This document shows, one piece after another, positions 1 to 64,000 of a DNA stretch of 64,000 nt. The DNA comes from Closterium sp. NIES-65 (Eukaryota; Streptophyta; Zygnematophyceae; Desmidiales; Closteriaceae): the NCBI GenBank assembly GCA_948144175.1, contig CANXME010002568.1:620001-684000 (forward strand). Reading direction: 5' to 3'. Every line of letters begins with the position of its first letter. The stretch's first letter is position 1. The notes under the pieces were generated by a model. That model had not been told where the DNA came from. It searched no databases and saw only the letters and a list, made by a program, of their open reading frames with translations. The translations under genes were made by a program, and so were the position numbers.

Positions 1-1554
1 GCCGTAGAGGGTCCCTACTCCTCTCAGTGGCAGGCAGCTATGGATGCAGAGATGGCTTCCTGGAAGTCCACAGGCACCTACGTTGACGCGGTTCCCCCTC
101 CCGGGGCGAACATCGTCAGTGGCATGTGGATCTTCAGGGTGAAGCGGCCGCCGGGCTCTCCACCTGTCTTCAAGGCACGGTACGTCGCTCGTGGCTTCAG
201 TCAGCGGCAGGGAGTTGACTACTTTTAGACCTTCTCTCCCACCCCGAAGATGACTACTCTTCGGGTGCTGCTGCACATAGCCGCTCAGCGCGACTACGAG
301 CTTCACTCTCTCGACTTCAGCACTGCGTTCTTGCAGGGTAGCCTGCACGAGGAGATCTGGCTTCGCCGTCCACCTGGCTTCACTGGGACTTTCCCTCCTG
401 GCACCCAGTGGAGCCTCCGACGGCCAGTCTACGGTCTCCGCCAAGCACCGCGTGAGTGGCACGACACACTGAGGACTACGCTTGCGGCCCTTGGGTTTGC
501 TCCTTCTACTGCTGACCTGTCGCTGTTTCTTCGCACCGACACTTCCCTGCCGCCGTTCTACATCCTCGTGTACGTTGACGACTTGGTCTTTGCCACAGCG
601 GACACTGCTGGACTCGCCTACGTGAAGTCCGAGCTGCTGAAGAGACACACGTGCACAGACCTGGGTGAACTGCGCAGCTACCTTGGCTTGCAGATCACTC
701 GGGACAGAGCACGCCGCACCATTACCTTGACTCAGTCACACATGGTGCAGCAGGTCCTTCAGCGCTTCGGCTTCACGTACTCCTCGCCTCAGGCCACTCC
801 TCTGCCTACTCGCCACTCACTCTCAGCTCTGCCTTCGGATGAGTCCGTAGAGTCGAGTGGTCCGTATGCAGAGCTTGTTGGCTGCCTCATGTACCTGATG
901 ACCTGCACACGACCTGACCTTGCATATCCTCTGAGCATTCTTGCACGCTATGTTGCTCCTGGGAGACACAGACCAGAGCACATGGCTGCAGCGAAGAGGG
1001 TATTGCGCTACCTGTGCAGTACGTCGGGCATGGGGCTTGTGCTTGGAGGGCGGAGTCCAGTGGTCCTTACCGGCCACGCGGACGCTTCTTGGGCTGACGA
1101 CCAGGCTACGCAGCGGTCGTCACAGGGTTACACCTTCAGCCTTGGTTCCGGCTCTATCTCGTGGCGGTCTACTCGCTCGTCTTCGGTTCTCGGCTCCAGT
1201 TGTGAGGCTGAGATCTACGCCGGGGCCATGGCTGCACAGGAGCTTCGCTGGCTCACCTACCTGCTGACTGGCCTTGGAGAGCCGCCTCGTTCTCCTCCAG
1301 TGCTGTACGTAGACAACAAGGCCATGCTGGCCTTGTGTCGAGAGCAGCGCTTGGAGCACAGAACGAAGCACATTGCTCTCCGCTACTTCCTTGCTCGTGA
1401 GCTGCAGCAGCGTGGTCAGTTGCGACTTGCGTACGTGGCCTCTGAGGCCAACACTGCTGATGTGTTCACCAAGGCACTCGCGCCTTGTGACCATCAGCGC
1501 TTTTGCACCCAGCTGGGTCTTGTGCCTGTCTTGCCTCACTTGCTCTCCTCTTGA
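1..1554 (+). pseudogene. copia pol fragment (RT-RNase H) of element A, one stop
   Basis: The frame is open from base 1 to the TGA at 1552-1554 except for TAG at 226-228, where sister copies have CAG (Gln). It encodes the copia-type reverse transcriptase, including the YVDDLVF active-site box (about 568-590), and an RNase H domain with GHADASWADDQ near 1072. It ends in the LLSS C-terminus shared by the family. The start is outside the window. A single nonsense change makes this copy defective unless the codon is read through. Confidence 0.85.
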
Positions 1555-1765
1555 CTTCACTTGTACTGTGACATATATATATACCTGCTCTTGCTTGTCT
1601 AGTTTTATATATATGTCTGTACTCCTGCATGTGAACTGGCCTCTGGCCCTGCTCTTGTGCTCGGACTGTGTGGTGACTTTGTGATCCACCCTGAGCTTGC
1701 TTTGCTTTGCTTTGCTTGACTGGTCTTGTGACCCCTTGTTCTCCCCCACTTTGCCTATGGGGGTG

Positions 1766-1895
1766 TGTCAGATTATTATAGCTGATGCATGTTTGTAGGC
1801 TATAGTGGGGTAGCACATATGGGGTACAGCTTTCTAGGGTTGTATTTGTACCCAACTCTGACTTAGTCATTTCATTCCTGTTCATTCTTTTCACA
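1766..1895 (+). repeat. 3' LTR of element A (130 bp)
   Basis: The LTR starts TGTCAGATTATT right after the GGGGGTG purine tract and ends TTTTCACA. It aligns along its length with the 132-bp LTRs of element C. The short LTR with TG...CA ends fits Ty1/copia. Confidence 0.88.
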
Positions 1896-1900
1896 CTTGT

Positions 1901-2449
1901 GTTAGGAGCACAGACTGGAGCACAGAACGAAGCACATTGCTCTCCGCTACTTCCTGGCTCGTGAGCTGCAGCAGCGTGGTGAGCTCCGCCTCACCTACGT
2001 GGCCTCTGAGGCCAACACTGCTAATATCTTCACCAAGGCCCTTCCGCCTTGTGATCATCAGCGCTTCTGTACTTTGCTAGGTCTTGTGCCTACCTGGCCT
2101 CACTTGCTCACTTCTTGATCTTGTTTGTACTGTACTCTTTCTGTACCTGCACTTGCTTGTTTACCTTTGTATATATAACCTTCCATGTGAACTGGCCTTG
2201 TGGCCTTACTCTTGTGCTCGGACTGTGTGGTGACTTTGTGATCCACCCTGAGCTTGCTTTGCTTTGCTTGACTGGTCTTGTGACCACTTGTTCTCCCCCA
2301 CTTTGCCTATGGGGGTGTGTCAGAACATTATAGCTTATACATTTGTGTAGGCTGTAGCGGGGTAGCCCATAAGGGGTACAACCTAATAAGGGTTAGTACT
2401 TGTACCCAACTGTTTCATAGTTCAATCATTCCTCACGTTCTAATCTTCA
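1901..2449 (+). mobile_element. Ty1/copia element F, 3' remnant interrupted by A
   Basis: The coding tail of RNase H (RLEHRTKHIALRYFLARELQ onward) runs in frame to TGA at 2116-2118. It is followed by the family's 3' untranslated tract (TGGTGACTTTGTGATCCACC, then GCTTT repeats), the purine tract TATGGGGGTG, and an LTR at about 2318-2449 (TGTCAGAACATT...CTTCA). The upstream part of F lies left of element A, outside the window. The LTR end is set by length comparison and its TSD cannot be checked. Confidence 0.75.
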
Positions 2450-2586
2450 GAGTTTCACCCAGCCCGCTTTTGTCGGAGTAGAACAGTGCCGCAACTCTTT
2501 TTTTTTTGTTTTTTCTGTACAGCTGTCGAACGGGCACCAAACTAGTTGCTTTTAACCAGCGCAGGGTAGGCTCGTGTTCACCCCCA

Positions 2587-2901
2587 TTATTCATCCGAAT
2601 AAGGTCGACTGCATGAGTCAGAACCAGTAATCGGTGGGGATGGTGAGGTTCGGGAGAAGTAGGGCCGCAGATCGGTTCCACTGGCTTTAATCTGCTCCAC
2701 GACGTTCTTCAACACCTGCTTAGCCGTTGGGCAGTCTCTTTTCGCGTGTCCTAGCGGCCTGCACCACACTCCGAAATTGTCGGGGTGGCACCTTGAACAC
2801 CGTTGAATCGTGGGCTGCTGCGGCTGTCCCCGAAAACGACTTCCTTGAACGGGGAAACCGATCTCGAAACTGTCTAACAGCTGGCAAACAGCTCCAAGCA
2901 C
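2587..2901 (-). pseudogene. possible retroelement gag fragment with degenerate zinc knuckle
   Basis: A 104-codon frame whose middle reads CSRCHPDNFGVWCRPLGHAKRDCP. The part CRPLGHAKRDC has the C-x4-H-x4-C spacing of a retroviral-type zinc knuckle but lacks the first Cys of the usual C-x2-C pair. No ATG context, neighbouring pol or LTR is seen on this strand, so this is at best a fragment of another retroelement caught between F and G. It could also be a chance frame. Confidence 0.35.
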
Positions 2902-3050
2902 GTAGTGTCGAACGAGTGTTTTTCAGGTGTTCAGTCCCGATATGCCCTTGCGCCTGCGCCCCACTTCTGCTAAGTGTGATTCAGCCACCTCGTTGTCTGT
3001 TGCAGCCTGTAAGTGTCGGCGGGTCCAAAGTTCCCGTTCTCATTTCCTCA

Positions 3051-3079
3051 TGGTATCGAGCAGGTTCCCCCGTGGGAAC
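3051..3079 (+). promoter_or_regulatory. primer-binding site plus adjacent stem-loop, element G
   Basis: Right after the LTR end comes TGGTATCGAGCAGG, close to the TGGTATCAGAGC complement of the initiator Met tRNA 3' end used by many plant copia elements. It runs into GGTTCCC-CCGT-GGGAACT, a 7-bp stem (one G-U pair) with a 4-nt loop. The same arrangement with different stem bases follows the PBS in elements C and H. Confidence 0.65.
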
Positions 3080-3169
3080 TGTGCCTAGGGCCCACCACAT
3101 CGAGTTTTGTTTTCTTGCCCGAAGCGCGCTCAGCTCGAGTCGCGCTCCGGGCTCTCACTTCGTCGAGCC

Positions 3170-3745
3170 GCCCTAGCGGCCCCAACGCCCTAGCGGCCCC
3201 ATAGCCCTAGCGGCCCCGCCGCCCGTCGATTCGGCCCCGCCGCCCTTCGCTGCGGCCCCGCCGCCTCACACTGAGGCCCCGCCGCCCTTCCCTACGGCCC
3301 CGCCGCCTCACACTGAGGCCCCGCTGCCCTTCGCTGCAGTCCCGCCGCCCCTCTCAGCGGCCCCGCCGCCCTTCTCACCGGCCCCGCCGCCCTTCGCTGC
3401 GGCCCCGCCGCCTCACATTGCGGCCTCGCCGCCCTTCGCTGCGGCCCCGCCGCCTCACACTGAGGCCCCGCCGCCCTTCTCTGCGGCCCCGCCGCCCGTC
3501 TCAGCGGCCCCGCCGCCCTTCGAAGCGGCCCCGCCGCCTCACATTGCGGCCCCGCCGCCCTTCCCTGCGGCCCCGCCGCCTAACACTGAGGCCCCGCTGC
3601 CCTTCGCTGCAGCCCCGCCGCCCGTCTCAGCGGCCCCGCCGCCCTTCTCAGCGGCCCCGCCGCCCTTCACGGCAGCCCCGCCGCCCTTCACTGCGGCCCC
3701 GCCGCCCCTCCCCCTGCGGCCCCACCACCTACCTTGCGGCCCCGC
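3170..3745 (+). repeat. GC-rich degenerate minisatellite in leader of element G
   Basis: Dozens of copies of a roughly 24-bp motif around GCGGCCCCGCCGCCCTTC follow one another, alternating with CCTCACACTGAGG variants. It lies between the PBS and the gag ATG and shows no start codon of its own. Equivalent but differently built repeats occupy the leaders of C and H. Confidence 0.8.
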
Positions 3746-4158
3746 CGCCCTACCAGCGGCCCTACCGCCCTACACCGCCCACGCCGCCGGAGCCGCTCGA
3801 GCCGCCCGACCCGCTCGAGACGCCCGAGCCGCCTGAGCCGCTGAGGAGCCGAGCCGCCCGAGCCGCGCGAGCCGCCCGACCCGGCCGAGCTGCCCGAGCC
3901 GCCTGAGCCGCTGAGGAGCCGAGCCGCCCGAGCCACCCGAGCCGCCCGACCCGCCCGACCCGCCCGAACAGCCCAAGCCACCTGAGGAGCCGAGCCGCTA
4001 GTGCCGCAGAGCCGCAGTTGCTGCTGAGCCGTCCGAGCAGCCGTGTTGCCGTGTTGCTGTGCTGCTGAGCTGCCCGAACCGCCCAGTCTTGTGAGAGCAG
4101 CGCTTCTGTCACTGCACTGCCCCTGCCCTACAGTTGGTACTACTAGTGTACTATTGTC

Positions 4159-4673
4159 ATGGCTACCCCTAGTGGCCTCGCTTTTGACGCTGAGGGTCGA
4201 GCCATTGACTTTGAGGTCTGGGTCGACGACCTGCAGCCGTTCTTATAGTGCGATATGGCAGACGGTCTCTCCCTTTTTGACCTCACCTCTGGCGCCTCTC
4301 CTGCCCCTGCTGCTGATGCTGACCCCACTGTTCGCTCCCGGTGGGCCACGCGCGATGCTGCTGCACGTCTTGTTGTGCATCGCCACCTGCCGACCACTGA
4401 GCGCGCACACTTTAGTCAGTACAAGAGTCCTCAGACCTTGTACGACGCTGTAGTTGCGCGCTACTCTTCCCCTGCCACTGCTGCACTGAGCCGCCTCATC
4501 CTACCTAACCTCTTCCCTGACCTTACTGCCTTTCCCACTGTCGCTGACCTCATTACGCACCTCCGCACTAGTGACTCTCGCTACCGCGCCGCGCTTCCTG
4601 CTGAGTTCTGCGCCAAGAACCCTCCCCCCCATGTACATCACTCTCTATTATATAGTCACCCGCCTCCCTGAGT
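4159..4673 (+). pseudogene. copia gag N-terminal part of element G
   Basis: ATG at 4159 starts the family Gag (MATPSGLAFDAEGRAIDFEV). TAG at 4246-4248 stops it after 29 codons, where sister copies have CAG. Further codons are recognisable to about 4670, with an extra C in the poly-C run near 4622. Sequence then jumps into integrase. Gag would form the particle, but this copy cannot make it. Confidence 0.8.
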
Positions 4674-7600
4674 TCTGCGTCTGCACTCTGACCGAGGCGG
4701 AGAGTTCTCCTCTGGCCTTCTGCGAGCCTACTGCCGTGCGCGAGGAATCCACTAGACCTTTACGCTTTTGGACTCTCCACATCAAAATGGGATTGCTGAG
4801 CGCCGCATTGGCATGGTCATGGACGTCGCTCATACGTCCATGATGCATGCGGCTGCCCCCCATTTTCTGTGGCCGTTTGCGGTTCGGTACGCGGTGCATC
4901 AGATCAACCTTCACCCCAGGGTCTCCATGCCGCAGACCTCCCCAGCTCTGCTGTGGACGGGGAAGGTAGGCGATGCGTCTGCGTTCCGTGTCTGGGGATC
5001 TCGGGCGTTTGTCCGCGACCTGTCTGCGGACAAGCTGTCCCCTCGTGCTGCTCCTTGTGTCTTCCTTAGCTTCCCCCCTGAAGCACCAAGGTGGCAGTTC
5101 TACCACCCCTCCTCTCGTCTTGTTCTGTCCTCCCAGGACGTCACGTTTGACGAGTCGGTCCCCTACTACCGTCTCTTCCCCTACCGCACTCCTTCCCTCC
5201 CCCCGCCGCCGCACTTCCTTGTGCCAGGTCCCCCTTCGGTAGACCCCCTCCCCCCTTATGGTCCTGCCCCTTCAGGTGTGTCCCAGGTAGACGCAGTCGA
5301 GCCGCTCGAGGTTGCTGGTGACTCTGGTGCTGCTGCGGGTGCTGAGCCTGGGGGTGCTGACTCTGGGGGTGCTGCGCGAGTGGGTGATGAGCTTGGGGGT
5401 GCTGCGACTAGGGGTGCTGAGCCTGGGGGTGCTATGACTGGGGGTGCTGAGCCTGGGGGTCCTTCGCCTGGGGGTGCTACGTCTGGAGCTGCTGAGCCTG
5501 GGGGTGCTGCGTCTGGAGCTGCTGAGCCTGGGGGGGCTGTGTCTGGAGCTGCTGAGCTTGGGAGTGCGGAGCCCTCGGCCGCTGGACCTGCTCGTGTGGC
5601 GTCTGGCGGTGCTGGGCCTGGTGGTTCTCCGGGTGCTTCGTCTCGGCGGGAGCCACTCTCTCCACAGGAGCGGCGCGAGTGGTTTGCCCGGCGCTGGAGG
5701 CGTACTCCAGGAGCTGGTGATTCTTCGGCTGCTGAGGGTGCTGGTGCCGCCAGTCTCGAAGGTGCTAGTCCTGGGAGTGCTGGAGCTGCTGGATCTGCGA
5801 GTGCGAATGGAGTCGGAGCTGCTGAGGGTGTTGGCGCTGAGGCTACTGCTGTCAGTCCTAGCGGCGGTCCTGCTGCGGGTGCTGCTGGTACTGCTGGAGG
5901 TACTCGAGCTGGAGGTGCTGTTGGCGCTGGTGCTGCCGCTGGGGGTGCTTGTGCTGTCCCTGCTGAGTCTGGAATCGCCGCGCGGCCTCGGCCATACTTT
6001 GTTCCGCCCCTTCAGCAGGTTCTTGGTCTTCCTCCTTCCTTAGAGTGTCCACCGCCTGTCCAGTCACAGTCACAGTTACCGCCGGCCTCCCCACTGCCTG
6101 CTCCTTCTCCCTACACTGGTCCTACAGGACGTCTTGTTGAGCGTCGTGAGCCTGCGTCTCGTCCTGCGTCGCTTGTTCGTGCTGCTCGCGCTAGTGGTCG
6201 CGGTTCGCGTCAGCGTCCTCCTCCTGTCCCTGGCACGCACCGGATGTCTCTGCGTCCGTCCACTGCTCCTCTGCGTGCCCCTTTGCCTTCTCCTCCTGAG
6301 TCCTCTCTTCCTGCCCTTGCCGACCCGGAGTCGGACTCTCTTCGTGCTGCCAGTTCGACTCTCTCGCATCTCCTTGCTACTGTCGTCACTGACCCCTCTT
6401 TTGAGTCCACTGCTGCGTCTGCTCTTGTTGCTGAGCTCGTCGACTTTGCTATTCGCTGTTGTCTAGACTACGCTGCTAGTCGCGTTGCTGAATCTGCGTT
6501 TGTCTGTCCTCCGTCCGTCGGGGGTGAGTGTGCTCTTGGCACAGACGTCCTTGAGGACAGGTAGGAGGAGTTCCAGTGTCTGGCTGCTGCTTCACCTCAT
6601 CTCGTGTCCGTACTGCTTACCCCTGAGGGAGACCCGGATGCACTTGACATCCCGACTCCGCGCTCTTACGCGGAGGCCGTAGAGGGTCCCTACTCTTCTC
6701 AGTGGCAGGCAGCTATGGATGCAGAGATGGCTTCCTGGAAGTCCACAAGCACCTACGTTGACGCGGTTCCCCCTCCTGGGGCGAACATCGTAAATGGCAT
6801 GTGGATCTTCAGGGTGAAGCGGTCGCCGGGCTCTCCGCCTGTCTTCAAGGCGCGGTACGTGGCTCGTGGCTTCAGTCAACGGCAGGGAGTTGACAACTTT
6901 CAGACCTTCTCTCCCACCCTGAAGATGACCACTCTTCGGGTGCTGCTACACATAGCCGCTCAGCGTGACTACGAGCTTCACTCCCTTGACTCCAGCACTG
7001 CTTTTCTATAGGGTAGCCTGCACGAGGAGATCTGGCTGCGCCGTCCACCTGGCTTCACTGGGACTTTCCCTCCTGGCACCCAGTGGAGCCTCCGACGGCC
7101 AGTCTACGGTCTCCGCCAGGCACCGCGCGAGTGGCACGACACATGAGGACTACGCTTGCGGCTCTTGGGTTTGCTCCCTCTACTGCTGACCCGTCGCTGT
7201 TTCTACGCACCGACACCTCTCTGCCGCCGTTCCACATCCTCGTGTACGTCGACGACTTGGTCTTTGCCACTGCTGACACTGCTGGACTCGCCTACGTGAA
7301 GTCCGAGCTACAGAAGAGACACACGTGCACACACCTGGGTGAACTGCCCAGCTACCTTGGCTTGCAGATCACCTGGGACAGAGCACGCCGCACCATTACC
7401 CTGACTCTGTCACACATGGTGCAGCAGGTCCTTCAGCACTTCGGCTTCACGTACTCCTCGCCTCAGGCCAGTCCTCTGCCTACTCGCCACTCGCTCTCAG
7501 CTCTGCCTTCGGATGAGTCCGTAGAGTCGAGTGGCCCGTACCCAGAGCTTGTTGGCTGCCTCATGTACGTGATGACCTGCACACGACCTGACCTCGCATA

Positions 7601-8228
7601 CCCTCTTAGCATTCTTGCACGCTATGTTGCTCCTGGGAGACACAGACCAGAGCACATGGCTGCAGCGAAGAGGGTGTTGTGCTACTTGTGCAGTACGTCG
7701 GGCATGGGGCTAGTGCTTGGAGGGCAGAGTCGAGTGGTCCTCACTGGGCACGCGGACGCTTCTTGGGCTGACGACCAGGCTACGCAGCGGTCGTCACAGG
7801 GTTACACCTTCAGCCTTGGTTCCGGCTCTGTTTCGTGGCGGGCTACTCGCTCGTCTTCTGTTCTCGGCTCCAGTTGTGAGGCCGAGATCTACGCCGGGGC
7901 CATGGTTGCTCAGAAGCTTCGCTGGCTCACCTACCCGCTGACTGACCTTGGAGAGCCGCCTCGTTCTGCTCCAGCTCTGTACGTAGACAACAAGGCCATG
8001 CTGGCCTTGTGTCGAGAGCAGAGACTGGAGCACAAAACGAAGCACATTGCTCTCCGCTACTTCCTTGCTCGTGAGCTGCAGCAGCGTCGTCAGTTGCGGC
8101 TTGCGTACGTGGCCTCTGAGGCCAACACTGCTGATGTTTTCACCAAGGCATTTGCGCCTTGTGATCATCAGCGCTTCTGTACTCAGCTGGGTCTTGTGCC
8201 TGTTTTGCCGCACTTGCTCTCTTCTTGA
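4674..8228 (+). pseudogene. copia pol remnant (integrase-RT-RNase H) of element G
   Basis: It starts inside integrase at the LHSDRGGEFS region (4680) and continues through QNGIAERRIGMVMDV, a GGAEPGG-like spacer at about 5330-5640, reverse transcriptase and RNase H, ending with TGA at 8226-8228. Breaks compared with elements C and H are TAG at 6562-6564, TAG at 7009-7011, and loss of one base near 7142 (GACACATGAGG for GACACACTGAGG) that shifts the frame. Confidence 0.85.
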
Positions 8229-8437
8229 CCTTTCTTGTACTTTCACATATATATACTTCTGCTCTTGCTTGCTTAGCCTCTTATATATATATATGCCCCT
8301 GCATGTGAACTGGCCTTCTGGCCTTGAACTTGTGCTCGGAGTGTGTGGTGACTTTGTGATCCACCCTGAGCTTTGCTTTTGCTTTGCTTGACTGGTCTTG
8401 TGACCCCTTGTTCTTCCCCACTTTGCATATGGGGGTG

Positions 8438-8558
8438 TGTCAAATTATAATGTTGTGTAGGCTATAGTGGGGTAACCCATATGGGGTACACATTTCTAGG
8501 GTTGCATATTTGTATCACTTCCATTCCATAGTCATTCATTCTCGTTCTCATTTCCTCA
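8438..8558 (+). repeat. 3' LTR of element G (121 bp)
   Basis: It begins TGTCAAATTATA after the GGGGGTG tract and ends CATTTCCTCA, which matches the stump of the 5' LTR before 3051. The left target-site copy is lost with the 5' LTR truncation, so the insertion site cannot be confirmed. Confidence 0.82.
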
Positions 8559-9807
8559 ATGCACACCCGCTACAATTTTTTCCATATGTTCCCTTTTCGG
8601 ACTTTGACTTGATGCGATGGACACCCAGAGATCGCGGGACTAGACAGCTGGCAGGTGCCTTTAGAAAGACACTCGCACTTAAAAATCGGGGTCGGGGTTT
8701 AGTTAGGTTTGGGTTCTCTTTTATATTCTTGGTGCACCCCGACATTTCGCGAAAGTACGTCGAACCCTCCTCCACGGTTTTCCTATACGTTGGTAAATAC
8801 CATACGAAACTGATAGGGGTAGGGTAAGTACCCCAGGGTGTGCGTTTAAGGGTGTGATATAATCGAGAACAGGATGTATGCTGTTATGAAACTGCAATAA
8901 CATCTTAGAAATTGAAGTAACTCTGATAGTTCTGACAGAAAAAAAAAAAATGCTTGTCTGAATTTTCAGACTAAAAACAAATAGGTAACTCTGACAGCCA
9001 GACTAGGAAGAGGGGTGTACACTGAGGCGTCAGACCACCTCAAAACGAATTTAGGGGCCTGGCCAACTGCCGCACCAGACGACGACTACGAAATCTTCGT
9101 GTAGATGCCGACGCAGGACAGCTGCCACACGAAATCAAATTTGAAATCGTCGGAACGCAGTGGAAATAACTCACGTTTAACGTCACGACACGACAGCTTC
9201 AGCTGTCCGTTGCCCGGGGGGAGGGAGGCCATGGTCGATCGCGACCGTTCGAGGCAAGGATCTGGCGGTGCCGAAGGAGTGCACATAAAATTATGGCCGC
9301 GAAGAGCAGCTAACTACTCATGGCCGGCTAGCACGCAACTCCAAGACCCCAAGGCATCCTTCCTCGTCCCCCCCCCCCCCCCGAGGGGTATTACACTCAA
9401 AAAGCGGGGTGAGCTAGGAAAGCAGCTATGATACCTGGTGTTATGAATGAGCTTGCATAGTGCACTGTAAAACGAGTATCGAGAATGAACTCAAAGAACT
9501 AACGATACAATGAAAGTGAGGAGGCCTAAGTAGGGGAAATGCTAGCTAGGCGGGGAGGTAGGGAATGGATGGCTCTGTGATGTTGCGATTGGTGCGGAGG
9601 CGACTCGGGGGTGGTTCGGTGCGACAAAGTAGGCAAGATAGGTTTGTCGCGTGACCCTCGGGGTGGCCTCGCTAACGAGTTTTCTCAGAAATCCTTACAG
9701 AAGTGATGAACTAGGTGGAAACTAAATAATATTTTTGTCATCACATTCGACAATTTGTTGGCTAGAAGGCTGACCAGCCATTTAGTCCGTTTGATGGGCA
9801 AAACAGA
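8559..9807. other. intergenic DNA without a recognisable gene
   Basis: Mixed-composition sequence. Open frames here are short and have no codon bias or motif I recognise. Two mononucleotide runs (A at about 8940, C at about 9367) are the only simple repeats. Confidence 0.6.
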
Positions 9808-9888
9808 TCCCGCCAACCGGATTCGAACCAGTGACCTAAGGATTGCTGAACTACAGTCCTCCGCTCTACCAACTGAGCTATAGCAGGA
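9808..9888 (-). tRNA. tRNA-Tyr (GTA) with a 7-nt intron
   Basis: The minus strand reads TCCTGCTATAGCTCAGTTGG (acceptor and D arm), an anticodon arm with CTGTAG, and GGTTCGAATCCGGTTGG (T arm) into GGCGGGA, which closes the acceptor stem with TCCTGCT using two G-T pairs. The B box GGTTCGAATCC and the A box are both present. Between CTGTAG and ATCCTT there are seven extra bases (TTCAGCA) at the canonical position 37/38. Tyr tRNA genes of plants carry an intron there, though usually longer. A TTTT run at 9800-9803 (minus strand) serves as RNA polymerase III terminator. The gene supplies Tyr tRNA for cytosolic translation. Confidence 0.93.
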
Positions 9889-10388
9889 CGTTTAAGATTC
9901 AAGAGTACAATTTGTTATTTGTGTAAATTATTTCTTAAGACACCTTGACCGCCATCTTGACCTTTGTCCAGCCATGGCGTCGCCACTCGCAGGCAAGCCA
10001 CATTCCCCGTTAGAGTCCTGCCTCCTCGTCCTTGCTCGCTCGTCCGTCGTCCCACTCTCTTCTGCTTCATACCTCCTGCATTCTCATCTTTGTTGGGCTA
10101 GGCTGGAACTGTTTCACTAAATGCGGGGAGATGTAATGCCATTGAGGTCGTAGGTGCCTTGAACCACTCTGACGTGCCGGATCTCGGCCGAACGTCTCAG
10201 TTTTAATACATTTTCTTTTGCTGAATACGAAAATTGTGTCGTCGCCGCATAGGCACCTCCTCTGCTTCTATGTGACCAGCTTACCCTGCTAAAACCACTC
10301 ATTCCTCTTCCCCTTTCCTCTCCTCCCCCTCCCCCAACCCGCTCTCCCCCCGTTGCACAACTTTTCTTCCGCCGTTCTGCCTCATCAG
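9889..10388. other. presumed 5' region and first intron of the FkbM-type gene
   Basis: An ATG at 9974 (MASPLAGKPHSPLESC) opens a 48-codon frame ending at TAA that could hold a first exon, but no exon boundary is certain. A pyrimidine-rich tract at 10300-10385 ending TCATCAG (AG at 10387-10388) makes a good 3' splice site for the next exon. Confidence 0.4.
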
Positions 10389-11746
10389 ACCTGCCGGCGC
10401 GGCTCCGTCTCTTAATAGTCGCGCCGCTTCTCAAGCTCTGGCGGCGGCGCGGGGAGCTGATCGCAACCGCCAAAGCCAACCCCACGGCTCTAATCTCTGC
10501 TGGCGCCGCCCTAGGCGTCTTTCTTGGGACTTTCGTCGTCGGCCCGCTGCTCTTCTCCCCTCCACCGCTCCTCCCGCCATCCCACTTCCCCACCAACCAC
10601 CTCATCCCCGCTATACGCGAATTCGCCGATCCGGAAATCGTAGACCGATGCGTCGCTATAGCGGAAGGCGCTCCGGGGTCGCTAGCACGGTCGTTTTCCC
10701 AGGCGAATCAGGACTGGCTACTATTTCACAACTATTTTCGACACATTCCGTACGGCTCGGGCGTGTATGTAGACATAGGATCCAGCCACCCGGAGCATTT
10801 CAGCAACACTTATTTCTTCGACCGGTGCTTAGGCTGGCGCGGGCTGTGCGTGGAGCCAAACCCTAAGTACTATCACCAGTATGCTAAGTATAAGCGGACG
10901 TGTACTGTAGTTCCTGCGTGCGTTCTGGACCGTAACGCGACACTTAAAATGGATTTCCAAGGCGGGATGTACGGGAGGGTGACTAAGGAGGATCCGTCTG
11001 GAGCAGCAGCAGCAGGGGAGGGAGCATCGACGGACGACAATGAGATTGAATTCAATCCGACGGGTCCTGTTCCACGAGGCTACGCCCGATGCCGTCCGTT
11101 GGAGGAGATCCTAGACGAACATTCAATCCACACCGTTGATTTCGCGAGTATAGACGTGGAGGGCGCGGAAGCCTCGGCGCTCCACTGCTTCCCGTTCCGA
11201 GCCTACGACATCCGAACCTGGCTCGTAGAAACGGATAAGGCTGGGAAAGACTTGTATCGAATCTTCATGCGAGCTGGGTATGCGCTTGTAACGGAAGTGC
11301 TCTGTCCTCAGAACCGACTACACTCCCCCTTAACCCACATGGGCGTGAAACTCGACTCAATTTTCCGGCGAGTTACCCCTGGACCCTTCCCACCCTCCAG
11401 CGGCCCGGGTAAACTCGAAATTACACCCGAAACCGCCGCCAGTGCTCCGCCTAGCACCAACTCTTCCGAAACCCCGCCTCCGCCTCCCCGCCCGCGGCCC
11501 CCCTTCCGCCAGCAACCCCCTGTGTTCCCCTCAGGAGACTTTGTGTACGGGCCAGCGTGGTTGCCGGGGGGGGAGAGGGCGGGGAAGGGGCCTGAACCGT
11601 CGTGCAAACACAAGGCACCGTGTGAGGAGCAGGTGCCGCATTTGGAGGAGGAGGAGGTGGAGGAGAGTAGCTTGAAGCTGAAGCTGGGGACGTGCAGGCG
11701 AGGGGGGATGCCCATGTCTGTGCACCCGGTTGCTTATAGAGGGTGA
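10389..11746 (+). CDS. FkbM-family methyltransferase, type II membrane protein
   Basis: The reading frame is open from 10253 to TGA at 11744-11746 but has no ATG before the catalytic domain, so an upstream exon must supply the start. I place this exon after the AG at 10387-10388. A basic stretch is followed by one hydrophobic segment (ALISAGAALGVFLGTFVV, codons at about 10487-10555), which suggests a Golgi or ER signal anchor. Then come FkbM-family (Methyltransf_21) hallmarks: SQANQDWLLFHNYF, the SAM-binding motif VYVDIGSSHPEHFSNTYFFD, GWRGLCVEPNPKYY, and FASIDVEGAE near 11145. The C-terminus is Pro-rich and probably disordered. The family methylates small molecules or sugars; the substrate cannot be told here. 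Confidence 0.78.
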
Positions 11747-12040
11747 TTTTGTTGTGAGGATGGGATGGGGTGGGCAGGGGGAGGTTTGTAAGGGCAGGTG
11801 CCGGATTTGGAGGTAGGGGAGGAGTAGGAGGAGGTGAAGGGGAGTGGTTTGAAGCTGAAGCTGGGGACGTGCAGGCTAGGGGGAATGCCCATGTCTGTGC
11901 ACCCGGTTGCTCATAGAGGTTGATTTTATTGTGTAGATGGGGTGGGGTGGGCAGGGAGAGAGGGGAGAGAGAGGGGGGGGGGGGTTGTGCGGAGCAGGTG
12001 CCACATCTGGAGGTGGACGGGAGCAGCTTGAAGCTGATGT
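11620..12040 (+). repeat. tandem copies of the 3' end of the FkbM-type gene
   Basis: The block GAGGAGCAGGTGCCGCATTT...GCACCCGGTTGCTTATAGAGG (about 11620-11775), which holds the last codons and stop, is repeated at about 11790-11960 (GGCAGGTGCCGGATTTGGAG...GTTGCTCATAGAGG) and begins a third time at about 11990-12030 (GAGCAGGTGCCACATCTGGA). The copies differ by substitutions and lie in the 3' flank. Confidence 0.8.
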
Positions 12041-12399
12041 GGATCCAGTTGTGGTTAAGAAATGGCTAGCTGTTGTTGCAGCGGCGAGAGGAGTATGGGA
12101 GTATGCATGCAAGTGGAGTGGGATTCCCAAATTCTGGGGTTGTTTAGGTGGAGTGGAGAGCAGTAGTAGCTGAAGCTTGGGCGAGCAGGAGATGTTGGTG
12201 CGAGGATGATTGGTTCGTTCGCAGTTACCAGGCAACCACCTGCACCTGCTTGTAGACAGACATCTGTTTTGTGCTTGTGAATGCTGTGAAGGAACAGAAT
12301 GGTCAGAATAAGCATAGTGTACCACACACTCACCCTGCATGGTTTTGTATTCAAGGTGGAGTGGCGGTGCTGCACCTTTCACATGCCATAGCGTGTTGA

Positions 12400-12790
12400 A
12401 ACTTGAAAATTGTTTCCTACCAGTACCGTACGTCACAGTCCACAGAATGGAGCCAGTTTTGCGGCTCCTCTTGAGGACTTCTGAGGTGCTTAAAGCAATC
12501 CTCCTCACCCATGGTTAGGATGGCGCTTGTGCAAATCTTGACAGCCCTTGTCACAGTTCACAGCATGAAACATGACAGCTGCGACCTCATGACAACTGTG
12601 AACTTTTGCTGCCCCTCGTGACAACTTCTGAGGTTATCGACAGCTGTCGCAGTCCCCGGAGTGGAACAGGTTCCTTCCCCAGTTCCTGTCAGAAGCAAGC
12701 TGGGCGCCTCATTCACCGCACGGCTCACGCTTGTGCAGCTCCCTACAGCCATCACAGTCCACGGAATGGAACCAGTTCCTATCCTTCAAC
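12400..12790 (-). repeat. degenerate copies of the 3' end of the LRR gene
   Basis: The last exon segment (plus strand CATCACAGTCCACGGAATGG, about 12750) recurs as GCTGTCGCAGTCCCCGGAGTGG at about 12645 and CGTCACAGTCCACAGAATGG at about 12430, each followed by AGCCAG/AACAGG/AACCAG text. The copies lie 3' of the stop codon at 12709. Confidence 0.65.
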
Positions 12791-15344
12791 TGGGGAAGCA
12801 AGCCGGGGGGCGCACTCGGCTTCGTTTCCCCACACCCAGTCACCCGAATCCTCCTCAGTTCAGTGAAGGAGGAAAAGAAGGACGGCAGCGTTTGGAGGTT
12901 AGTCCAGTGGTGCAGAGTCAACTCAGTCAAAGCGGTGGCAGAGGCGAGGGAGTCAGGGAGGAAGGGCAGGTCGCACTTGGCGATTTGCAGCACTCGGAGG
13001 GACGCCGGGCAGGCAATCTCTGGCTTTAAGTGGATCACTTGAGTGTTGTTCTGGTAATAGGCCTCAAGGCCGTGGTCCCAGGCCCACCAAGGCACCTCGG
13101 TGCGACAAGTTAATGTCCACATGTCATTCCGGATCACGGACAGGCCGAGCGTGTGCAGCTGAGTCAGCGCTGACAGGGACGCGAGCATCTCCCTGCCGCC
13201 CAGCTGGCAACAATTGTCGACCACTAGCGAGTGGAGGCTCGGCAGGTGGGAGAAGAGATTACTCGAGCCTAGCTCCCCCCCGGGCTTCCCTTCCCAGTGG
13301 CAATCGGGAAGCGGCTGATACAAGTGCAAGTAGCGGAGGTTAGAGTACCATCCCTGGTCGATCCCATGCAGTCGCACGGACCAAAACACCGACAGGTGTG
13401 TGAGGCTTGGCAGGGGACCCATGTCTACCTCCATAGCACCCCCCCAGCACTTGGTCACAATCATCTCTCGGAGGTTCGGGAACAAGAACCGGTCTCCCTC
13501 GCCCCTCCACGCTGGGTCCCAGCGGTGTGGGGAAAGCGTGGGGACCAAGTCGCCGTACACGCACGAGTCCTGCCCCCCTGCCCCCACTGCTGTCACTTCC
13601 AGGTGCTCCACTGACTCGGCTGCCCGCCCTGCAGCGTGCAGCAGGCTGCACTGGTTGTAGCGCAGCTGTAGCCGGCGCAGAGACACGGGTAGAGGCGCGC
13701 CTGCGGTTATTCCGTCCGCCGTCATGGAGAGGACTTGCAGGTTGGGGAGGAGGGGGAGGGCGTCTGAGGTGTCTGGGAGGGCTTTGGGGGCGAGGAAGCG
13801 GGTGAGGTGGCGGAGGTGGCGGATGGATGGGGGAAGGCCGAGGGAGGAGCGGAGGGTGAGCGAGGAGAGGAGCGGCAACGAGGCCAGCCCTCGAATTGGC
13901 CCACCTGCTGCTGTTGCTGCTCCTACTCCTGCTGCTGTTACTCCGACTGCTGTTGCGGCTGGGGCATGTGCAAGTCCTTGCTGCTCCTCTCCCTCCTCCT
14001 CCGGGACCTCCTCTGTGAGTCCTAGATAATGGCTCCACACGCCACGCCCCTCCTCGAACTCCTCTTGGTCGTCGTCAAACGGCACTCTTAACGACGTCTC
14101 CAGCCCCTGCAGCTGCGACAGACGCCAGGCGGACCCGTGCATCACCATAACCACCTCGCTATAGTCACCATCCCCACGCTCCCCATTGCCACCATTGCCA
14201 CTGCCGTCGCTATCGCCACTGCTGTAGGGAGTGTGCAGCAGAATCAGCTTCTGCAGCCGAGACTCGAGCCCGAGAAACAGATCAGGAGACAGGCGAGCCC
14301 CCCTCCCAGCCACCCTGAGCCTCAATTGCAGCTCTTTCAGAGATTTGAGTGCACTGAAGGGTGACCCAGACAGGAGGACAGCTGGCAGGCAGTTGCGGTT
14401 ACCACTGTCACCGCTGTTACCATAGTTACCGCTGTTACCAGCACCGAGGGCGAGATTGAGGGAGGTGAGGCGGGGAGGGAGAGGAGGGAGTGAGGGAGGT
14501 GCGAGAGAGGGAGGGAGAGGGATTGGATGCGGTGGCAGTGATCGAAGAACCAAGGAGAGAGGCTTAGGAACGAGGCCAAGCCGTCGCCTTGAAGATGCAG
14601 CGAATGTAGTCGCTTACACCTGGAGACCACACCTAAGAGCCCTGCTTTAATAGCGCGGCTCATTTCCGTCCGCCGCTGCTGCCGCTCCTGTTCTCTCCTC
14701 GCCTCCTTCCTCTCTCGCCTGATCTCTCTCCCACGCCTTGCCACCAGCTCTCTAGCTGCAACCTTTACAACTATACCATCCTCTTCAGCCCACCGCCTCT
14801 CCCACTCTCGTGCTATCTCTTTCTCTTTCTCCTCTTCCTCCTCCGTCTCCTCATCCCGCCGCCCACATCGCTCTTCCCGCTCCATCCATCCCGCCACGTC
14901 AGCCTGCACGTGGCAGCTCCTCAGCGCCCCCAGCCCCGCCACCGCGTCCAGCACCGTCCTGACGTCACCCGGGCCCAAATCCACGTCACCACGCAGTGGC
15001 ACGCGCACAGACGCAAGATTCGGGAACTGCTGCAGAAGCTCAGTCACCTGCTGGACAGACGGCATATCAGCATGCCAGCAGTTTCCGTGCACATGCAGCC
15101 ACTGGTCGTGCTCGACCATGCAGTGGTATCCCACCCGCAGCTCCTCTCTCGTCGGGTGGCACTCGTGGCCCTCATCCCGCTCCATCTGCAGCACCCGCCG
15201 CGCGAACCGCCGCCTGCTGGCGACTCTAGAAAGAAAAGAAGTACTAGAAGCAGAAATAGGAGAAGGAGGAGTGGTAGGAGGCGGCGCAGCAGGGTCGTCA
15301 CACAACGGCGCGGAAATGCTCAATGGGGGGTCCGAGTCGGCCAT
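12709..15344 (-). CDS. leucine-rich repeat protein, one apparent frameshift
   Basis: Two overlapping frames make one LRR protein. The upstream frame (15377 down to about 14460; first ATG at 15342-15344, MADSDPPLSISAP) has a charged helical stretch (EEEEEKEKEIAREWERRW) and LRR text such as CKRLHSLHLQGDGLASF. The downstream frame (about 14500 to TGA at 12709) continues with LPPRLTSLNLALGAGN and many leucine-rich units (SLPSLHSLVVDNC, LTQLHTLGLSVI, ASLRVLQIAKCDLPFLPDSL). The switch lies in a CTCCCTC-rich stretch near 14460-14500 with no obvious GT/AG pair, so it is either a true frameshift or a sequence error. No kinase, NB-ARC or transmembrane part is seen, and function is unknown. It is convergent with the FkbM gene. 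Confidence 0.65.
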
Positions 15345-15377
15345 TCCAAGCTGCCATGCGGACGGGTCGTCCAGCAC

Positions 15378-18300
15378 CCAAAGCGCCGACGACCACGGAT
15401 CCCACTCGCCGCTTTCGCTGCAGCAGCTGCTGCTCGTCGGAATCGGATCCCACGCCTCGTTGGGTTCAGCCTCTCCGTTAGTTTGCCGTGCCGCATGACT
15501 GCGGCCGCCGAGCGTTCCGTCGACCCTGGCGCCGCTGCTCGCGGCGCCGTTGCTCTTAGGATCGTAAGCACCTTAGTCGGCAATAGTCTACTTGCTATCG
15601 CCTATTGTGTTCTCCACGATCTCCCGAATCCAATGATATGCGCAGCTCTGCTTGAAGTTGTCAATACACACTTCAGCAATTTTCAAAATCTGATTGGTAT
15701 GATTTCCAGAATGAGTACAAGCAGTTTTATAGTCAGGCAAGACACAAAATGCGATTCGTAACTTCACTTGTTTCCCAAGTAACCGCGTGCGCCTCGTCTC
15801 ACCCTGAGTCGCACACGCAACCGAACCGAATTCGGTGAACACTCCTCAAGACCGAATCTTGAACTTTCTCGAACACCCCTCGAGCTCGAACCACAATTTC
15901 CCCTTGCCAACTTCAATCTCGATGCTTCTTCCACCTTCTCACACATTCCTTCTCGATTTCTCTCTCCCTTCTCACGCCGTAGGCCGATTTCCACCGTTTC
16001 ACACACGCGCTTCCATTTCGCCGTCGTAGATGCTTTCGCCTTAGGTTCCGTGGTTGGGCGAACCAACCCTAACAGTTGCTGGATCCGCCTGCGCGTTCGG
16101 CGCCGCGAAGCACGGGCCTCCAGCGGAGCTGGAGCGGGTCGAAAGCGAGGGAGAGATGCTGCACGGCGTGGCGGTAAGCGCGGCGCCATTCGCGGCACGC
16201 CTGGCCTGTGCGGCGGAGATGATCGGCGGAGATGGCGCGGTGGGAGAGAAGGGCGAGCGCGTGGGAAAGACAGTCCGGCGGGAGGGACGGCGGAAGGGAC
16301 GGCGGGAGGGACGGTTTGAGTGCCGCGGCGGCGCTTTCTTGAAGGTCTCGATACCGAGCACGAGTCGCGTTCTTGCGAACAACTTTTGCTTTGCTGCGGT
16401 ACGCTGCGGTTTCCGTCCTATTGCAGCAAGCGGCGGCGCCTTGCGTCGAATAAGTTATTCGCGCGGCGACGGACTGCTGCTGATTTCTCTTGCTGCTGCT
16501 GCGGGCTCCGTTTAGCAGGCTTCGTCAATCGCCGTTGCGGCTCTTTATCCGATCTCCGCCGCTGCTGCTTTCGTCGCGCCTGCTGCTCCGACCGCTCTTG
16601 CCGCGGCAGCGGCGATGCGTCTGTCGCTGGCGCCGCGCGTCGCGCTGGGCTCACGGTTTTCGCCCTTTTTAACAGCTCCGACAGACACACCTTCACGTTC
16701 GTCAACTCTGAGGTGGATTTTTTCGTCGATAAGTGGACGTCGACGCTGCTGACACGTGTCTGACGAATCTTACTCGACACATCATGATTATAACATAATG
16801 TCATTGCTGATATCCCGTTACTACAATTCGAATCAGCAGCGCGTCGTTTTTCTCGCTCCGTGCCTCCTACTGCGGCTGATTCCCAGCGCTGCTGCCGGCA
16901 TTGGCGCTGCATTTGCCGCAGGTTACGCCGTTGGGGGTTCCGCGTTGAGAAACCCATGATAATGCGCCGCGCTGAACGCGGTTACGGCTCGTCTAGTACG
17001 GGTGTCCGCCTCTGCTGCTATTGTCATGCGCCTAAGATATTCGATATAATCTAGCTTTCGAGGAGAAAGAAGTATTTGGCGCAAAAATGCGATCTTGTAT
17101 TTGCGACGCTTGTGCTTCCTGGTGAGCACGCAAAACATGAGGCGGTGGTTTGGAAGGGACATCACAAAAAACCGGACCTGAAAACAGGCGGTTTAGGTTC
17201 GGTTTTCTGTCCAACCAATGGAAAACCGTCGAAAAACACTCAACTTGTTCCGACGGAATTCCACCGAGTGGCGCGCTGGTAGTGTCACTAGATTTTCCAT
17301 CGGATTTCCATCTCGGAGGGATTCTATGACTTAAATCGGAAAGCAGAGATTGTTTCCGGCGGATTTCCACCACCATCGCGCTTCGGTCAAAACTGATTTC
17401 CCCAGCAATAAATTTGATAATTTTTACTGTACATATACTACACTGTGCAAAGGTGGTACACGGAAGAAAAGCAATTCCGATAAATGTTTACCAACAATTT
17501 TATATCAATAAAACCCTTTTCCCAGTCGATACTAATTTGCACCAAATATATTTCTGGAGTAAGTTTCAATGTTTCACATAATATGTATTATTATTGCAGT
17601 ACATACAACAGAGAGTTAATGGGTCTTAACACAATACCTAATAAGATCTAAAAGTAAAGCACAGATAGGAAGCACATACTAGTACACAAAATACGGTAAC
17701 CTGCAAACCTTGCTGCTGGTCTATGCACACTACAAGATCACATCAAGGCAAGGATAAGACCCATAACATGCTGCCTTTGCTGCTGCAGCAACAGCATGAC
17801 AGAACGCCGTAGTAGCTGCTGCTCCTGCAGTAGCATAACAAAAGGGAAAACACTAAATCACGTTACTTCAAATAGAAAAAAGCTGCACAGTTACCACGGA
17901 AAGAAAGCTGTTTTTTTTTTTAACAGAATTGCGAACAGGCATCGGCGCCACCATAAATCACATCTAGTCTCGGGTACTGCTTGAATTGATGGTCTGCGAA
18001 ATCAGCACAGAAGACACAAGTCAGTCGAATGACTGAAATGCGAACCCATCACAAGTTTCAGGAAAGAAGAAACAGCAGAGAAGCGACGCTCGCGTCGGAC
18101 GTGTTGCAGAGCTTTCACGCATTAATCAGTTCTGCACCAGTAAAAACGAAGCGCCGAAGAGTGAAATAACATCGCTACTAGAAACCGATGACTTGAATTG
18201 AAACGATACTACGTACCTGTTAATCGACATTAAGCGTGGTGGAAAGCAGAGGAGAGAGACGAGTTACGAAGGCGAGGGAGGAAAGAAGATTGAAAAATGC

Positions 18301-18940
18301 GTGAAGTGATGGAAGGGGACGCTGAAAGAGGAAGAAGGGAAGGATTGCTGCGCAAGGTGCACCAGCTGCTGCTGCCGTTGCCCCGTCAGCAGAGCAGCTG
18401 CGCTTGCGCAGTCGCGCTGGCTGCTGCTTGTGCTGGGTGGGTTGAGCTGTTGCGGGGGGGAGGGGAAAGTTGCGCTTGCAGTGCTGCATGTCCCAGATGC
18501 GCTTGAGGCAGTTCCAGCAATTGCGCGCAGATGGCAGTTGCAGCAATTGCGCAGCTGCACTAGATCGTAGTCTAGCGCAATTGTGCAAGTTGTGCAGTTT
18601 AGCACCACGTAACTGAATACTTGACGGCGAGAAAGGACCAATCATAAGAATTCCTATCGCCAACAAGGTGGGTAAAAAATGAGTACACCAATGACAGAAC
18701 ACTTCAACGATGACGTGTTCGCGTTCTTGAGCAGGGGGCGTATTGAAATGACGTGTGCAGGATTGACCAAAGCGGTGGCCAGTCCAGGAGTCTACAGTAT
18801 ATGCAGTTATATTGACCGGACTCGTACTTTCCCATTTTTCTCCAAAATCCGATTTCTATTTCCCACAAAGTATCACAATCTGTAACAAATATACGCGGTT
18901 TTATCATTGTAAAGTATATTCCAGCCGAAACTTAACACTT
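15378..18940. other. 3.5 kb without a convincing gene
   Basis: 15378-15590 may still be 5' region of the LRR gene (the frame stays open to a TAA near 15575 but has no ATG). 16040-16960 is GC-rich with several open frames on both strands (for example 16054-16515 plus, which begins with TTG not ATG, and 16418-16957 minus, very basic); none has a recognisable domain. 17040-18940 is AT-rich and has no long frame. Confidence 0.5.
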
Positions 18941-19223
18941 AACACTTTCATTGCTATTATAATCTTCATATAATTACAAAGGCCTATCCTTGCACAATTT
19001 TCTCTAATTAGTTGTTTGTGACAAAGTTTGAAGAAAGAAAGAGGATTGAACTAGCAAGAATGAGGATACAAATAGCAAACCCTAGAAGGGTTCTACTCGC
19101 TATAGAGCACCCCACTACAGGCTAGAACAATAAGATAATATTCTGACAGTTTGAACCACCATATATTCCTACCACGAACTGCGAATGACACAAAATCTGC
19201 CAAACATGCCTGCAAGTCGAGTG
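18940..19223. repeat. ~180-bp AT-rich satellite-like unit, split by a solo LTR
   Basis: With the solo LTR at 19019-19148 removed, the text GGCCTATCCTTGCACAATTTT...GTTTG joined to AACCACCATATATTCCTACC...AACATGCC follows the same order as the two units at 26635-27026 (GCCTATCATCGCACAGTTCT...TTTGAAATCGTATATGTTCC...). Identity is moderate. The unit ends at GAGTG, the target site of element H. Confidence 0.6.
19019..19148 (-). repeat. solo LTR of the copia family (130 bp)
   Basis: It runs TGACAAAGTTTG...ATATTCTGACA, matching the H and D LTRs in the block CAAATAGCAAACCCTAGAAG / CACCCCACTACAGGCTAG. It is flanked by GTTTG on both sides (19014-19018 and 19149-19153), a perfect 5-bp target duplication with no internal sequence. 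This is the product of LTR-LTR recombination. Confidence 0.85.
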
Positions 19224-19357
19224 TGTGAAAGAGAGAACGAGAAAATGGAATGACTATGAAAGAAGTGAGTACAAATAGGAAACCCTAATTGGGTTGTACC
19301 CCCTATGGGATACCCCACTATAGCCTACACAATAGTATAAGCTATATAGTTCTGACA
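19224..19357 (-). repeat. 3' LTR of element H
   Basis: 134 bp, TGTGAAAGAGAG...AGTTCTGACA on the plus strand, next to the polypurine tract (CACCCCCATA on the plus strand). Identical to 26501-26634. Confidence 0.95.
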
Positions 19358-19568
19358 CACCCCCATAGGCAAAGTGGGGGAGAACAAGGGGTCACAAGAC
19401 CAGTCAAGCAAAGCAAAGCAAAGCTCAGGGTGGATCACAAAGTCACCACACATTCCGAGCACAAGTTCAAGGCCACATGGCCAGTTCACATGCAAGATCA
19501 TATATAGAGATATACAAGAGTCAAGTAAGCAAGAGCAAGAGTATATATAGGCGAAGGTACAAGCAAGG

Positions 19569-22500
19569 TCAAGAGGAGAGCAAGTGAGGCAAGACAGGCA
19601 CAAGACCCAACTGCGTGCAACAACGCTGATGATCACAAGGCGCAAGTGCCTTGGTGAAGACATCAGCAGTGTTGGCCTCAGAGGCCACGTACGCAAGTCG
19701 CAACTGTCCACGCTGCTGTAGCTCACGAGCAAGAAAGTAGCGGAGAGCAATGTGCTTCGTTCTGTGCTCCAGTCTCTGCTCTCGACACAAGGCCAGCATG
19801 GCCTTGTTGTCTACGTACAGGACTGGAGGAGAACGAGGCTGCTCTCCAAGGTCGGTCAACAGGTAGGTGAGCCAGCGTAACTCCTGTGCAGCCATAGCCC
19901 CGGCGTAGATCTCAGCCTCACAACTGGAGCCGAGAACAGAAGACGAGCGGGTAGCCCGCCACGAAACAGAGCCGGAACCAAGGCTGAAGGTGTAACCCTG
20001 TGACGACCGCTGCGTAGCCTGGTCGTCAGCCCAAGAAGCGTCCGCGTGCCCAGTGAGGACCACTGGACTGCGCCCTCCAAGCACTAGCCCCATGCCCGAC
20101 GTACTGCACAAGTAGCGCAACACCCTCTTCGCTGCAGCCATGTGCTCTGGTCGGTGTCTCCCAGGAGCAACATAGCGTGCGAGAATGCTAAGAGGGTATG
20201 CAAGGTCAGGTCGTGTGCAGGTCATCAGGTACATGAGGCAGCCAACAAGCTCTGCATACGGGCCACTCGAATCTACGGACTCATCCGAAGGCAGAGCTGA
20301 GAGCGAGTGGCGAGTAGGCAGAGGAGTGGCCTGAGGCGAGGAGTACGTGAAGCCGAAGCGCTGAAGGACCTGCTGCACCATGTGTGACTGAGTCAGGGTA
20401 ATGGTGCGGCGTGCTCTGTCCCGGGTGATCTGCAAGCCAAGATAGCTGCGCAGTTCACCCAGGTCAGTGCACGTGTGTCTCTTCTGCAGCTCGGACTTCA
20501 CGTAGGCGAGTCCAGCAGTGTCAGCTGTGGCAAAGACCAAGTCGTCGACGTACGCGAGGATGTAGAACGGCGGCAGAGAGGTGTCGGTGCGCAGAAACAG
20601 CGACGGGTCGGCAGTAGAAGGAGCAAACCCAAGTGCCGCGAGCGTAGTCCTCAGTGTGTCGTGCCACTCACGTGGCGCCTGGCGGAGACCGTAGACTGGA
20701 CGCCGGAGACTCCACTGGGTACCAGGAGGGAAAGACCCAATGAAGCCAGGTGGGCGACGCAGCCAGATCTCCTCGTGCAGGCTGCCCTGCAAGAAAGCTG
20801 TGCTGAAGTCGAGAGAGTGCAGCTCGTAGTCACGGTGAGCAGCAACGTGCAGCAGGACCCGAAGAGTGGTCATCTTCGGGGTGGGGGAGAAGGTCTGAAA
20901 GTAGTCAACCCCCTGCCGCTGACTGAAGCCACGAGCCACGTAACGCGCCTTGAAGACAGGCGGAGAACCCGGCGGCCGCTTCACCCTGAAAATCCACATG
21001 CCACTGACGATGTTCGCCCCAGGGGGGGGAACAGCGTCAACGTAGGTGCCTGTGGACTTCCAGGAAGCCATCTCTGCATCCATAGCTGCCTGCCACTGAG
21101 AGGAGTAGGGACCCTCTATCGCCTCCGCGTAAGAGCGCGGAGTCGGGATGTCTGGTGCATCCGGGTCTCCCTCAGGGGCTAGCAGTACAGACGCGAGACG
21201 AGGTGAAGCGGCGGCTAGACACTGGAACTCCTCCTGCCTGTCCTCAAGGACGTCCGTGCCAAGGGCACACTCACCCCCGACGGACGGAGGACAGGCGGAC
21301 TCAGACTCAGTGACAAGACGGGCAGCGTAGTCTAGACGACAGCGCGCAGCAAAGTCGACAAGCTCAGTGACAAGGGCAGACGCAGCAGACGACTCGAAGG
21401 AAGGGTCAGTGACAGCTGTAGCAAGGAGACGCGTGACAGTAGGACTGGCAGCACGAAGAGAGTCCGACTCCGGGTCGGCAAGAGCAGGAAGAGAGGAAGC
21501 AGGAGGAGAAGGCAAAGGGGCACGCAGAGGAGCAGTGGACGGACGCAGTGACATCCGGTGCGTGCCAGGAACAGGAGGAGGACGTTGACGCGACCCGCGA
21601 CCACTAGCGCGCTCAGTACGAACAGGCGACACAGGACGAGACGCAGGCTCACGACGCTCAGTAAGACCTCCAGTCGGACCAGTGTAGGGAGACGGAGCAG
21701 GCAAAGGGGAGGCAGGCTGTAGCTGTGGCTGTGACCGGACAGGCTGCGGACCCTCTAAGGGAGGAGGAGGAGGAGGCGGAAGACCAAGAACCTGCTGCAG
21801 GAGCGGAACGAAGTAAGGTCGGGGCCGCGCGGCGACACCAGAAACAGCAGGAACAGTACCAGCAGCCCCGGCAGGAGTACCCACTCCAGCAGCACCTCCA
21901 GCAGCACCACCAGAAGCTCCAGAACCTCCAGCAGCAGCACCAGGAGCACTGTCAGTCGGACCGCCAACGGCAGGCTCAGCGCCAACACCCTCAGTAGCAC
22001 CAGCTCCAGGAGAACTCTCAGACCCAGCAGCTCCAGCACCCACAGTACGAGCACCGGCGGGACGCGAGGCAGCAGTACCCTCTGCAGCCGAAGAACCACC
22101 AGCACCAGCAGCACACCTCCAGCGCCTGGCAAACCACTCACGCAGCTCCTGCGGGGAGAGTGGCTCCCGGCGAGACGAAGCACCCCCAGGCACAGCACCC
22201 CCAGGCTCAGCACCCCCAGGCACAGCACCCCCAGGCTCGGCACCTCCAGGCTCAGCACCCCCAGACGCAGCACCCCCAGGCTCAGCACCCCTAGGCACAG
22301 CACCCCAAGGCTCAGCATCCCCAGGCTCAGCACCCCCAGGCTCAGCACCCCCAGGCTCAGCACCCCCAGGCTCAGCACCCCCAGGCTCAGCACCCCCAGG
22401 CTCAGCACCCCCAGGCTCAGCACCCCCAGACTCCGCACCCCCAGGCTCAGCTCCCGCAGCAGCACCAGAGTCACCAGTGACCTCGAAAGGCTCGACCGCG

Positions 22501-25500
22501 TCTACCTGGGACACACCTGAAGGGGCAGGACCCTGAGGGGGGAGGGGGACTACCGGGGGGGGACCTGGTACCAGGAAGAGCGGGGGTGGGGGGAGGGACG
22601 GAGTGCGGTAGGGGAAGAGGCGGTAGTAGGGTACCGACTCGTCGAACGTGACGTCCTGGGAGGACAGAACACGTCGAGAGGTGGGGTGGTAAAACTGCCA
22701 CCCAGGGGCGTCGGGGGGGAACCCCAGGAAGACGCAGGGAGAAGCACGAGGGGACAGCTTGTCCGCAGACAGGTCGCGAACAAACGCCCGAGATCCCCAG
22801 ACCCGGAACGCCGACGCATCGCCAACCTTCCCCGTCCACAGCAGGGCTGGGGAGGTCTCCGGTCGAGAGACCCTGGGGTGGAGGTTGATCTGGTGCGCAG
22901 CGTACCTGACCGCAAACGGCCACAGAAAATGGGGAGCAGCCGCATGCATCATGGACGTACGAGCGACGTCCATGACCATGCCAATGCGGCGCTCAGCAAT
23001 CCCATTCTGCTGTGGTGAGTCCGGAAGCGTGAAGGTCTGACGGATGCCTCGTGCACGACAGTAGGCACTCAGGAGGCCAGAGGAGAACTCTCCGCCTCTG
23101 TCCGAGTGCAGACGCAAAACAGGGAAGTCAGAGCCAAAGCTCCTCCGAAGCTGGAGACGAGCTGCGCGGATCCAGTCGATCAACACCGCAGTGACCTCAC
23201 CCTTGCTGCGCAAGGGGAAGACTGTGGTGTAACGCGAGTAGTCGTCAACCACCAGCAGGAAGTAGCGCTCCTGACCCTGTCCACGGACGCGGGCTGGGCC
23301 CCACACGTCCATGTGAAGCGTCTGCAACGGGGCCTCTGTCGGAGGAAACTGGGAGGAGTGAGGGGCAGCACGCTGGCGCCCCTCGACACAGGGGACACAG
23401 GTAGGGCCAGGGCCCGGAGGAAGGGGAGGGAGAGACCGGGGAAGACCAGACACAAGGACTCGCGAGGCCATGCCTCTGAGCCGAAGCAGAGAGGGGTGGC
23501 CAAGGCGGTGGTGCCAGAGGAGGGTCTCGTGAGACAGACGACGACACGAGCAAGGGGCAGACTCAGGACCAGACCTGGACGCTGCAGCAAACACCTGACC
23601 AGACGAAGGGACCCTACCAGACTCAGCACCTGGAGGAGAAGCAGTGGTCAGTGTGTACAGGCTCGACCCTGGCCGACGTGTAAACGTAGCCAGGTGGCGA
23701 CTTGTATCCGCCTCCGTGCAGTGGGTCACCCGCTGACGAGCAGGGGTGAACTGGTGGACACCCGCATCCTGGAGGTCAGCACCACTCACCAAGTTCGTCG
23801 AGAACGAGGGGAGGTAGAGACCAGTCAGGGTGCCAGAGGGGGCCGCCGGACACGGGAGGACAGTGGAGAAGCGAGACAGGACAGGCCCCCCAGAGGGGTC
23901 AGCCAGGGACACCGCAACCGGCCGACTCAGCGGCGTGAGAGTGGTGCGGTCCCTAAAGAAGGAGCGAGACGCTCCAGAGTCAAGGGTGAAGGTGTGAGAG
24001 GCCGAAGCCGACACAGTACCTGAGAGGGCAGACTCACCAGCACCTGAGAGCACAGACGCACTGGCACCTAGAGCAGCAGCCTCACTAGTACCTGACGCGG
24101 CAGTACCAATGCCCGGGTCGGGCGGGAAACACCGGTAACAGTCATCCTCATCACTACCAGTCACAGCATACATAGCAGAGAGAATAGCATCAAAATCAAG
24201 ATCATAAATAGCTACACCAGCCCTAGACAGCTCTCCCCAGCGGGGGATCTCAGCGGCCTCCGGAAACTGCTGACGCCAGGCGTCGGTCAGGCGGCCAAAG
24301 CAGCGGCGGGCTGTGTGGGCGCCTCCACACCTCTCCCCTGCACGGTCACCGGTGCGAAGAACGTAGGGGCAGGGACCAAGCGCACCACCACGTTGACGCT
24401 GCAAGTACCACTCACGGAGCTGCTGAGGGGCGGGGACGGTGCGAGAGCGCTGCTGCTGCGGCTGCTGCTGCTGCTGCTGCTGGCGCTGACCACCCCCAGA
24501 GCTGCTCCGCTGGGACGAGCCACTCCGACCCCCGCCTCCACCGCCACCCCCGCCTCCACCGCCACCCCCGTCTCCACCGCCACCTCCCCCACCAGGACCG
24601 TCGCTCCCACCGCTCCCACCGCCTCCTCCGCTACCACCGCCGCCGCCACCTCCGCCTCCACCGCCGCCACCAGTACCTCCACTCCCGCCACCACCCCCAC
24701 CGCCACCCCCACTCCCCCCGCCACCCCCACCGCCTCCTCCACCGCCCCCTCTAGCTCCACCCGCTCCCTTGCCCCCCTTGCCCTTGCCAGAGCGGCGTCT
24801 GCCGCTGGGGGCAGACGCCGCGCCGACCGACTCAAAACCAGTGAGGTCGGCCGCAGCGGCAGAGGCGACAGAGGGCAGCAGGGGGGAAGGACCACACCCC
24901 TCAAAGATGGGGGTGCGAGGGTCACCCCGAGAGGCCCCTACAGCGACAATACTCTTCTCAGCCGCTAGCAGGGACTCCTCAAGGAGGTCGACAGTGAGAG
25001 TGGTGGGACAGACAGAGAGAAACTGGTCCCTAACGACACGAAGGGACTCAGGGAGACGGGTGACGAGAAAGTAGAGAGTGATGTACATGGGAGGAGGGTT
25101 CGCAGCGCGGAACTCAGCAGGAAGGGCAGCACGGTAGCGGGTGTCACTAGCACGGAGGTGGGTAACGAGGTCAGCAACAGTGGGAAAGGAGGCGAGGTCA
25201 GGGAAGAGAAACGGTAGCATGAGGCGGCTAAGGGTAGCGGAGGAAGGGGAGGAGTAGCGTGCAACTACAGCGTCGTACAAGGCCTGAGCGGACTTGCACT
25301 GACTAAAGTGGGCACGCTCAGAGGAAGGGAGGTGGCGACGCACAGCAAGACGTGCAGCAGCATCGCGGGTCGCCCACTTGGAGCGAACGGCAGAGTCAGC
25401 ATCAGCAGGTGGGGCAGGAACAGCGCCAGAGACAAAGTCAAAAAGAGAGACCTCATCTATCGCATCACACAGTAAGTACAGCTGCAGGTCTTCAATCCAG

Positions 25501-25559
25501 ACGGCAAAGTCAATGGCCCTCCCCTCAGCGTCAAAAGTAAGAACATTGGGGGTGGCCAT
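19569..25559 (-). CDS. gag-pol: intact copia Gag-Pol polyprotein of element H
   Basis: 1996 codons from the ATG at 25557-25559 (MATPNVLTFDAEGRAIDFAV); the upstream in-frame codons are leader. Order by approximate residue: Gag 1-260; a Gly/Ser-rich run of about 100 residues; a Cys/His motif CGGAHTARRCF near 415; protease FTLDSGASRSFF near 525; integrase zinc domain HHRLGH...CVPC (683-722); integrase catalytic residues DVWGP, LHSDRGGEF and QNGIAERR (753-860); a spacer of GGAEPGG repeats (about 1030-1125); reverse transcriptase with YVDDLVF near 1671; RNase H from GHADASWADDQ near 1836. The integrase-before-RT order defines Ty1/copia. It makes the particle, cDNA and integration machinery. No stop or shift was found. 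Confidence 0.95.
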   Translation of the reverse strand: MATPNVLTFDAEGRAIDFAVWIEDLQLYLLCDAIDEVSLFDFVSGAVPAPPADADSAVRSKWATRDAAARLAVRRHLPSSERAHFSQCKSAQALYDAVVARYSSPSSATLSRLMLPFLFPDLASFPTVADLVTHLRASDTRYRAALPAEFRAANPPPMYITLYFLVTRLPESLRVVRDQFLSVCPTTLTVDLLEESLLAAEKSIVAVGASRGDPRTPIFEGCGPSPLLPSVASAAAADLTGFESVGAASAPSGRRRSGKGKGGKGAGGARGGGGGGGGGGGGSGGGGGGGGGSGGTGGGGGGGGGGGGGSGGGGGSGGSDGPGGGGGGGDGGGGGGGGGGGGGGRSGSSQRSSSGGGQRQQQQQQQPQQQRSRTVPAPQQLREWYLQRQRGGALGPCPYVLRTGDRAGERCGGAHTARRCFGRLTDAWRQQFPEAAEIPRWGELSRAGVAIYDLDFDAILSAMYAVTGSDEDDCYRCFPPDPGIGTAASGTSEAAALGASASVLSGAGESALSGTVSASASHTFTLDSGASRSFFRDRTTLTPLSRPVAVSLADPSGGPVLSRFSTVLPCPAAPSGTLTGLYLPSFSTNLVSGADLQDAGVHQFTPARQRVTHCTEADTSRHLATFTRRPGSSLYTLTTASPPGAESGRVPSSGQVFAAASRSGPESAPCSCRRLSHETLLWHHRLGHPSLLRLRGMASRVLVSGLPRSLPPLPPGPGPTCVPCVEGRQRAAPHSSQFPPTEAPLQTLHMDVWGPARVRGQGQERYFLLVVDDYSRYTTVFPLRSKGEVTAVLIDWIRAARLQLRRSFGSDFPVLRLHSDRGGEFSSGLLSAYCRARGIRQTFTLPDSPQQNGIAERRIGMVMDVARTSMMHAAAPHFLWPFAVRYAAHQINLHPRVSRPETSPALLWTGKVGDASAFRVWGSRAFVRDLSADKLSPRASPCVFLGFPPDAPGWQFYHPTSRRVLSSQDVTFDESVPYYRLFPYRTPSLPPPPLFLVPGPPPVVPLPPQGPAPSGVSQVDAVEPFEVTGDSGAAAGAEPGGAESGGAEPGGAEPGGAEPGGAEPGGAEPGGAEPGGAEPGDAEPWGAVPRGAEPGGAASGGAEPGGAEPGGAVPGGAEPGGAVPGGASSRREPLSPQELREWFARRWRCAAGAGGSSAAEGTAASRPAGARTVGAGAAGSESSPGAGATEGVGAEPAVGGPTDSAPGAAAGGSGASGGAAGGAAGVGTPAGAAGTVPAVSGVAARPRPYFVPLLQQVLGLPPPPPPPLEGPQPVRSQPQLQPASPLPAPSPYTGPTGGLTERREPASRPVSPVRTERASGRGSRQRPPPVPGTHRMSLRPSTAPLRAPLPSPPASSLPALADPESDSLRAASPTVTRLLATAVTDPSFESSAASALVTELVDFAARCRLDYAARLVTESESACPPSVGGECALGTDVLEDRQEEFQCLAAASPRLASVLLAPEGDPDAPDIPTPRSYAEAIEGPYSSQWQAAMDAEMASWKSTGTYVDAVPPPGANIVSGMWIFRVKRPPGSPPVFKARYVARGFSQRQGVDYFQTFSPTPKMTTLRVLLHVAAHRDYELHSLDFSTAFLQGSLHEEIWLRRPPGFIGSFPPGTQWSLRRPVYGLRQAPREWHDTLRTTLAALGFAPSTADPSLFLRTDTSLPPFYILAYVDDLVFATADTAGLAYVKSELQKRHTCTDLGELRSYLGLQITRDRARRTITLTQSHMVQQVLQRFGFTYSSPQATPLPTRHSLSALPSDESVDSSGPYAELVGCLMYLMTCTRPDLAYPLSILARYVAPGRHRPEHMAAAKRVLRYLCSTSGMGLVLGGRSPVVLTGHADASWADDQATQRSSQGYTFSLGSGSVSWRATRSSSVLGSSCEAEIYAGAMAAQELRWLTYLLTDLGEQPRSPPVLYVDNKAMLALCREQRLEHRTKHIALRYFLARELQQRGQLRLAYVASEANTADVFTKALAPCDHQRCCTQLGLVPVLPHLLSS

Positions 25560-25609
25560 GGCAGCAGCTGGAAGTCTCACCGGGCTGGGAGAGTCGGGTA
25601 GGTCAGCAG

Positions 25610-26400
25610 CAGAAGAACACAGCTCAGGAACAGCAGCACGGCGGCTCGGGCGGCTCGGGCGGCTCGGGCGGTTCGGGCGGCTCGGGCGGCGGCTCGGTCG
25701 CAGCTCAGCGGCGGCTCGGGCGGCGGCGGCTCGGCGGCGGCTCGGCTGCTGCTGGGCGGCTGGGCGGCGGCTCGGGCGGCTCCGGCTCGGCGGCGCAGGC
25801 GGCGGCGGCTCGGCGGCGGCCCGGGCGGCGGCTCAGGCGGCGGCGGCTCGGCGGCGGCTCGGCTGCTGCTGGGCGGCTCGGCGGGGCCGCGGAGCAGAGG
25901 GCGGCGGTGCCGCGTAGGAGAGGGCGGCGGGGCCGCGTAGCAGAGGGCGGCGGGGCCGCGTAGCAGAGGGCGGCGGAGCCGCGTAGCAGAGGGCGGCGGG
26001 GCCGCGATCGAGGGGCGGCGGGGCCGCGTAGCAGAGGGCGGCAGGGCCGCGTAGCAGAAGGCGGCGGGGCCGCGTAGCTGAGGGCGGCAGGGCCGCGACG
26101 TAGGGCGGCGGGCGGGCCTTCGAAGTAGGGCGGCGGGCGGGCCGGGACGTAGGGCGGCGGGGCCGCGACGTAGGGCGGCGGGCGGGCCGTCGAAGTAGGG
26201 CGGCGGGCGGGCCGGGACGTAGGGCGGCGGGGCCGCGACGTAGGGCGGCGGGCGGGCCGTCGAAGTAGGGCGGAGGGCCACGACGTAGGGCGGCGGGGCC
26301 GTCGAAGTAGGGCGGCGGGCAGGCCGCGACTTAGGGCGGCGAGGCCGCGCGATAGGGCGGCGGGGCCGCAAGGTAGGGCGGCTCGACAGGCCGCTAGGGA
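25610..26400 (-). repeat. GC-rich leader repeats of element H
   Basis: Between PBS and gag the plus strand shows runs of GGCGGGGCCGCGTAGCAGAG and GGCGGGCGGGCC...GACGTAG units of about 24-30 bp, then GGCTCGGGCGG units. They resemble the leaders of G and C in composition and position but not in exact unit, so the leader evolves by rapid repeat turnover. Confidence 0.8.
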
Positions 26401-26461
26401 GGGCGACCCGACGGGTCGCTAAAAAAAAGGACGCGCGCCTCGGGGCGCGCTTCGGTGGGCC

Positions 26462-26500
26462 CAAGAAACAGTCCCTAGTAGGGGACCTGCTCTGATTCCA
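26462..26500 (-). promoter_or_regulatory. primer-binding site and stem-loop of element H
   Basis: The minus strand after the LTR reads TGGAATCAGAGCAGG, one base off the initiator-Met PBS TGGTATCAGAGC. Then follows GGTCCC-CTACTA-GGGACT, a 6-bp stem with one G-U pair. Confidence 0.7.
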
Positions 26501-26634
26501 TGTGAAAGAGAGAACGAGAAAATGGAATGACTATGAAAGAAGTGAGTACAAATAGGAAACCCTAATTGGGTTGTACCCCCTATGGGATACCCCACTATAG
26601 CCTACACAATAGTATAAGCTATATAGTTCTGACA
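26501..26634 (-). repeat. 5' LTR of element H
   Basis: 134 bp, identical to 19224-19357. Promoter and polyadenylation functions are expected here; no TATA box is obvious. Confidence 0.95.
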
Positions 26635-27026
26635 GAGTGAATGTATTAATGATCGATATAATCATTGCTTAACGATACAGCACCACATCGTACACATGCC
26701 TATCATCGCACAGTTCTCGCTGCTCAATTGTTTGAAATCGTATATGTTCCTTCTACGTGGTGCGAACGGCACCAAATCTGTGCAGAAATGCTCGGAAATA
26801 GTAAAGATGTATGAGTGACCAAGATAAACATTGTTGGAACCGACAATCGGACGCCAATATGACACCATGTTGCACATATGTCTATCGTTACGCAGTTCTA
26901 CCTGCTCAATGATTTAGAAACACCCTAGCTTTCTTCCTACCATGTGCTGCTAATGACACCAAAACTGACCAGCATGCCCGCAAATATAGTAAATCTATGA
27001 ATGATAAATAGAGATATTGTTCAAAA
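26635..27026. repeat. two ~180-bp satellite-like units between elements H and D
   Basis: Two units in direct order, offset about 182 bp: CACCACATCGTACACATGCC...TTTGAAATCG...CACCAAATCTG...AATAGTAAAGATGTATGAGT and CACCATGTTGCACATATGTC...TTTAGAAACA...CACCAAAACTG...TATAGTAAATCTATGAATG. They are about two-thirds identical by eye. The second ends at CAAAA, the target site of element D. Confidence 0.7.
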
Positions 27027-27151
27027 TGTGAAGAATGAGGAATGAATGAACTAGCAAGCAGGTGGGTACAAGTAGGAAAACTAAGAAATGCTATACCCCA
27101 TATAGTCTACCCCACTACAGTCTGCATAGACTATAGCATATAAGTTTGACA
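27027..27151 (-). repeat. 3' LTR of element D (125 bp)
   Basis: Plus strand TGTGAAGAATGAGG...TAAGTTTGACA followed by the family polypurine tract (CACCCCCATAGGC). It matches 37844-37956 with scattered differences. Confidence 0.88.
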
Positions 27152-27896
27152 CACCCCCATAGGCAAAGTGGGGGAGAACAAGAGGTCACAAGACCAGTCA
27201 AGCAAAGCAAAGTAAGCTCACGGTGGATCACAACGTCACCATACAATCCGAGCACAAGAGCAAGGCCAAAAGGCCAGTTCATATGAAAGATTAAAAAAAA
27301 AAGGTAAACAAGCAAGTGCAGGTATAGAAAGAAGACAGTATAAGCAAGGTCAAGAAGTGAGCAAGTGAGGCAAAGTAGGCACAAGACCTAGCATCGTACA
27401 GAAGCGCTGATGATCACCAGGCGGAAGTGCCTTGGTAAAGATATGAGCAGTGTTGGCCTCAGAGGCCACGTAAGCAAGGCGCAGCTGACCACGCTACTGC
27501 AGCTCACGAGCAAGGAAGTAGCGAAGAGCAATGTGCTTCGTTCTGTGCTCCAGTCTGTGCTCCCGATACAAGACCAGCATGGCCTTGTTGTCTACGTACA
27601 GAACTGGAGGAGAACGAGGCCGCTCTCCTAGGTCAGTTAACAGGTAGGTGAGCGAGCGTAGCTCCTGTGCAGCCATGGCTCCCGCATAAATCTCGGCCTC
27701 ACAGCTGGAGCCGAGAACAGAAGACGAGCGGATAGACCGCCACGAAACAGAGCCGGAGCCAAGGCTGAATATGTAACCCTGTGACGACCGCTGCGTAGCC
27801 TGGTCGTCAGCCCAAGAAGTGTCTGCGTGACCTGTGAGGACCATTCGACGTCGCCCTCCAAGCACTAGCCCCATGCCCGAGGTACTGCACAAGTAG

Positions 27897-28871
27897 TGTT
27901 AACGGGAATGGAGTGTTGGCCCCGCCCTCGCTTGGGCAACGCCGACAACTTGGTCGGATGTACGGAAGTAGCAGCCGACCGCTCACAGTGGGATATCTGC
28001 TCGACAGGTTACGTCGAGCTGCAGCGGACCGCTGTGGTGTTGCTGTCGACCAGGATGCTTGACAGCTGCACTTCACTGGCCTGGGCGACGGGTGAGCCGT
28101 CCGGGAGGTCGACGAAGCAGTCCGTCGACCTACAGTTCGACGGGGAGGTCTATGGAGCATCCCGTTGAAGTGTAGTTCGACCGGGAGGCCGACGGAGCAG
28201 TTCTGGTCGACGGAAGGGGTCCGTCGACCAAGGGGTAGCTTGACGGGAGGTGTGGTCAACCAGGAGCGCCCGGTGGTCGACCAGAGGGACCCAGTGGTCG
28301 ACGGGAGGCACCTGGGAGTCGACCAGAGCACCAGGGGTCGACCAGGTCGACCGGGTAACCTGCTCGACGAGTTCTGCGGAGGCACGCGAACGTCGTCGAG
28401 ACCGTGATGGCGCAGGCGACTTCGGGCTGGTATCCCGAAGTCGATGTGGCTCGTCAGGCGCAGACAACAGCCGACGGATGCCCAACGAGGCAAGTCGGGC
28501 CAATCGTCTGCGCACACCTGCGAGCGCGCGCACTGCTGTGTTCTACGGGGCACGCCGTCGACCTGCTTTGTTGGCAGGTCGCCCTTCTGCAATGCTGGCG
28601 CGGCTCCTCTACGCAGTGCTGGCAGGCGGTCGACCGAGCTGCGTTGGCGGTCAACCAGGCTAGCTGCAGGGTTGCTAGGTGCCTGATGTAGTCATTGATG
28701 TTATTGCTGCTTGCATCATCCTGGAATTCCAACTTTGTTAGGGGAAACTCTTGCCAAATTCTTCCGTGAATGTGCAAACACTAAGGAACTAAGAAAAGCT
28801 AAGATCACCTCTAGTAGTTCGTGCCAACCCCTGTAGTCTAGCTCACTACCGTTGTAGAGTTAATCTCCTCA
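27897..28871. repeat. solo LTR K, 975 bp, inserted in D
   Basis: It begins TGTTAACGGGAATGG and ends AATCTCCTCA, with AGTAG on both sides (27892-27896 and 28872-28876) inside the RT/RNase H codons of D. TG...CA ends and a 5-bp duplication with no coding domain fit a solo LTR of another, longer-LTR family. The middle is unusually dense in GTCGAC. A short non-autonomous element is the alternative. Confidence 0.8.
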
Positions 28872-29713
28872 AGTAGCGCAACACCCTCTTCGCTGTAGCC
28901 ATGTGCTCTGGTCTGTGTCTCCCAGGAGCAACATAGCGTGCAAGAATGCTAAGAGGGTATGCAAGGTCAGGTCGTGTGCAGGTCATCACGTACATGAGGC
29001 AGCCAACAAGCTCTGGGTACGGGCCACTCGACTCTACGGACTCATCCGAAGGCAGAGCTGAGAGCGAGTGGCGAGTAGGCAGAGGACTGGCCTGAGGCGA
29101 GGAGTACGTGAAGCCGAAGTGCTGAAGGACCTGCTGCACCATGTGTGACAAAGTCAGGGTAATGGTGCGGCGTGCTCTGTCCCAGGTGATCTGCAAGCCA
29201 AGGTAGTTGCGCAGTTCACCCAGGTCTGTGCACGTGTGTCTCTTCAGCAGCTCGGACTTCACGTAGGCGAGTCCAGCAGTGTCAGCAGTGGCAAAGACCA
29301 AGTCGTCGACGTACACGAGGATGTAGAACGGCGGCAAAGAGGTGTCGGTGCGCAGAAACAGCGACGGGTCGGCAGTAGAAGGAGCAAACCCAAGAGCCGC
29401 AAGTGTAGTCCTCAGTGTGTCGTGCCACTCACGGGGCGCCTGGCGGAGACCGTAGACTGGCCGCCGGAGGCTCCACTGGGTACCAGGAGGAAATGACCCA
29501 GTGAAGCCAGGTGGGCGGCGCAACCAGATCTCCTCGTGGAGGCTGCCCTGCAGGAAAGCTGTGCTGAAGTCAAGAGAGTGGAGCTCGTAGTCGCGCTGAG
29601 CGGCTATGTGCAGCACCACCCGTAGAGTTGTCATCTTTGTTGGGAACAAATAGCCTGAAGCGCTTATGTCGTGTCGAAACATCAAGACACAAGCGAAGCA
29701 ACTCAAATCGAAG

Positions 29714-29845
29714 TGTCAGAGTATTATAGCTGATGCATGTTTGTAGGCTATAGTGGGGTAGCACATATGGGGTACAGCTTTCTAGGGTTGTATTTGTACC
29801 CAACTCTGACTTAGTTATTCTCATTCCTGTTCACTTGTTTTCACA
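29714..29845 (+). repeat. 5' LTR of element C
   Basis: 132 bp, TGTCAGAGTATTATAGC...TTGTTTTCACA. Two differences from the 3' LTR (CTATAG/CTGTAG and TTCTAGGG/TTCTGGGG). Confidence 0.92.
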
Positions 29846-29930
29846 TGGTATAGAGCGGGTCCTTCCTTAGGACCGTTTTTTTAGGGCCCACCGAAGCGCG
29901 CCCCGAGGCGCGCCTTTTTTTTAGCGACCC
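29846..29930 (+). promoter_or_regulatory. PBS, stem-loop and GC palindrome of element C
   Basis: TGGTATAGAGCGG (PBS) runs into GGTCCT-TCCTT-AGGACC, a perfect 6-bp stem. Then come GGGCCCACCGAAGC, the palindrome-like GCGCGCCCCGAGGCGCGC and a T8 run. H has the same GCGCGCCCCGAGGCGCGC block and T run at the matching place. Confidence 0.65.
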
Positions 29931-29939
29931 CTCGGGTCC

Positions 29940-30480
29940 CCATTTCCCTCGCGGCCCCGCTGTCCCTCAGACGCGGCCCCGCCACCCCTCCTGATCGCGG
30001 CCCCGCCGCCTGCTTGGCGCGGCCCCGCCGCCGGCTCTGACGCGGCCCTGCCGCCAGCTTCGTCGCGGCCCCGCCGCCTGCTTGACGCGGCCCCGCCGCC
30101 TTCACTGACGCGGCCCCGCTCCGCCGGCTCTGACGCGGCCCTGCCGCCCGCTTCGTCGCGGCCCCGCTGCCTGCTTGACGCGGCCCCGCCGCCTCCCCTG
30201 ACGCGGCCCCACCGCCGGCTCCGCCGCTGCACCCTACGGCCCGCCGCTGCACCCTACGGCCCGCCGCCTCACCTGACGGCCCCGCCGCTGCACCTGCCGG
30301 CCCGCCGCTGCACCTGCCGGCCCGCCGCTGCACCTGCCGGCCCGCCGCTGCACCTGCCGGCCCGCCGCTGCACCCCACGGCCTGCCGCTGCACCCTACGG
30401 CCCGCCGCCCCACCTGGTCGGCCCGCCGCTGCACCCTACGGCCCCGCCACTGCACCTGCCGGCCCGCCGCTGCACCTGTC
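29940..30480 (+). repeat. GC-rich leader repeats of element C
   Basis: A first zone has CTGACGCGGCCCCGCCGCC-like units. A second zone (30225-30480) has a tight array of an 18-bp unit around CCTGCCGGCCCGCCGCTGCA. It precedes the gag ATG at 30835. Confidence 0.8.
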
Positions 30481-30834
30481 GGCCGAGCCGCCCCAGCAGC
30501 AGAGCCGCCCCAGCAGCCGAACCCCCCCCCGGGAGCCGAGCTGCCCAACGCCGAGCCGCCCGGGACCCGAGCCGCCCTGCTGCCGAGCCGCCCGGGAGCC
30601 GAGCAGCCCGGGAGCCGAGCCGCCCTGCACCCGAGCCGCCCTGCCGCCGAGCCGCCCGGTAGCCGAGCCGCCCTGCGCCGAGCCGCCCAGGAGCCGAGCC
30701 GCTGTGCACCCGAGCCGCCCGGTCGCTGAGCCGCCTTTCTGCATAGCTGCGCGACCTGCCCTGCCTGGTGAGCACAGTCCCACTGACACTGCGAGCTCTT
30801 TCCCTACTGCTTGCACTGCGTCGTTGTCGTCGTC

Positions 30835-33800
30835 ATGGCTACCCCTAGTGTCCTAGATTTTGACGCTGAGGGTCGCGCCATTGATTTTGAGGTCTGGTTA
30901 GACGACCTGCAACTGTTCTTACAGTGCGACAGGGCTGACGACCTTTCTCTCTTTGACCTCACCTCTGGCGCCTCTCCTGCTCCTGCTGCTGATGCTGATC
31001 CCACTGTCCGCTCTAAGTGGGCCACCCGCGATGCTGCTGCACGTCTTGCTGTGCGTCGCCACCTCCCTACCTCTGAGCGTGCGCACTTTAGTCAGTACAA
31101 GAGTGCTCAGACCTTGTACGACGCTGTAGTTGTGCGCTACTCCTCCCCTGCCACTGCTGCACTGAGCCGTCTCATGCTTCCCTACCTCTTTCCTGACCTC
31201 TCTGCCTTTCCCACTGTCGCTGACCTCATTACGCACCTCCGCACTAGTGACACTCGCTACCGCGCCGCCCTTCCTGCTGAGTTCTGCGCTAAGAACCCCC
31301 CCCCCATGTACATCGCTCTCTACTACGTAGTCGCGCGCCTCCCTGACTCCCTTCGTGTCGTCAGGGACCACTTTCTCGCAGTCTGTCCCACCACCCTCAC
31401 CGTCGACCTCCTCGAGAAGGCCCTCCTCGCAGCGGAGAAGAGCATAGTCGCTGTAGGTGCTTCTCGTGGTGACCCTCGCACCCCCATCTTTGAGGGGTGC
31501 TCTCCTTCCCCCTTGCTGCCCTCTGTTGCCTCTGCTGCTGCTGCCGACCTGCTTGGTCTTGAGTCACTCGGCGCGGCGTCTGCCCCTAGTGGGAGACGTC
31601 GCTCCAGCAAGGGCAAGGGGGGCAAGGGCGCGGGTGGAGCTGGAGGGGGCGGTGGCGGTGGCGGCGGTGGCGGCGGAGGGAGTGGGGGTGGCGGCGGGAC
31701 TAGTGGCGGGAGTGGTGGTGGTGGTGGCAGCAGCGGCGGAGACGGTGGTGGTGGTGCCAGCGGTGGTGGTGGAGGCAGCGGCGGAGGTGAAAGCGGCGGG
31801 GGTGGAGGCGGTGGAGGCGGCAGCGGAGGCGGCGGTGGTGGTGGAGGAGGTGGAGCTGGTCGGGGTGGTACCCTGCAGCGTAGCGGCGGTGGTGGTGGCC
31901 AGCGCTCGCAGCGGCAGCAGCAGCAGCGCTCTCGGGACATCCCTCCGCCTCAGCAGCTTCGTGAGTGGTACGCTGGGCGTCAGAGGGGTGGGGGTACTGG
32001 TCCCTGCACCTACGTTCTTCGTTCCGGCGACCGCGCGGGTGAGCAGTGTGGGGGTGCCCACGCCACCCAGCGCTGCTTTGGCCGCCTGACGGACGCTTGG
32101 CGTCAGCAGTTCCCTGGGGCTAGTGAGATCCCTCGCTGGGATGAGCTTCTACGGGCTGGTGTAGCGATCTTTGATCTTGATTTTGATGCTATCCTTGCTG
32201 CTATGTATGTTGTGGATTATAGTGAGGAGAATGAGGGTTACCGTTGTTTCCAGCCCGACCCGGGCATTGGTACTGCTGCGCTAGGTGCTTGTGAGGCTGC
32301 TGCTCTAGGTGCCAGTGCGTCTGTGCTCTCAGGTACTGGTGAGACTGCGCTCTCAGGTACTGCGTCGTCCTCGTCCTCCCTCACTTTCACACTTGACTCC
32401 GGAGCTTCTCGCTCCTTCTTTCGAGACCGCACTACCCTTACGCCGCTCGGCCGGCCGGTTGCGGTCTCCCTTGCTGACCCCTCTGGGGGTCCTGTCCTGT
32501 CTCACTTCTCCACTGTCCTCCCGTGTCCGGCTGCCCCTTCGGGCACCCTGTCGGGTCTGTACCTTCCCTCGTTCTCTACGAACCTGGTGAGTGGAGCGGA
32601 CCTGCAGGATGAGGGGGTTCACCAGTTCACTCCTGCGAGACAGCGGGTGACCCACTGCACAGAGGCACGCACAGGCCGACACCTGGCCACGTTCTCGCGT
32701 CGGCCGGGGTCGAGTCTCTACACCCTGACCGTTGAGTCTCCTCCTGTCCCTGCGTCTGGTCAGGTGGCTGCGTCGGGTCAGGTGCTTGCTGCTGCGTCCC
32801 GGTCAGGTCCTGAGTCTGCCCCCTGTTCTTGTCGCCTCCTGTCTCACGAGACTCTCCTGTGGCACCACCGTCTTGGCCACCCCTCCTTGCCCCGTCTTCG
32901 GAGCATGGCTTCCCGTGTCCTTGTCTCTGGTCTTCCCCAGTCTCTCCCTCCTCTCCCCTCCGGACCAGGACCTTCCTGTGTCCCCTGTGTCGAGGGTCGC
33001 CTCCGGGCTACTCCTCACTCCTCCCACTTCCCCCCGACAGAGGCTCCCCTGCAGACGCTTCACCTGGATGTGTGGGGCCCAACCCCCGTCCGTGGGCAGG
33101 GTTACGAGCGCTACTTCCTGTTGGTGGTTGACGACTACTCGCGTTACACCACAGTCCTCCCCTTGCGCAGCAAGGGTGCGGTCACTGAGGTGCTGATCGA
33201 CTGGATCCGCGAGGCTCGTCTCCAGCTCAGGAAGAGCTTCGGCTCGGACTTTCCTGTTCTGCGTCTGCACTCGGACAGAGGCGGAGAGTTCTCTTCTCGC
33301 CTTCTGCGGGACTACTGTCGTGCACGGGGGATCCGCCAGACCTTTACGCTTCCGGACTCACCACAGCAAAATGGGATTGCTGAGCGCCGCATTGGCATGG
33401 TCATGGATGTCGCTCGTACGTCCATGATGCATGCGGCTGCCCCCCATTTTCTGTGGCCGTTTGCGGTGAGGTACGCGGCGCATCAGCTCAACCTTCACCC
33501 CCGGGTCTCCCGGCCTGCGATGTCCCCAGCCTTGCTGTGGACGGGGAAGGTTGGCGATGCGTCTGTGTTCCGTGTCTGGGGATCTCGGGCGTTTGTCCGC
33601 GACTTGTCTGCGGACAAGCTGTCCCCTCGTGCTGCTCCCTGTGTCTTCCTTGGCTTCCCCACTGACGCCCCAGGGTGGCAGTTTTACCACCCCTCCTCTC
33701 GTCGTGTTCTGTCCTCCCAGGACGTCACGTTCGACGAGTCAGTCCCCTTCTACCGTCTCTTCCCCTACCGCACTCCTTCCCTCCCCCCTCCCCCGGACTT

Positions 33801-36738
33801 CCTTGTGCCGGTTCCCCCCCCGGTAGACCCCCTCCCCCCTCAGGTTCCTGCCCCCTCAGGTGTGTCCCAGGTAGACGCCGTTGACCCGGTCGAGGTTACT
33901 GGTGACTCTGGTGCTGCTGCGGGTGCTGAGCCTGGGGGTGCTGACTCTGGGGGTGCTGTGCGCGGGGGTGCTGAGCCTGGGGGTGCTACTGCTGGGGGTG
34001 CTGGGCCTAAGGGTGCTACTGCGGAGGGTGCGGAGCCTGGGGGTGCTGAGCCGGGGGGTGCTGTGCCTGGAGGTGCTGGGTCTGGGGGTGCTGGGTCGGG
34101 AGCTGCTGAGCCTGGGGGTGCTGAGCTGGGAGCTGCTGAGCCTGGGGGTGCTGCGTCTAGAGCTGCTGAGCCTGGGGTTTCTCCCGCTGCTGCGTCTCGC
34201 CGGGAGCCCCTCTCTCCACAGGATCTGCGCGAGTGGTTCGCTCGCCGCTGGAAGCGTGCTGCTGAGTCTGGAGGTGCTGCTGGAGCTGGAGCTGGAGCTT
34301 CTTCGACCGTCGAGGGTGCGGGTGCTGCCGGTCCCGGAGCTGCTGGACCTGCGGGTCCTCCTGGAGCTGGAGCTGCTGAGACCGTTGGTGCTGAGCCTAC
34401 TGCTGTTGGTCCTGCCGCTGGAGGTGTGGGTGGCGCTGGTGCTGTCGCTAAGGGTGCTGGTGCTGTCCCTGCCGCGTCTGGAGCTGCCGCGCGGCCTCGG
34501 CCATACTTCGTTCCGCTCCTGCAGCAGGTTCTTGGTCTTTCTCCTCTAGTAGAGGGTCCACCGCCTGTCCAGTCGCAGCCCCTGCTGGAGCCTTCCTCTC
34601 CACTGCCTGCTCCCTCTCCTTACACTGGTCCAACTGGAGGTCTTGCTGAGCGTTGTGAGCCTGCGTCTCGTCCCGCGTCGCCTGTTCGTGCTGCTCGCGC
34701 TAGTGGTCGCAGTTCGCGTCAGCGTCCTCCTCCTGTCCCTGGCATGCACCGGATGTCTTTGCGTCCGTCCACTGCTCCTCTGCGTGCCCCTTTGCCTTCT
34801 CCTCCTGAGTCCTCTCTTCCTGCGCTTGCCGACCCTGAGTCGGACTCTCTTCGTGCTGCCAGTCCTACTGTCACGCGTCTGCTTGCTACTGTCGTCACTG
34901 ACCCCTCTTTTGAGTCCACTGCTGCGTCTGCTCTAGTCGTTGAGCTCGTCGACTTTGCTGCTCGATGTCGTCTCGACTACGCTGCTAGTCTTGTTGCTGA
35001 GTCTGCGTCTGTCTCTCTTCCGTCCGTTAGGGGTGAGTGTGCTCTTGGCACGGACGTCCTAGAGGACAGGCAGGAGGAGTGACAGTGTCTAGCGGCTGCT
35101 TCACCTCATCTCGCGTCTGTACTGCTTGCCCCTGAGGGAGACCCGGATGCACTAGACATCCCGACTCCGCGTTCTTACGCGGAGGCCGTAGAGGGTCCCT
35201 ACTCCTCTCAGTGGCAGGCAGCTATGGATGCAGAGATGGCTTCCTGGAAGTCCACAGGCACCTACGTTGACGCGGTTCCCCCTCCTGGGGCGAACATCGT
35301 AAGTGGCATGTGGATCTTCAGGGTGAAGCGGCCGCCGGGCTCTCCACCTGTCTTCAAGGCACGGTACGTTGCTCGTGGCTTCAGTCAGCGGCAGGGAGTT
35401 GACTACTTTCAGACCTTCTTTCCCACCCCGAAGATGACTATTCTTCGGGTGCTGCTGCACATAGCCGCTCAGCGCGACTACGAGCTTCACTCCCTCGACT
35501 TCAGCACTGCGTTCTTGCAGGGTAGCCTGCACGAGGAGATCTGGCTTCGCCGTCCACCTGGCTTCACTGGGACTTTCCCTCCTGGCACCCAGTGGAGCCT
35601 CCGACGGCCAGTCTACGGTCTCCGCCAGGCACCGCGTGAGTGGCACGACACACTGAGGACTACGCTTGCGGCTCTTGGGTTTGCTCCTTCTACTGCTGAC
35701 CCGTCGCTGTTTCTTCGCACCGACACTTCCCTGCCGCCGTTCTACATCCTCGTGTACGTCGACGACTTGGTCTTTGCCACAGCGGACACTGCTGGACTCG
35801 CCTACGTGAAGTCCGAGCTGCTGAAGAGACACACGTGCACAGACCTGGGTGAACTGCGCAGCTACCTTGGCTTGCAGATCACTCGGGACAGAGCACGCCG
35901 CACCATTACCTTGACTCAGTCACACATGGTGCAGCAGGTCCTTCAGCGCTTCGGCTTCACGTACTCCTCGCCTCAGGCCACTCCTCTGCCTACTCGCCAC
36001 TCACTCTCAGCTCTGCCTTCGGATGAGTCCGTAGAGTCGAGTGGTCCGTATGCAGAGCTTGTTGGCTGCCTCATGTACCTGATGACCTGCACACGACCTG
36101 ACCTTGCATACCCTCTGAGCATTCTTGCACGCTATGTTGCTCCTGGGAGACACAGACCGGAGCACATGGCTGCAGCGAAGAGGGTATTGCGCTACCTGTG
36201 CAGTACGTCGGGCATGGGGCTAGTGCTTGGAGGGCGGAGTCCAGTGGTCCTTACCGGCCACGCGGACGCTTCTTGGGCTGACGACCAGGCTACGCAGCGG
36301 TCGTCACAGGGTTACACCTTCAGCCTTGGTTCCGGCTCTGTCTCGTGGCGGTCTACTCGCTCGTCTTCGGTTCTCGGCTCCAGTTGTGAGGCTGAGATCT
36401 ACGCCGGGGCCATGGCTGCACAGGAGCTTCGCTGGCTCACCTACCTGCTGACTGACCTTGGAGAGCCGCCTCGTTCTCCTCCAGTGCTGTACGTAGACAA
36501 CAAGGCCATGCTGGCCTTGTGTCGAGAGCAGCGCTTGGAGCACAGAACGAAGCACATTGCTCTCCGCTACTTCCTTGCTCGTGAGCTGCAGCAGCGTGGT
36601 CAGTTGCGACTTGCGTACGTGGCCTCTGAGGCCAACACTGCTGATGTGTTCACCAAGGCACTCGCGCCTTGTGACCATCAGCGCTTTTGCACCCAGCTGG
36701 GTCTTGTACCTGTCTTGCCTCACTTGCTCTCCTCTTGA
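30835..36738 (+). CDS. gag-pol: copia Gag-Pol of element C, interrupted by a single TGA
   Basis: ATG at 30835 (MATPSVLDFDAEGRAIDFEV). The frame is open for 1415 codons to TGA at 35080-35082, where H has TTC, and then stays open in the same frame to TGA at 36736-36738. The first part carries Gag, the Gly-rich run (31641-31860), the Cys/His motif CGGAHATQRCF (about 32050), protease FTLDSGASRSFF, integrase HHCC and DDE motifs, and the repeat spacer. The second carries RT (YVDDLVF near 35755) and RNase H. The codon is either a disabling mutation or, less likely, a readthrough site. Confidence 0.9.
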
Positions 36739-36949
36739 CTTCACTTGTACTGTGACATATATATATACCTGCTCTTGCTTGTCTAGTTTTATATATATGT
36801 CTGTACTCCTGCATGTGAACTGGCCTCTGGCACTGCTCTTGTGCTCGGACTGTGTGGTGACTTTGTGATCCACCCTGAGCTTGCTTTGCTTTGCTTTGCT
36901 TGACTGGTCTTGTGACCCCTTGTTCTCCCCCACTTAGCCTATGGGGGTG

Positions 36950-37081
36950 TGTCAGAGTATTATAGCTGATGCATGTTTGTAGGCTGTAGTGGGGTAGCAC
37001 ATATGGGGTACAGCTTTCTGGGGTTGTATTTGTACCCAACTCTGACTTAGTTATTCTCATTCCTGTTCACTTGTTTTCACA
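36950..37081 (+). repeat. 3' LTR of element C
   Basis: 132 bp following TATGGGGGTG. Ends TTTTCACA before CGAAG. Confidence 0.92.
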
Positions 37082-37843
37082 CGAAGCACCTCGAGTCAAC
37101 CCTCGGAGGTTAACGTAACCGCTGGAGGTTACGAGAAAGTCAAAGGTCAGCGACCTTTGACCTGACAAATGCAGCGCGAGAGCAAAGACATACAACTGAC
37201 GCGACATTGAGCAGTTGCCCGAGTCGCACTGTATTGAACCGCAACAGTAAAGTAGTTATTATAATGTCTCCTCATATTCTCTGTACTCATATATATTCCT
37301 GTGTATCTTTGCTTTAATTAACTTACTTTGCCCTCACATACTAGCGCAAGGTGGTTCAAGGACTTTATTCAACGCTTCCGCTATTACGTCACTTACTGAG
37401 ACTTTAGCTTTACAAAAGATCCCATGGCGTTTGAGCCCAACAATCTTTCGGGTGGGAGAGAAGGTCTGAAAGCAGTCAACTCACTGCCGCTGACTGAAGC
37501 CTCGAGCCACGTAACGCGCCTTGAAGACAAGCGGAGAACCTGGCGACCGCTTCACCCTGAAAATCCACATGCCACTGACAATATTCGCCCCAGGTGGGGG
37601 AACCTCGTCGACGTAGGTGCTTGTGGACTTCCAGGAAGCCATCTCTGCGTCTATGGCTGACTGCCATTGAGAGGAGTAGGGACCCTCGATCGCCTCAGCG
37701 TATGATCGAGGAGTCGGGATGTCTGGTGCATCCGGGTCTCCCTCAGGGGCAATCAGCGTGGACACAAGATGAGGCAAAGAAGCAGCAAAACAGTGGAACT
37801 CCTCCTGCGTGTCCTCAAGGACGTCCGTGCTAAGAGCACACTA

Positions 37844-37956
37844 GGAAAGAATGAACTATCAAGCAGGTGGGTACAAGTAGGAAAACCTAGAAATGTTGTA
37901 CCCGATATAGTCAACCACACTACAGCCTACACAGACTATAGCATATAAGTTTGACA
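37844..37956 (-). repeat. 5' LTR remnant of element D
   Basis: About 113 bp, GGAAAGAATGAACTATCAAG...TAAGTTTGACA. The inner edge is missing and it joins pol sequence directly, which marks the internal deletion of D. Confidence 0.8.
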
Positions 37957-38090
37957 CAAAATGACAAACGGACGTCGATACAGCAAGTTGACACGACACG
38001 ACATATTCGTGGTGCAACATTATGCACACGTTTATTATCGGACGTCGCGAAACAATATATTGATACTAAATCTAATACTGTGTAGCATCA
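37957..38090. repeat. continuation of the ~180-bp satellite-like tract
   Basis: After the CAAAA duplication the text CGGACGTCGATACAGCAAG...ATTCGTGGTGCAACATTATG resembles CGGACGCCAATATGACACCATGTTGCACATATG at about 26850. Identity is moderate. Confidence 0.5.
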
Positions 38091-38899
38091 CATTTTTGTG
38101 TACCATGAGTTAAATAGTGTCGCTTTTGATTAATGAATTTAAATTGAAATCTTCCAGAACAAGCAAATTCATGATTCACACAACTATTGACATGAATTAA
38201 AAATGAAATGTTAGCATGTCTATGATCTTCTAATCTACTCACACAACGCAGTTTTAACATGTGTGATATATAAGCTCAGAGGTGAAGTGTTCGTCTTGGG
38301 TGATGCGAAAACTGGACGCATTTCAAATATTCAGTTTTGCCTATATTATGGTCTCGTCGCCCCCCATCTCATTCCCGCCCGAAATTCACTGGAAATCAAG
38401 AGGCACCGAGTGGCGCTTGACGCGACTCGGTCGCCACTGCATTTCTCGGCAAAACCCAACTTTGACCAGTGACTTCCGCCGGTTCTCAGTCGGAAATCGA
38501 GCGGAAAGTTGCGCCTGGCAATTTTTGTCAAATGCCACCCTCGAAACCACCAAACCCACCTCCAACCTGAACCCGGTTTTTTGTGATGGATGGGGTGGAG
38601 TGAAGTGTGTGTTTGCGCTGGAGCTTCTTGGAATGTTTGAAATTTGAATTGAATGAAATGAAGGGCGTGGGAGGGAGGGAGGGAGGGAGGGAGGAGGGAG
38701 AACAGCAGCGAAACTGGTGTGGTGGGGAGGAGAGGCGAGGAGGGAGAACAGCAGCGAAACTGGTATGGTGGGGAGGAGAGGCGAGGAGGGAGGCATATTC
38801 CCAAAAAGTGTGAGGGAGTGCTCAGTGATTCCCAAGTCATTCTTCTTCCCGCACTATTCACTTGCCAGATTTCTGATAGGGTTTCCCGCCCCTGGTGAC
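38091..38899. other. AT-rich DNA with a GGGA run, no gene seen
   Basis: 38091-38600 has no long frame. 38670-38700 is a GGGA microsatellite, followed by a direct repeat of GGAGAACAGCAGCGAAACTGG (38693-38800). Frames here are simple-sequence artefacts. Confidence 0.5.
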
Positions 38900-39194
38900 T
38901 GTTGGAATTAAGGTTAATTCGGGTTGCTCCTATAAACATATGTAGTGGTACATCTACACTATGATAGTGTAGAATACATTGGTTGGGTTGGGAGAACTTG
39001 TGGTGTACACTCTTTAGAGTGGACCACCTCCCAAACCCTATAGGTTAGGGTTCTCTCTTGTTGGTATTTCACTTTTGGAAACCACTTTGGTTCTAGCATG
39101 GTTCATGCCCAAGTGGGCTCCTAGGATTCCTAGGCTTTAGGAGGAGGTTCTAAGACTACTAAAGCTTCCGCTAGTATCTTAGTCCATTCTAATA
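38900..39194. repeat. probable 295-bp solo LTR
   Basis: It starts TGTTGGAATTAAGG and ends CCATTCTAATA, with GTGAC on both sides (38895-38899 and 39195-39199). The ends are imperfectly inverted (TGTTGGAAT/ATTCTAATA). The last base pair is TA instead of CA, so the call rests mainly on the TSD and length. Confidence 0.5.
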
Positions 39195-39735
39195 GTGACA
39201 GGCAGGTTCTGGAATCCGAAATGACTTCTGGTACAGTTGTGGCATCTTTCTTGGGGGCGAACAGGGTTGCTCGAGCCGCACCCTCCAGGCGAAAACGGCG
39301 AGTGATGGTTGGAGGGGGTAACGTGTGGCGCAAAGTGTGCAGTTATTCCATGGGGTTGATGGTTTTGGCGAGGTTGACTGAGTTGCACTCCTTTGACTTT
39401 AGGTAAACTGTACGAACTTGCTGATGCTACACGAGTTTAGGTAGAATACAAAGCTTCAGGAGAAAATCTCCTTATAGAGGTGACACATACGGTACATAAC
39501 AAAATATGACATCATGAACAGCCCAATGTTGCTCCCCATGTTGTGACATCAGCCCAACCTTGAGATAGGCGCTTTCCTAAAGCGTGCTGTAAAGCATCTT
39601 AACAACAAAGTACTTTACATAATATTGTACTTATTACGTTCCAGCCAGCCCTAGGTTTATTCTGAATCTGCTCACTTATGCTACTAGGGAGGGAGTGACT
39701 GCCCAGCAGCAGAAATAGCTTCAGCAAACTCAGAA
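39195..39735. other. 3' flank of the importin gene, nothing recognised
   Basis: No gene-like frame and no clear repeat. A weak further copy of the final-exon text (GCAGAAATAGCTTCAGCAAA) appears near 39710. Confidence 0.45.
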
Positions 39736-39881
39736 TTAAATCAGAGGGGCCTGACCTGATACCGTAATCGCCTCAGAGCAGGAATGGCTTGGCCGGAGGG
39801 AAGGCTTGGGCGAAGTCAGCGGAGAGCGAGGGCTCGAGTGCCACAACCTGACAACCCAGAGCTGTCCGTTGATTTGAAGTC

Positions 39882-40294
39882 TCAAAGAAGGAATGGCTTG
39901 GCTGGAGGGAAGGCCTCGGCAAAGTTGGAGGAGAGCGATGGCTTGAGTGCCACGACCTGGCGACCCAGAGCCGCCCAGTGCTGCTGCAGACACGCCCTGA
40001 TGCCCGCCTGCTCGTCCTGCAGCCCTGTGAGGCCTGGTGGAGGAGGGAGGGTGGTTGAAGGGGAGAGTGATGGGGTGAAAGTAAGCACGTGCAAAGCAAG
40101 GGAGGACCAGTGCTGCTGCAGACACGCCCTGATGCCCGCCTGCTCGTCCTGCAACCCCGTGAGGCCTGCAGCAATAAGGACGGGTGAACGGGAGAGCGAG
40201 GGCTTGAGTGCGATGACCTGGCGACCCAGCACAGCCCAGTGCTGCTGCAGACACGCCCTGATGCCCGCTTGCTCGTCCTGTAGCCCTGTGAGGC
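39882..40294 (-). CDS. IPO7/8-like: importin final exon, internally triplicated
   Basis: Three acceptors (exon ends at 40294, 40165, 40033), each reading CAG|GCCTCAC, start the same unit [20 protein letters not shown]. All complete the codon left by exon 21 and all read through in one frame to TGA at 39882-39884. The unit corresponds to the EQ-rich C-terminal helix of importin-7. Which acceptor is used cannot be told. Weak copies of the 3' part lie at 39700-39880. Confidence 0.75.
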
Positions 40295-43200
40295 CTGGCA
40301 TGGGAGTGAGGGAGGGTGAAGTGTTGAGTGATGAGCTCAAAGGGCAACGCGGTAGCAGCGAAAGAGTGCGCCCATAAGCGAGAGCAGCAACGTTGATGTT
40401 ACTCTTGAGAATTCTCAAACGTAGCAGCGAAAGAGTGTGCTCACAAGCGAAAGAGTGTGCTCACAAGCGAAAGAGTGTGCTCACAAGCGAAAGAGAGTGC
40501 TCACAAGCGAAAGAGCAGCAACGTGCTACTGCACGCACGCCGTCACTTCTGCCTGCTCCTTTGTACCCAGCTGTGTGAGCTTGGTGAGGGCATGACGTGG
40601 AGAGTTGTGGGATACATCACGCTGAGGTGTGCAGGTACCCTTTCCCTTGGAAGGTGCTCAGGTGCGGACGTTGACTGCTTCCATCATTGGAAGGTGCTCA
40701 GGTGCGGACGTTGACTGCTTCCATCATTGGAAGGTGCTCAGGTGCGGACCTTGACTGCTTCCATCATTGGAAGGTGCTCAAGTGCGGACGTTGACTGCTT
40801 CCATCATTGGAAGGTGCTCAGGTGTGGACGTTGACTGCTTCCATCATTGGAAGGTGCTCAGGTGTGGACGTTGACTGCTTCCATCATTGGAAGGTGCTCA
40901 GGTGTGGACGTTGACTGCTTCCATCATTGGAAGGTGCTCAGGTGTGGACGTTGACTGCTTCCATCATTGGAAGGTGCTCAGGTGTGGACGTTGACTGCTT
41001 CCATCATTGGAAGGTGCTCAGGTGTGGACGTTGACTGCTTCCATCATTGGAAGGTGCTAAGGTGTGGACGTTGACTGCTTCCATCATTGGAAGGTGCTCA
41101 GGTGTGGACGTTGACTGCTTCCATCATTGGAAGGTGCTCAGGTGTGGACGTTGACTGCTTCCATCATTGGAAGGTGCTCAGGTGTGGACGTTGACTGCTT
41201 CCATCATTGGAAGGTGCTCAGGTGTGGACGTTGACTGCTTCCATCATTGGAAGGTGCTCAGGTGTGGACGTTGACTGCTTCCATCATTGGAAGGTGCTCA
41301 GGTGTGTGACGTTGACTGCTTCCATCATTGGAAGGTGCTCAGGTGTGGACGTTGACTGCTTCCATCATTGGAAGGTGCTCAGGTGTGGACGTTGACTGCT
41401 TCCATCATTGGAAGGTGCTCAAGTGCGGACGTTGACTGCTTCCATCATTGGAAGGTGCTCAGGTGTGGTGTGGACGTTGACTGCTTCCATCATTGGAAGG
41501 TGCTCAGGTGTGGACGTTGACTGCTTCCATCATTGGAAGGTGCTCAGGTGCGGACGTTGACTGCTTCCATCATTGGAATGTGCTCAGGTGTGGACGTTGA
41601 CTGCTTCCATCATTGGAAGGTGCTCAGGTGTGGATGTTGACTGCTTCCATCATTGGAAGGTGCTAATCCTCCACGTCAGCCTCGTCCTCTTCTTGACTGC
41701 CGCTCTATTCCCTCTCCCCCACACCCAGCCCGGCACTCCCTTCTAACATCAACCACTGCCCTTGAACATCAGCATATATTCCTCACCTAGCTCCAGCTCA
41801 ACCCCGTATTCATCCTCCACGTCAGCCTCGTCCTCCTCCAGGGAGCCAATCATCTTCGCCGCCTCCGCGTATCGCCTCATCAGCGCCGCCTCCAGCTCAG
41901 CATCGTCGAGATTCTCGTCCAACGCGGGCTGGATGGCGCCAGAAAAGGGGAAATGAGAGGAGAAACGAAGCGTGCAGAGAAAAAGGGAGATGGCTGTTGA
42001 GGCGAATAAAAGAGACCTTTATTTGAAGGGGATAAGGAAGGAGTAGACGAAAGAAGTCGACCAGGAGATTGGATCCAGACAAAGAGTTTGTGAGATGCGA
42101 CGAGGGAAGACGAAGAGCACGGACGATGAAGAAACAAGTTTCAACTCTCGCAGGTGGTTTTTGAAATTTCTCAAAACCCACTTGAGAATTCTAAAAAACT
42201 ACCTGGACCTTCTCTTCCGCCTCTTCCAGAGTATTAGAACAATTTAAACCGCGGCAAGTTCTTGTTTCCCCTCCACCTCTCCTTCTCTCCTCCTCTTCCT
42301 CACCCTCCTCATTCCCTTCCATGCTGCTCCCCTCCTCCTTCACCTCCTTCAGCCGCACCATCGCTGCCATCGCTGCTGCCAGCACGGCAGCTGGCACAAC
42401 TGCAAAGCACACAGCACACATGACACCACTGCACCACTGCCCTTGCAAAATCGCTGCCATTGCTGCTACAGCTACTGCCAGCACTGCTGTTGGCAGGACT
42501 GCAAAGCACTCAGCACTCAGCTCACATGACACAACTGCACCACTGCCTTCGATCTTACCTCCTCATCGTCCTCATCCTCCTCTTCCTCGTCCTCCTCGTC
42601 CTCCTCCCCCTCCTCGCTCCCTTCCTTGCTGCTTGTCTCCTCCTTCACCTCCTTCAGCCGCACCATTGCTGCCATTGCTGCTGCCAGCACTGCTGCTGGC
42701 AGGTCTGACCCTGTCACTGCTGCTGCTGCTGCTGACTGTTGCACCAAGCACGTGAGCGCGAGCACTGTGAGAGGCAATGGGGGTCGTGGGGAGAATGAGG
42801 GTAGGGGGAGCGGAGAGAGGGGAAAGTAGGAGGAGTGTTGATGAAAATGGGGGAGAGTTAAGCTCGCCTCCTCCTTCACCTCTTTCAGTCGCACCATCGC
42901 TGCTGCCAGCACTGCAGCTGGCAGGTCTGACCCTGTCACTGCTGCTGCTGACTGCTGCACCAGGCACGTGAAGGCGAGCACTGCCACAGGGGGATAAAGG
43001 CAGAGGAGGGAAGGGAGAACTTGGAGGGAGAATTTCTAACTTGCTTCACCTCTTTCAGTCGCACCATCGCTGCTGCCAGCATGGCGGGTGGGAGGTCTGA
43101 CCCTGTCACTGCTGCTGCTGCTGACTGCTGCACGAGGCACGTGAGGGCGAGAACTGCCGTTGAAAGTGGGGAAGGGGAGGGGAGAGGGTTGGAGGAGGAC

Positions 43201-46200
43201 AGGAGAAGGCACGGGAGTGTCTCAGCTCCCCTCCTCCTTCATCTCCTTCAGCCGCACCATTGCTTCCATTGCTGCTGCCAGCACTGCGGCTGGTCCTTTT
43301 CTCTGCTGCTGTTGCTGCTGCTGCTGACTGCTGCACCAGGTACTTCAGAGCGAGAAGTGCGACGAGCAAGGGCAGCAAGGCAGTGCAGGGCAAAGGGGGT
43401 TTTGAGACATCTCAAGACTGCTGCACCAGGCACGTCAGGGCAAGAACTGTGAGGGGCGAAGGGGACATTAGATGGCAAAGGGGGAGCGGTAAGGTTGGAG
43501 GGGAGCGTTTTCAGTCGACTTACAAGTATACTCTAGTCCTGTGGCTTTCTACAGCCTCAGATCCCGGGAATTTGCCTCATACCAGTATGACCTGCTTTCC
43601 GGAACCACCCACCCACACACCCACTTGCACACCCACCCACCCACCCACCCACGCAGCCACTCACCGTCCCAGCTACCCACTCACCCACCCACTCACCCAC
43701 ACACCCACCTACTCACCCACCCATCTACTCAACCACCCACCTAGCCACCCACTCAAGCGGCCAGCCCACCCACTTGTGAGCTTGAGCTCTGACTCGAGAA
43801 CCAGCCCTGGCTCCGCATGCAGCGCCAGCAAGCTGACTTTTGAGTCGACTCAAGAGTCAACCCGCCCAGCCCATCCGTCCGCCCACCAACGTGTGAGCTT
43901 GAGCTCTGACTCACCAACCAGCCCCGGCTCCGCATGCAGCCACCCACCATCCACTCATCTACTCACCCACCCAACCAACTGTCACAACTTAGGCTTAGAA
44001 CTGATGCATTGGTAATGAGCTTGAAGCTCTTTAAGTACATCCAAGAAGGGTAGGGAATGGATGGGGAAAGGAATCGGGGGTAATCCCTAGGGATTGGGAG
44101 TAATCCCAAGGCAATCTCCAATTGGTGGGTTGGAGACTGCTTGGAGATTACATTTGGGTTTGGTTGGGATGTAGGTGTACACCCAACCAAACACAAAGTG
44201 CAAACTACACTACTCTAGGATATAGAAAATATAAAGTACAAAGTGTGAGATTGAGGGCTAACACTAACACCAACCAGCCCAGCCCATCCCACCCACCCAC
44301 CTGTGAGCTTCAGCTCTGACTCGAGAACCAACCCTGGTTCCGCATGCAGCGCCAGCAAGCTCTCTACACCGCGCACAACCACTCCCAACATCAACCCTTC
44401 TTCCTTCTCCCCTTCTCCTTCCCCTTCCTCTTGCCCCGCCTCCACCTTCCCCTTGTCGCCAGCAGGTGCGGGGGAGAGGAGGAGGGGGAAGACGGAGGAG
44501 GGGGAGGCGAGGAGGGAGGAGAAGAGGGCGAGGAGAAGAGGCTTGGTGATGTAACGGATGGAGGAGAGGGAGGGGGCGGTGGAGAGGCGAGTGAGAGAGG
44601 CCTGGAAGGGGGTTGAGAAAGGGGGAAAATGAGGGGGAGTTTTGTAAATTGCACAACATGTGGACGTGGGGCAGGGGCAAGAGGGGGAGGAGCAGAGGCT
44701 TGGTGATGTAAGGAATGGAGGAGAGGGAGGGCGTGGAGGCGAGGCGAGTGAGAGAGGCCTGAGGGAGGGGGTTGGGAAAGGGTGAAAGGGGGAAAGGCGG
44801 AACAAATGGTTAGTTGAGAGACACGTGGACAGGGGCAAGAGGGAGAGGAGGGAGGAGAAGAGGGCGAGGAGCAGAGGCTTGGTGATGTAGCGGATGGAGG
44901 AGAGGGAGGGGGCGGTGGAGAGGCGAGTGAGAGAGGCCTGAGAGAAGGGGGTGAGAATGGGGGAAAAGGGGGGAAAGGTGGAACAAATGGTTGCTTGCGA
45001 AACATGTGGACACCACACCCACCCACTCAGAGACACCACAGCCCCCCTCCCCCCCACCACACCCACCCACTCAGAGACACCACAGCCCCCCTCCCCCCCA
45101 CCACACCCACCCACTCAGAGCAGGCAGCCACAGCGCCCCCCTACCCTCTCCCATCCCATCCTCTCGGAGCAACCAAAGCGTGTCCCTACTCAACCCCCCC
45201 CGCCGCCCTCCTCCCCCATTCCCTGTCCCTTCCTCAATGCCTCACCTCGGCAAACCGTCCAGCCAGGGCAGCAGCAGCAGCAGGGGCCCCATGGAGTGGC
45301 ACAGCAGCAATGTTCAGCAGCGCGTTCTACCACATCTCTTCCACGCCCACTTCCCCACCCCTTCCTTTGCCTCACCTCGGCAAACCCCCCAGCCAGAGCA
45401 GCAGCAGCAGCAGCAGCAGCAAGCCCTCTGTTGAGAGCCACAGCAGCAGCGTTCAGCAGCGCGTTTCGAGACATTTCGACTTCCTTTCCTCCTCCCATCC
45501 CCCCCTCCTTCCCCCTCAGCCCCCCGCTCTTTCCCGTTGCCTCACCTCGGCAAACCGCGCAGCCAGAACAGCGGCAGCAGGCCCCCCCCCCCTTTGAGCG
45601 TCATGGCAGCAGCGTTCAGCAGTGTGTGTTGACATGACACACCTCAGAATCCCACTTTCCCACCCCTTCCATTTCCCGTTGCCTCACCTCGGCAAACCGA
45701 GCAGCCAGAGCAGCGGCAGCAGGCCCTCCGTTGAGCGCCACAGCAGCAGCGTTTAGGAGCGTGTGCGAGTGCCTGGATGCTCGCCACGTGGCAGCAGGAG
45801 AGCCGTCAGATAGCGCGGATGAGATGAAGCACGCGACGCCTTCGAGGATGGAGCGTGCCGGCACGGGCGGCAGGGGAGGCGGTGGAGTGGCTCTGGATAT
45901 GAAATCCGGTACTGGCGTCCTCCCCTGGAAGGCAATTGGGTTGGGAGTGTGAGGGAAATCCATTCAAGTGTGGCGTCCTCCCCTGGACGGCATCGACAGG
46001 AGGTGAGGGGGCTCCGTGGCAGGGGAGGCAGCGGAAAGGCAATGGATGTGAAATCCGGTACTGGAGTGGGCTCAAAACTCGTCCCATGTCGTAGAGAATT
46101 GGGTCTGTGTACCCAGGATAGGGACGGCGAAAAGGAGACAGCATGTGCAGGTGAGGGGGCAGGGTACGCAGGGTGAGGGGATAGCAGAGAATAGCAGCTT

Positions 46201-49200
46201 CCTCCCATGCCGAGTTGACTTTTGAGTCGACTCAAAAGTAATTTTGAGTCGACTCAAAATAGCATCTTCCTCCCATGCCCTCCACTCTACTATCAGCTCC
46301 ACCCACTTGTGCAGCAACGCCACCACCCCCCACTGCGTCACCAGCTCTCAACACACTCACCTCCCATGCACTCACTCACCTGCAGCAGCAGCACCACCTA
46401 CAGAAGTGCTCACCTGCAGCAGCAACAAGGAGTCGATGGTCTGAAACACCGCCTCGTCCTCATCCTCCTCCCATGCCGTCCACTCCGCCACCAGCTCCAC
46501 CCACTTGTGCAGCAACGGCACCACCCCCCACTGCGCCACCAGCGCTGCTGCATCCCCGCCTGTAGCAGCAGAGGTGGAGGAAGGTGAAGCTGGGGCGTTG
46601 GCAGCGGCTTTGAGGACGAAGGAGAGCAGCAGAGAGGCATCGAACCATGACGTGGGGGGCGGCTCCTTGTCCTCCTCGCCTTCTAGAGTGGCTGCTGCCT
46701 GTGGCTTCACGAGAGATGGGTCCACCTGAAGAGGTGGGGGGGGGGGGGGGGGGTGAGTGAAGAGAGGGGGGGCGGAGGGCATAGGGACCAGGGAGGCTGT
46801 AAGGACGAAGGGGAGCAGAAGAGGGGCGTCGAACCACAAGGTGGGGGGCGGCTCCTTGTCCTCCTCGCCCTCTAGGCCGGCTGCTGGCTGTGGCTTCACG
46901 AGGGACGGATCCACCTGACGAAGAAAGGCGGGTGGGGGTGGAGGGAGGGTGAGAGGGGGATCGTAGAGTACAGGGACCAGGGAGGTTTTGAGGACGAAGG
47001 AGAGCAGCAGAGAGGCGTCGATCCACGAGGTGGGGGGCGGCTCCTTGTCGTCCTTCTCGCCCTCCTGAATTGACACTTGTGGCTTCACTATGGATGGATC
47101 CACCTGACAAGAGGTGGGGGAGAGAAGGGCGGGGAAAGGAATTGGTGGTGGGGGGGGAAGTGGGGGTGGGGGGGCGGAGAGCACAGGGATTCGGGGGGGT
47201 TTGGAGGACGAAGGAGAGCAGCAAAGGGGGGTCGATTTTTGAGTCGACTAAGAAGAGAAGGAAAGGGACGCCGTTTCCTTGGGGCACTCAAGCCACAGGG
47301 GGGTCGGCTCCTTGTCCTCCTGGCGCCACTTGGGGCACTCAAAGCCACAGATGCGTTTGACTCAGAAGTTCGAGTTGACTCAGAAAGAATTCACGGGTTC
47401 ATTCAGCCAGGCAGGCAGGCAGGCCACTCGCAGCACACACGCGGGCCACACACCTACCACCTCCTAAGAGAAAGAAAGAACAGGGAAGCAAAGGGTGGTG
47501 CTCTGGGCTGCGTTGACTTTTGAGTCGACTCAAAAAGCGAAGGGTGGTGCTCTGGGCTGCGTTGACTTTTGAGTCGACTCAAAAGTCAACAGGGAAGCGA
47601 AGGGTGGTGCTCTGGGCTGCACTGCAAGAGGGCAAGAGGGCGAGTTAATAACTCACAGGTTCGTTCAGCCAGGCCACTCGCAGCACGCGAGCCACAGACG
47701 CAGCCACCTCCACTGCCCGGCGACTCCTCTCCTCCGCCCCTGCTGCCTCCTTCCCATCCCTCTCCTCCCCTTCCTCCTCCTCGTCATCGTCCCCTGGCAG
47801 GTCATCATCAGCCCATGACTCGACCAGCGAGGCGAGTGCAGAGAAGAGCGCCCACACACGCTGGGAGAGGGTGGGGTGGAAAGGAGGAAAGGGAAGGTGG
47901 ATAGAATGAACGAGCACTCTTTCTCTGGCGGGTCATCGTCGGCCCATGACTCGACGAGAGAGGCGAGCGCAGAGAAGAGCGCCCACACACGCTGTTGGGG
48001 AGAGAGGGTGGGGAAAGGAGGGCGGATCAGTCAACAACAGACATCCGTTTCCCCCCTGGAGCCTGGCAGGTCATCGTCGGCCCATGACTCGCAAGAGAGG
48101 CAAGCGCAGAGAAGAGCGCCCACACACGCTGGCATGAGGAGGGGGACGAGGAATGGAGGAGCTGAAAGGGAGGGGGGATCAGTCAAAGGACAGCTGAAAG
48201 GGAGGGGGGATCAGTCAAAGGACAGCTGAAAGGGAGGGGGGATCGGTCAAAGGACAGCTGTTCCCCCCTGGCAGCTCGTCATTGGCCCATCACTTGATCA
48301 GAGAGGCGAGCGCAGAGAAGAGCGCCCAGCCCACACACGGTGCCATGAGAAGGGAGGGCGGGTAAAGAAGGAAGGAGCAATGACAAGCACAACCCCCCTG
48401 GCAGCTCGTCATCAGCCCACGACTCGACCAGAGGGGCGAGCGCAGAGAAGAGCGCCCAGCCCACACATGGTGCCATGAGGGGAAATTGCTCCGAAGACAT
48501 CTCAAACAAGAACCTTTGAAGTGCACCTGTAATCTTTCCCTTGTGAACCGGTATTGGGTTCACCCAATGCTACAGCATGCAGGTGTGAAAATCCTAACAG
48601 CTGCTGCCTCCATACCTATGCCTGGCTGGCCCCACACACATTCCACCAACAGAACCCCCACCTGCGACCAGGGCTGGTCTGGGGGAGGAAGAGCTGCGCA
48701 GGCGTCAGCTGCGACAGCAGCGATGATTGCGGGGAGAATTTGAGTCGACTCAAAAGTCAACAGCTGCAACAGCAGCGATGCTTGTGGGGAGGTGGGCGTG
48801 CACGCCATCTCCGCCCTCACTGTGCCTCTCTCCTCCCCCACTGTGCCTCTCTCCGCCCTCACTGTGCCTCTCTCCTCCCCCACTGTGCCTCTCTCCTCCC
48901 CCACTGCGCCTCTCTCCTCCCTTACTGTGCCTCTCTCCTCCCCCGCCCTTGTGTTGGATGATCTTATGTTCATACAGCACTAATGCAGCGGGAGGGCGTG
49001 GTTTTCATACAGCGAGAACCCGCTCAGCTACTAATATTGGACTCACCCACCCAATGTACGCGCACCGTTGGGGGATGCGGGTATTCATACGTGTGCAAGC
49101 AGCACAGCCCATACCTGCGACCAGGGCTGATCTGGGGGAGGCAGAGCTGCACAGGTGTCATCTGCAACAGCGGATATGATGGCGGGCAGGTGGGCGTGCA

Positions 49201-52068
49201 CGCCCTCGCAGCCTTCCACTGCCACTGACTCCAGCAGGTCTAGCGCCCTCACTGATACTGGGTTTTCCCACTCTACACCTAGTGCTGGAACATGCAGTGC
49301 AACAGAAGGCATACCTGCGACCAGGGCTGATCCGGGGGAGGCAGAGCTGCGCAGGTGTCATTTGCAACAGCAGCAATGATGGCGGGCAGGTGGGCGTGCA
49401 CCCCCTCGCCCCCTTCCACTGCCACAGACTCCAGCAGGTCTAGCGCCCTCACCGCCTCCCTCTCCTCCCCCGCTCTTGTTGCTGCCACCACTGCTTGCAG
49501 AAACGCCAGCCAATCAGATGGCTCCACTTCATTCTGGATAGGGAGTGGGTGGAGGAATGGAAAAGGGATGCGAGATGTGGTTTGATGTGATGTGATATAT
49601 GTTACCATGGATGTACAGAGGTCATTTGACGCTGTTTTTTAGTCGGCTCATTCGATGCGCCTCAAAAGGTTTGGTAAGCACAAGTAGAGAGAAGATCAAA
49701 CTTGCATCCACTGTACCACGTGCATCCACTATACCACGTGCATCCAGTGCACCACGTGCATCCACTGTACCACGTGCATCCACTGTACCACGTGCATCCA
49801 CTGTACCACGTGCATCCAGTGCACCACGTGCATCCAGTGCAACAAGAGCACACCTGGATGAGGTAGGAGATGCAGTGCGCACAGCCGCCCATGTGTGCGG
49901 CCGCATGTGCCACGTGCAGTGAACAAAGAGCACTAAGAGCACCAAGAGCACACCTGGATGAGGTAAGAGATGCAGTGCGACGCAGCAGTGCGCACAGCCG
50001 CCCAGGACTGCCCATCCACGTCCCCTGCTGCCATGGCCTTCATGCTCGCCTCGTACACAGGGTTGTGCAGGGACTGATGGGGCGACAGATTGGGGGAGAA
50101 ATAGGGTTGGAGGTGGAATTGGAAGGCGAAAAGTGTGTGTGCTCACGCACCCATCTTTTGAGGCGCCTCAAAAGCTCACGCACCCACGTCCACGTCCCCT
50201 GCTGCCATGGCCTTCATGCTCGCCTCGTACACATTGTTGTATAGGGACTGGTGGGGCGGATGAAAGCGGGAGTGGGAGGAGAAGACGAAGGAGTGGGGAT
50301 AAGGAGGAGATAAGGAGTGAAATGTGGACAGAGTCGGAGAAACGAAGTGGGTTGGGCGAATCTGAAGGTGAATGCTGTGGATGCTTCACCAAACTACATT
50401 TTGGAGGAGGCCAGTTTTTGAGTCGAATAAAAAATCGCCTCATCACACGGAGGCGGCCAGCTGTATAGTAGTTGCAGGGAACAGCTCCATCACACATGAC
50501 TTTTGAGTCGACTCAGAATTTGACTTCTTGAGTTTTGAGTCGACTCAAAAGTCAGCTCCATCACACATGAAATGGTTGCACACGAATCTGCCAGCAGCAA
50601 GCACCTTTTTTTTTTTAGGCGCCTCAAAAGAGGATGTTTGAGGCGCCTAAAGAAAAGACGACTGTTGGGGCGCCTAAATTTTTTTGCACAACAACAGGCC
50701 CAACCAACAGCTCCATTACACTGGAAAAGGCTGTCAGCATGATGGCTGGCTAGACTGCTTTGCTTTCTGAGGCGCCTCACATGTCCTATTAATCAGCTGG
50801 TTGATCAACAGCGCCATTCACAGTGGCCTCACATAAGAAGCAGACTGGAGGCAATGGTGAGCTAGTCTACGTCTATCACTGCACACAGTGCACAGCACAC
50901 AGTGCACAGTGAAAAGTGTTCGAGTTGCCTTTGAGAGATTTTCGAAAGTGCACACTGCACAGCTGTCAGTTGCTGGTCACCTCGGGCAGGGCGGTGGAGA
51001 GCTCTCCCAGCAGCCACGTGGCAGAGGCCAACAGGACCGCGCTGACGTGGCGCTGCGAGAAGAGGGGCAGCACGTGAGCTGGCAGCAGCTGCTCCAGGTG
51101 GGCTGGCTGGCGCTCAAAGTACTGGGGGGGTGTAAAAGGGAAGGGGGAGTGGGGGGAGAGGGAGGGTGTGGGTGGGCAGATAGGAAGCAGAGGAAGGACG
51201 CAGAGGGGTAGGCAGCAGCTGTTCCAGGTGGGCCGGCTGGCGCTCTAAGTACTGTGGGGGTGGAAGGGCGGGAACAGCAGAGCAAGATAGGATGCAGAGC
51301 AAGAGGAGGAAGGGGAGGGGAAGGGGGCGAAGTGGAGATACGTGAGGGTGAGAGGGAGCAGGTTTTTCTTTGTTGAAGAAAGCATCACTGTCACTGCCAG
51401 GCTGCCAGTTGTGGCGATCCTAATGAACTAAGCTGGCAGCGCTTCTTCCACTCCAAGTGCGCCAAAGGCCGTTGGGGTCGGATTAGTTTGTGAGCAATTC
51501 GCAGAGGGACAAGAGGGGTTCAGGATGAGGGCATTCGAGGGGATTGAGGGTACTGTGCTGATGGTGATTGTGAGTGTGAGTGAATGGAATGATAGGAAGC
51601 CAGCTTATATGCCAAGGAACGCACTCTCTCCTACCCATGTATGTGCATGTGTACCATGGAACCCATCTTTCATGGAACCCATTTTTCATGGAACCCATTT
51701 TTCATGGAACCCATCTTTCATGAAACCCATCTTTCATGGAACCCATCTTTCATGGAACCCATCTTTCGTGAATGGTCGCATAGTCTATCTTTGGGCTGCC
51801 TACCTTTGGGCTGCCTAAAACATGGAACCCATCTTTTAGGTCGACTCTTGACATGGAACCCATCTTTTAGGTCGACTCTTGACATGGAACCCATCTTTTA
51901 GGTCGACTCTTGACATGGAACCCATCTTTTAGGTCGACTCTTGACATGGAACCCATCTTTTAGGTCGACTCTTGACATGGAACCCATCTTTTAGGTCGAC
52001 TCTTGACATGGAACCCATCTTTTACGACGAACGCAATTGCTAGCTACCCCGTAAGCTTGTACCCACGT

Positions 52069-52160
<92 letters not shown>

Positions 52161-55100
52161 CTCTTTCATGGCTGCATAGGCTTGCAGAACGCCGAAGTAG
52201 CTGCGATGCGCGGGTGATGGGTGATGGGTGATGGGTGATGGGCGATGGGTGATGGGCGATGGGTGATGGGATGGGGTGAAAATATTGGGGCAAACGGAGG
52301 GAATGACAAGCAGCAAAGAGAGAGGCGGTGGGAAGTGTGGGGGGGAGAGGAGGAAGGAGGAGGGAAAGAGGGGGCCATAGAAAACAGCAGAAAACGGAAA
52401 TAGCAGCTGCACTAGCAGAATTTCGGGCAGCAGACTAGTTGATGAGAGGAGGAAAGGCGGGAGAGAAGGAGAGATGGGAGGAGGGAGGGAGGGAGGGAGG
52501 GAGGGAGGGAGGGAGGGAGGGAGGGAGGGAGGGAGGGAGGGAGGGAGGGAGGGAGGGAGGGAGGGAGGGAGGGAGGGAGGGAGGGAGGGAGGGAGAGAGG
52601 GAGGGAGGGAGGGAGAGAGGGAGGGAGGGAGGGGGAGGGAGGGAGGGAGGGAGGGAAGCCGGGAGGGAGGGAAGCCAGGAGGGAGGGAAGCCGGGAGGGA
52701 GGGAGGGAAGCCGGGAGGGAGGGAGGGAAGCCGGGAGGGAGGGAGCAGGGAGCAAAGAAAGGAAAGGGAATCGAGCCTCACTGGACAACAGCAGCACTGG
52801 CAGGGTTGGCAGGAGCCTGGCCTCCCCCTGCCCCCGCCACAAACATGCCTTCCATTGGCACGGCAGCATCAGCTGGGAGAGGGAACCTGGAGAGGACGGG
52901 GCACGGCAGGGCAGGGCAGGGAGCACGTTTTCAAGGCACATCAGAAGCAGAAGTGGCAGCATTTGCACGACAGGAGCCTGCCCCACCCCTGCTCCCGCGA
53001 CAAACATGCCATTCATTGGCACAGCAGCATCTGCTGGGAAAGGGAACCTGGAGACGGCAGAAAAGGGAGCTTTATGGTGTTGTTTTATTTATCATGATAA
53101 CATCTTCATAGGCGCTTGAATTCCCCTCGAATTTGCCACAACTATGCCATGCCTTCCCGTCCACTCCACTGGCACATGGCAACATCAGCGAGAAAGAGGG
53201 AACCTGGAAAGGAGAGGGCAGGACAAAGAGCACCTGAGTGGATGCAGGAGAGGGTAGATCAAACAGGATTAGAGTAGGAGACAGAAAAATAACAGTGCCA
53301 CTCCTATTCTCCTCCTTCACTTTGTTTCAGCATGTTGGAATGCAACAGAGAAACCATAAATGCATACATACCACACATGCACGCACGCTCGCTCCCACAC
53401 ACCAGGAGAGGACTTTTGAGTCGACTCAAAAAAGCATACGTACACACATTTACGCACGCACCTGGAGAGGAACGGAAGCACCACTGTAGCTGCTGCTGCG
53501 TCAGTGTCCTTGGTAGCGGCCGGCCTTCGTTGTCTCCTTCTGCCCGCTGCTGGCGACGTGGATTTGCCAGCTGCTGCTCCTGCTGCGCCCGGCTTACCCT
53601 TGGCGGGGCTTCCCTGCTTTGTCAGAGGGGATGGGTGAGTGTGGGGGGAGTTGAGTCTGAAGAGTAAGCGTGGACGGTCTCGTCTCCACCTGCTGCTGCT
53701 CCTGCTGCGCCCGGCTTACCCTTGGCGGGGCTTCCCTGTGTTGTGCATGTGGGAGAGGAGCGAGCGACACGGATGAAACAATCACACAGAGGAAGAACGA
53801 GCAAGTGTGGGGCGAGTCGAGTTTGCGGAGGGCCGTCTATGACTCGTCCTGCCAGCTGCTGCTGTTGTTGCTGCTGCTGTTGTTGCTGCTGCTGTTGTTG
53901 CTGCTGCTGCGCCCGGCTTACCCTTGGCTGGGCTGGGCTTGCCTGCTTACCATGCACAGGAGGAGAGGCAAACGGGATGAGCGAGTGTGGGGAGAGTTGA
54001 TTTTGAAGAGGGGCGTCGCTGTCTCGCCCTGCCTTCTGCTTGAGCAGTTGAAAGCAAGGAGCCAGGAGAACCGAACGAGGAACTAGGAAGGCTTGACACA
54101 TAGGAAGGAGTGTGTTGGTAAGAAGAGGTGTGCGCATGTGGGAGGTTTAGCATGCGTGTGCATGCTCATATGATGTGTACATATGTGTGCACGCATGCAT
54201 GTATGCATGCATGAATGTGTGTATGCATGCATGTTGCATGTATGTATAGTGTAGGCATGCAGGCACGGATGGATGGATGGAAGGATGCTTCCATGCATGT
54301 ATCAGCACCATGGTGATGGTACACCACACCACACCATACCATACCACACCATACACTACCATGGACGAGGCAAAGAGCGCCAGCAGGTGAGCAACACACT
54401 GCAGCAGGTCATGTATGATGCATGACGGATGCATGTACGTGTACATGTATTTATCAGGCGCTTGGCGATGGTACACCTAACAGCACCCACACATTACCTT
54501 GGACGTGGCAATGAGCGCCAGCAGGTGAGCAGCACACTGCAGCAGGTCATGTATGATGCATGACGGATGCATGTACGTGTACATGTATTTATCAGAAGCT
54601 TGGTGACGGTACACCCAACAGCACCCACACATTACCTTGGACGTGGCGATGAGCGCCAGCAGGTGAGCAGCACACTGCCGCGGGTCATAGCTCTCCATCT
54701 CATCCATGTCATCCTGGCCACAGAACAGAATGGTAAAGAACAGGGAGAGAGAAGGAAAGATGCCACTTTCTGAGGCGCCTCAACAGCACACTGCTGTGGG
54801 TCATAGCTTTCGATCTCATCCATGTCATCCTGGCCACAAGAAAAGGTCAACCATGAGGTAGGGGGGAATGAGAGGTGTGTCAGATTCTGAGGCGCCTCAA
54901 GAATACTAGCAAACCCCTTCTCCAGCCCATCGTAGGTCAAACTGTTACAACTTAGGCTTAGAACTGATACATTAGTAATGAACTTGAAGCTCTTTAAGTA
55001 CATCCAAGAAGGGTAGGGAATGGATGGGGAAGAGAATCGGGGGCAATCCCTAGGAATTGGGGGTAATCCCAAGGCAATCTCCAATTGGTGGGTTGGAGAT

Positions 55101-58100
55101 TGCTTGGAGATTACATTTGGGTTTGGTTGGGATGTAGGTGTACACCCAACCAAACACAAAGTGCAAACTACACTACTCTAGGATATAGAAAATATAAAGT
55201 ACAAAGTGTGAGATTGAGGGCTAACACTAACACAAAACTCTCTATCTCATCAATGCCACCCTGGCAACAGAAACACAGAAAAACGTGTAGAGGGGGAAGA
55301 AAGAGAAGTGTCGGTTTCTGAGATGCTCCAAAGAAAAGGCTGCCCTGGATGATCATAGCTCTTGATCTCAACCTAATCATATTCAAGGTACAATAATCAC
55401 CGATTTTCTCAGCGCGTGAAAAATACACGAGAGCAGTAACTAGAAATAAAATTAAAATTGGGAAAACACCAACAGCCGCCACTCACTAGATCCGTGGGTA
55501 GGTTCCGTCGCACGTACTCCTCCTCGTCCTCTTCCCAGAGTTCCAAATCCTGCCGCCCAAAAAGAAGCACAGAAAGGGCGCCCCATAATCTTAGTGTCGT
55601 TGACCAGAACGAGCAAAGACTGATGAAAGCAAGTTGGAGAGGGACCCCCCCAGATGAAACAGTCAGGCAGGCAAGGCAGTAATTTGATTGAGACTATGGA
55701 GAAACCTTTGAGGCCCCTCACCACTTGTATCACTTCACGCGAATGCAATGCAACATGCAAGGAATAAGAAGTTTATTCAATACATGTGCGAGTGGAATTG
55801 TTGAGTGCACAGATACAGTTCAATCGACGTGCCTTCACCGCGATAACAAGGAGGCGCACTCATGTGGGGGTGCAAGCAGTAAGCGTTAATAAAAAAAGAG
55901 AAAGAGAATCAGGGGGGGGTGGGGGAGGGGAGGTGGGGAGGGTGCGGAGAAAAGGGGGGAAAGGGGGGGAGCGGGAGAGGGGTGCTCACCTGGGGGTGCA
56001 GGCAGAGAGCGGGGAAGATGGCGGCCTCTAGCAGGTGGGCGAACTGCGGAGCCACCACCTTCCAGCCCTGTGGGCACATAGACATGGGGGGCGTGGTGGG
56101 AGCATGGATGGGGGAATTGGGGGGATTCAGCAGGGGGGTTGCTGTTTGGGGAAGATGGCGGCCTCTAGCAGGTGGGCGAATGCGAATTGGGGAGCCACCA
56201 CCTTCCAGCCCTGCAGGCATGGGGCAAGATTGGGGAGGGAGTGGGGCACGGCACGGGCGGGGGAGCGGCAGTGGAATGAGTTTCCAGAAGAGTGAACCCT
56301 ATCAGACTGAGGCGTTGCCTCTCCAGTTGGCCTCTGCTTTTGAGTCGACTCAAAAGTTTCCAGAAGAGTGAACCCTATCAGACTGAGGCGTTGCCTCTCC
56401 AGTCCAGTTGGCCTCTGCCAGATGGGCGAATTAGGGAGCCACCGCCTTTCAGCCCTGCAGGCATAAGGGCATGGAGCGTGGGGGAAAGGGGTATGGGGTG
56501 GAAGTGGAATAAAGTCTTATTAGAGTGAACCCTATCAGACTGAGGCGTTGGCTCTCCAGTTGGCCTCTGGCAGATGGGCGAATTAGGGAGCCACCGCCTT
56601 TCAGCCCTGCAGGCATAAGGGCATGGAGCGTGGGGAAAGGGGTATGGGGTGGAAGTGGAATAAAGTCTTATTAGAGTGAACCCTATCAGACTGAGGCGTT
56701 GGCTCTCCAGTTGGCCTCTGGCAGATGGGCGAATTAGGGAGCCACCGCCTTTCAGCCCTGCAGGCATAAGGGCATGGAGCGTGGGGAAAGGGGTATGGGG
56801 TGGAAGTGGAATAAAGTCTTATTAGAGTGAACCCTATCAGACTGAGGCGTTGGCTCTCCAGTTGGCCTCTGGCAGATGGGCGAATTAGGGAGCCACCGCC
56901 TTCCAGCCATGCAAGCATGGGGGGCATGGAGCGTGCGTGGGGGGACGAGGGCGCAGGGAGGAGATGAGGGCATGAGGAGATGACTCGGGTGCACAAGAAC
57001 ACCAGTGCAGTGCGGTGCAGTGCGGCATTAGTCACTGAGCTACTTCAGTTCAAGTCGTCCTCACATGCTCGTGCAAGCAAGTCGGCACTGACAGGGGCAG
57101 GCAGAGTGAAGCACTTGAGAGAGATGGCAGTGAGTGCAATGCAAACCCCTGCTACAAGGCAATAGATTAGATTTTGCCCCCAGTAAATGCAAACACTGCC
57201 ATCTCTCAAGTAGCAAAATCAGTGATGGCAGTAGATGGCCGTGAATGCAAACTCCTGCTACAAGGCAATAAAGCAAACATGCTTGAGCACTAATTTTCCC
57301 CCCATGCATGGGCAAAACACTTTTAAGAATACCCAAAATTCAATCCAAATTGGGCATGCAAGCAAGGCAAGGAAAACACTGACTGGAGCGGAGTCGAGCA
57401 CTTGAGAACCGGCAGAGCGTGAACGCCACTGCAATAACACGACGGGTTTCGACTCACCTCAAAAGCTTTGCGGTGCCTGCCTTTGAAGGACTCACCGGAG
57501 CGGAGTCGAGCACTTGAGAGATGGCGGTGAACGCCACTGCGATCACACGACGCGCTGCTAATGGGAGCTGGCGGGAGGGAGAGGGATGAACAGGGTGGCG
57601 GAGGAGACGGGGGGGGAAAGGAGGAGTGGATGACGGGGGGAGAAGAAGGTGGAGGAAGGAGGAAGGGGGGGGGGGGGGGGCAGGGAAAGGGCGGGTGGGG
57701 AGAAGAGGTTGGGGTTAAACGAGGGGCGGGTAAATCGAGGGGGGAAGAAGGGGTAGGGAATAACTGACAAACACGTGATTGAAGAAGGGTTTTGAGACGT
57801 CTCAAAACCCTTCTTCAATGAAGGGGTAGGGAATAACTGACAATCAAGGTGAAGCAGTTGTGTTAGATTGGACCATCAACAGATCAGCAACAACACACTA
57901 GAGTGGATAGCAGCAACAGCAACCAGCCCCATGTGGCACAGAAAGGAAGCCCCTGCCACGTGTCTGCACCTTATTGGTCCACAGTGAGTTGCAGACGATG
58001 CCTGTGATGCCGTCCACCATGGCAGGAAAGTGCCTGGAAGGCGCACACGGTGGGTGGGACAGGCAACGGGAGGGGAAAAGGAAAGGGACGGGAAGATGGA

Positions 58101-61100
58101 GAGGGAATGGAGCAGGGTCTGTTTTTTTTAGAATTCTAAAAAAAAAAAATTGAGAATTCTCAAAAAACAGAAGGGGGTCCAAAGAGCCGAGGAGGTGCGG
58201 TAGTGGGGAGGGGAGGAAAGAGTGACCTGCAGAAGGGAACCAAGCAGAGAACATTACTGAGGTGCATGTGAATGTGAACATACTTTCATTTAAAGAGGCA
58301 CTTGATTCAAGCATGCCTGCCTTTCACCAGTGCGAGCAAGGCGTTACTCACTCGTTCATCAGCAGCTTCTGGTGTCGGCTGGCCAGCCAGAGCATGGCAG
58401 GCCTGCTGATATTTGAGTCGACTCAAAAGGCGTTACTCACTCACTCGTTCATCAGCAGCTTCAGGGGGTGTCGGCCAGCCAGAGCATGGCAGGCCTGCAG
58501 CACCCACTTGCATCCCATTTGCATCTGTGGATTACCATTGCTTGCATGTTAGCCCTCTAAAACACCACTAGCTCAGCCACCCATTATCTCTGATGGTTCC
58601 TTTGACGTATCCATATCAATGCAATGACCGCTTGAGATACAAGCTAACACTGAAAACCAAGTCACTCACTTGTTGGTCAGCTTCTGGTGGCGGCTGGCCA
58701 GAGCATGGCTGATCTGCAGCGCTCACTTGCACCCCTTCAGCCGCACCTCCCACATGAGAATCCTTGCATTTGTGAGACGAGACACGAGTTACCAAGTAAC
58801 ACTGGAAGCAGAGAGCCACTCACTTGTTGGTCAGCTTCTGGTGGCGGCTGGCCAGTGACGACACACGAGTTACGGAGTAACACTAGAGGCAAGCACTGGC
58901 ACTCACTTGTTTGTCAGCTTCTGGTGCCGGCTGGCCAGAGCATGGCAGATCTGCAGCGCTCGCTTGCACCCCTTCAGCCGCACCTCCCACACTGCTGCTG
59001 CACCTCCCCCCTCTGCCCCCCCTTCCCCATCCATCACTTCCCCCTCCTCCTGCCCTGCTGCTGCTACCGCTGCTGCGAGGGTGGGCGGGCAGTGTGAGAG
59101 CAGCAGCAGCAGCTCTGGGACAATGCTGTCTATGTGCTTGCGGATGGCTGATGGCATGTGGCTCTGAACCTGTGGCACGAAGATAAGAGCAAGGGGAGAT
59201 TCAGCATGAGAGCAGCGGCAGCAGCAGCAGCAGCAGCAGCTCTGGAACAATACTGTCGATGTGCTTGCAGATGGCATGTGGCTCTGAACCTGTGGGGGAG
59301 GGGGCAAACCAGGGTGTTAGACGGCGTTGGATTGGATGGGCTAACGAGAGAGATGAACATTGCAACTTTGCAGGACAGCATTGGGGTTTGAGAATTCTCA
59401 AAAACCAGAGAATTCTCAAAAACCAGAGAATTCTCAAAAACCCGATGGCATGTGGCTCTGAACCTGAGGGGGAGGGGGCAAACCAAGGTGTTAGACGGCG
59501 TTGGATGGGCAAACGAGAGAGAAGAACAGAACGTTGCAACTTTGCAGGACAGCGTTGGGGTTTGAGCTGCTGCAAAGCGAAGTGAACGGTAGCTCAACCC
59601 CATCGGTAGCTCAACCCCATCGGTAGCTCAACCCCATCGGTAGCTCAACCCCATCATTAAAAGATGCAGAGGCGATTTGAAGCGCCTCAAGGAGACAGCT
59701 GAAGGGTTCATAGACTGAACGATGGAGGTGCATGCAGGCAGACAGGTAGGCATGTATGTGCACTCACAGAGAGGCGCACTCACAGAGAGGCGCACTCACA
59801 GAGAGGCGCACTCACAGCTAAGTGGAGAAAGACGCACGCGTCCTGCTGCGTCCTGCGTCTGGACGCAGCGTCCAGACGCAGAGACGCAGGACACACCCCG
59901 TTTTTTTTCGGGCTGACCGGAAAAATAAATCTGCCTCAGCGCGAAATTGACTTTAACGATTTCGACGCGACTGTCAATTTCACGTCATGTCGAACCCCCC
60001 TAACCCATTTCGACCATCAAAAACACCCTACAGGGTTTACCAAGACAATTCTCCTTCGTAAACCCTAAACCCTGGAAATTTGAAGGGGACGATTTTGCCT
60101 CAAATGTGTGCATAGTCGTGCCCCTCCCCCTTCCCATACCCTATAACATCATTTTTCGCCTGCCCGGGGGTTTTTTTTGCCCTGCCCGGGCATGCGTCTT
60201 TTCATGCGTCCTAAAGGCCCTCCTCTAGCGTCCTGCGTATAAGACGCTGCGTCTGGACGCAAGCGTCCTAGACGCAGGACGCGTCTTTCTCCACTTAGAC
60301 TCACAGAGAGGCGCACTCACAGAGAAGTGCACTCACAGAGAAGTGCACTCACTGAGAAGTGCACTCACAGAGAAGTGCACTCACAGAGAAGTGCACTCAC
60401 TGAGAAGTGCACTCACTGAGAAGTGCACTCACAGAGAAGTGCACTCACTGAGAAGTGCACTCACAGAGAAGTGCACTCACTGAGAAGTGCACTCACAGAG
60501 AAGTGCACTCACTGAGAAGTGCACTCACAGAGAAGTGCACTCACAGAGAAGTGCACTCACTGAGAAGTGCACTCACTGAGAAGTGCACTCACTGAGAAGT
60601 GCACTCACTGAGAAGTGCACTCACAGAGAAGTGCACTCACAGAGAAGTGCACTCACAGAGAAGTGCACTCACATAGAGATGCACTCACAGAGAGGTGGAG
60701 AGTCTTGAGAATAAGCAGCAGCGCTTCATCATGCGCAGATGGTGCTCGGGGGCTTGACTGTTGTGCCTGTGGAGTGGGTACAGGGCGAGGGGAGGGAGGG
60801 GCATGCAGGCGAGACACAAAGAGGATGGATTCGAGGAGAGGCATGAGACAGCAACAGGTCGAAGGAGGCAGATGGTTCGAGCATGATCATGCCATGCGAT
60901 GTGATGTGATGCCATGCCATGCCATGCCATGCCATGCCATGCCATGCCATGCCACGCCATGCCATGCCATGCCATGCCATGCCACGCCATGCCATGCTAC
61001 GCCATGCCATGCCATGCCATGCCATGCCATGCCATGCCATGCTCCATGCGTATCGCACACATCACCTTGTCCAGCAGTCAAACACGCCTGCGCCGCAATG

Positions 61101-64000
61101 AGGTGGTGTATGAGTGGCGTGGCATGATGGACAGCAGAGCAGCAGGTCAAATGCAATCGCTTCCAGCACTATCATGCCATGTAATCCTTTGTCATTCCAT
61201 GCCATGCCATGTCATGCTCTGCCATGCTATCGACACGCCATGCCATGCCATGCCATGCCATTCAAGCAGTCACATACACCTGAGCGGCAATGAGTGGTAG
61301 CAGCACAGTACCATGCCATGCCATGCCATGCCATGCATTGCACTGCACTGCACTGCACTGTCCTATGATGAAAACACACATCTCCTATCCTACAGTCACA
61401 CCTGGGCCGCAATGAGGTGGTGCATGAGTGGCATGAGCGGCAGCAGCAGGTCCGATGCGATTGCTTCCAGCACAGGCGGCACCGGCTCCTTGTCGTTGGT
61501 AGGATCCAGGAAGTACTGTGGGGGGGAGTGGAAAAATAGTCAAAGAGGTTGAGGCGGACGAAGAGACAGGGAGGAAGATGAGTGGCAGCAGCAGGTCCGA
61601 TGCGATTGCTTCCAGCACTGGCAGCACCGGCTCCTTGTCGTTGGTAGGGTCCAGGAAGTACTGTGGTGGGGGGAGGAGGGAGTTGAACACAGAGAGGAGC
61701 ATGAGTGGCAGCAGCGCTTCCAACACAGGCGGCACTGGCTCCTTGTCGTTGGTGGGGTCCAGGAAGTACTGTGGTGGAGGGGAGTGAGGAGTCGAAGAAT
61801 AAAGAGAGAAAGAGGAGAACATGAGTAGCCGTTGCTTCCAGCACAGGCGGCACCGGCTCCTTGTCGTTGGTGGGGTTGAGAAAGTACTGTGGTGGAAGGG
61901 GGGAGTGGAAAAGTGTTGTCTTTTGAGGCGCCTCAGAAGTCAAATGCTACCAGGCTACCGGCTCTGGGGGCACCGGCTGGACTGGAGACACGTGATTGAA
62001 GAAATGTTTTGAGACGTCTCAAACCATTTCTTCAATCAATTGCTACCAGGCTATCGGCTCTGGGGGCACCGGCTGGAGGAAGTGTTGTCAAAGGGGGAAA
62101 AGGGCGTGGATTGGGAGGAGAGGTGGAAGGAAGAAGAGGCAGAGAGAAAGCCGAGGAACATCAGCCATAGAGATTACTCTCCCCTCCAAGCCTTTGTTCC
62201 TTCACAAAAGGAAGTGGACTTCATAGAAACCACAATGAAGCCCCTTGTGAAATATCTCAAAAGAGATTCTAACATAGTTGAGGCGCTTCGAAAATAGATC
62301 TCTGATAACTTGAGAGACCACTTGGAAAGAAGTGGTATAACCATAATCACCTCTGAACTGAAAGACAGTGATCAGCCGCAAGCCCACTCAGAAGGACATA
62401 CCCTGTATGGCTTCGTGACAGCACGAAGGACTGTGAGCACAGTGACTGTAGAGAATGTCGCTGCAGCAGAGGCGGGATCCGACGGCCCAGGAGCAGCGGC
62501 GGAGGCGGAACCGATGGCTCGGATGAGATCGCTGGAGAGCAGCGCTGCTTTGAGGCCTGGAAGCAGCTGCGGCCAGCCCGACGGGGAAGCCAACTCGGTG
62601 CGCACAACGGCAGAGAACTGATGGGGTGGGAATTGGGAGAGGAAAGGGGAGGGGAGGAAAGGGAGGGCGAGGAAAGCAGAGCGGCTTTGAGGCCCGGTAG
62701 CAGCTGGGGCCAGCCAGAGGGGGGAGCCAACTTGGTGCGCACGACGGCAGAGAACTGATGGGGTGGGAGGGGAGAGGAGGGGAGGGAAAAGGGGGGAAAG
62801 GGTGAGGGGACTGAAGAGTTTCGAATGAGATGAAATCACTGGAGAGCAGAGTGGCTTTGAGATTCACTCACTCACATCCTCTCAGAATCCAGAGACACTG
62901 CCACAGGCACTTCCCCTCCCATCCCCTGCGATCACGTACCACTTCAATAAGCACGCTCAAGATCTTCCCCTGTCCGCACGCACCGCAGTAGCACCTCCAC
63001 CAGTTGCACCCGCACTGTATCCTGCTCCTCCTTTTGCAGGGAGTTTCACCCCTGTTACAACTACCCACAAGAACAAGCCACTATCTCTATACAGCCACAT
63101 ACCGCTTCAATAAGAACGCTCAGAATCTTCCCGCGGGTGCACCACAGTAGCACCTCCACCAGTTGCACCTGCACCGCCTCCTGCTCCCTGTGGCTGGTGG
63201 TAGAGGCACTGATGTTCCCTCTGAATCTACCTACACGCACATTTCCTCCCATAGAACCACTCATACCGCCTCAATAAGAACGCTCAGAATCTTCCCCTGC
63301 CCAGACCGCAGTAGCACCTCCACCAGTTGCACCCGCACTGCCTCCTGCTCCTCCCTTTAGAGTCACTCATATCCCCTCTGAGACTACCTTCAGGCTAATT
63401 CATTCCCCTAGAATCACATACCGCTTCCATGAGCACGCTGAGAATCTTCCCCTGGGTGCACCGCAGTAGCACCTCCACCAGTTGCACCCCTCCTGCTCCC
63501 TGTGTGAGTGTCACACCTCCTTTGGAACTACCCACAAGAGCAAGCCCTCCCCACCCCCTTTACAGTCACATACCGCTTCAATAAGCACGCTCAGAATCTT
63601 CCCCTGCCCAGACCGCAATAACACCTCCACCAGTTGCACCCGCACTGCCTCCTGCTCCTCCTTCCCCCCGGGCAGCTGCACCCGCCCCTTGCTGCCCGCG
63701 CCCCTCCACTTCGCCACCGCCACGTTCTTGAAATACAGGGCCGCGGGGAGGGCTGCTGGAGAGTTGGGAACTGGGGGGAGGGAGAGAGGAGGAGGGGGAG
63801 ACACGGGAGGGTGTGGAAGGGAATTGAGAGGTGGCCATGCTGCCTGCGCCCCTCCACTTCGCCAACCGCCACGTTCTTGAAATACAGGGCCGCGGGGAGG
63901 GCTGCTGGGGAGTTGGGCACTGGGGGAGGAACGGGGGGGAAGGAGGGGAGGAATGGGAGGGAAGGGGTGAGGGTGTGGGCGGCTGCACCCGCCCCTTGCT
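39882..64000 (-). CDS. IPO7/8-like: importin-beta family nuclear transport receptor, importin-7/8 (SAD2) type; 5' end outside window
   Basis: At least 22 exons with GT/AG borders run from 63770 down to 39882; their phases agree at every junction. The predicted order follows importin-7: N-terminal importin-beta domain ([14 protein letters not shown]...[10 protein letters not shown]), [90 protein letters not shown], an acidic stretch after VRLKEVKEE, and a C-terminal EQ-rich helix. The visible exons code about 1140-1225 residues; animal importin-7 has about 1040. Such receptors bind cargo in the cytosol and Ran-GTP in the nucleus. Introns are packed with partial exon copies, solo LTRs, a MITE and microsatellites. 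The assignment to class is strong; the cargo is unknown. Confidence 0.88.
40421..40520. repeat. 20-bp tandem repeat
   Basis: About five copies of GAAAGAGTGTGCTCACAAGC, 5' flank of the final exon on the minus strand. Confidence 0.85.
40648..41668. repeat. 40-bp minisatellite, about 25 copies
   Basis: The unit GGTGCTCAGGTGTGGACGTTGACTGCTTCCATCATTGGAA (given here in two parts: GGTGCTCAGGTGTGGACGTT and GACTGCTTCCATCATTGGAA) repeats with a few substitutions (GTG/GCG) and small TG or TGTGG insertions near 41305 and 41465. It lies in the intron between importin exons 21 and 22. Confidence 0.95.
41787..41928 (-). CDS. IPO7/8-like: importin exon 21 (acidic)
   Basis: CCATCCAG|CCCGCGTTGG to [33 protein letters not shown] and [20 protein letters not shown]. 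If the donor is not used the frame ends at TGA 41749-41751, giving a short alternative C-terminus. Confidence 0.8.
42559..42710 (-). CDS. IPO7/8-like: importin exon 20 (start of acidic tail)
   Basis: GTGACAG|GGTCAGACCT to [32 protein letters not shown] then an Asp/Glu-rich run, equivalent to the 'GLKRAY..' plus acidic region of importin-7. Two bases complete the codon left by exon 19. Up to six further copies lie at 42310-42520 and 42860-43450. Confidence 0.87.
43600..43770. repeat. CCCACTCA-type simple repeat
   Basis: Irregular CCCA/CTCACCCA runs in an importin intron. Confidence 0.8.
43980..44269. repeat. 290-bp solo LTR, copy 1
   Basis: TGTCACAACTTAGG...CTAACACTAACA with CCAAC on both sides (43975-43979 and 44270-44274). 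Nearly identical to 54943-55232. TG...CA ends, a 5-bp TSD and no coding sequence fit a solo LTR. Confidence 0.85.
44301..44601 (-). CDS. IPO7/8-like: importin exon 19
   Basis: 100 codons plus 1 base, CTTCCAG|GCCTCTCTCA to [33 protein letters not shown], an acidic loop, [20 protein letters not shown]. Copies of the 5' half lie at 44670-44765 and 44815-44945; of the 3' end at 43785-43836 and 43890-43945. Confidence 0.83.
45688..45924 (-). CDS. IPO7/8-like: importin exon 18
   Basis: 79 codons, CTTCCAG|GGGAGGACGC to [52 protein letters not shown]. The 3' half recurs at about 45245-45335, 45378-45465 and 45546-45625; the 5' end at about 45965-46075. Confidence 0.83.
46414..46725 (-). CDS. IPO7/8-like: importin exon 17
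   Basis: 104 codons, CTTCAG|GTGGACCCAT to [72 protein letters not shown]. The first half is repeated at 46770-46918, 46975-47105 and in pieces at 47195-47345; a 3' piece recurs at 46262-46350. Confidence 0.85.
47657..47860 (-). CDS. IPO7/8-like: importin exon 16
   Basis: 68 codons, TCCCAG|CGTGTGTGGG to [32 protein letters not shown], an acidic loop, [13 protein letters not shown]. The 5' part recurs four times upstream (47930-48000, 48060-48135, 48275-48345, 48400-48480). Confidence 0.83.
49315..49533 (-). CDS. IPO7/8-like: importin exon 15
   Basis: 73 codons, ATCCAG|AATGAAGTGG to [52 protein letters not shown], then [15 protein letters not shown] second copy (49090-49265) and two partial ones (48640-48800) lie downstream; one pair is split by a palindrome at 48739. 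Confidence 0.85.
49707..49850. repeat. 18-bp tandem repeat
   Basis: About eight copies of CCACGTGCATCCACTGTA with variants ending AGTGCA. Each holds a CACGTG (E-box/G-box) hexamer. Confidence 0.85.
49954..50073 (-). CDS. IPO7/8-like: importin exon 14
   Basis: 40 codons, CATCAG|TCCCTGCACA to [32 protein letters not shown] and [18 protein letters not shown]. Partial copies lie at 49845-49900 and 50175-50255. Confidence 0.85.
50981..51121 (-). CDS. IPO7/8-like: importin exon 13
   Basis: 47 codons, CCCCCAG|TACTTTGAGC to [52 protein letters not shown]. Matches 'MLQNHVFPLFSSE..RARACWVLHYF' of importin-7. A 5' copy lies at 51205-51256. Confidence 0.88.
51655..51772. repeat. 18-bp tandem repeat
   Basis: About six copies of CATGGAACCCATCTTTCA. 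Confidence 0.85.
51822..52024. repeat. 31-bp tandem repeat with GTCGAC
   Basis: About six to seven copies of CATGGAACCCATCTTTTAGG then TCGACTCTTGA. The second half resembles a worn TTTTGAGTCGACTCAAAA. Confidence 0.85.
52071..52158. repeat. (GT)44 microsatellite
   Basis: 88 bp of uninterrupted GT. On the minus strand it is the first part of the intron after micro-exon 12. Confidence 0.97.
52161..52200 (-). CDS. IPO7/8-like: importin micro-exon 12 next to (AC)44
   Basis: 40 bp, ATCGCAG|CTACTTCGGCG to AAAGAG|GTACAC. One base plus [13 protein letters not shown], in phase with both neighbours. Its 5' splice site runs straight into an 88-bp AC/GT repeat. Confidence 0.65.
52210..52272. repeat. GATGGGTG microsatellite
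   Basis: About seven copies of GATGGGTG/GATGGGCG. Confidence 0.9.
52478..52740. repeat. GGGA microsatellite and AAGCCGGGAGGGAGGG array
   Basis: About 45 GGGA units to about 52655, then five units of AGCCGGGAGGGAGGGA. It creates long false frames on both strands. Confidence 0.95.
52782..52872 (-). CDS. IPO7/8-like: importin exon 11
   Basis: TCCCAG|CTGATGCTG to [32 protein letters not shown] second copy at about 52960-53045 keeps [20 protein letters not shown] and its acceptor; a third near 53120-53200 is decayed. Confidence 0.65.
53454..53613 (-). CDS. IPO7/8-like: importin exon 10 (low-complexity)
   Basis: AAGCAG|GGAAGCCCCG to about GTGC|GTAAATG; an alternative donor GTGCGT at 53461 would break phase. 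It encodes [16 protein letters not shown], a basic stretch and [15 protein letters not shown]. Two further copies (53690-53745, 53905-53950) precede CTG-rich runs. The boundary is uncertain. Confidence 0.55.
53855..53910. repeat. CTG/TTG trinucleotide run
   Basis: About 18 CAG/CAA triplets on the minus strand, next to a copy of importin exon 10; in frame they would read poly-Gln. Confidence 0.85.
54360..54660. repeat. ~120-bp tandem duplication of exon 9 and its donor
   Basis: Three copies of the block GAGCGCCAGCAGGTGAGCA...ATTTATCAG...GGTACACC...CAGCACCCACACATTACC (54360-54480, 54480-54600, 54600-54680). Donor GTAATG is kept in two copies. Confidence 0.85.
54636..54713 (-). CDS. IPO7/8-like: importin exon 9
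   Basis: 26 codons, GGCCAG|GATGACATGG to [32 protein letters not shown] then LIATSK. Copies of the 3' part lie at about 54360-54420 and 54500-54545; a 5' part at 54782-54835 follows a palindrome. Confidence 0.87.
54943..55232. repeat. 290-bp solo LTR, copy 2
   Basis: TGTTACAACTTAGG...CTAACACTAACA, flanked by CAAAC (54938-54942) and CAAAA (55233-55237). Same element as 43980-44269. Confidence 0.8.
55487..55549 (-). CDS. IPO7/8-like: importin exon 8
   Basis: 21 codons, GCGGCAG|GATTTGG to [32 protein letters not shown]. Matches the conserved ELW-ED-EY-R block of importin-7/8 and SAD2. Confidence 0.9.
55990..56067 (-). CDS. IPO7/8-like: importin exon 7
   Basis: 26 codons, CCACAG|GGCTGGAAGG to [32 protein letters not shown], the 'TWKHLKPHMQ..IFPLMC' helix of importin-7 and among the best matches. 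Five further copies upstream (56150-56930) are mostly broken by TGA and TAA codons. Confidence 0.9.
56280..56930. repeat. tandem array of exon 7 pseudo-copies
   Basis: Three to four copies of an approximately 154-bp unit (GTGAACCCTATCAGACTGAG...CAGATGGGCGAATTAGGGAG...GGTATGGGGTGGAAGTGGAA) plus an older duplication of 56283-56335 across the palindrome at 56338. In-frame TGA and TAA occur in the exon part. Confidence 0.9.
57496..57567 (-). CDS. IPO7/8-like: importin exon 6
   Basis: 24 codons, CGCCAG|CTCCCATTAG to CTCCG|GTGAGT, encoding [20 protein letters not shown]. Decayed copies lie at about 57370-57440 and 57060-57250. Confidence 0.8.
57970..58033 (-). CDS. IPO7/8-like: importin exon 5
   Basis: CTTCCAG|GCACTTTCCTG to AATAAG|GTGCAG. 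One base plus 21 codons ([20 protein letters not shown]), which joins the 2-base overhang of exon 4 in phase. The donor GTGCAG is weak. Confidence 0.75.
58907..59169 (-). CDS. IPO7/8-like: importin exon 4
   Basis: CCACAG|GTTCAGAGCC to AACAA|GTGAGT (87 codons plus 2 bases). It encodes [20 protein letters not shown], an acidic/Gly loop, then [20 protein letters not shown], which matches the [20 protein letters not shown] helix of importin-7. At least three copies of its 3' end lie at 58340-58850 and two of its 5' end at 59210-59300 and 59444-59470. Confidence 0.87.
59759..60690. repeat. 16-bp tandem array (GCACTCACAGAGAAGT), split by a MITE
   Basis: About four units of CACTCACAGAGAGGCG before and about 24 of GCACTCACAGAGAAGT (ACAG/ACTG variants) after the element at 59818-60298. 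Confidence 0.93.
59818..60298. mobile_element. 481-bp MITE-like DNA transposon with 18-bp terminal inverted repeats
   Basis: The ends read CTAAGTGGAGAAAGACGC and, in reverse, the same 18 bases. Beyond them both ends carry many CTGCGTC/GACGCAG motifs able to fold back. Flanks are ACTCACAG on both sides (59810-59817 and 60299-60306), an 8-bp duplication as made by hAT transposases, though the surrounding 16-bp array makes this less decisive. No coding capacity. Confidence 0.8.
60908..61046. repeat. CATGC pentanucleotide repeat
   Basis: About 27 copies of CCATG with CCACG and CTACG variants; further short runs at 61197-61262 and 61310-61337, between copies of importin exon 3 text. Confidence 0.93.
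61402..61515 (-). CDS. IPO7/8-like: importin exon 3
   Basis: 38 codons, CCACAG|TACTTCCTGG to GCCCAG|GTGTGA. It encodes [20 protein letters not shown] and [16 protein letters not shown]. Three copies of the 5' part follow upstream at about 61582-61662, 61702-61772 and 61822-61887; copies of the 3' part lie at about 61075-61145 and 61268-61298. Confidence 0.85.
62402..62617 (-). CDS. IPO7/8-like: importin exon 2
   Basis: 72 codons, acceptor CCATCAG, donor [29 protein letters not shown] corresponds to the 'DYPGRW' helix of importin-7; [13 protein letters not shown] to its 'LYQLVKNYEY' segment. An Ala/Ser loop sits between. Copies of the 5' half lie at about 62680-62757 and 62822-62870. Confidence 0.85.
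62936..63573 (-). repeat. tandem partial copies of importin exon 1
   Basis: Copies of the exon 3' half and donor end at about 62936, 63101, 63265 and 63422, spaced 150-165 bp. Those at 63101 and 63265 keep the reading frame ([28 protein letters not shown]), a GTATG donor and an upstream AG. The ones at 63422 and 62936 have indels that shift frame. Confidence 0.85.
63574..63770 (-). CDS. IPO7/8-like: importin exon 1 of those visible (IBN_N domain)
   Basis: Acceptor CCCCCAG at 63771; donor GCG|GTATGTG. It encodes [20 protein letters not shown] and [20 protein letters not shown], the N-terminal importin-beta fold that contacts Ran. Phase 0 at its end. Earlier exons are outside the window. Partial copies of its 5' half lie at 63835-63930 and from about 63980; copies of its 3' half at 62936, 63101, 63265 and 63422. 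Confidence 0.82.

Follow-up and report, generated by a model that had tools for sequence, protein, structure and literature searches.

Mobile palindromes in a Closterium nuclear genome: insertion with long, variable-length target duplications

Results

An importin gene carrying palindromes with self-complementary cores

The window analyzed here is a stretch of 64,000 nucleotides, corresponding to C2270:620001-684000 in a Closterium assembly of 874,075,685 bp and 2400 contigs. One of its proteins, whose relatives carry Pfam PF05050, shares 97% identity over 53% of its length with a protein of Closterium sp. NIES-54 and 84% identity over 91% of the length with a protein of NIES-68. The palindrome-bearing gene lies on the minus strand and encodes an importin; as best relatives it has CLOM_g21398 of NIES-68 and a Closterium sp. 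Yama58-4 protein, and weak tblastn hits point to the importin-7/8 type. One importin exon searched against solved structures matched unrelated proteins. Satellite arrays are abundant in the importin region and partial exon copies sit in many of the introns, such as the exon start (a 15-residue stretch) found before position 54768; a 17-residue segment present once in the NIES-68 protein has its like eight times in the Yama58-4 gene model.

Perfect copies of TTTTGAG-N4-CTCAAAA occur nine times in the window, all within 46220-57790. When up to three arm mismatches were allowed, 37 sites were found, all within 40403-62245, and the first 40.4 kb of the window held none. An earlier note on this DNA had placed about 30 sites with a TCGA, GCGC, ACGT or AATT core in the importin gene; of these 37 near-matches, 30 have a self-complementary core. 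None of the 24 sites with up to three mismatches between 46375 and 63786 overlaps an exon, the exons being mapped from the NIES-68 orthologue by our own choice among the best tblastn hits; exons occupy 17% of that interval, and the chance of finding no overlap is about 0.007.

Across the 874 Mb of the genome the motif was found at 30,327 places, compared to 4 for the reversed pattern, and its TCGA-core form at 13,080 compared to 0. The sequence examined holds 60 perfect sites, of which 56 carry one of four self-complementary cores (TCGA 29, ACGT 14, GCGC 11, AATT 2); in the remaining four the core is one change away from one of these, so that only four self-complementary cores and their single-change forms are present. 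The statement of the earlier note that symmetry and not sequence is conserved holds for the core, which stays symmetric while its bases vary, but not for the arms: because TTTTGAG is fixed, symmetry is not the sole conserved feature.

Chance accounts for neither the number of palindromes nor their cores, and a chance origin was rejected on the excess over the reversed pattern, the core bias and the circular-shift tests given below. A hairpin with a loop was discarded as well, given that the center of those 56 of 60 perfect sites is a self-complementary tetramer without loop. The palindromes are nuclear, lying in introns of the importin gene and reaching 30,327 copies in 874 Mb. As far as it was looked for, a viral source was also rejected: among the matches listed in viral contigs (at least 120, one per contig), cores are ordinary, with self-complementary ones in 2 of 120 where 7.5 are expected, and TTTTGAGTCGACTCAAAA gave no matches in viral contigs.

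Direct duplications enclose the palindromes

The main sites and their duplications are given below in window coordinates, without strand; C1671 is a contig carrying a second copy of the importin gene.

43328..43484, worn duplication (72 and 67 bp) directly adjoining palindrome 43400
46192..46279, 20-22-bp duplication enclosing two tandem TCGA palindromes (46220, 46242), also present in C1671
47479..47620, 31-33-bp unit present three times, separated by TCGA palindromes at 47518 and 47567
47561-47590, 30-bp palindrome GTTGAC...GTCAAC, of which palindrome 47567 is part
48706..48791, 31-bp duplication enclosing palindrome 48738
50141..50153, left copy of the 13-bp target duplication GCTCACGCACCCA, single in C1671
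50154..50173, element consisting of TC and an 18-bp palindrome, core GCGC, absent from C1671
50174..50186, right copy of the 13-bp duplication, from the C1671 comparison
50482..50570, CAGCTCCATCACACATGA, a block with two TCGA palindromes (50501, 50533), and CAGCTCCATCACACATGA again; palindromes also in C1671
51409..51459, empty target of 51 bp, single in the window; in C1671 its two copies enclose a 26-bp TCGA-core element
53362..53471, worn duplication (51 and 38 bp) enclosing the perfect palindrome 53414
54670..54838, importin exon start duplicated (53 bp), with GCGC palindrome 54768 before the second copy; a further palindrome at 54885
56279..56403, 48-49-bp duplication enclosing palindrome 56338
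57747..57770, left copy of the 24-bp target duplication GAAGGGGTAGGGAATAACTGACAA, single in the C1671 homologue
57771..57819, 49-bp palindromic element, core ACGT, left arm (A)CACGTG-ATTGAAGAAGGG and a right arm shortened to 12 nt, absent from C1671
57820..57843, right copy of the 24-bp target duplication, from the C1671 comparison
58346..58498, duplication of about 60 bp enclosing palindrome 58411
59270..59559, 116-bp duplication enclosing the AATT palindrome block (59386-59442), which is one 18-bp unit shorter in C1671
61940..62077, 42-bp duplication enclosing a 46-bp palindrome (61993-62038), core ACGT, arms TGATTGAAGAAATG

All 13 sites that the earlier note had named as separating the two copies of a direct duplication do so, those at 43400 and 53414 with worn copies and that at 54768 with an extra 45 bp separating the left copy from the palindrome. 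The spacers of duplications hold 14 of 30 window sites, compared to a mean of 2.2 and a maximum of 8 in 2000 circular shifts, none of which reaches 14; at three stricter thresholds the spacers hold 13, 13 and 9 of the 30, values that no shift of 2000 reaches either. Of the sites in the window region with at most one mismatch, 12 of 17 lie inside a duplication spacer. When 200 kb from contigs C6, C9 and C10 were added, selected for holding sites and hence uninformative on density, 53 of 94 sites were in spacers (mean 6.0 and maximum 17 in 500 shifts). The expectation that duplications flank the palindromes more often than controls was thus borne out. A cruder anchored, ungapped test was obscured by the many satellite arrays of the region and did not tell sites from random positions, scoring 12 of 30 sites and 56-62 of 200 random positions at low thresholds, and 3 of 30 and 39 of 200 at the highest.

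By gapped alignment, 70 of 94 palindromes have a nearby duplication according to a criterion of our own, applied without a random control, and at least five of the other 24 have one otherwise (50156, 50501, 50533, 59386 and one on C10). Duplication length ranges from 13 to 175 bp with a median of 40 (n = 90 sites with a detected duplication, tandem arrays included and without a random control), and in 32 of the 90 the copies are at least 98% identical. No base preference was resolved at the two nick positions, where arrays blur the signal. The sample comes from one genome and is biased to dense regions.

In the sequence examined, 97 of 147 spaced duplications have no recognizable palindrome, which leaves room for a general process of duplication in which the palindromes only take part; other palindromes of at least 8 bp were found in 7 of these 97 motif-free spacers, compared to 18 of 97 controls. 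The palindrome-free duplications fit plain repair scars, in which staggered breaks are filled into tandem duplications and the palindrome is local filler, as does the fact that small tandem duplications are known at overhang breaks (PMC8355091). On the other hand, the same arms recur 30,327 times against 4, and so are not local filler, and CACGTG stands at exactly 12 nt from the arm (CACGTG-N12-TTTTGAGACGTCTCA, 1040 places genome-wide compared to 0 reversed). Such sequence-specific arms refute repair scars as a full account and leave them a very slight chance.

Filled and empty sites in two copies of the gene

The copy of the importin gene on C1671, an allele or a paralogue, was found by a DNA search with window positions 57500-58100, in which the best 40 of 240 candidates were scored, so that further gene copies may exist. 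Outside gaps, the identity between the window and C1671 is 99.4% (45881-51459), 99.9% (51913-57227), 99.3% (57240-60280) and 99.1% (60989-62360). At site 57790 the window is longer by 73 bp, consisting of a 24-bp flank copy and a 49-bp element, and at site 50156 by 33 bp, consisting of 13-14 bp of flank and 19-20 bp of element. Conversely, at window 51409-51459 it is C1671 that is longer, by 77 bp, made up of a second copy of the 51-bp flank, mismatched at two positions, together with a 26-bp TCGA element. All three differences in the presence of a palindrome, two filled in the window and one in C1671, consist of the palindrome plus one flank copy. Over window 45881-64000, sites with at most one mismatch number 16 in the window and 15 in C1671, with 14 common to both.

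As all three pairs differ in this way, they are read as insertions of recent date whose target duplications are long and vary in length. Palindrome and duplication thus appeared jointly, not long ago, and in both gene copies. We regard insertion with target duplication as practically certain, and these three empty sites, which lack the palindrome and one repeat copy, support the first reading of the earlier note, a fold-back element with long target duplications. In the AATT block (59386-59442), C1671 has one 18-bp palindrome unit fewer with the flank copies unchanged, indicating that tandem units also change by ordinary slippage. The window and C1671 also differ in array lengths, by a loss of 155 bp near 50234-50395, by the gain of a 516-bp exon copy and by a 3.4-kb insert. 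Widespread copy-number variation is described in the C. psl. complex (PMC10407611).

Anatomy of the elements

The 18-bp motif is the center of longer palindromes, the whole element measuring about 18-60 bp. Elements with an ACGT core read AGC-CACGTG-N12-TTTTGAGAC followed by its complement; in this family CACGTG lies exactly 12 nt before TTTTGAG, and the consensus extends three bases outward, with A, G and C present in 24, 23 and 30 of 49 rows; further out it drops to near background. Some of the 49 rows stem from array units or from both strands of a single element. TCGA elements have arms such as AGGTGAC or GTTGAC. On either side the arms stop at points that differ between elements, reaching 0 to at least 18 nt beyond TTTTGAG, and there the duplication starts. 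In many ACGT elements one arm extends in full to CACGTG while the other is shortened to 0-18 nt; the set was picked by its CACGTG end, which makes the full left arm partly a selection effect. TCGA and GCGC elements often have two short arms.

The N12 stretch takes 35 variants among 45 ACGT elements. On average, 8.0 of 12 positions in the right arm agree with the complement of the element's own N12, compared to 4.6 for other N12, a value reached in none of 2000 permutations (a few of the 45 elements were counted from both strands). The match extends to at least 9 positions in 23 of the 45, and in 15 of these 23 no other of the 35 variants does as well as the own N12. As N12 tends to be mirrored within an element and yet differs between elements, one arm seems to be rebuilt from the other whenever an element inserts.

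Such diversity also bears on an assembly or library artefact, for instance a linker sequence. In favor of it, the cores form six-base palindromes with their neighbors, which double as restriction sites; however, the copies range from identical to worn, N12 is diversified and sites are common to two gene copies, and we consider the chance of an artefact negligible.

Half-sites without a partner are near background in the sample examined. Out of 218 TTTTGAG words, 173 have a partner and 45 have none, several of the latter being worn sites or array units, compared to 25-42 for five control words (a sixth, TTTGAGT, was excluded because it lies inside the element). CACGTG-N12-TTTTGAG was found at 1598 places genome-wide and its reverse at 6. 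From 32 listed places without the standard center, 13 were left out (array or duplicate copies, and six with unusual N12); in the 18 loci picked, the second half was present by eye in 18 of 18, 13 of them plain and five with an irregular center, and one of the six left-out places with unusual N12, in locus L125, is a bare half. Simple one-sided (5') truncation was rejected on these half-site and second-half counts, the bare half in L125 being the exception.

Some elements are compound. A TCGA element in locus L184 harbors a full 54-bp ACGT element that comes with a 16-18-bp duplication. Blocks between flank copies in which a half-element is directly repeated, the series closing with one palindrome, were seen by eye at C6 96120-96520, L177, C9a 4960-5180 and C9c 21900-22160; later tandem expansion would look alike. 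At the left joints outside arrays, CACGTG is supplied by the target itself in 4 of 21, one of which (L170) may be an older arm, and this favors priming by annealing. Microhomology at the joint of the truncated arm was not significant in the 12 usable joints of 21, two of them array units (mean 1.08 compared to 0.76, with 664 of 5000 shuffles reaching it).

A model for insertion

Our preferred reading, to which we give a rough probability of 0.55, is that these are nuclear mobile palindromes, formed at a staggered break by copying of a template half their length. One nick in each strand would produce the break, and the putative template (in one family AGCCACGTG-N12-TTTTGAGAC, about 30 nt) would be copied onto the broken end or ends. 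The copies would then meet in the middle of the element through the self-complementary tetramer (TCGA, ACGT, GCGC or AATT), and gap filling would yield both the palindrome and the duplication. Fresh synthesis of the second arm at every insertion would account for the mirrored variable bases, for arms ending at differing outer points and for the constant center; the meeting of two copies at the tetramer suggests why it has to be self-complementary. That one arm is rebuilt by templated copying seems probable to us. The hairpin-templated repair that the earlier note had offered as a second reading may describe how insertion happens, since the variable bases of one arm tend to recur mirrored in the other.

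In the version of the model that we prefer, the template would be RNA and a putative enzyme acting in trans would carry out target-primed reverse transcription of the approximately 30-nt RNA from both 3' ends; the RNA might be 17-30 nt long, ending in CACGUGGCU or starting with the tetramer. We hold this combination of RNA template and twin priming tentatively, the odds being clearly against it.

Two other routes start from the same anatomy. In the first, a ready-made double-stranded palindromic fragment of 30-60 bp would be captured by end joining at staggered breaks, its ends nibbled and the overhangs filled. Capture accounts for mirrored arms, a constant center, the shortening of both ends and duplications whatever their length, and also for the tandem blocks of two palindromes between one pair of repeats (46220/46242 and 50501/50533). 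However, it requires a pool of fragments with as many N12 variants as the 35 counted, and the irregular centers of loci L169 and L176 read by eye as copies of arm or flank, which looks like synthesis and not ligation. We consider capture unlikely. In the second, one arm would be copied or inserted and its 3' end would snap back, copy itself outward to a variable extent and join the other side of the break. The mirrored N12, the ACGT elements with one complete and one shortened arm (within the CACGTG-picked set) and the fold-back-like copy read by eye in the center of L169 all agree with snap-back, whereas a center without loop should be hard for a single strand to fold, and the two short arms of many TCGA and GCGC elements also argue against it; we think it about as unlikely as capture.

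Comparison with known mobile elements

Miniature inverted-repeat transposable elements (MITEs) and fold-back DNA transposons resemble the palindromes in being non-autonomous, symmetric and present in many copies with target duplications. Both have duplications of fixed length and fixed ends, and known transposases make target duplications of constant length. The palindromes have neither: the duplications measure 24, 13-14 and 51 bp at the three empty sites, and the arms end at varying distances beyond TTTTGAG on either side. A miniature inverted-repeat or fold-back transposon moved by an ordinary transposase would explain the symmetric sequence, the tens of thousands of copies and the target duplications, but not the 13-175-bp range of the latter or the ends that are not fixed, and its odds are slim. 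SINEs and LINEs, inserted by target-primed reverse transcription, share the target duplication of variable length; their one-ended, 5'-truncated fragments have little counterpart here, where half-sites are near background.

Tiny palindromic mobile sequences have been described as GC clusters in yeast mitochondria and hairpin elements in sponge mitochondria; GC42 is organellar, 42 nt long, with looped hairpins and flanking direct repeats of 2-3 bases (AG, ACT) (PMC4478555, PMC2800124). In contrast, the palindromes described here lie in introns of a nuclear gene, are loop-free, have duplications of 13-175 bp and exceed 30,000 copies. L1 twin priming, a form of target-primed reverse transcription, yields copies that are truncated, inverted and bordered by target duplications (PMC2837659); there a long element is truncated and inverted by accident, whereas loop-free palindromes of at most about 60 bp are found here. 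Introners are small and numerous in genes, including algal ones, and some families have inverted repeats and target duplications; they create introns, and their target duplications, where present, measure 3-9 bp (PMC9860276), compared to at least 13 bp here. The palindromes of the importin gene sit inside its introns. Fill-in at overhang breaks by CST/Pol alpha-primase leads to direct tandem duplication (PMC8355091). The direct duplication is common to both, the break being postulated in our case; the family-specific insert is found here, and none is described for the joints in the abstract of that article.

Each known system that was testable fails at least one defining feature. Judged by titles and the openings of abstracts, the open-access literature on Closterium or Zygnematophyceae palindromes, on palindromic elements with variable target duplications and on palindromes in green-algal intron gain describes no such element, and the palindrome sequence itself was not found in the open-access literature. 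The main text of PMC10407611, on genomes of the C. psl. complex, contains no word starting with "palindrom". Within those same titles and abstract openings, the statement that no element had been described this way stands, there being no match to a described mobile-DNA family.

Implications

Mobile DNA is classed by its ends, target duplication and enzymes, and the ends and duplications found here fit no class that was testable. A unit of a few dozen bases has been able to reach tens of thousands of copies in the nuclear genome of an alga related to land plants. Its insertions are a source of direct duplications that include exon edges and splice sites, from which new introns and exons could be built.

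A bolder reading, which we put somewhat short of an even chance, is that of a parasitic replicator whose heritable unit would be a half-sequence of about 17-30 nt, written onto both ends of a staggered break and rebuilt there as a palindrome, with more than 30,000 copies, many mirrored variants and recent activity, duplicating splice sites and exon edges in passing. If this holds, few mobile units known from nuclear genomes would be as small, and its mode of insertion would, to our knowledge, be unlike that of any described superfamily.

The existence of sister strains of Closterium makes the system testable through comparison of filled and empty sites. Within the present assembly, the paralogous gene on C6 was too diverged to yield an empty site. 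Elsewhere on C6, one locus has two copies of 99% identity that match over their full length, palindrome included.

Copies of the importin gene and the retroelement-like part of the window

The importin gene of the window and its second copy, about 99% identical and carried by contig C1671, differ in length at several points. At the point matching window position 57227, the C1671 copy contains about 3.4 kb that are missing from the window, and at window position 61406 it is longer by 516 bp. This 516-bp surplus is composed of additional tandem copies of an exon piece with CCATG repeats, and the number of exon copies thus differs between the two copies of the gene. A predicted importin of Closterium sp. 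Yama58-4 (P0012) carries one exon segment eight times in tandem, copies that are possibly pseudo-exons absorbed into the gene model.

Several long reading frames, which resemble Copia-type retroelements, lie at window positions 229-8228, 19569-25832, and 30787-36738; scanning of the window for the palindrome motif revealed no sites within its first 40.4 kb.

Arrays, irregular elements and a second hairpin

Two neighbouring arrays were found in the window, one of 16-bp units devoid of a palindrome-like insert (51655-51767) and one of 31-bp units, each harboring a worn insert of this kind (51820-52024). On C6, another contig of the assembly, the half-site GACTTTTGAGGCACTTTTGC forms about eight direct 20-bp repeats ending in GGCGCC (locus L134, positions 97343-97500 of the fetched stretch). 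Also on C6, at locus L131 (64090-64320 of the fetched stretch), a 41-bp flank occurs three times, with a GCGC palindrome in one gap and an ACGT palindrome in the other. This arrangement would fit two distinct elements having used nearly identical nick positions.

Irregular centres were observed in elements L169, L172, L176, L179, and L180. That of L176 includes part of the right flank, in reverse, fused to the left flank, which hints at template switching. Finally, a 52-bp hairpin unrelated to the palindrome element, GTAATCCCAAGGCAATCTCC...GGAGATTAC, is present in two near-identical copies at window positions 44100-44151 and 55063-55114.
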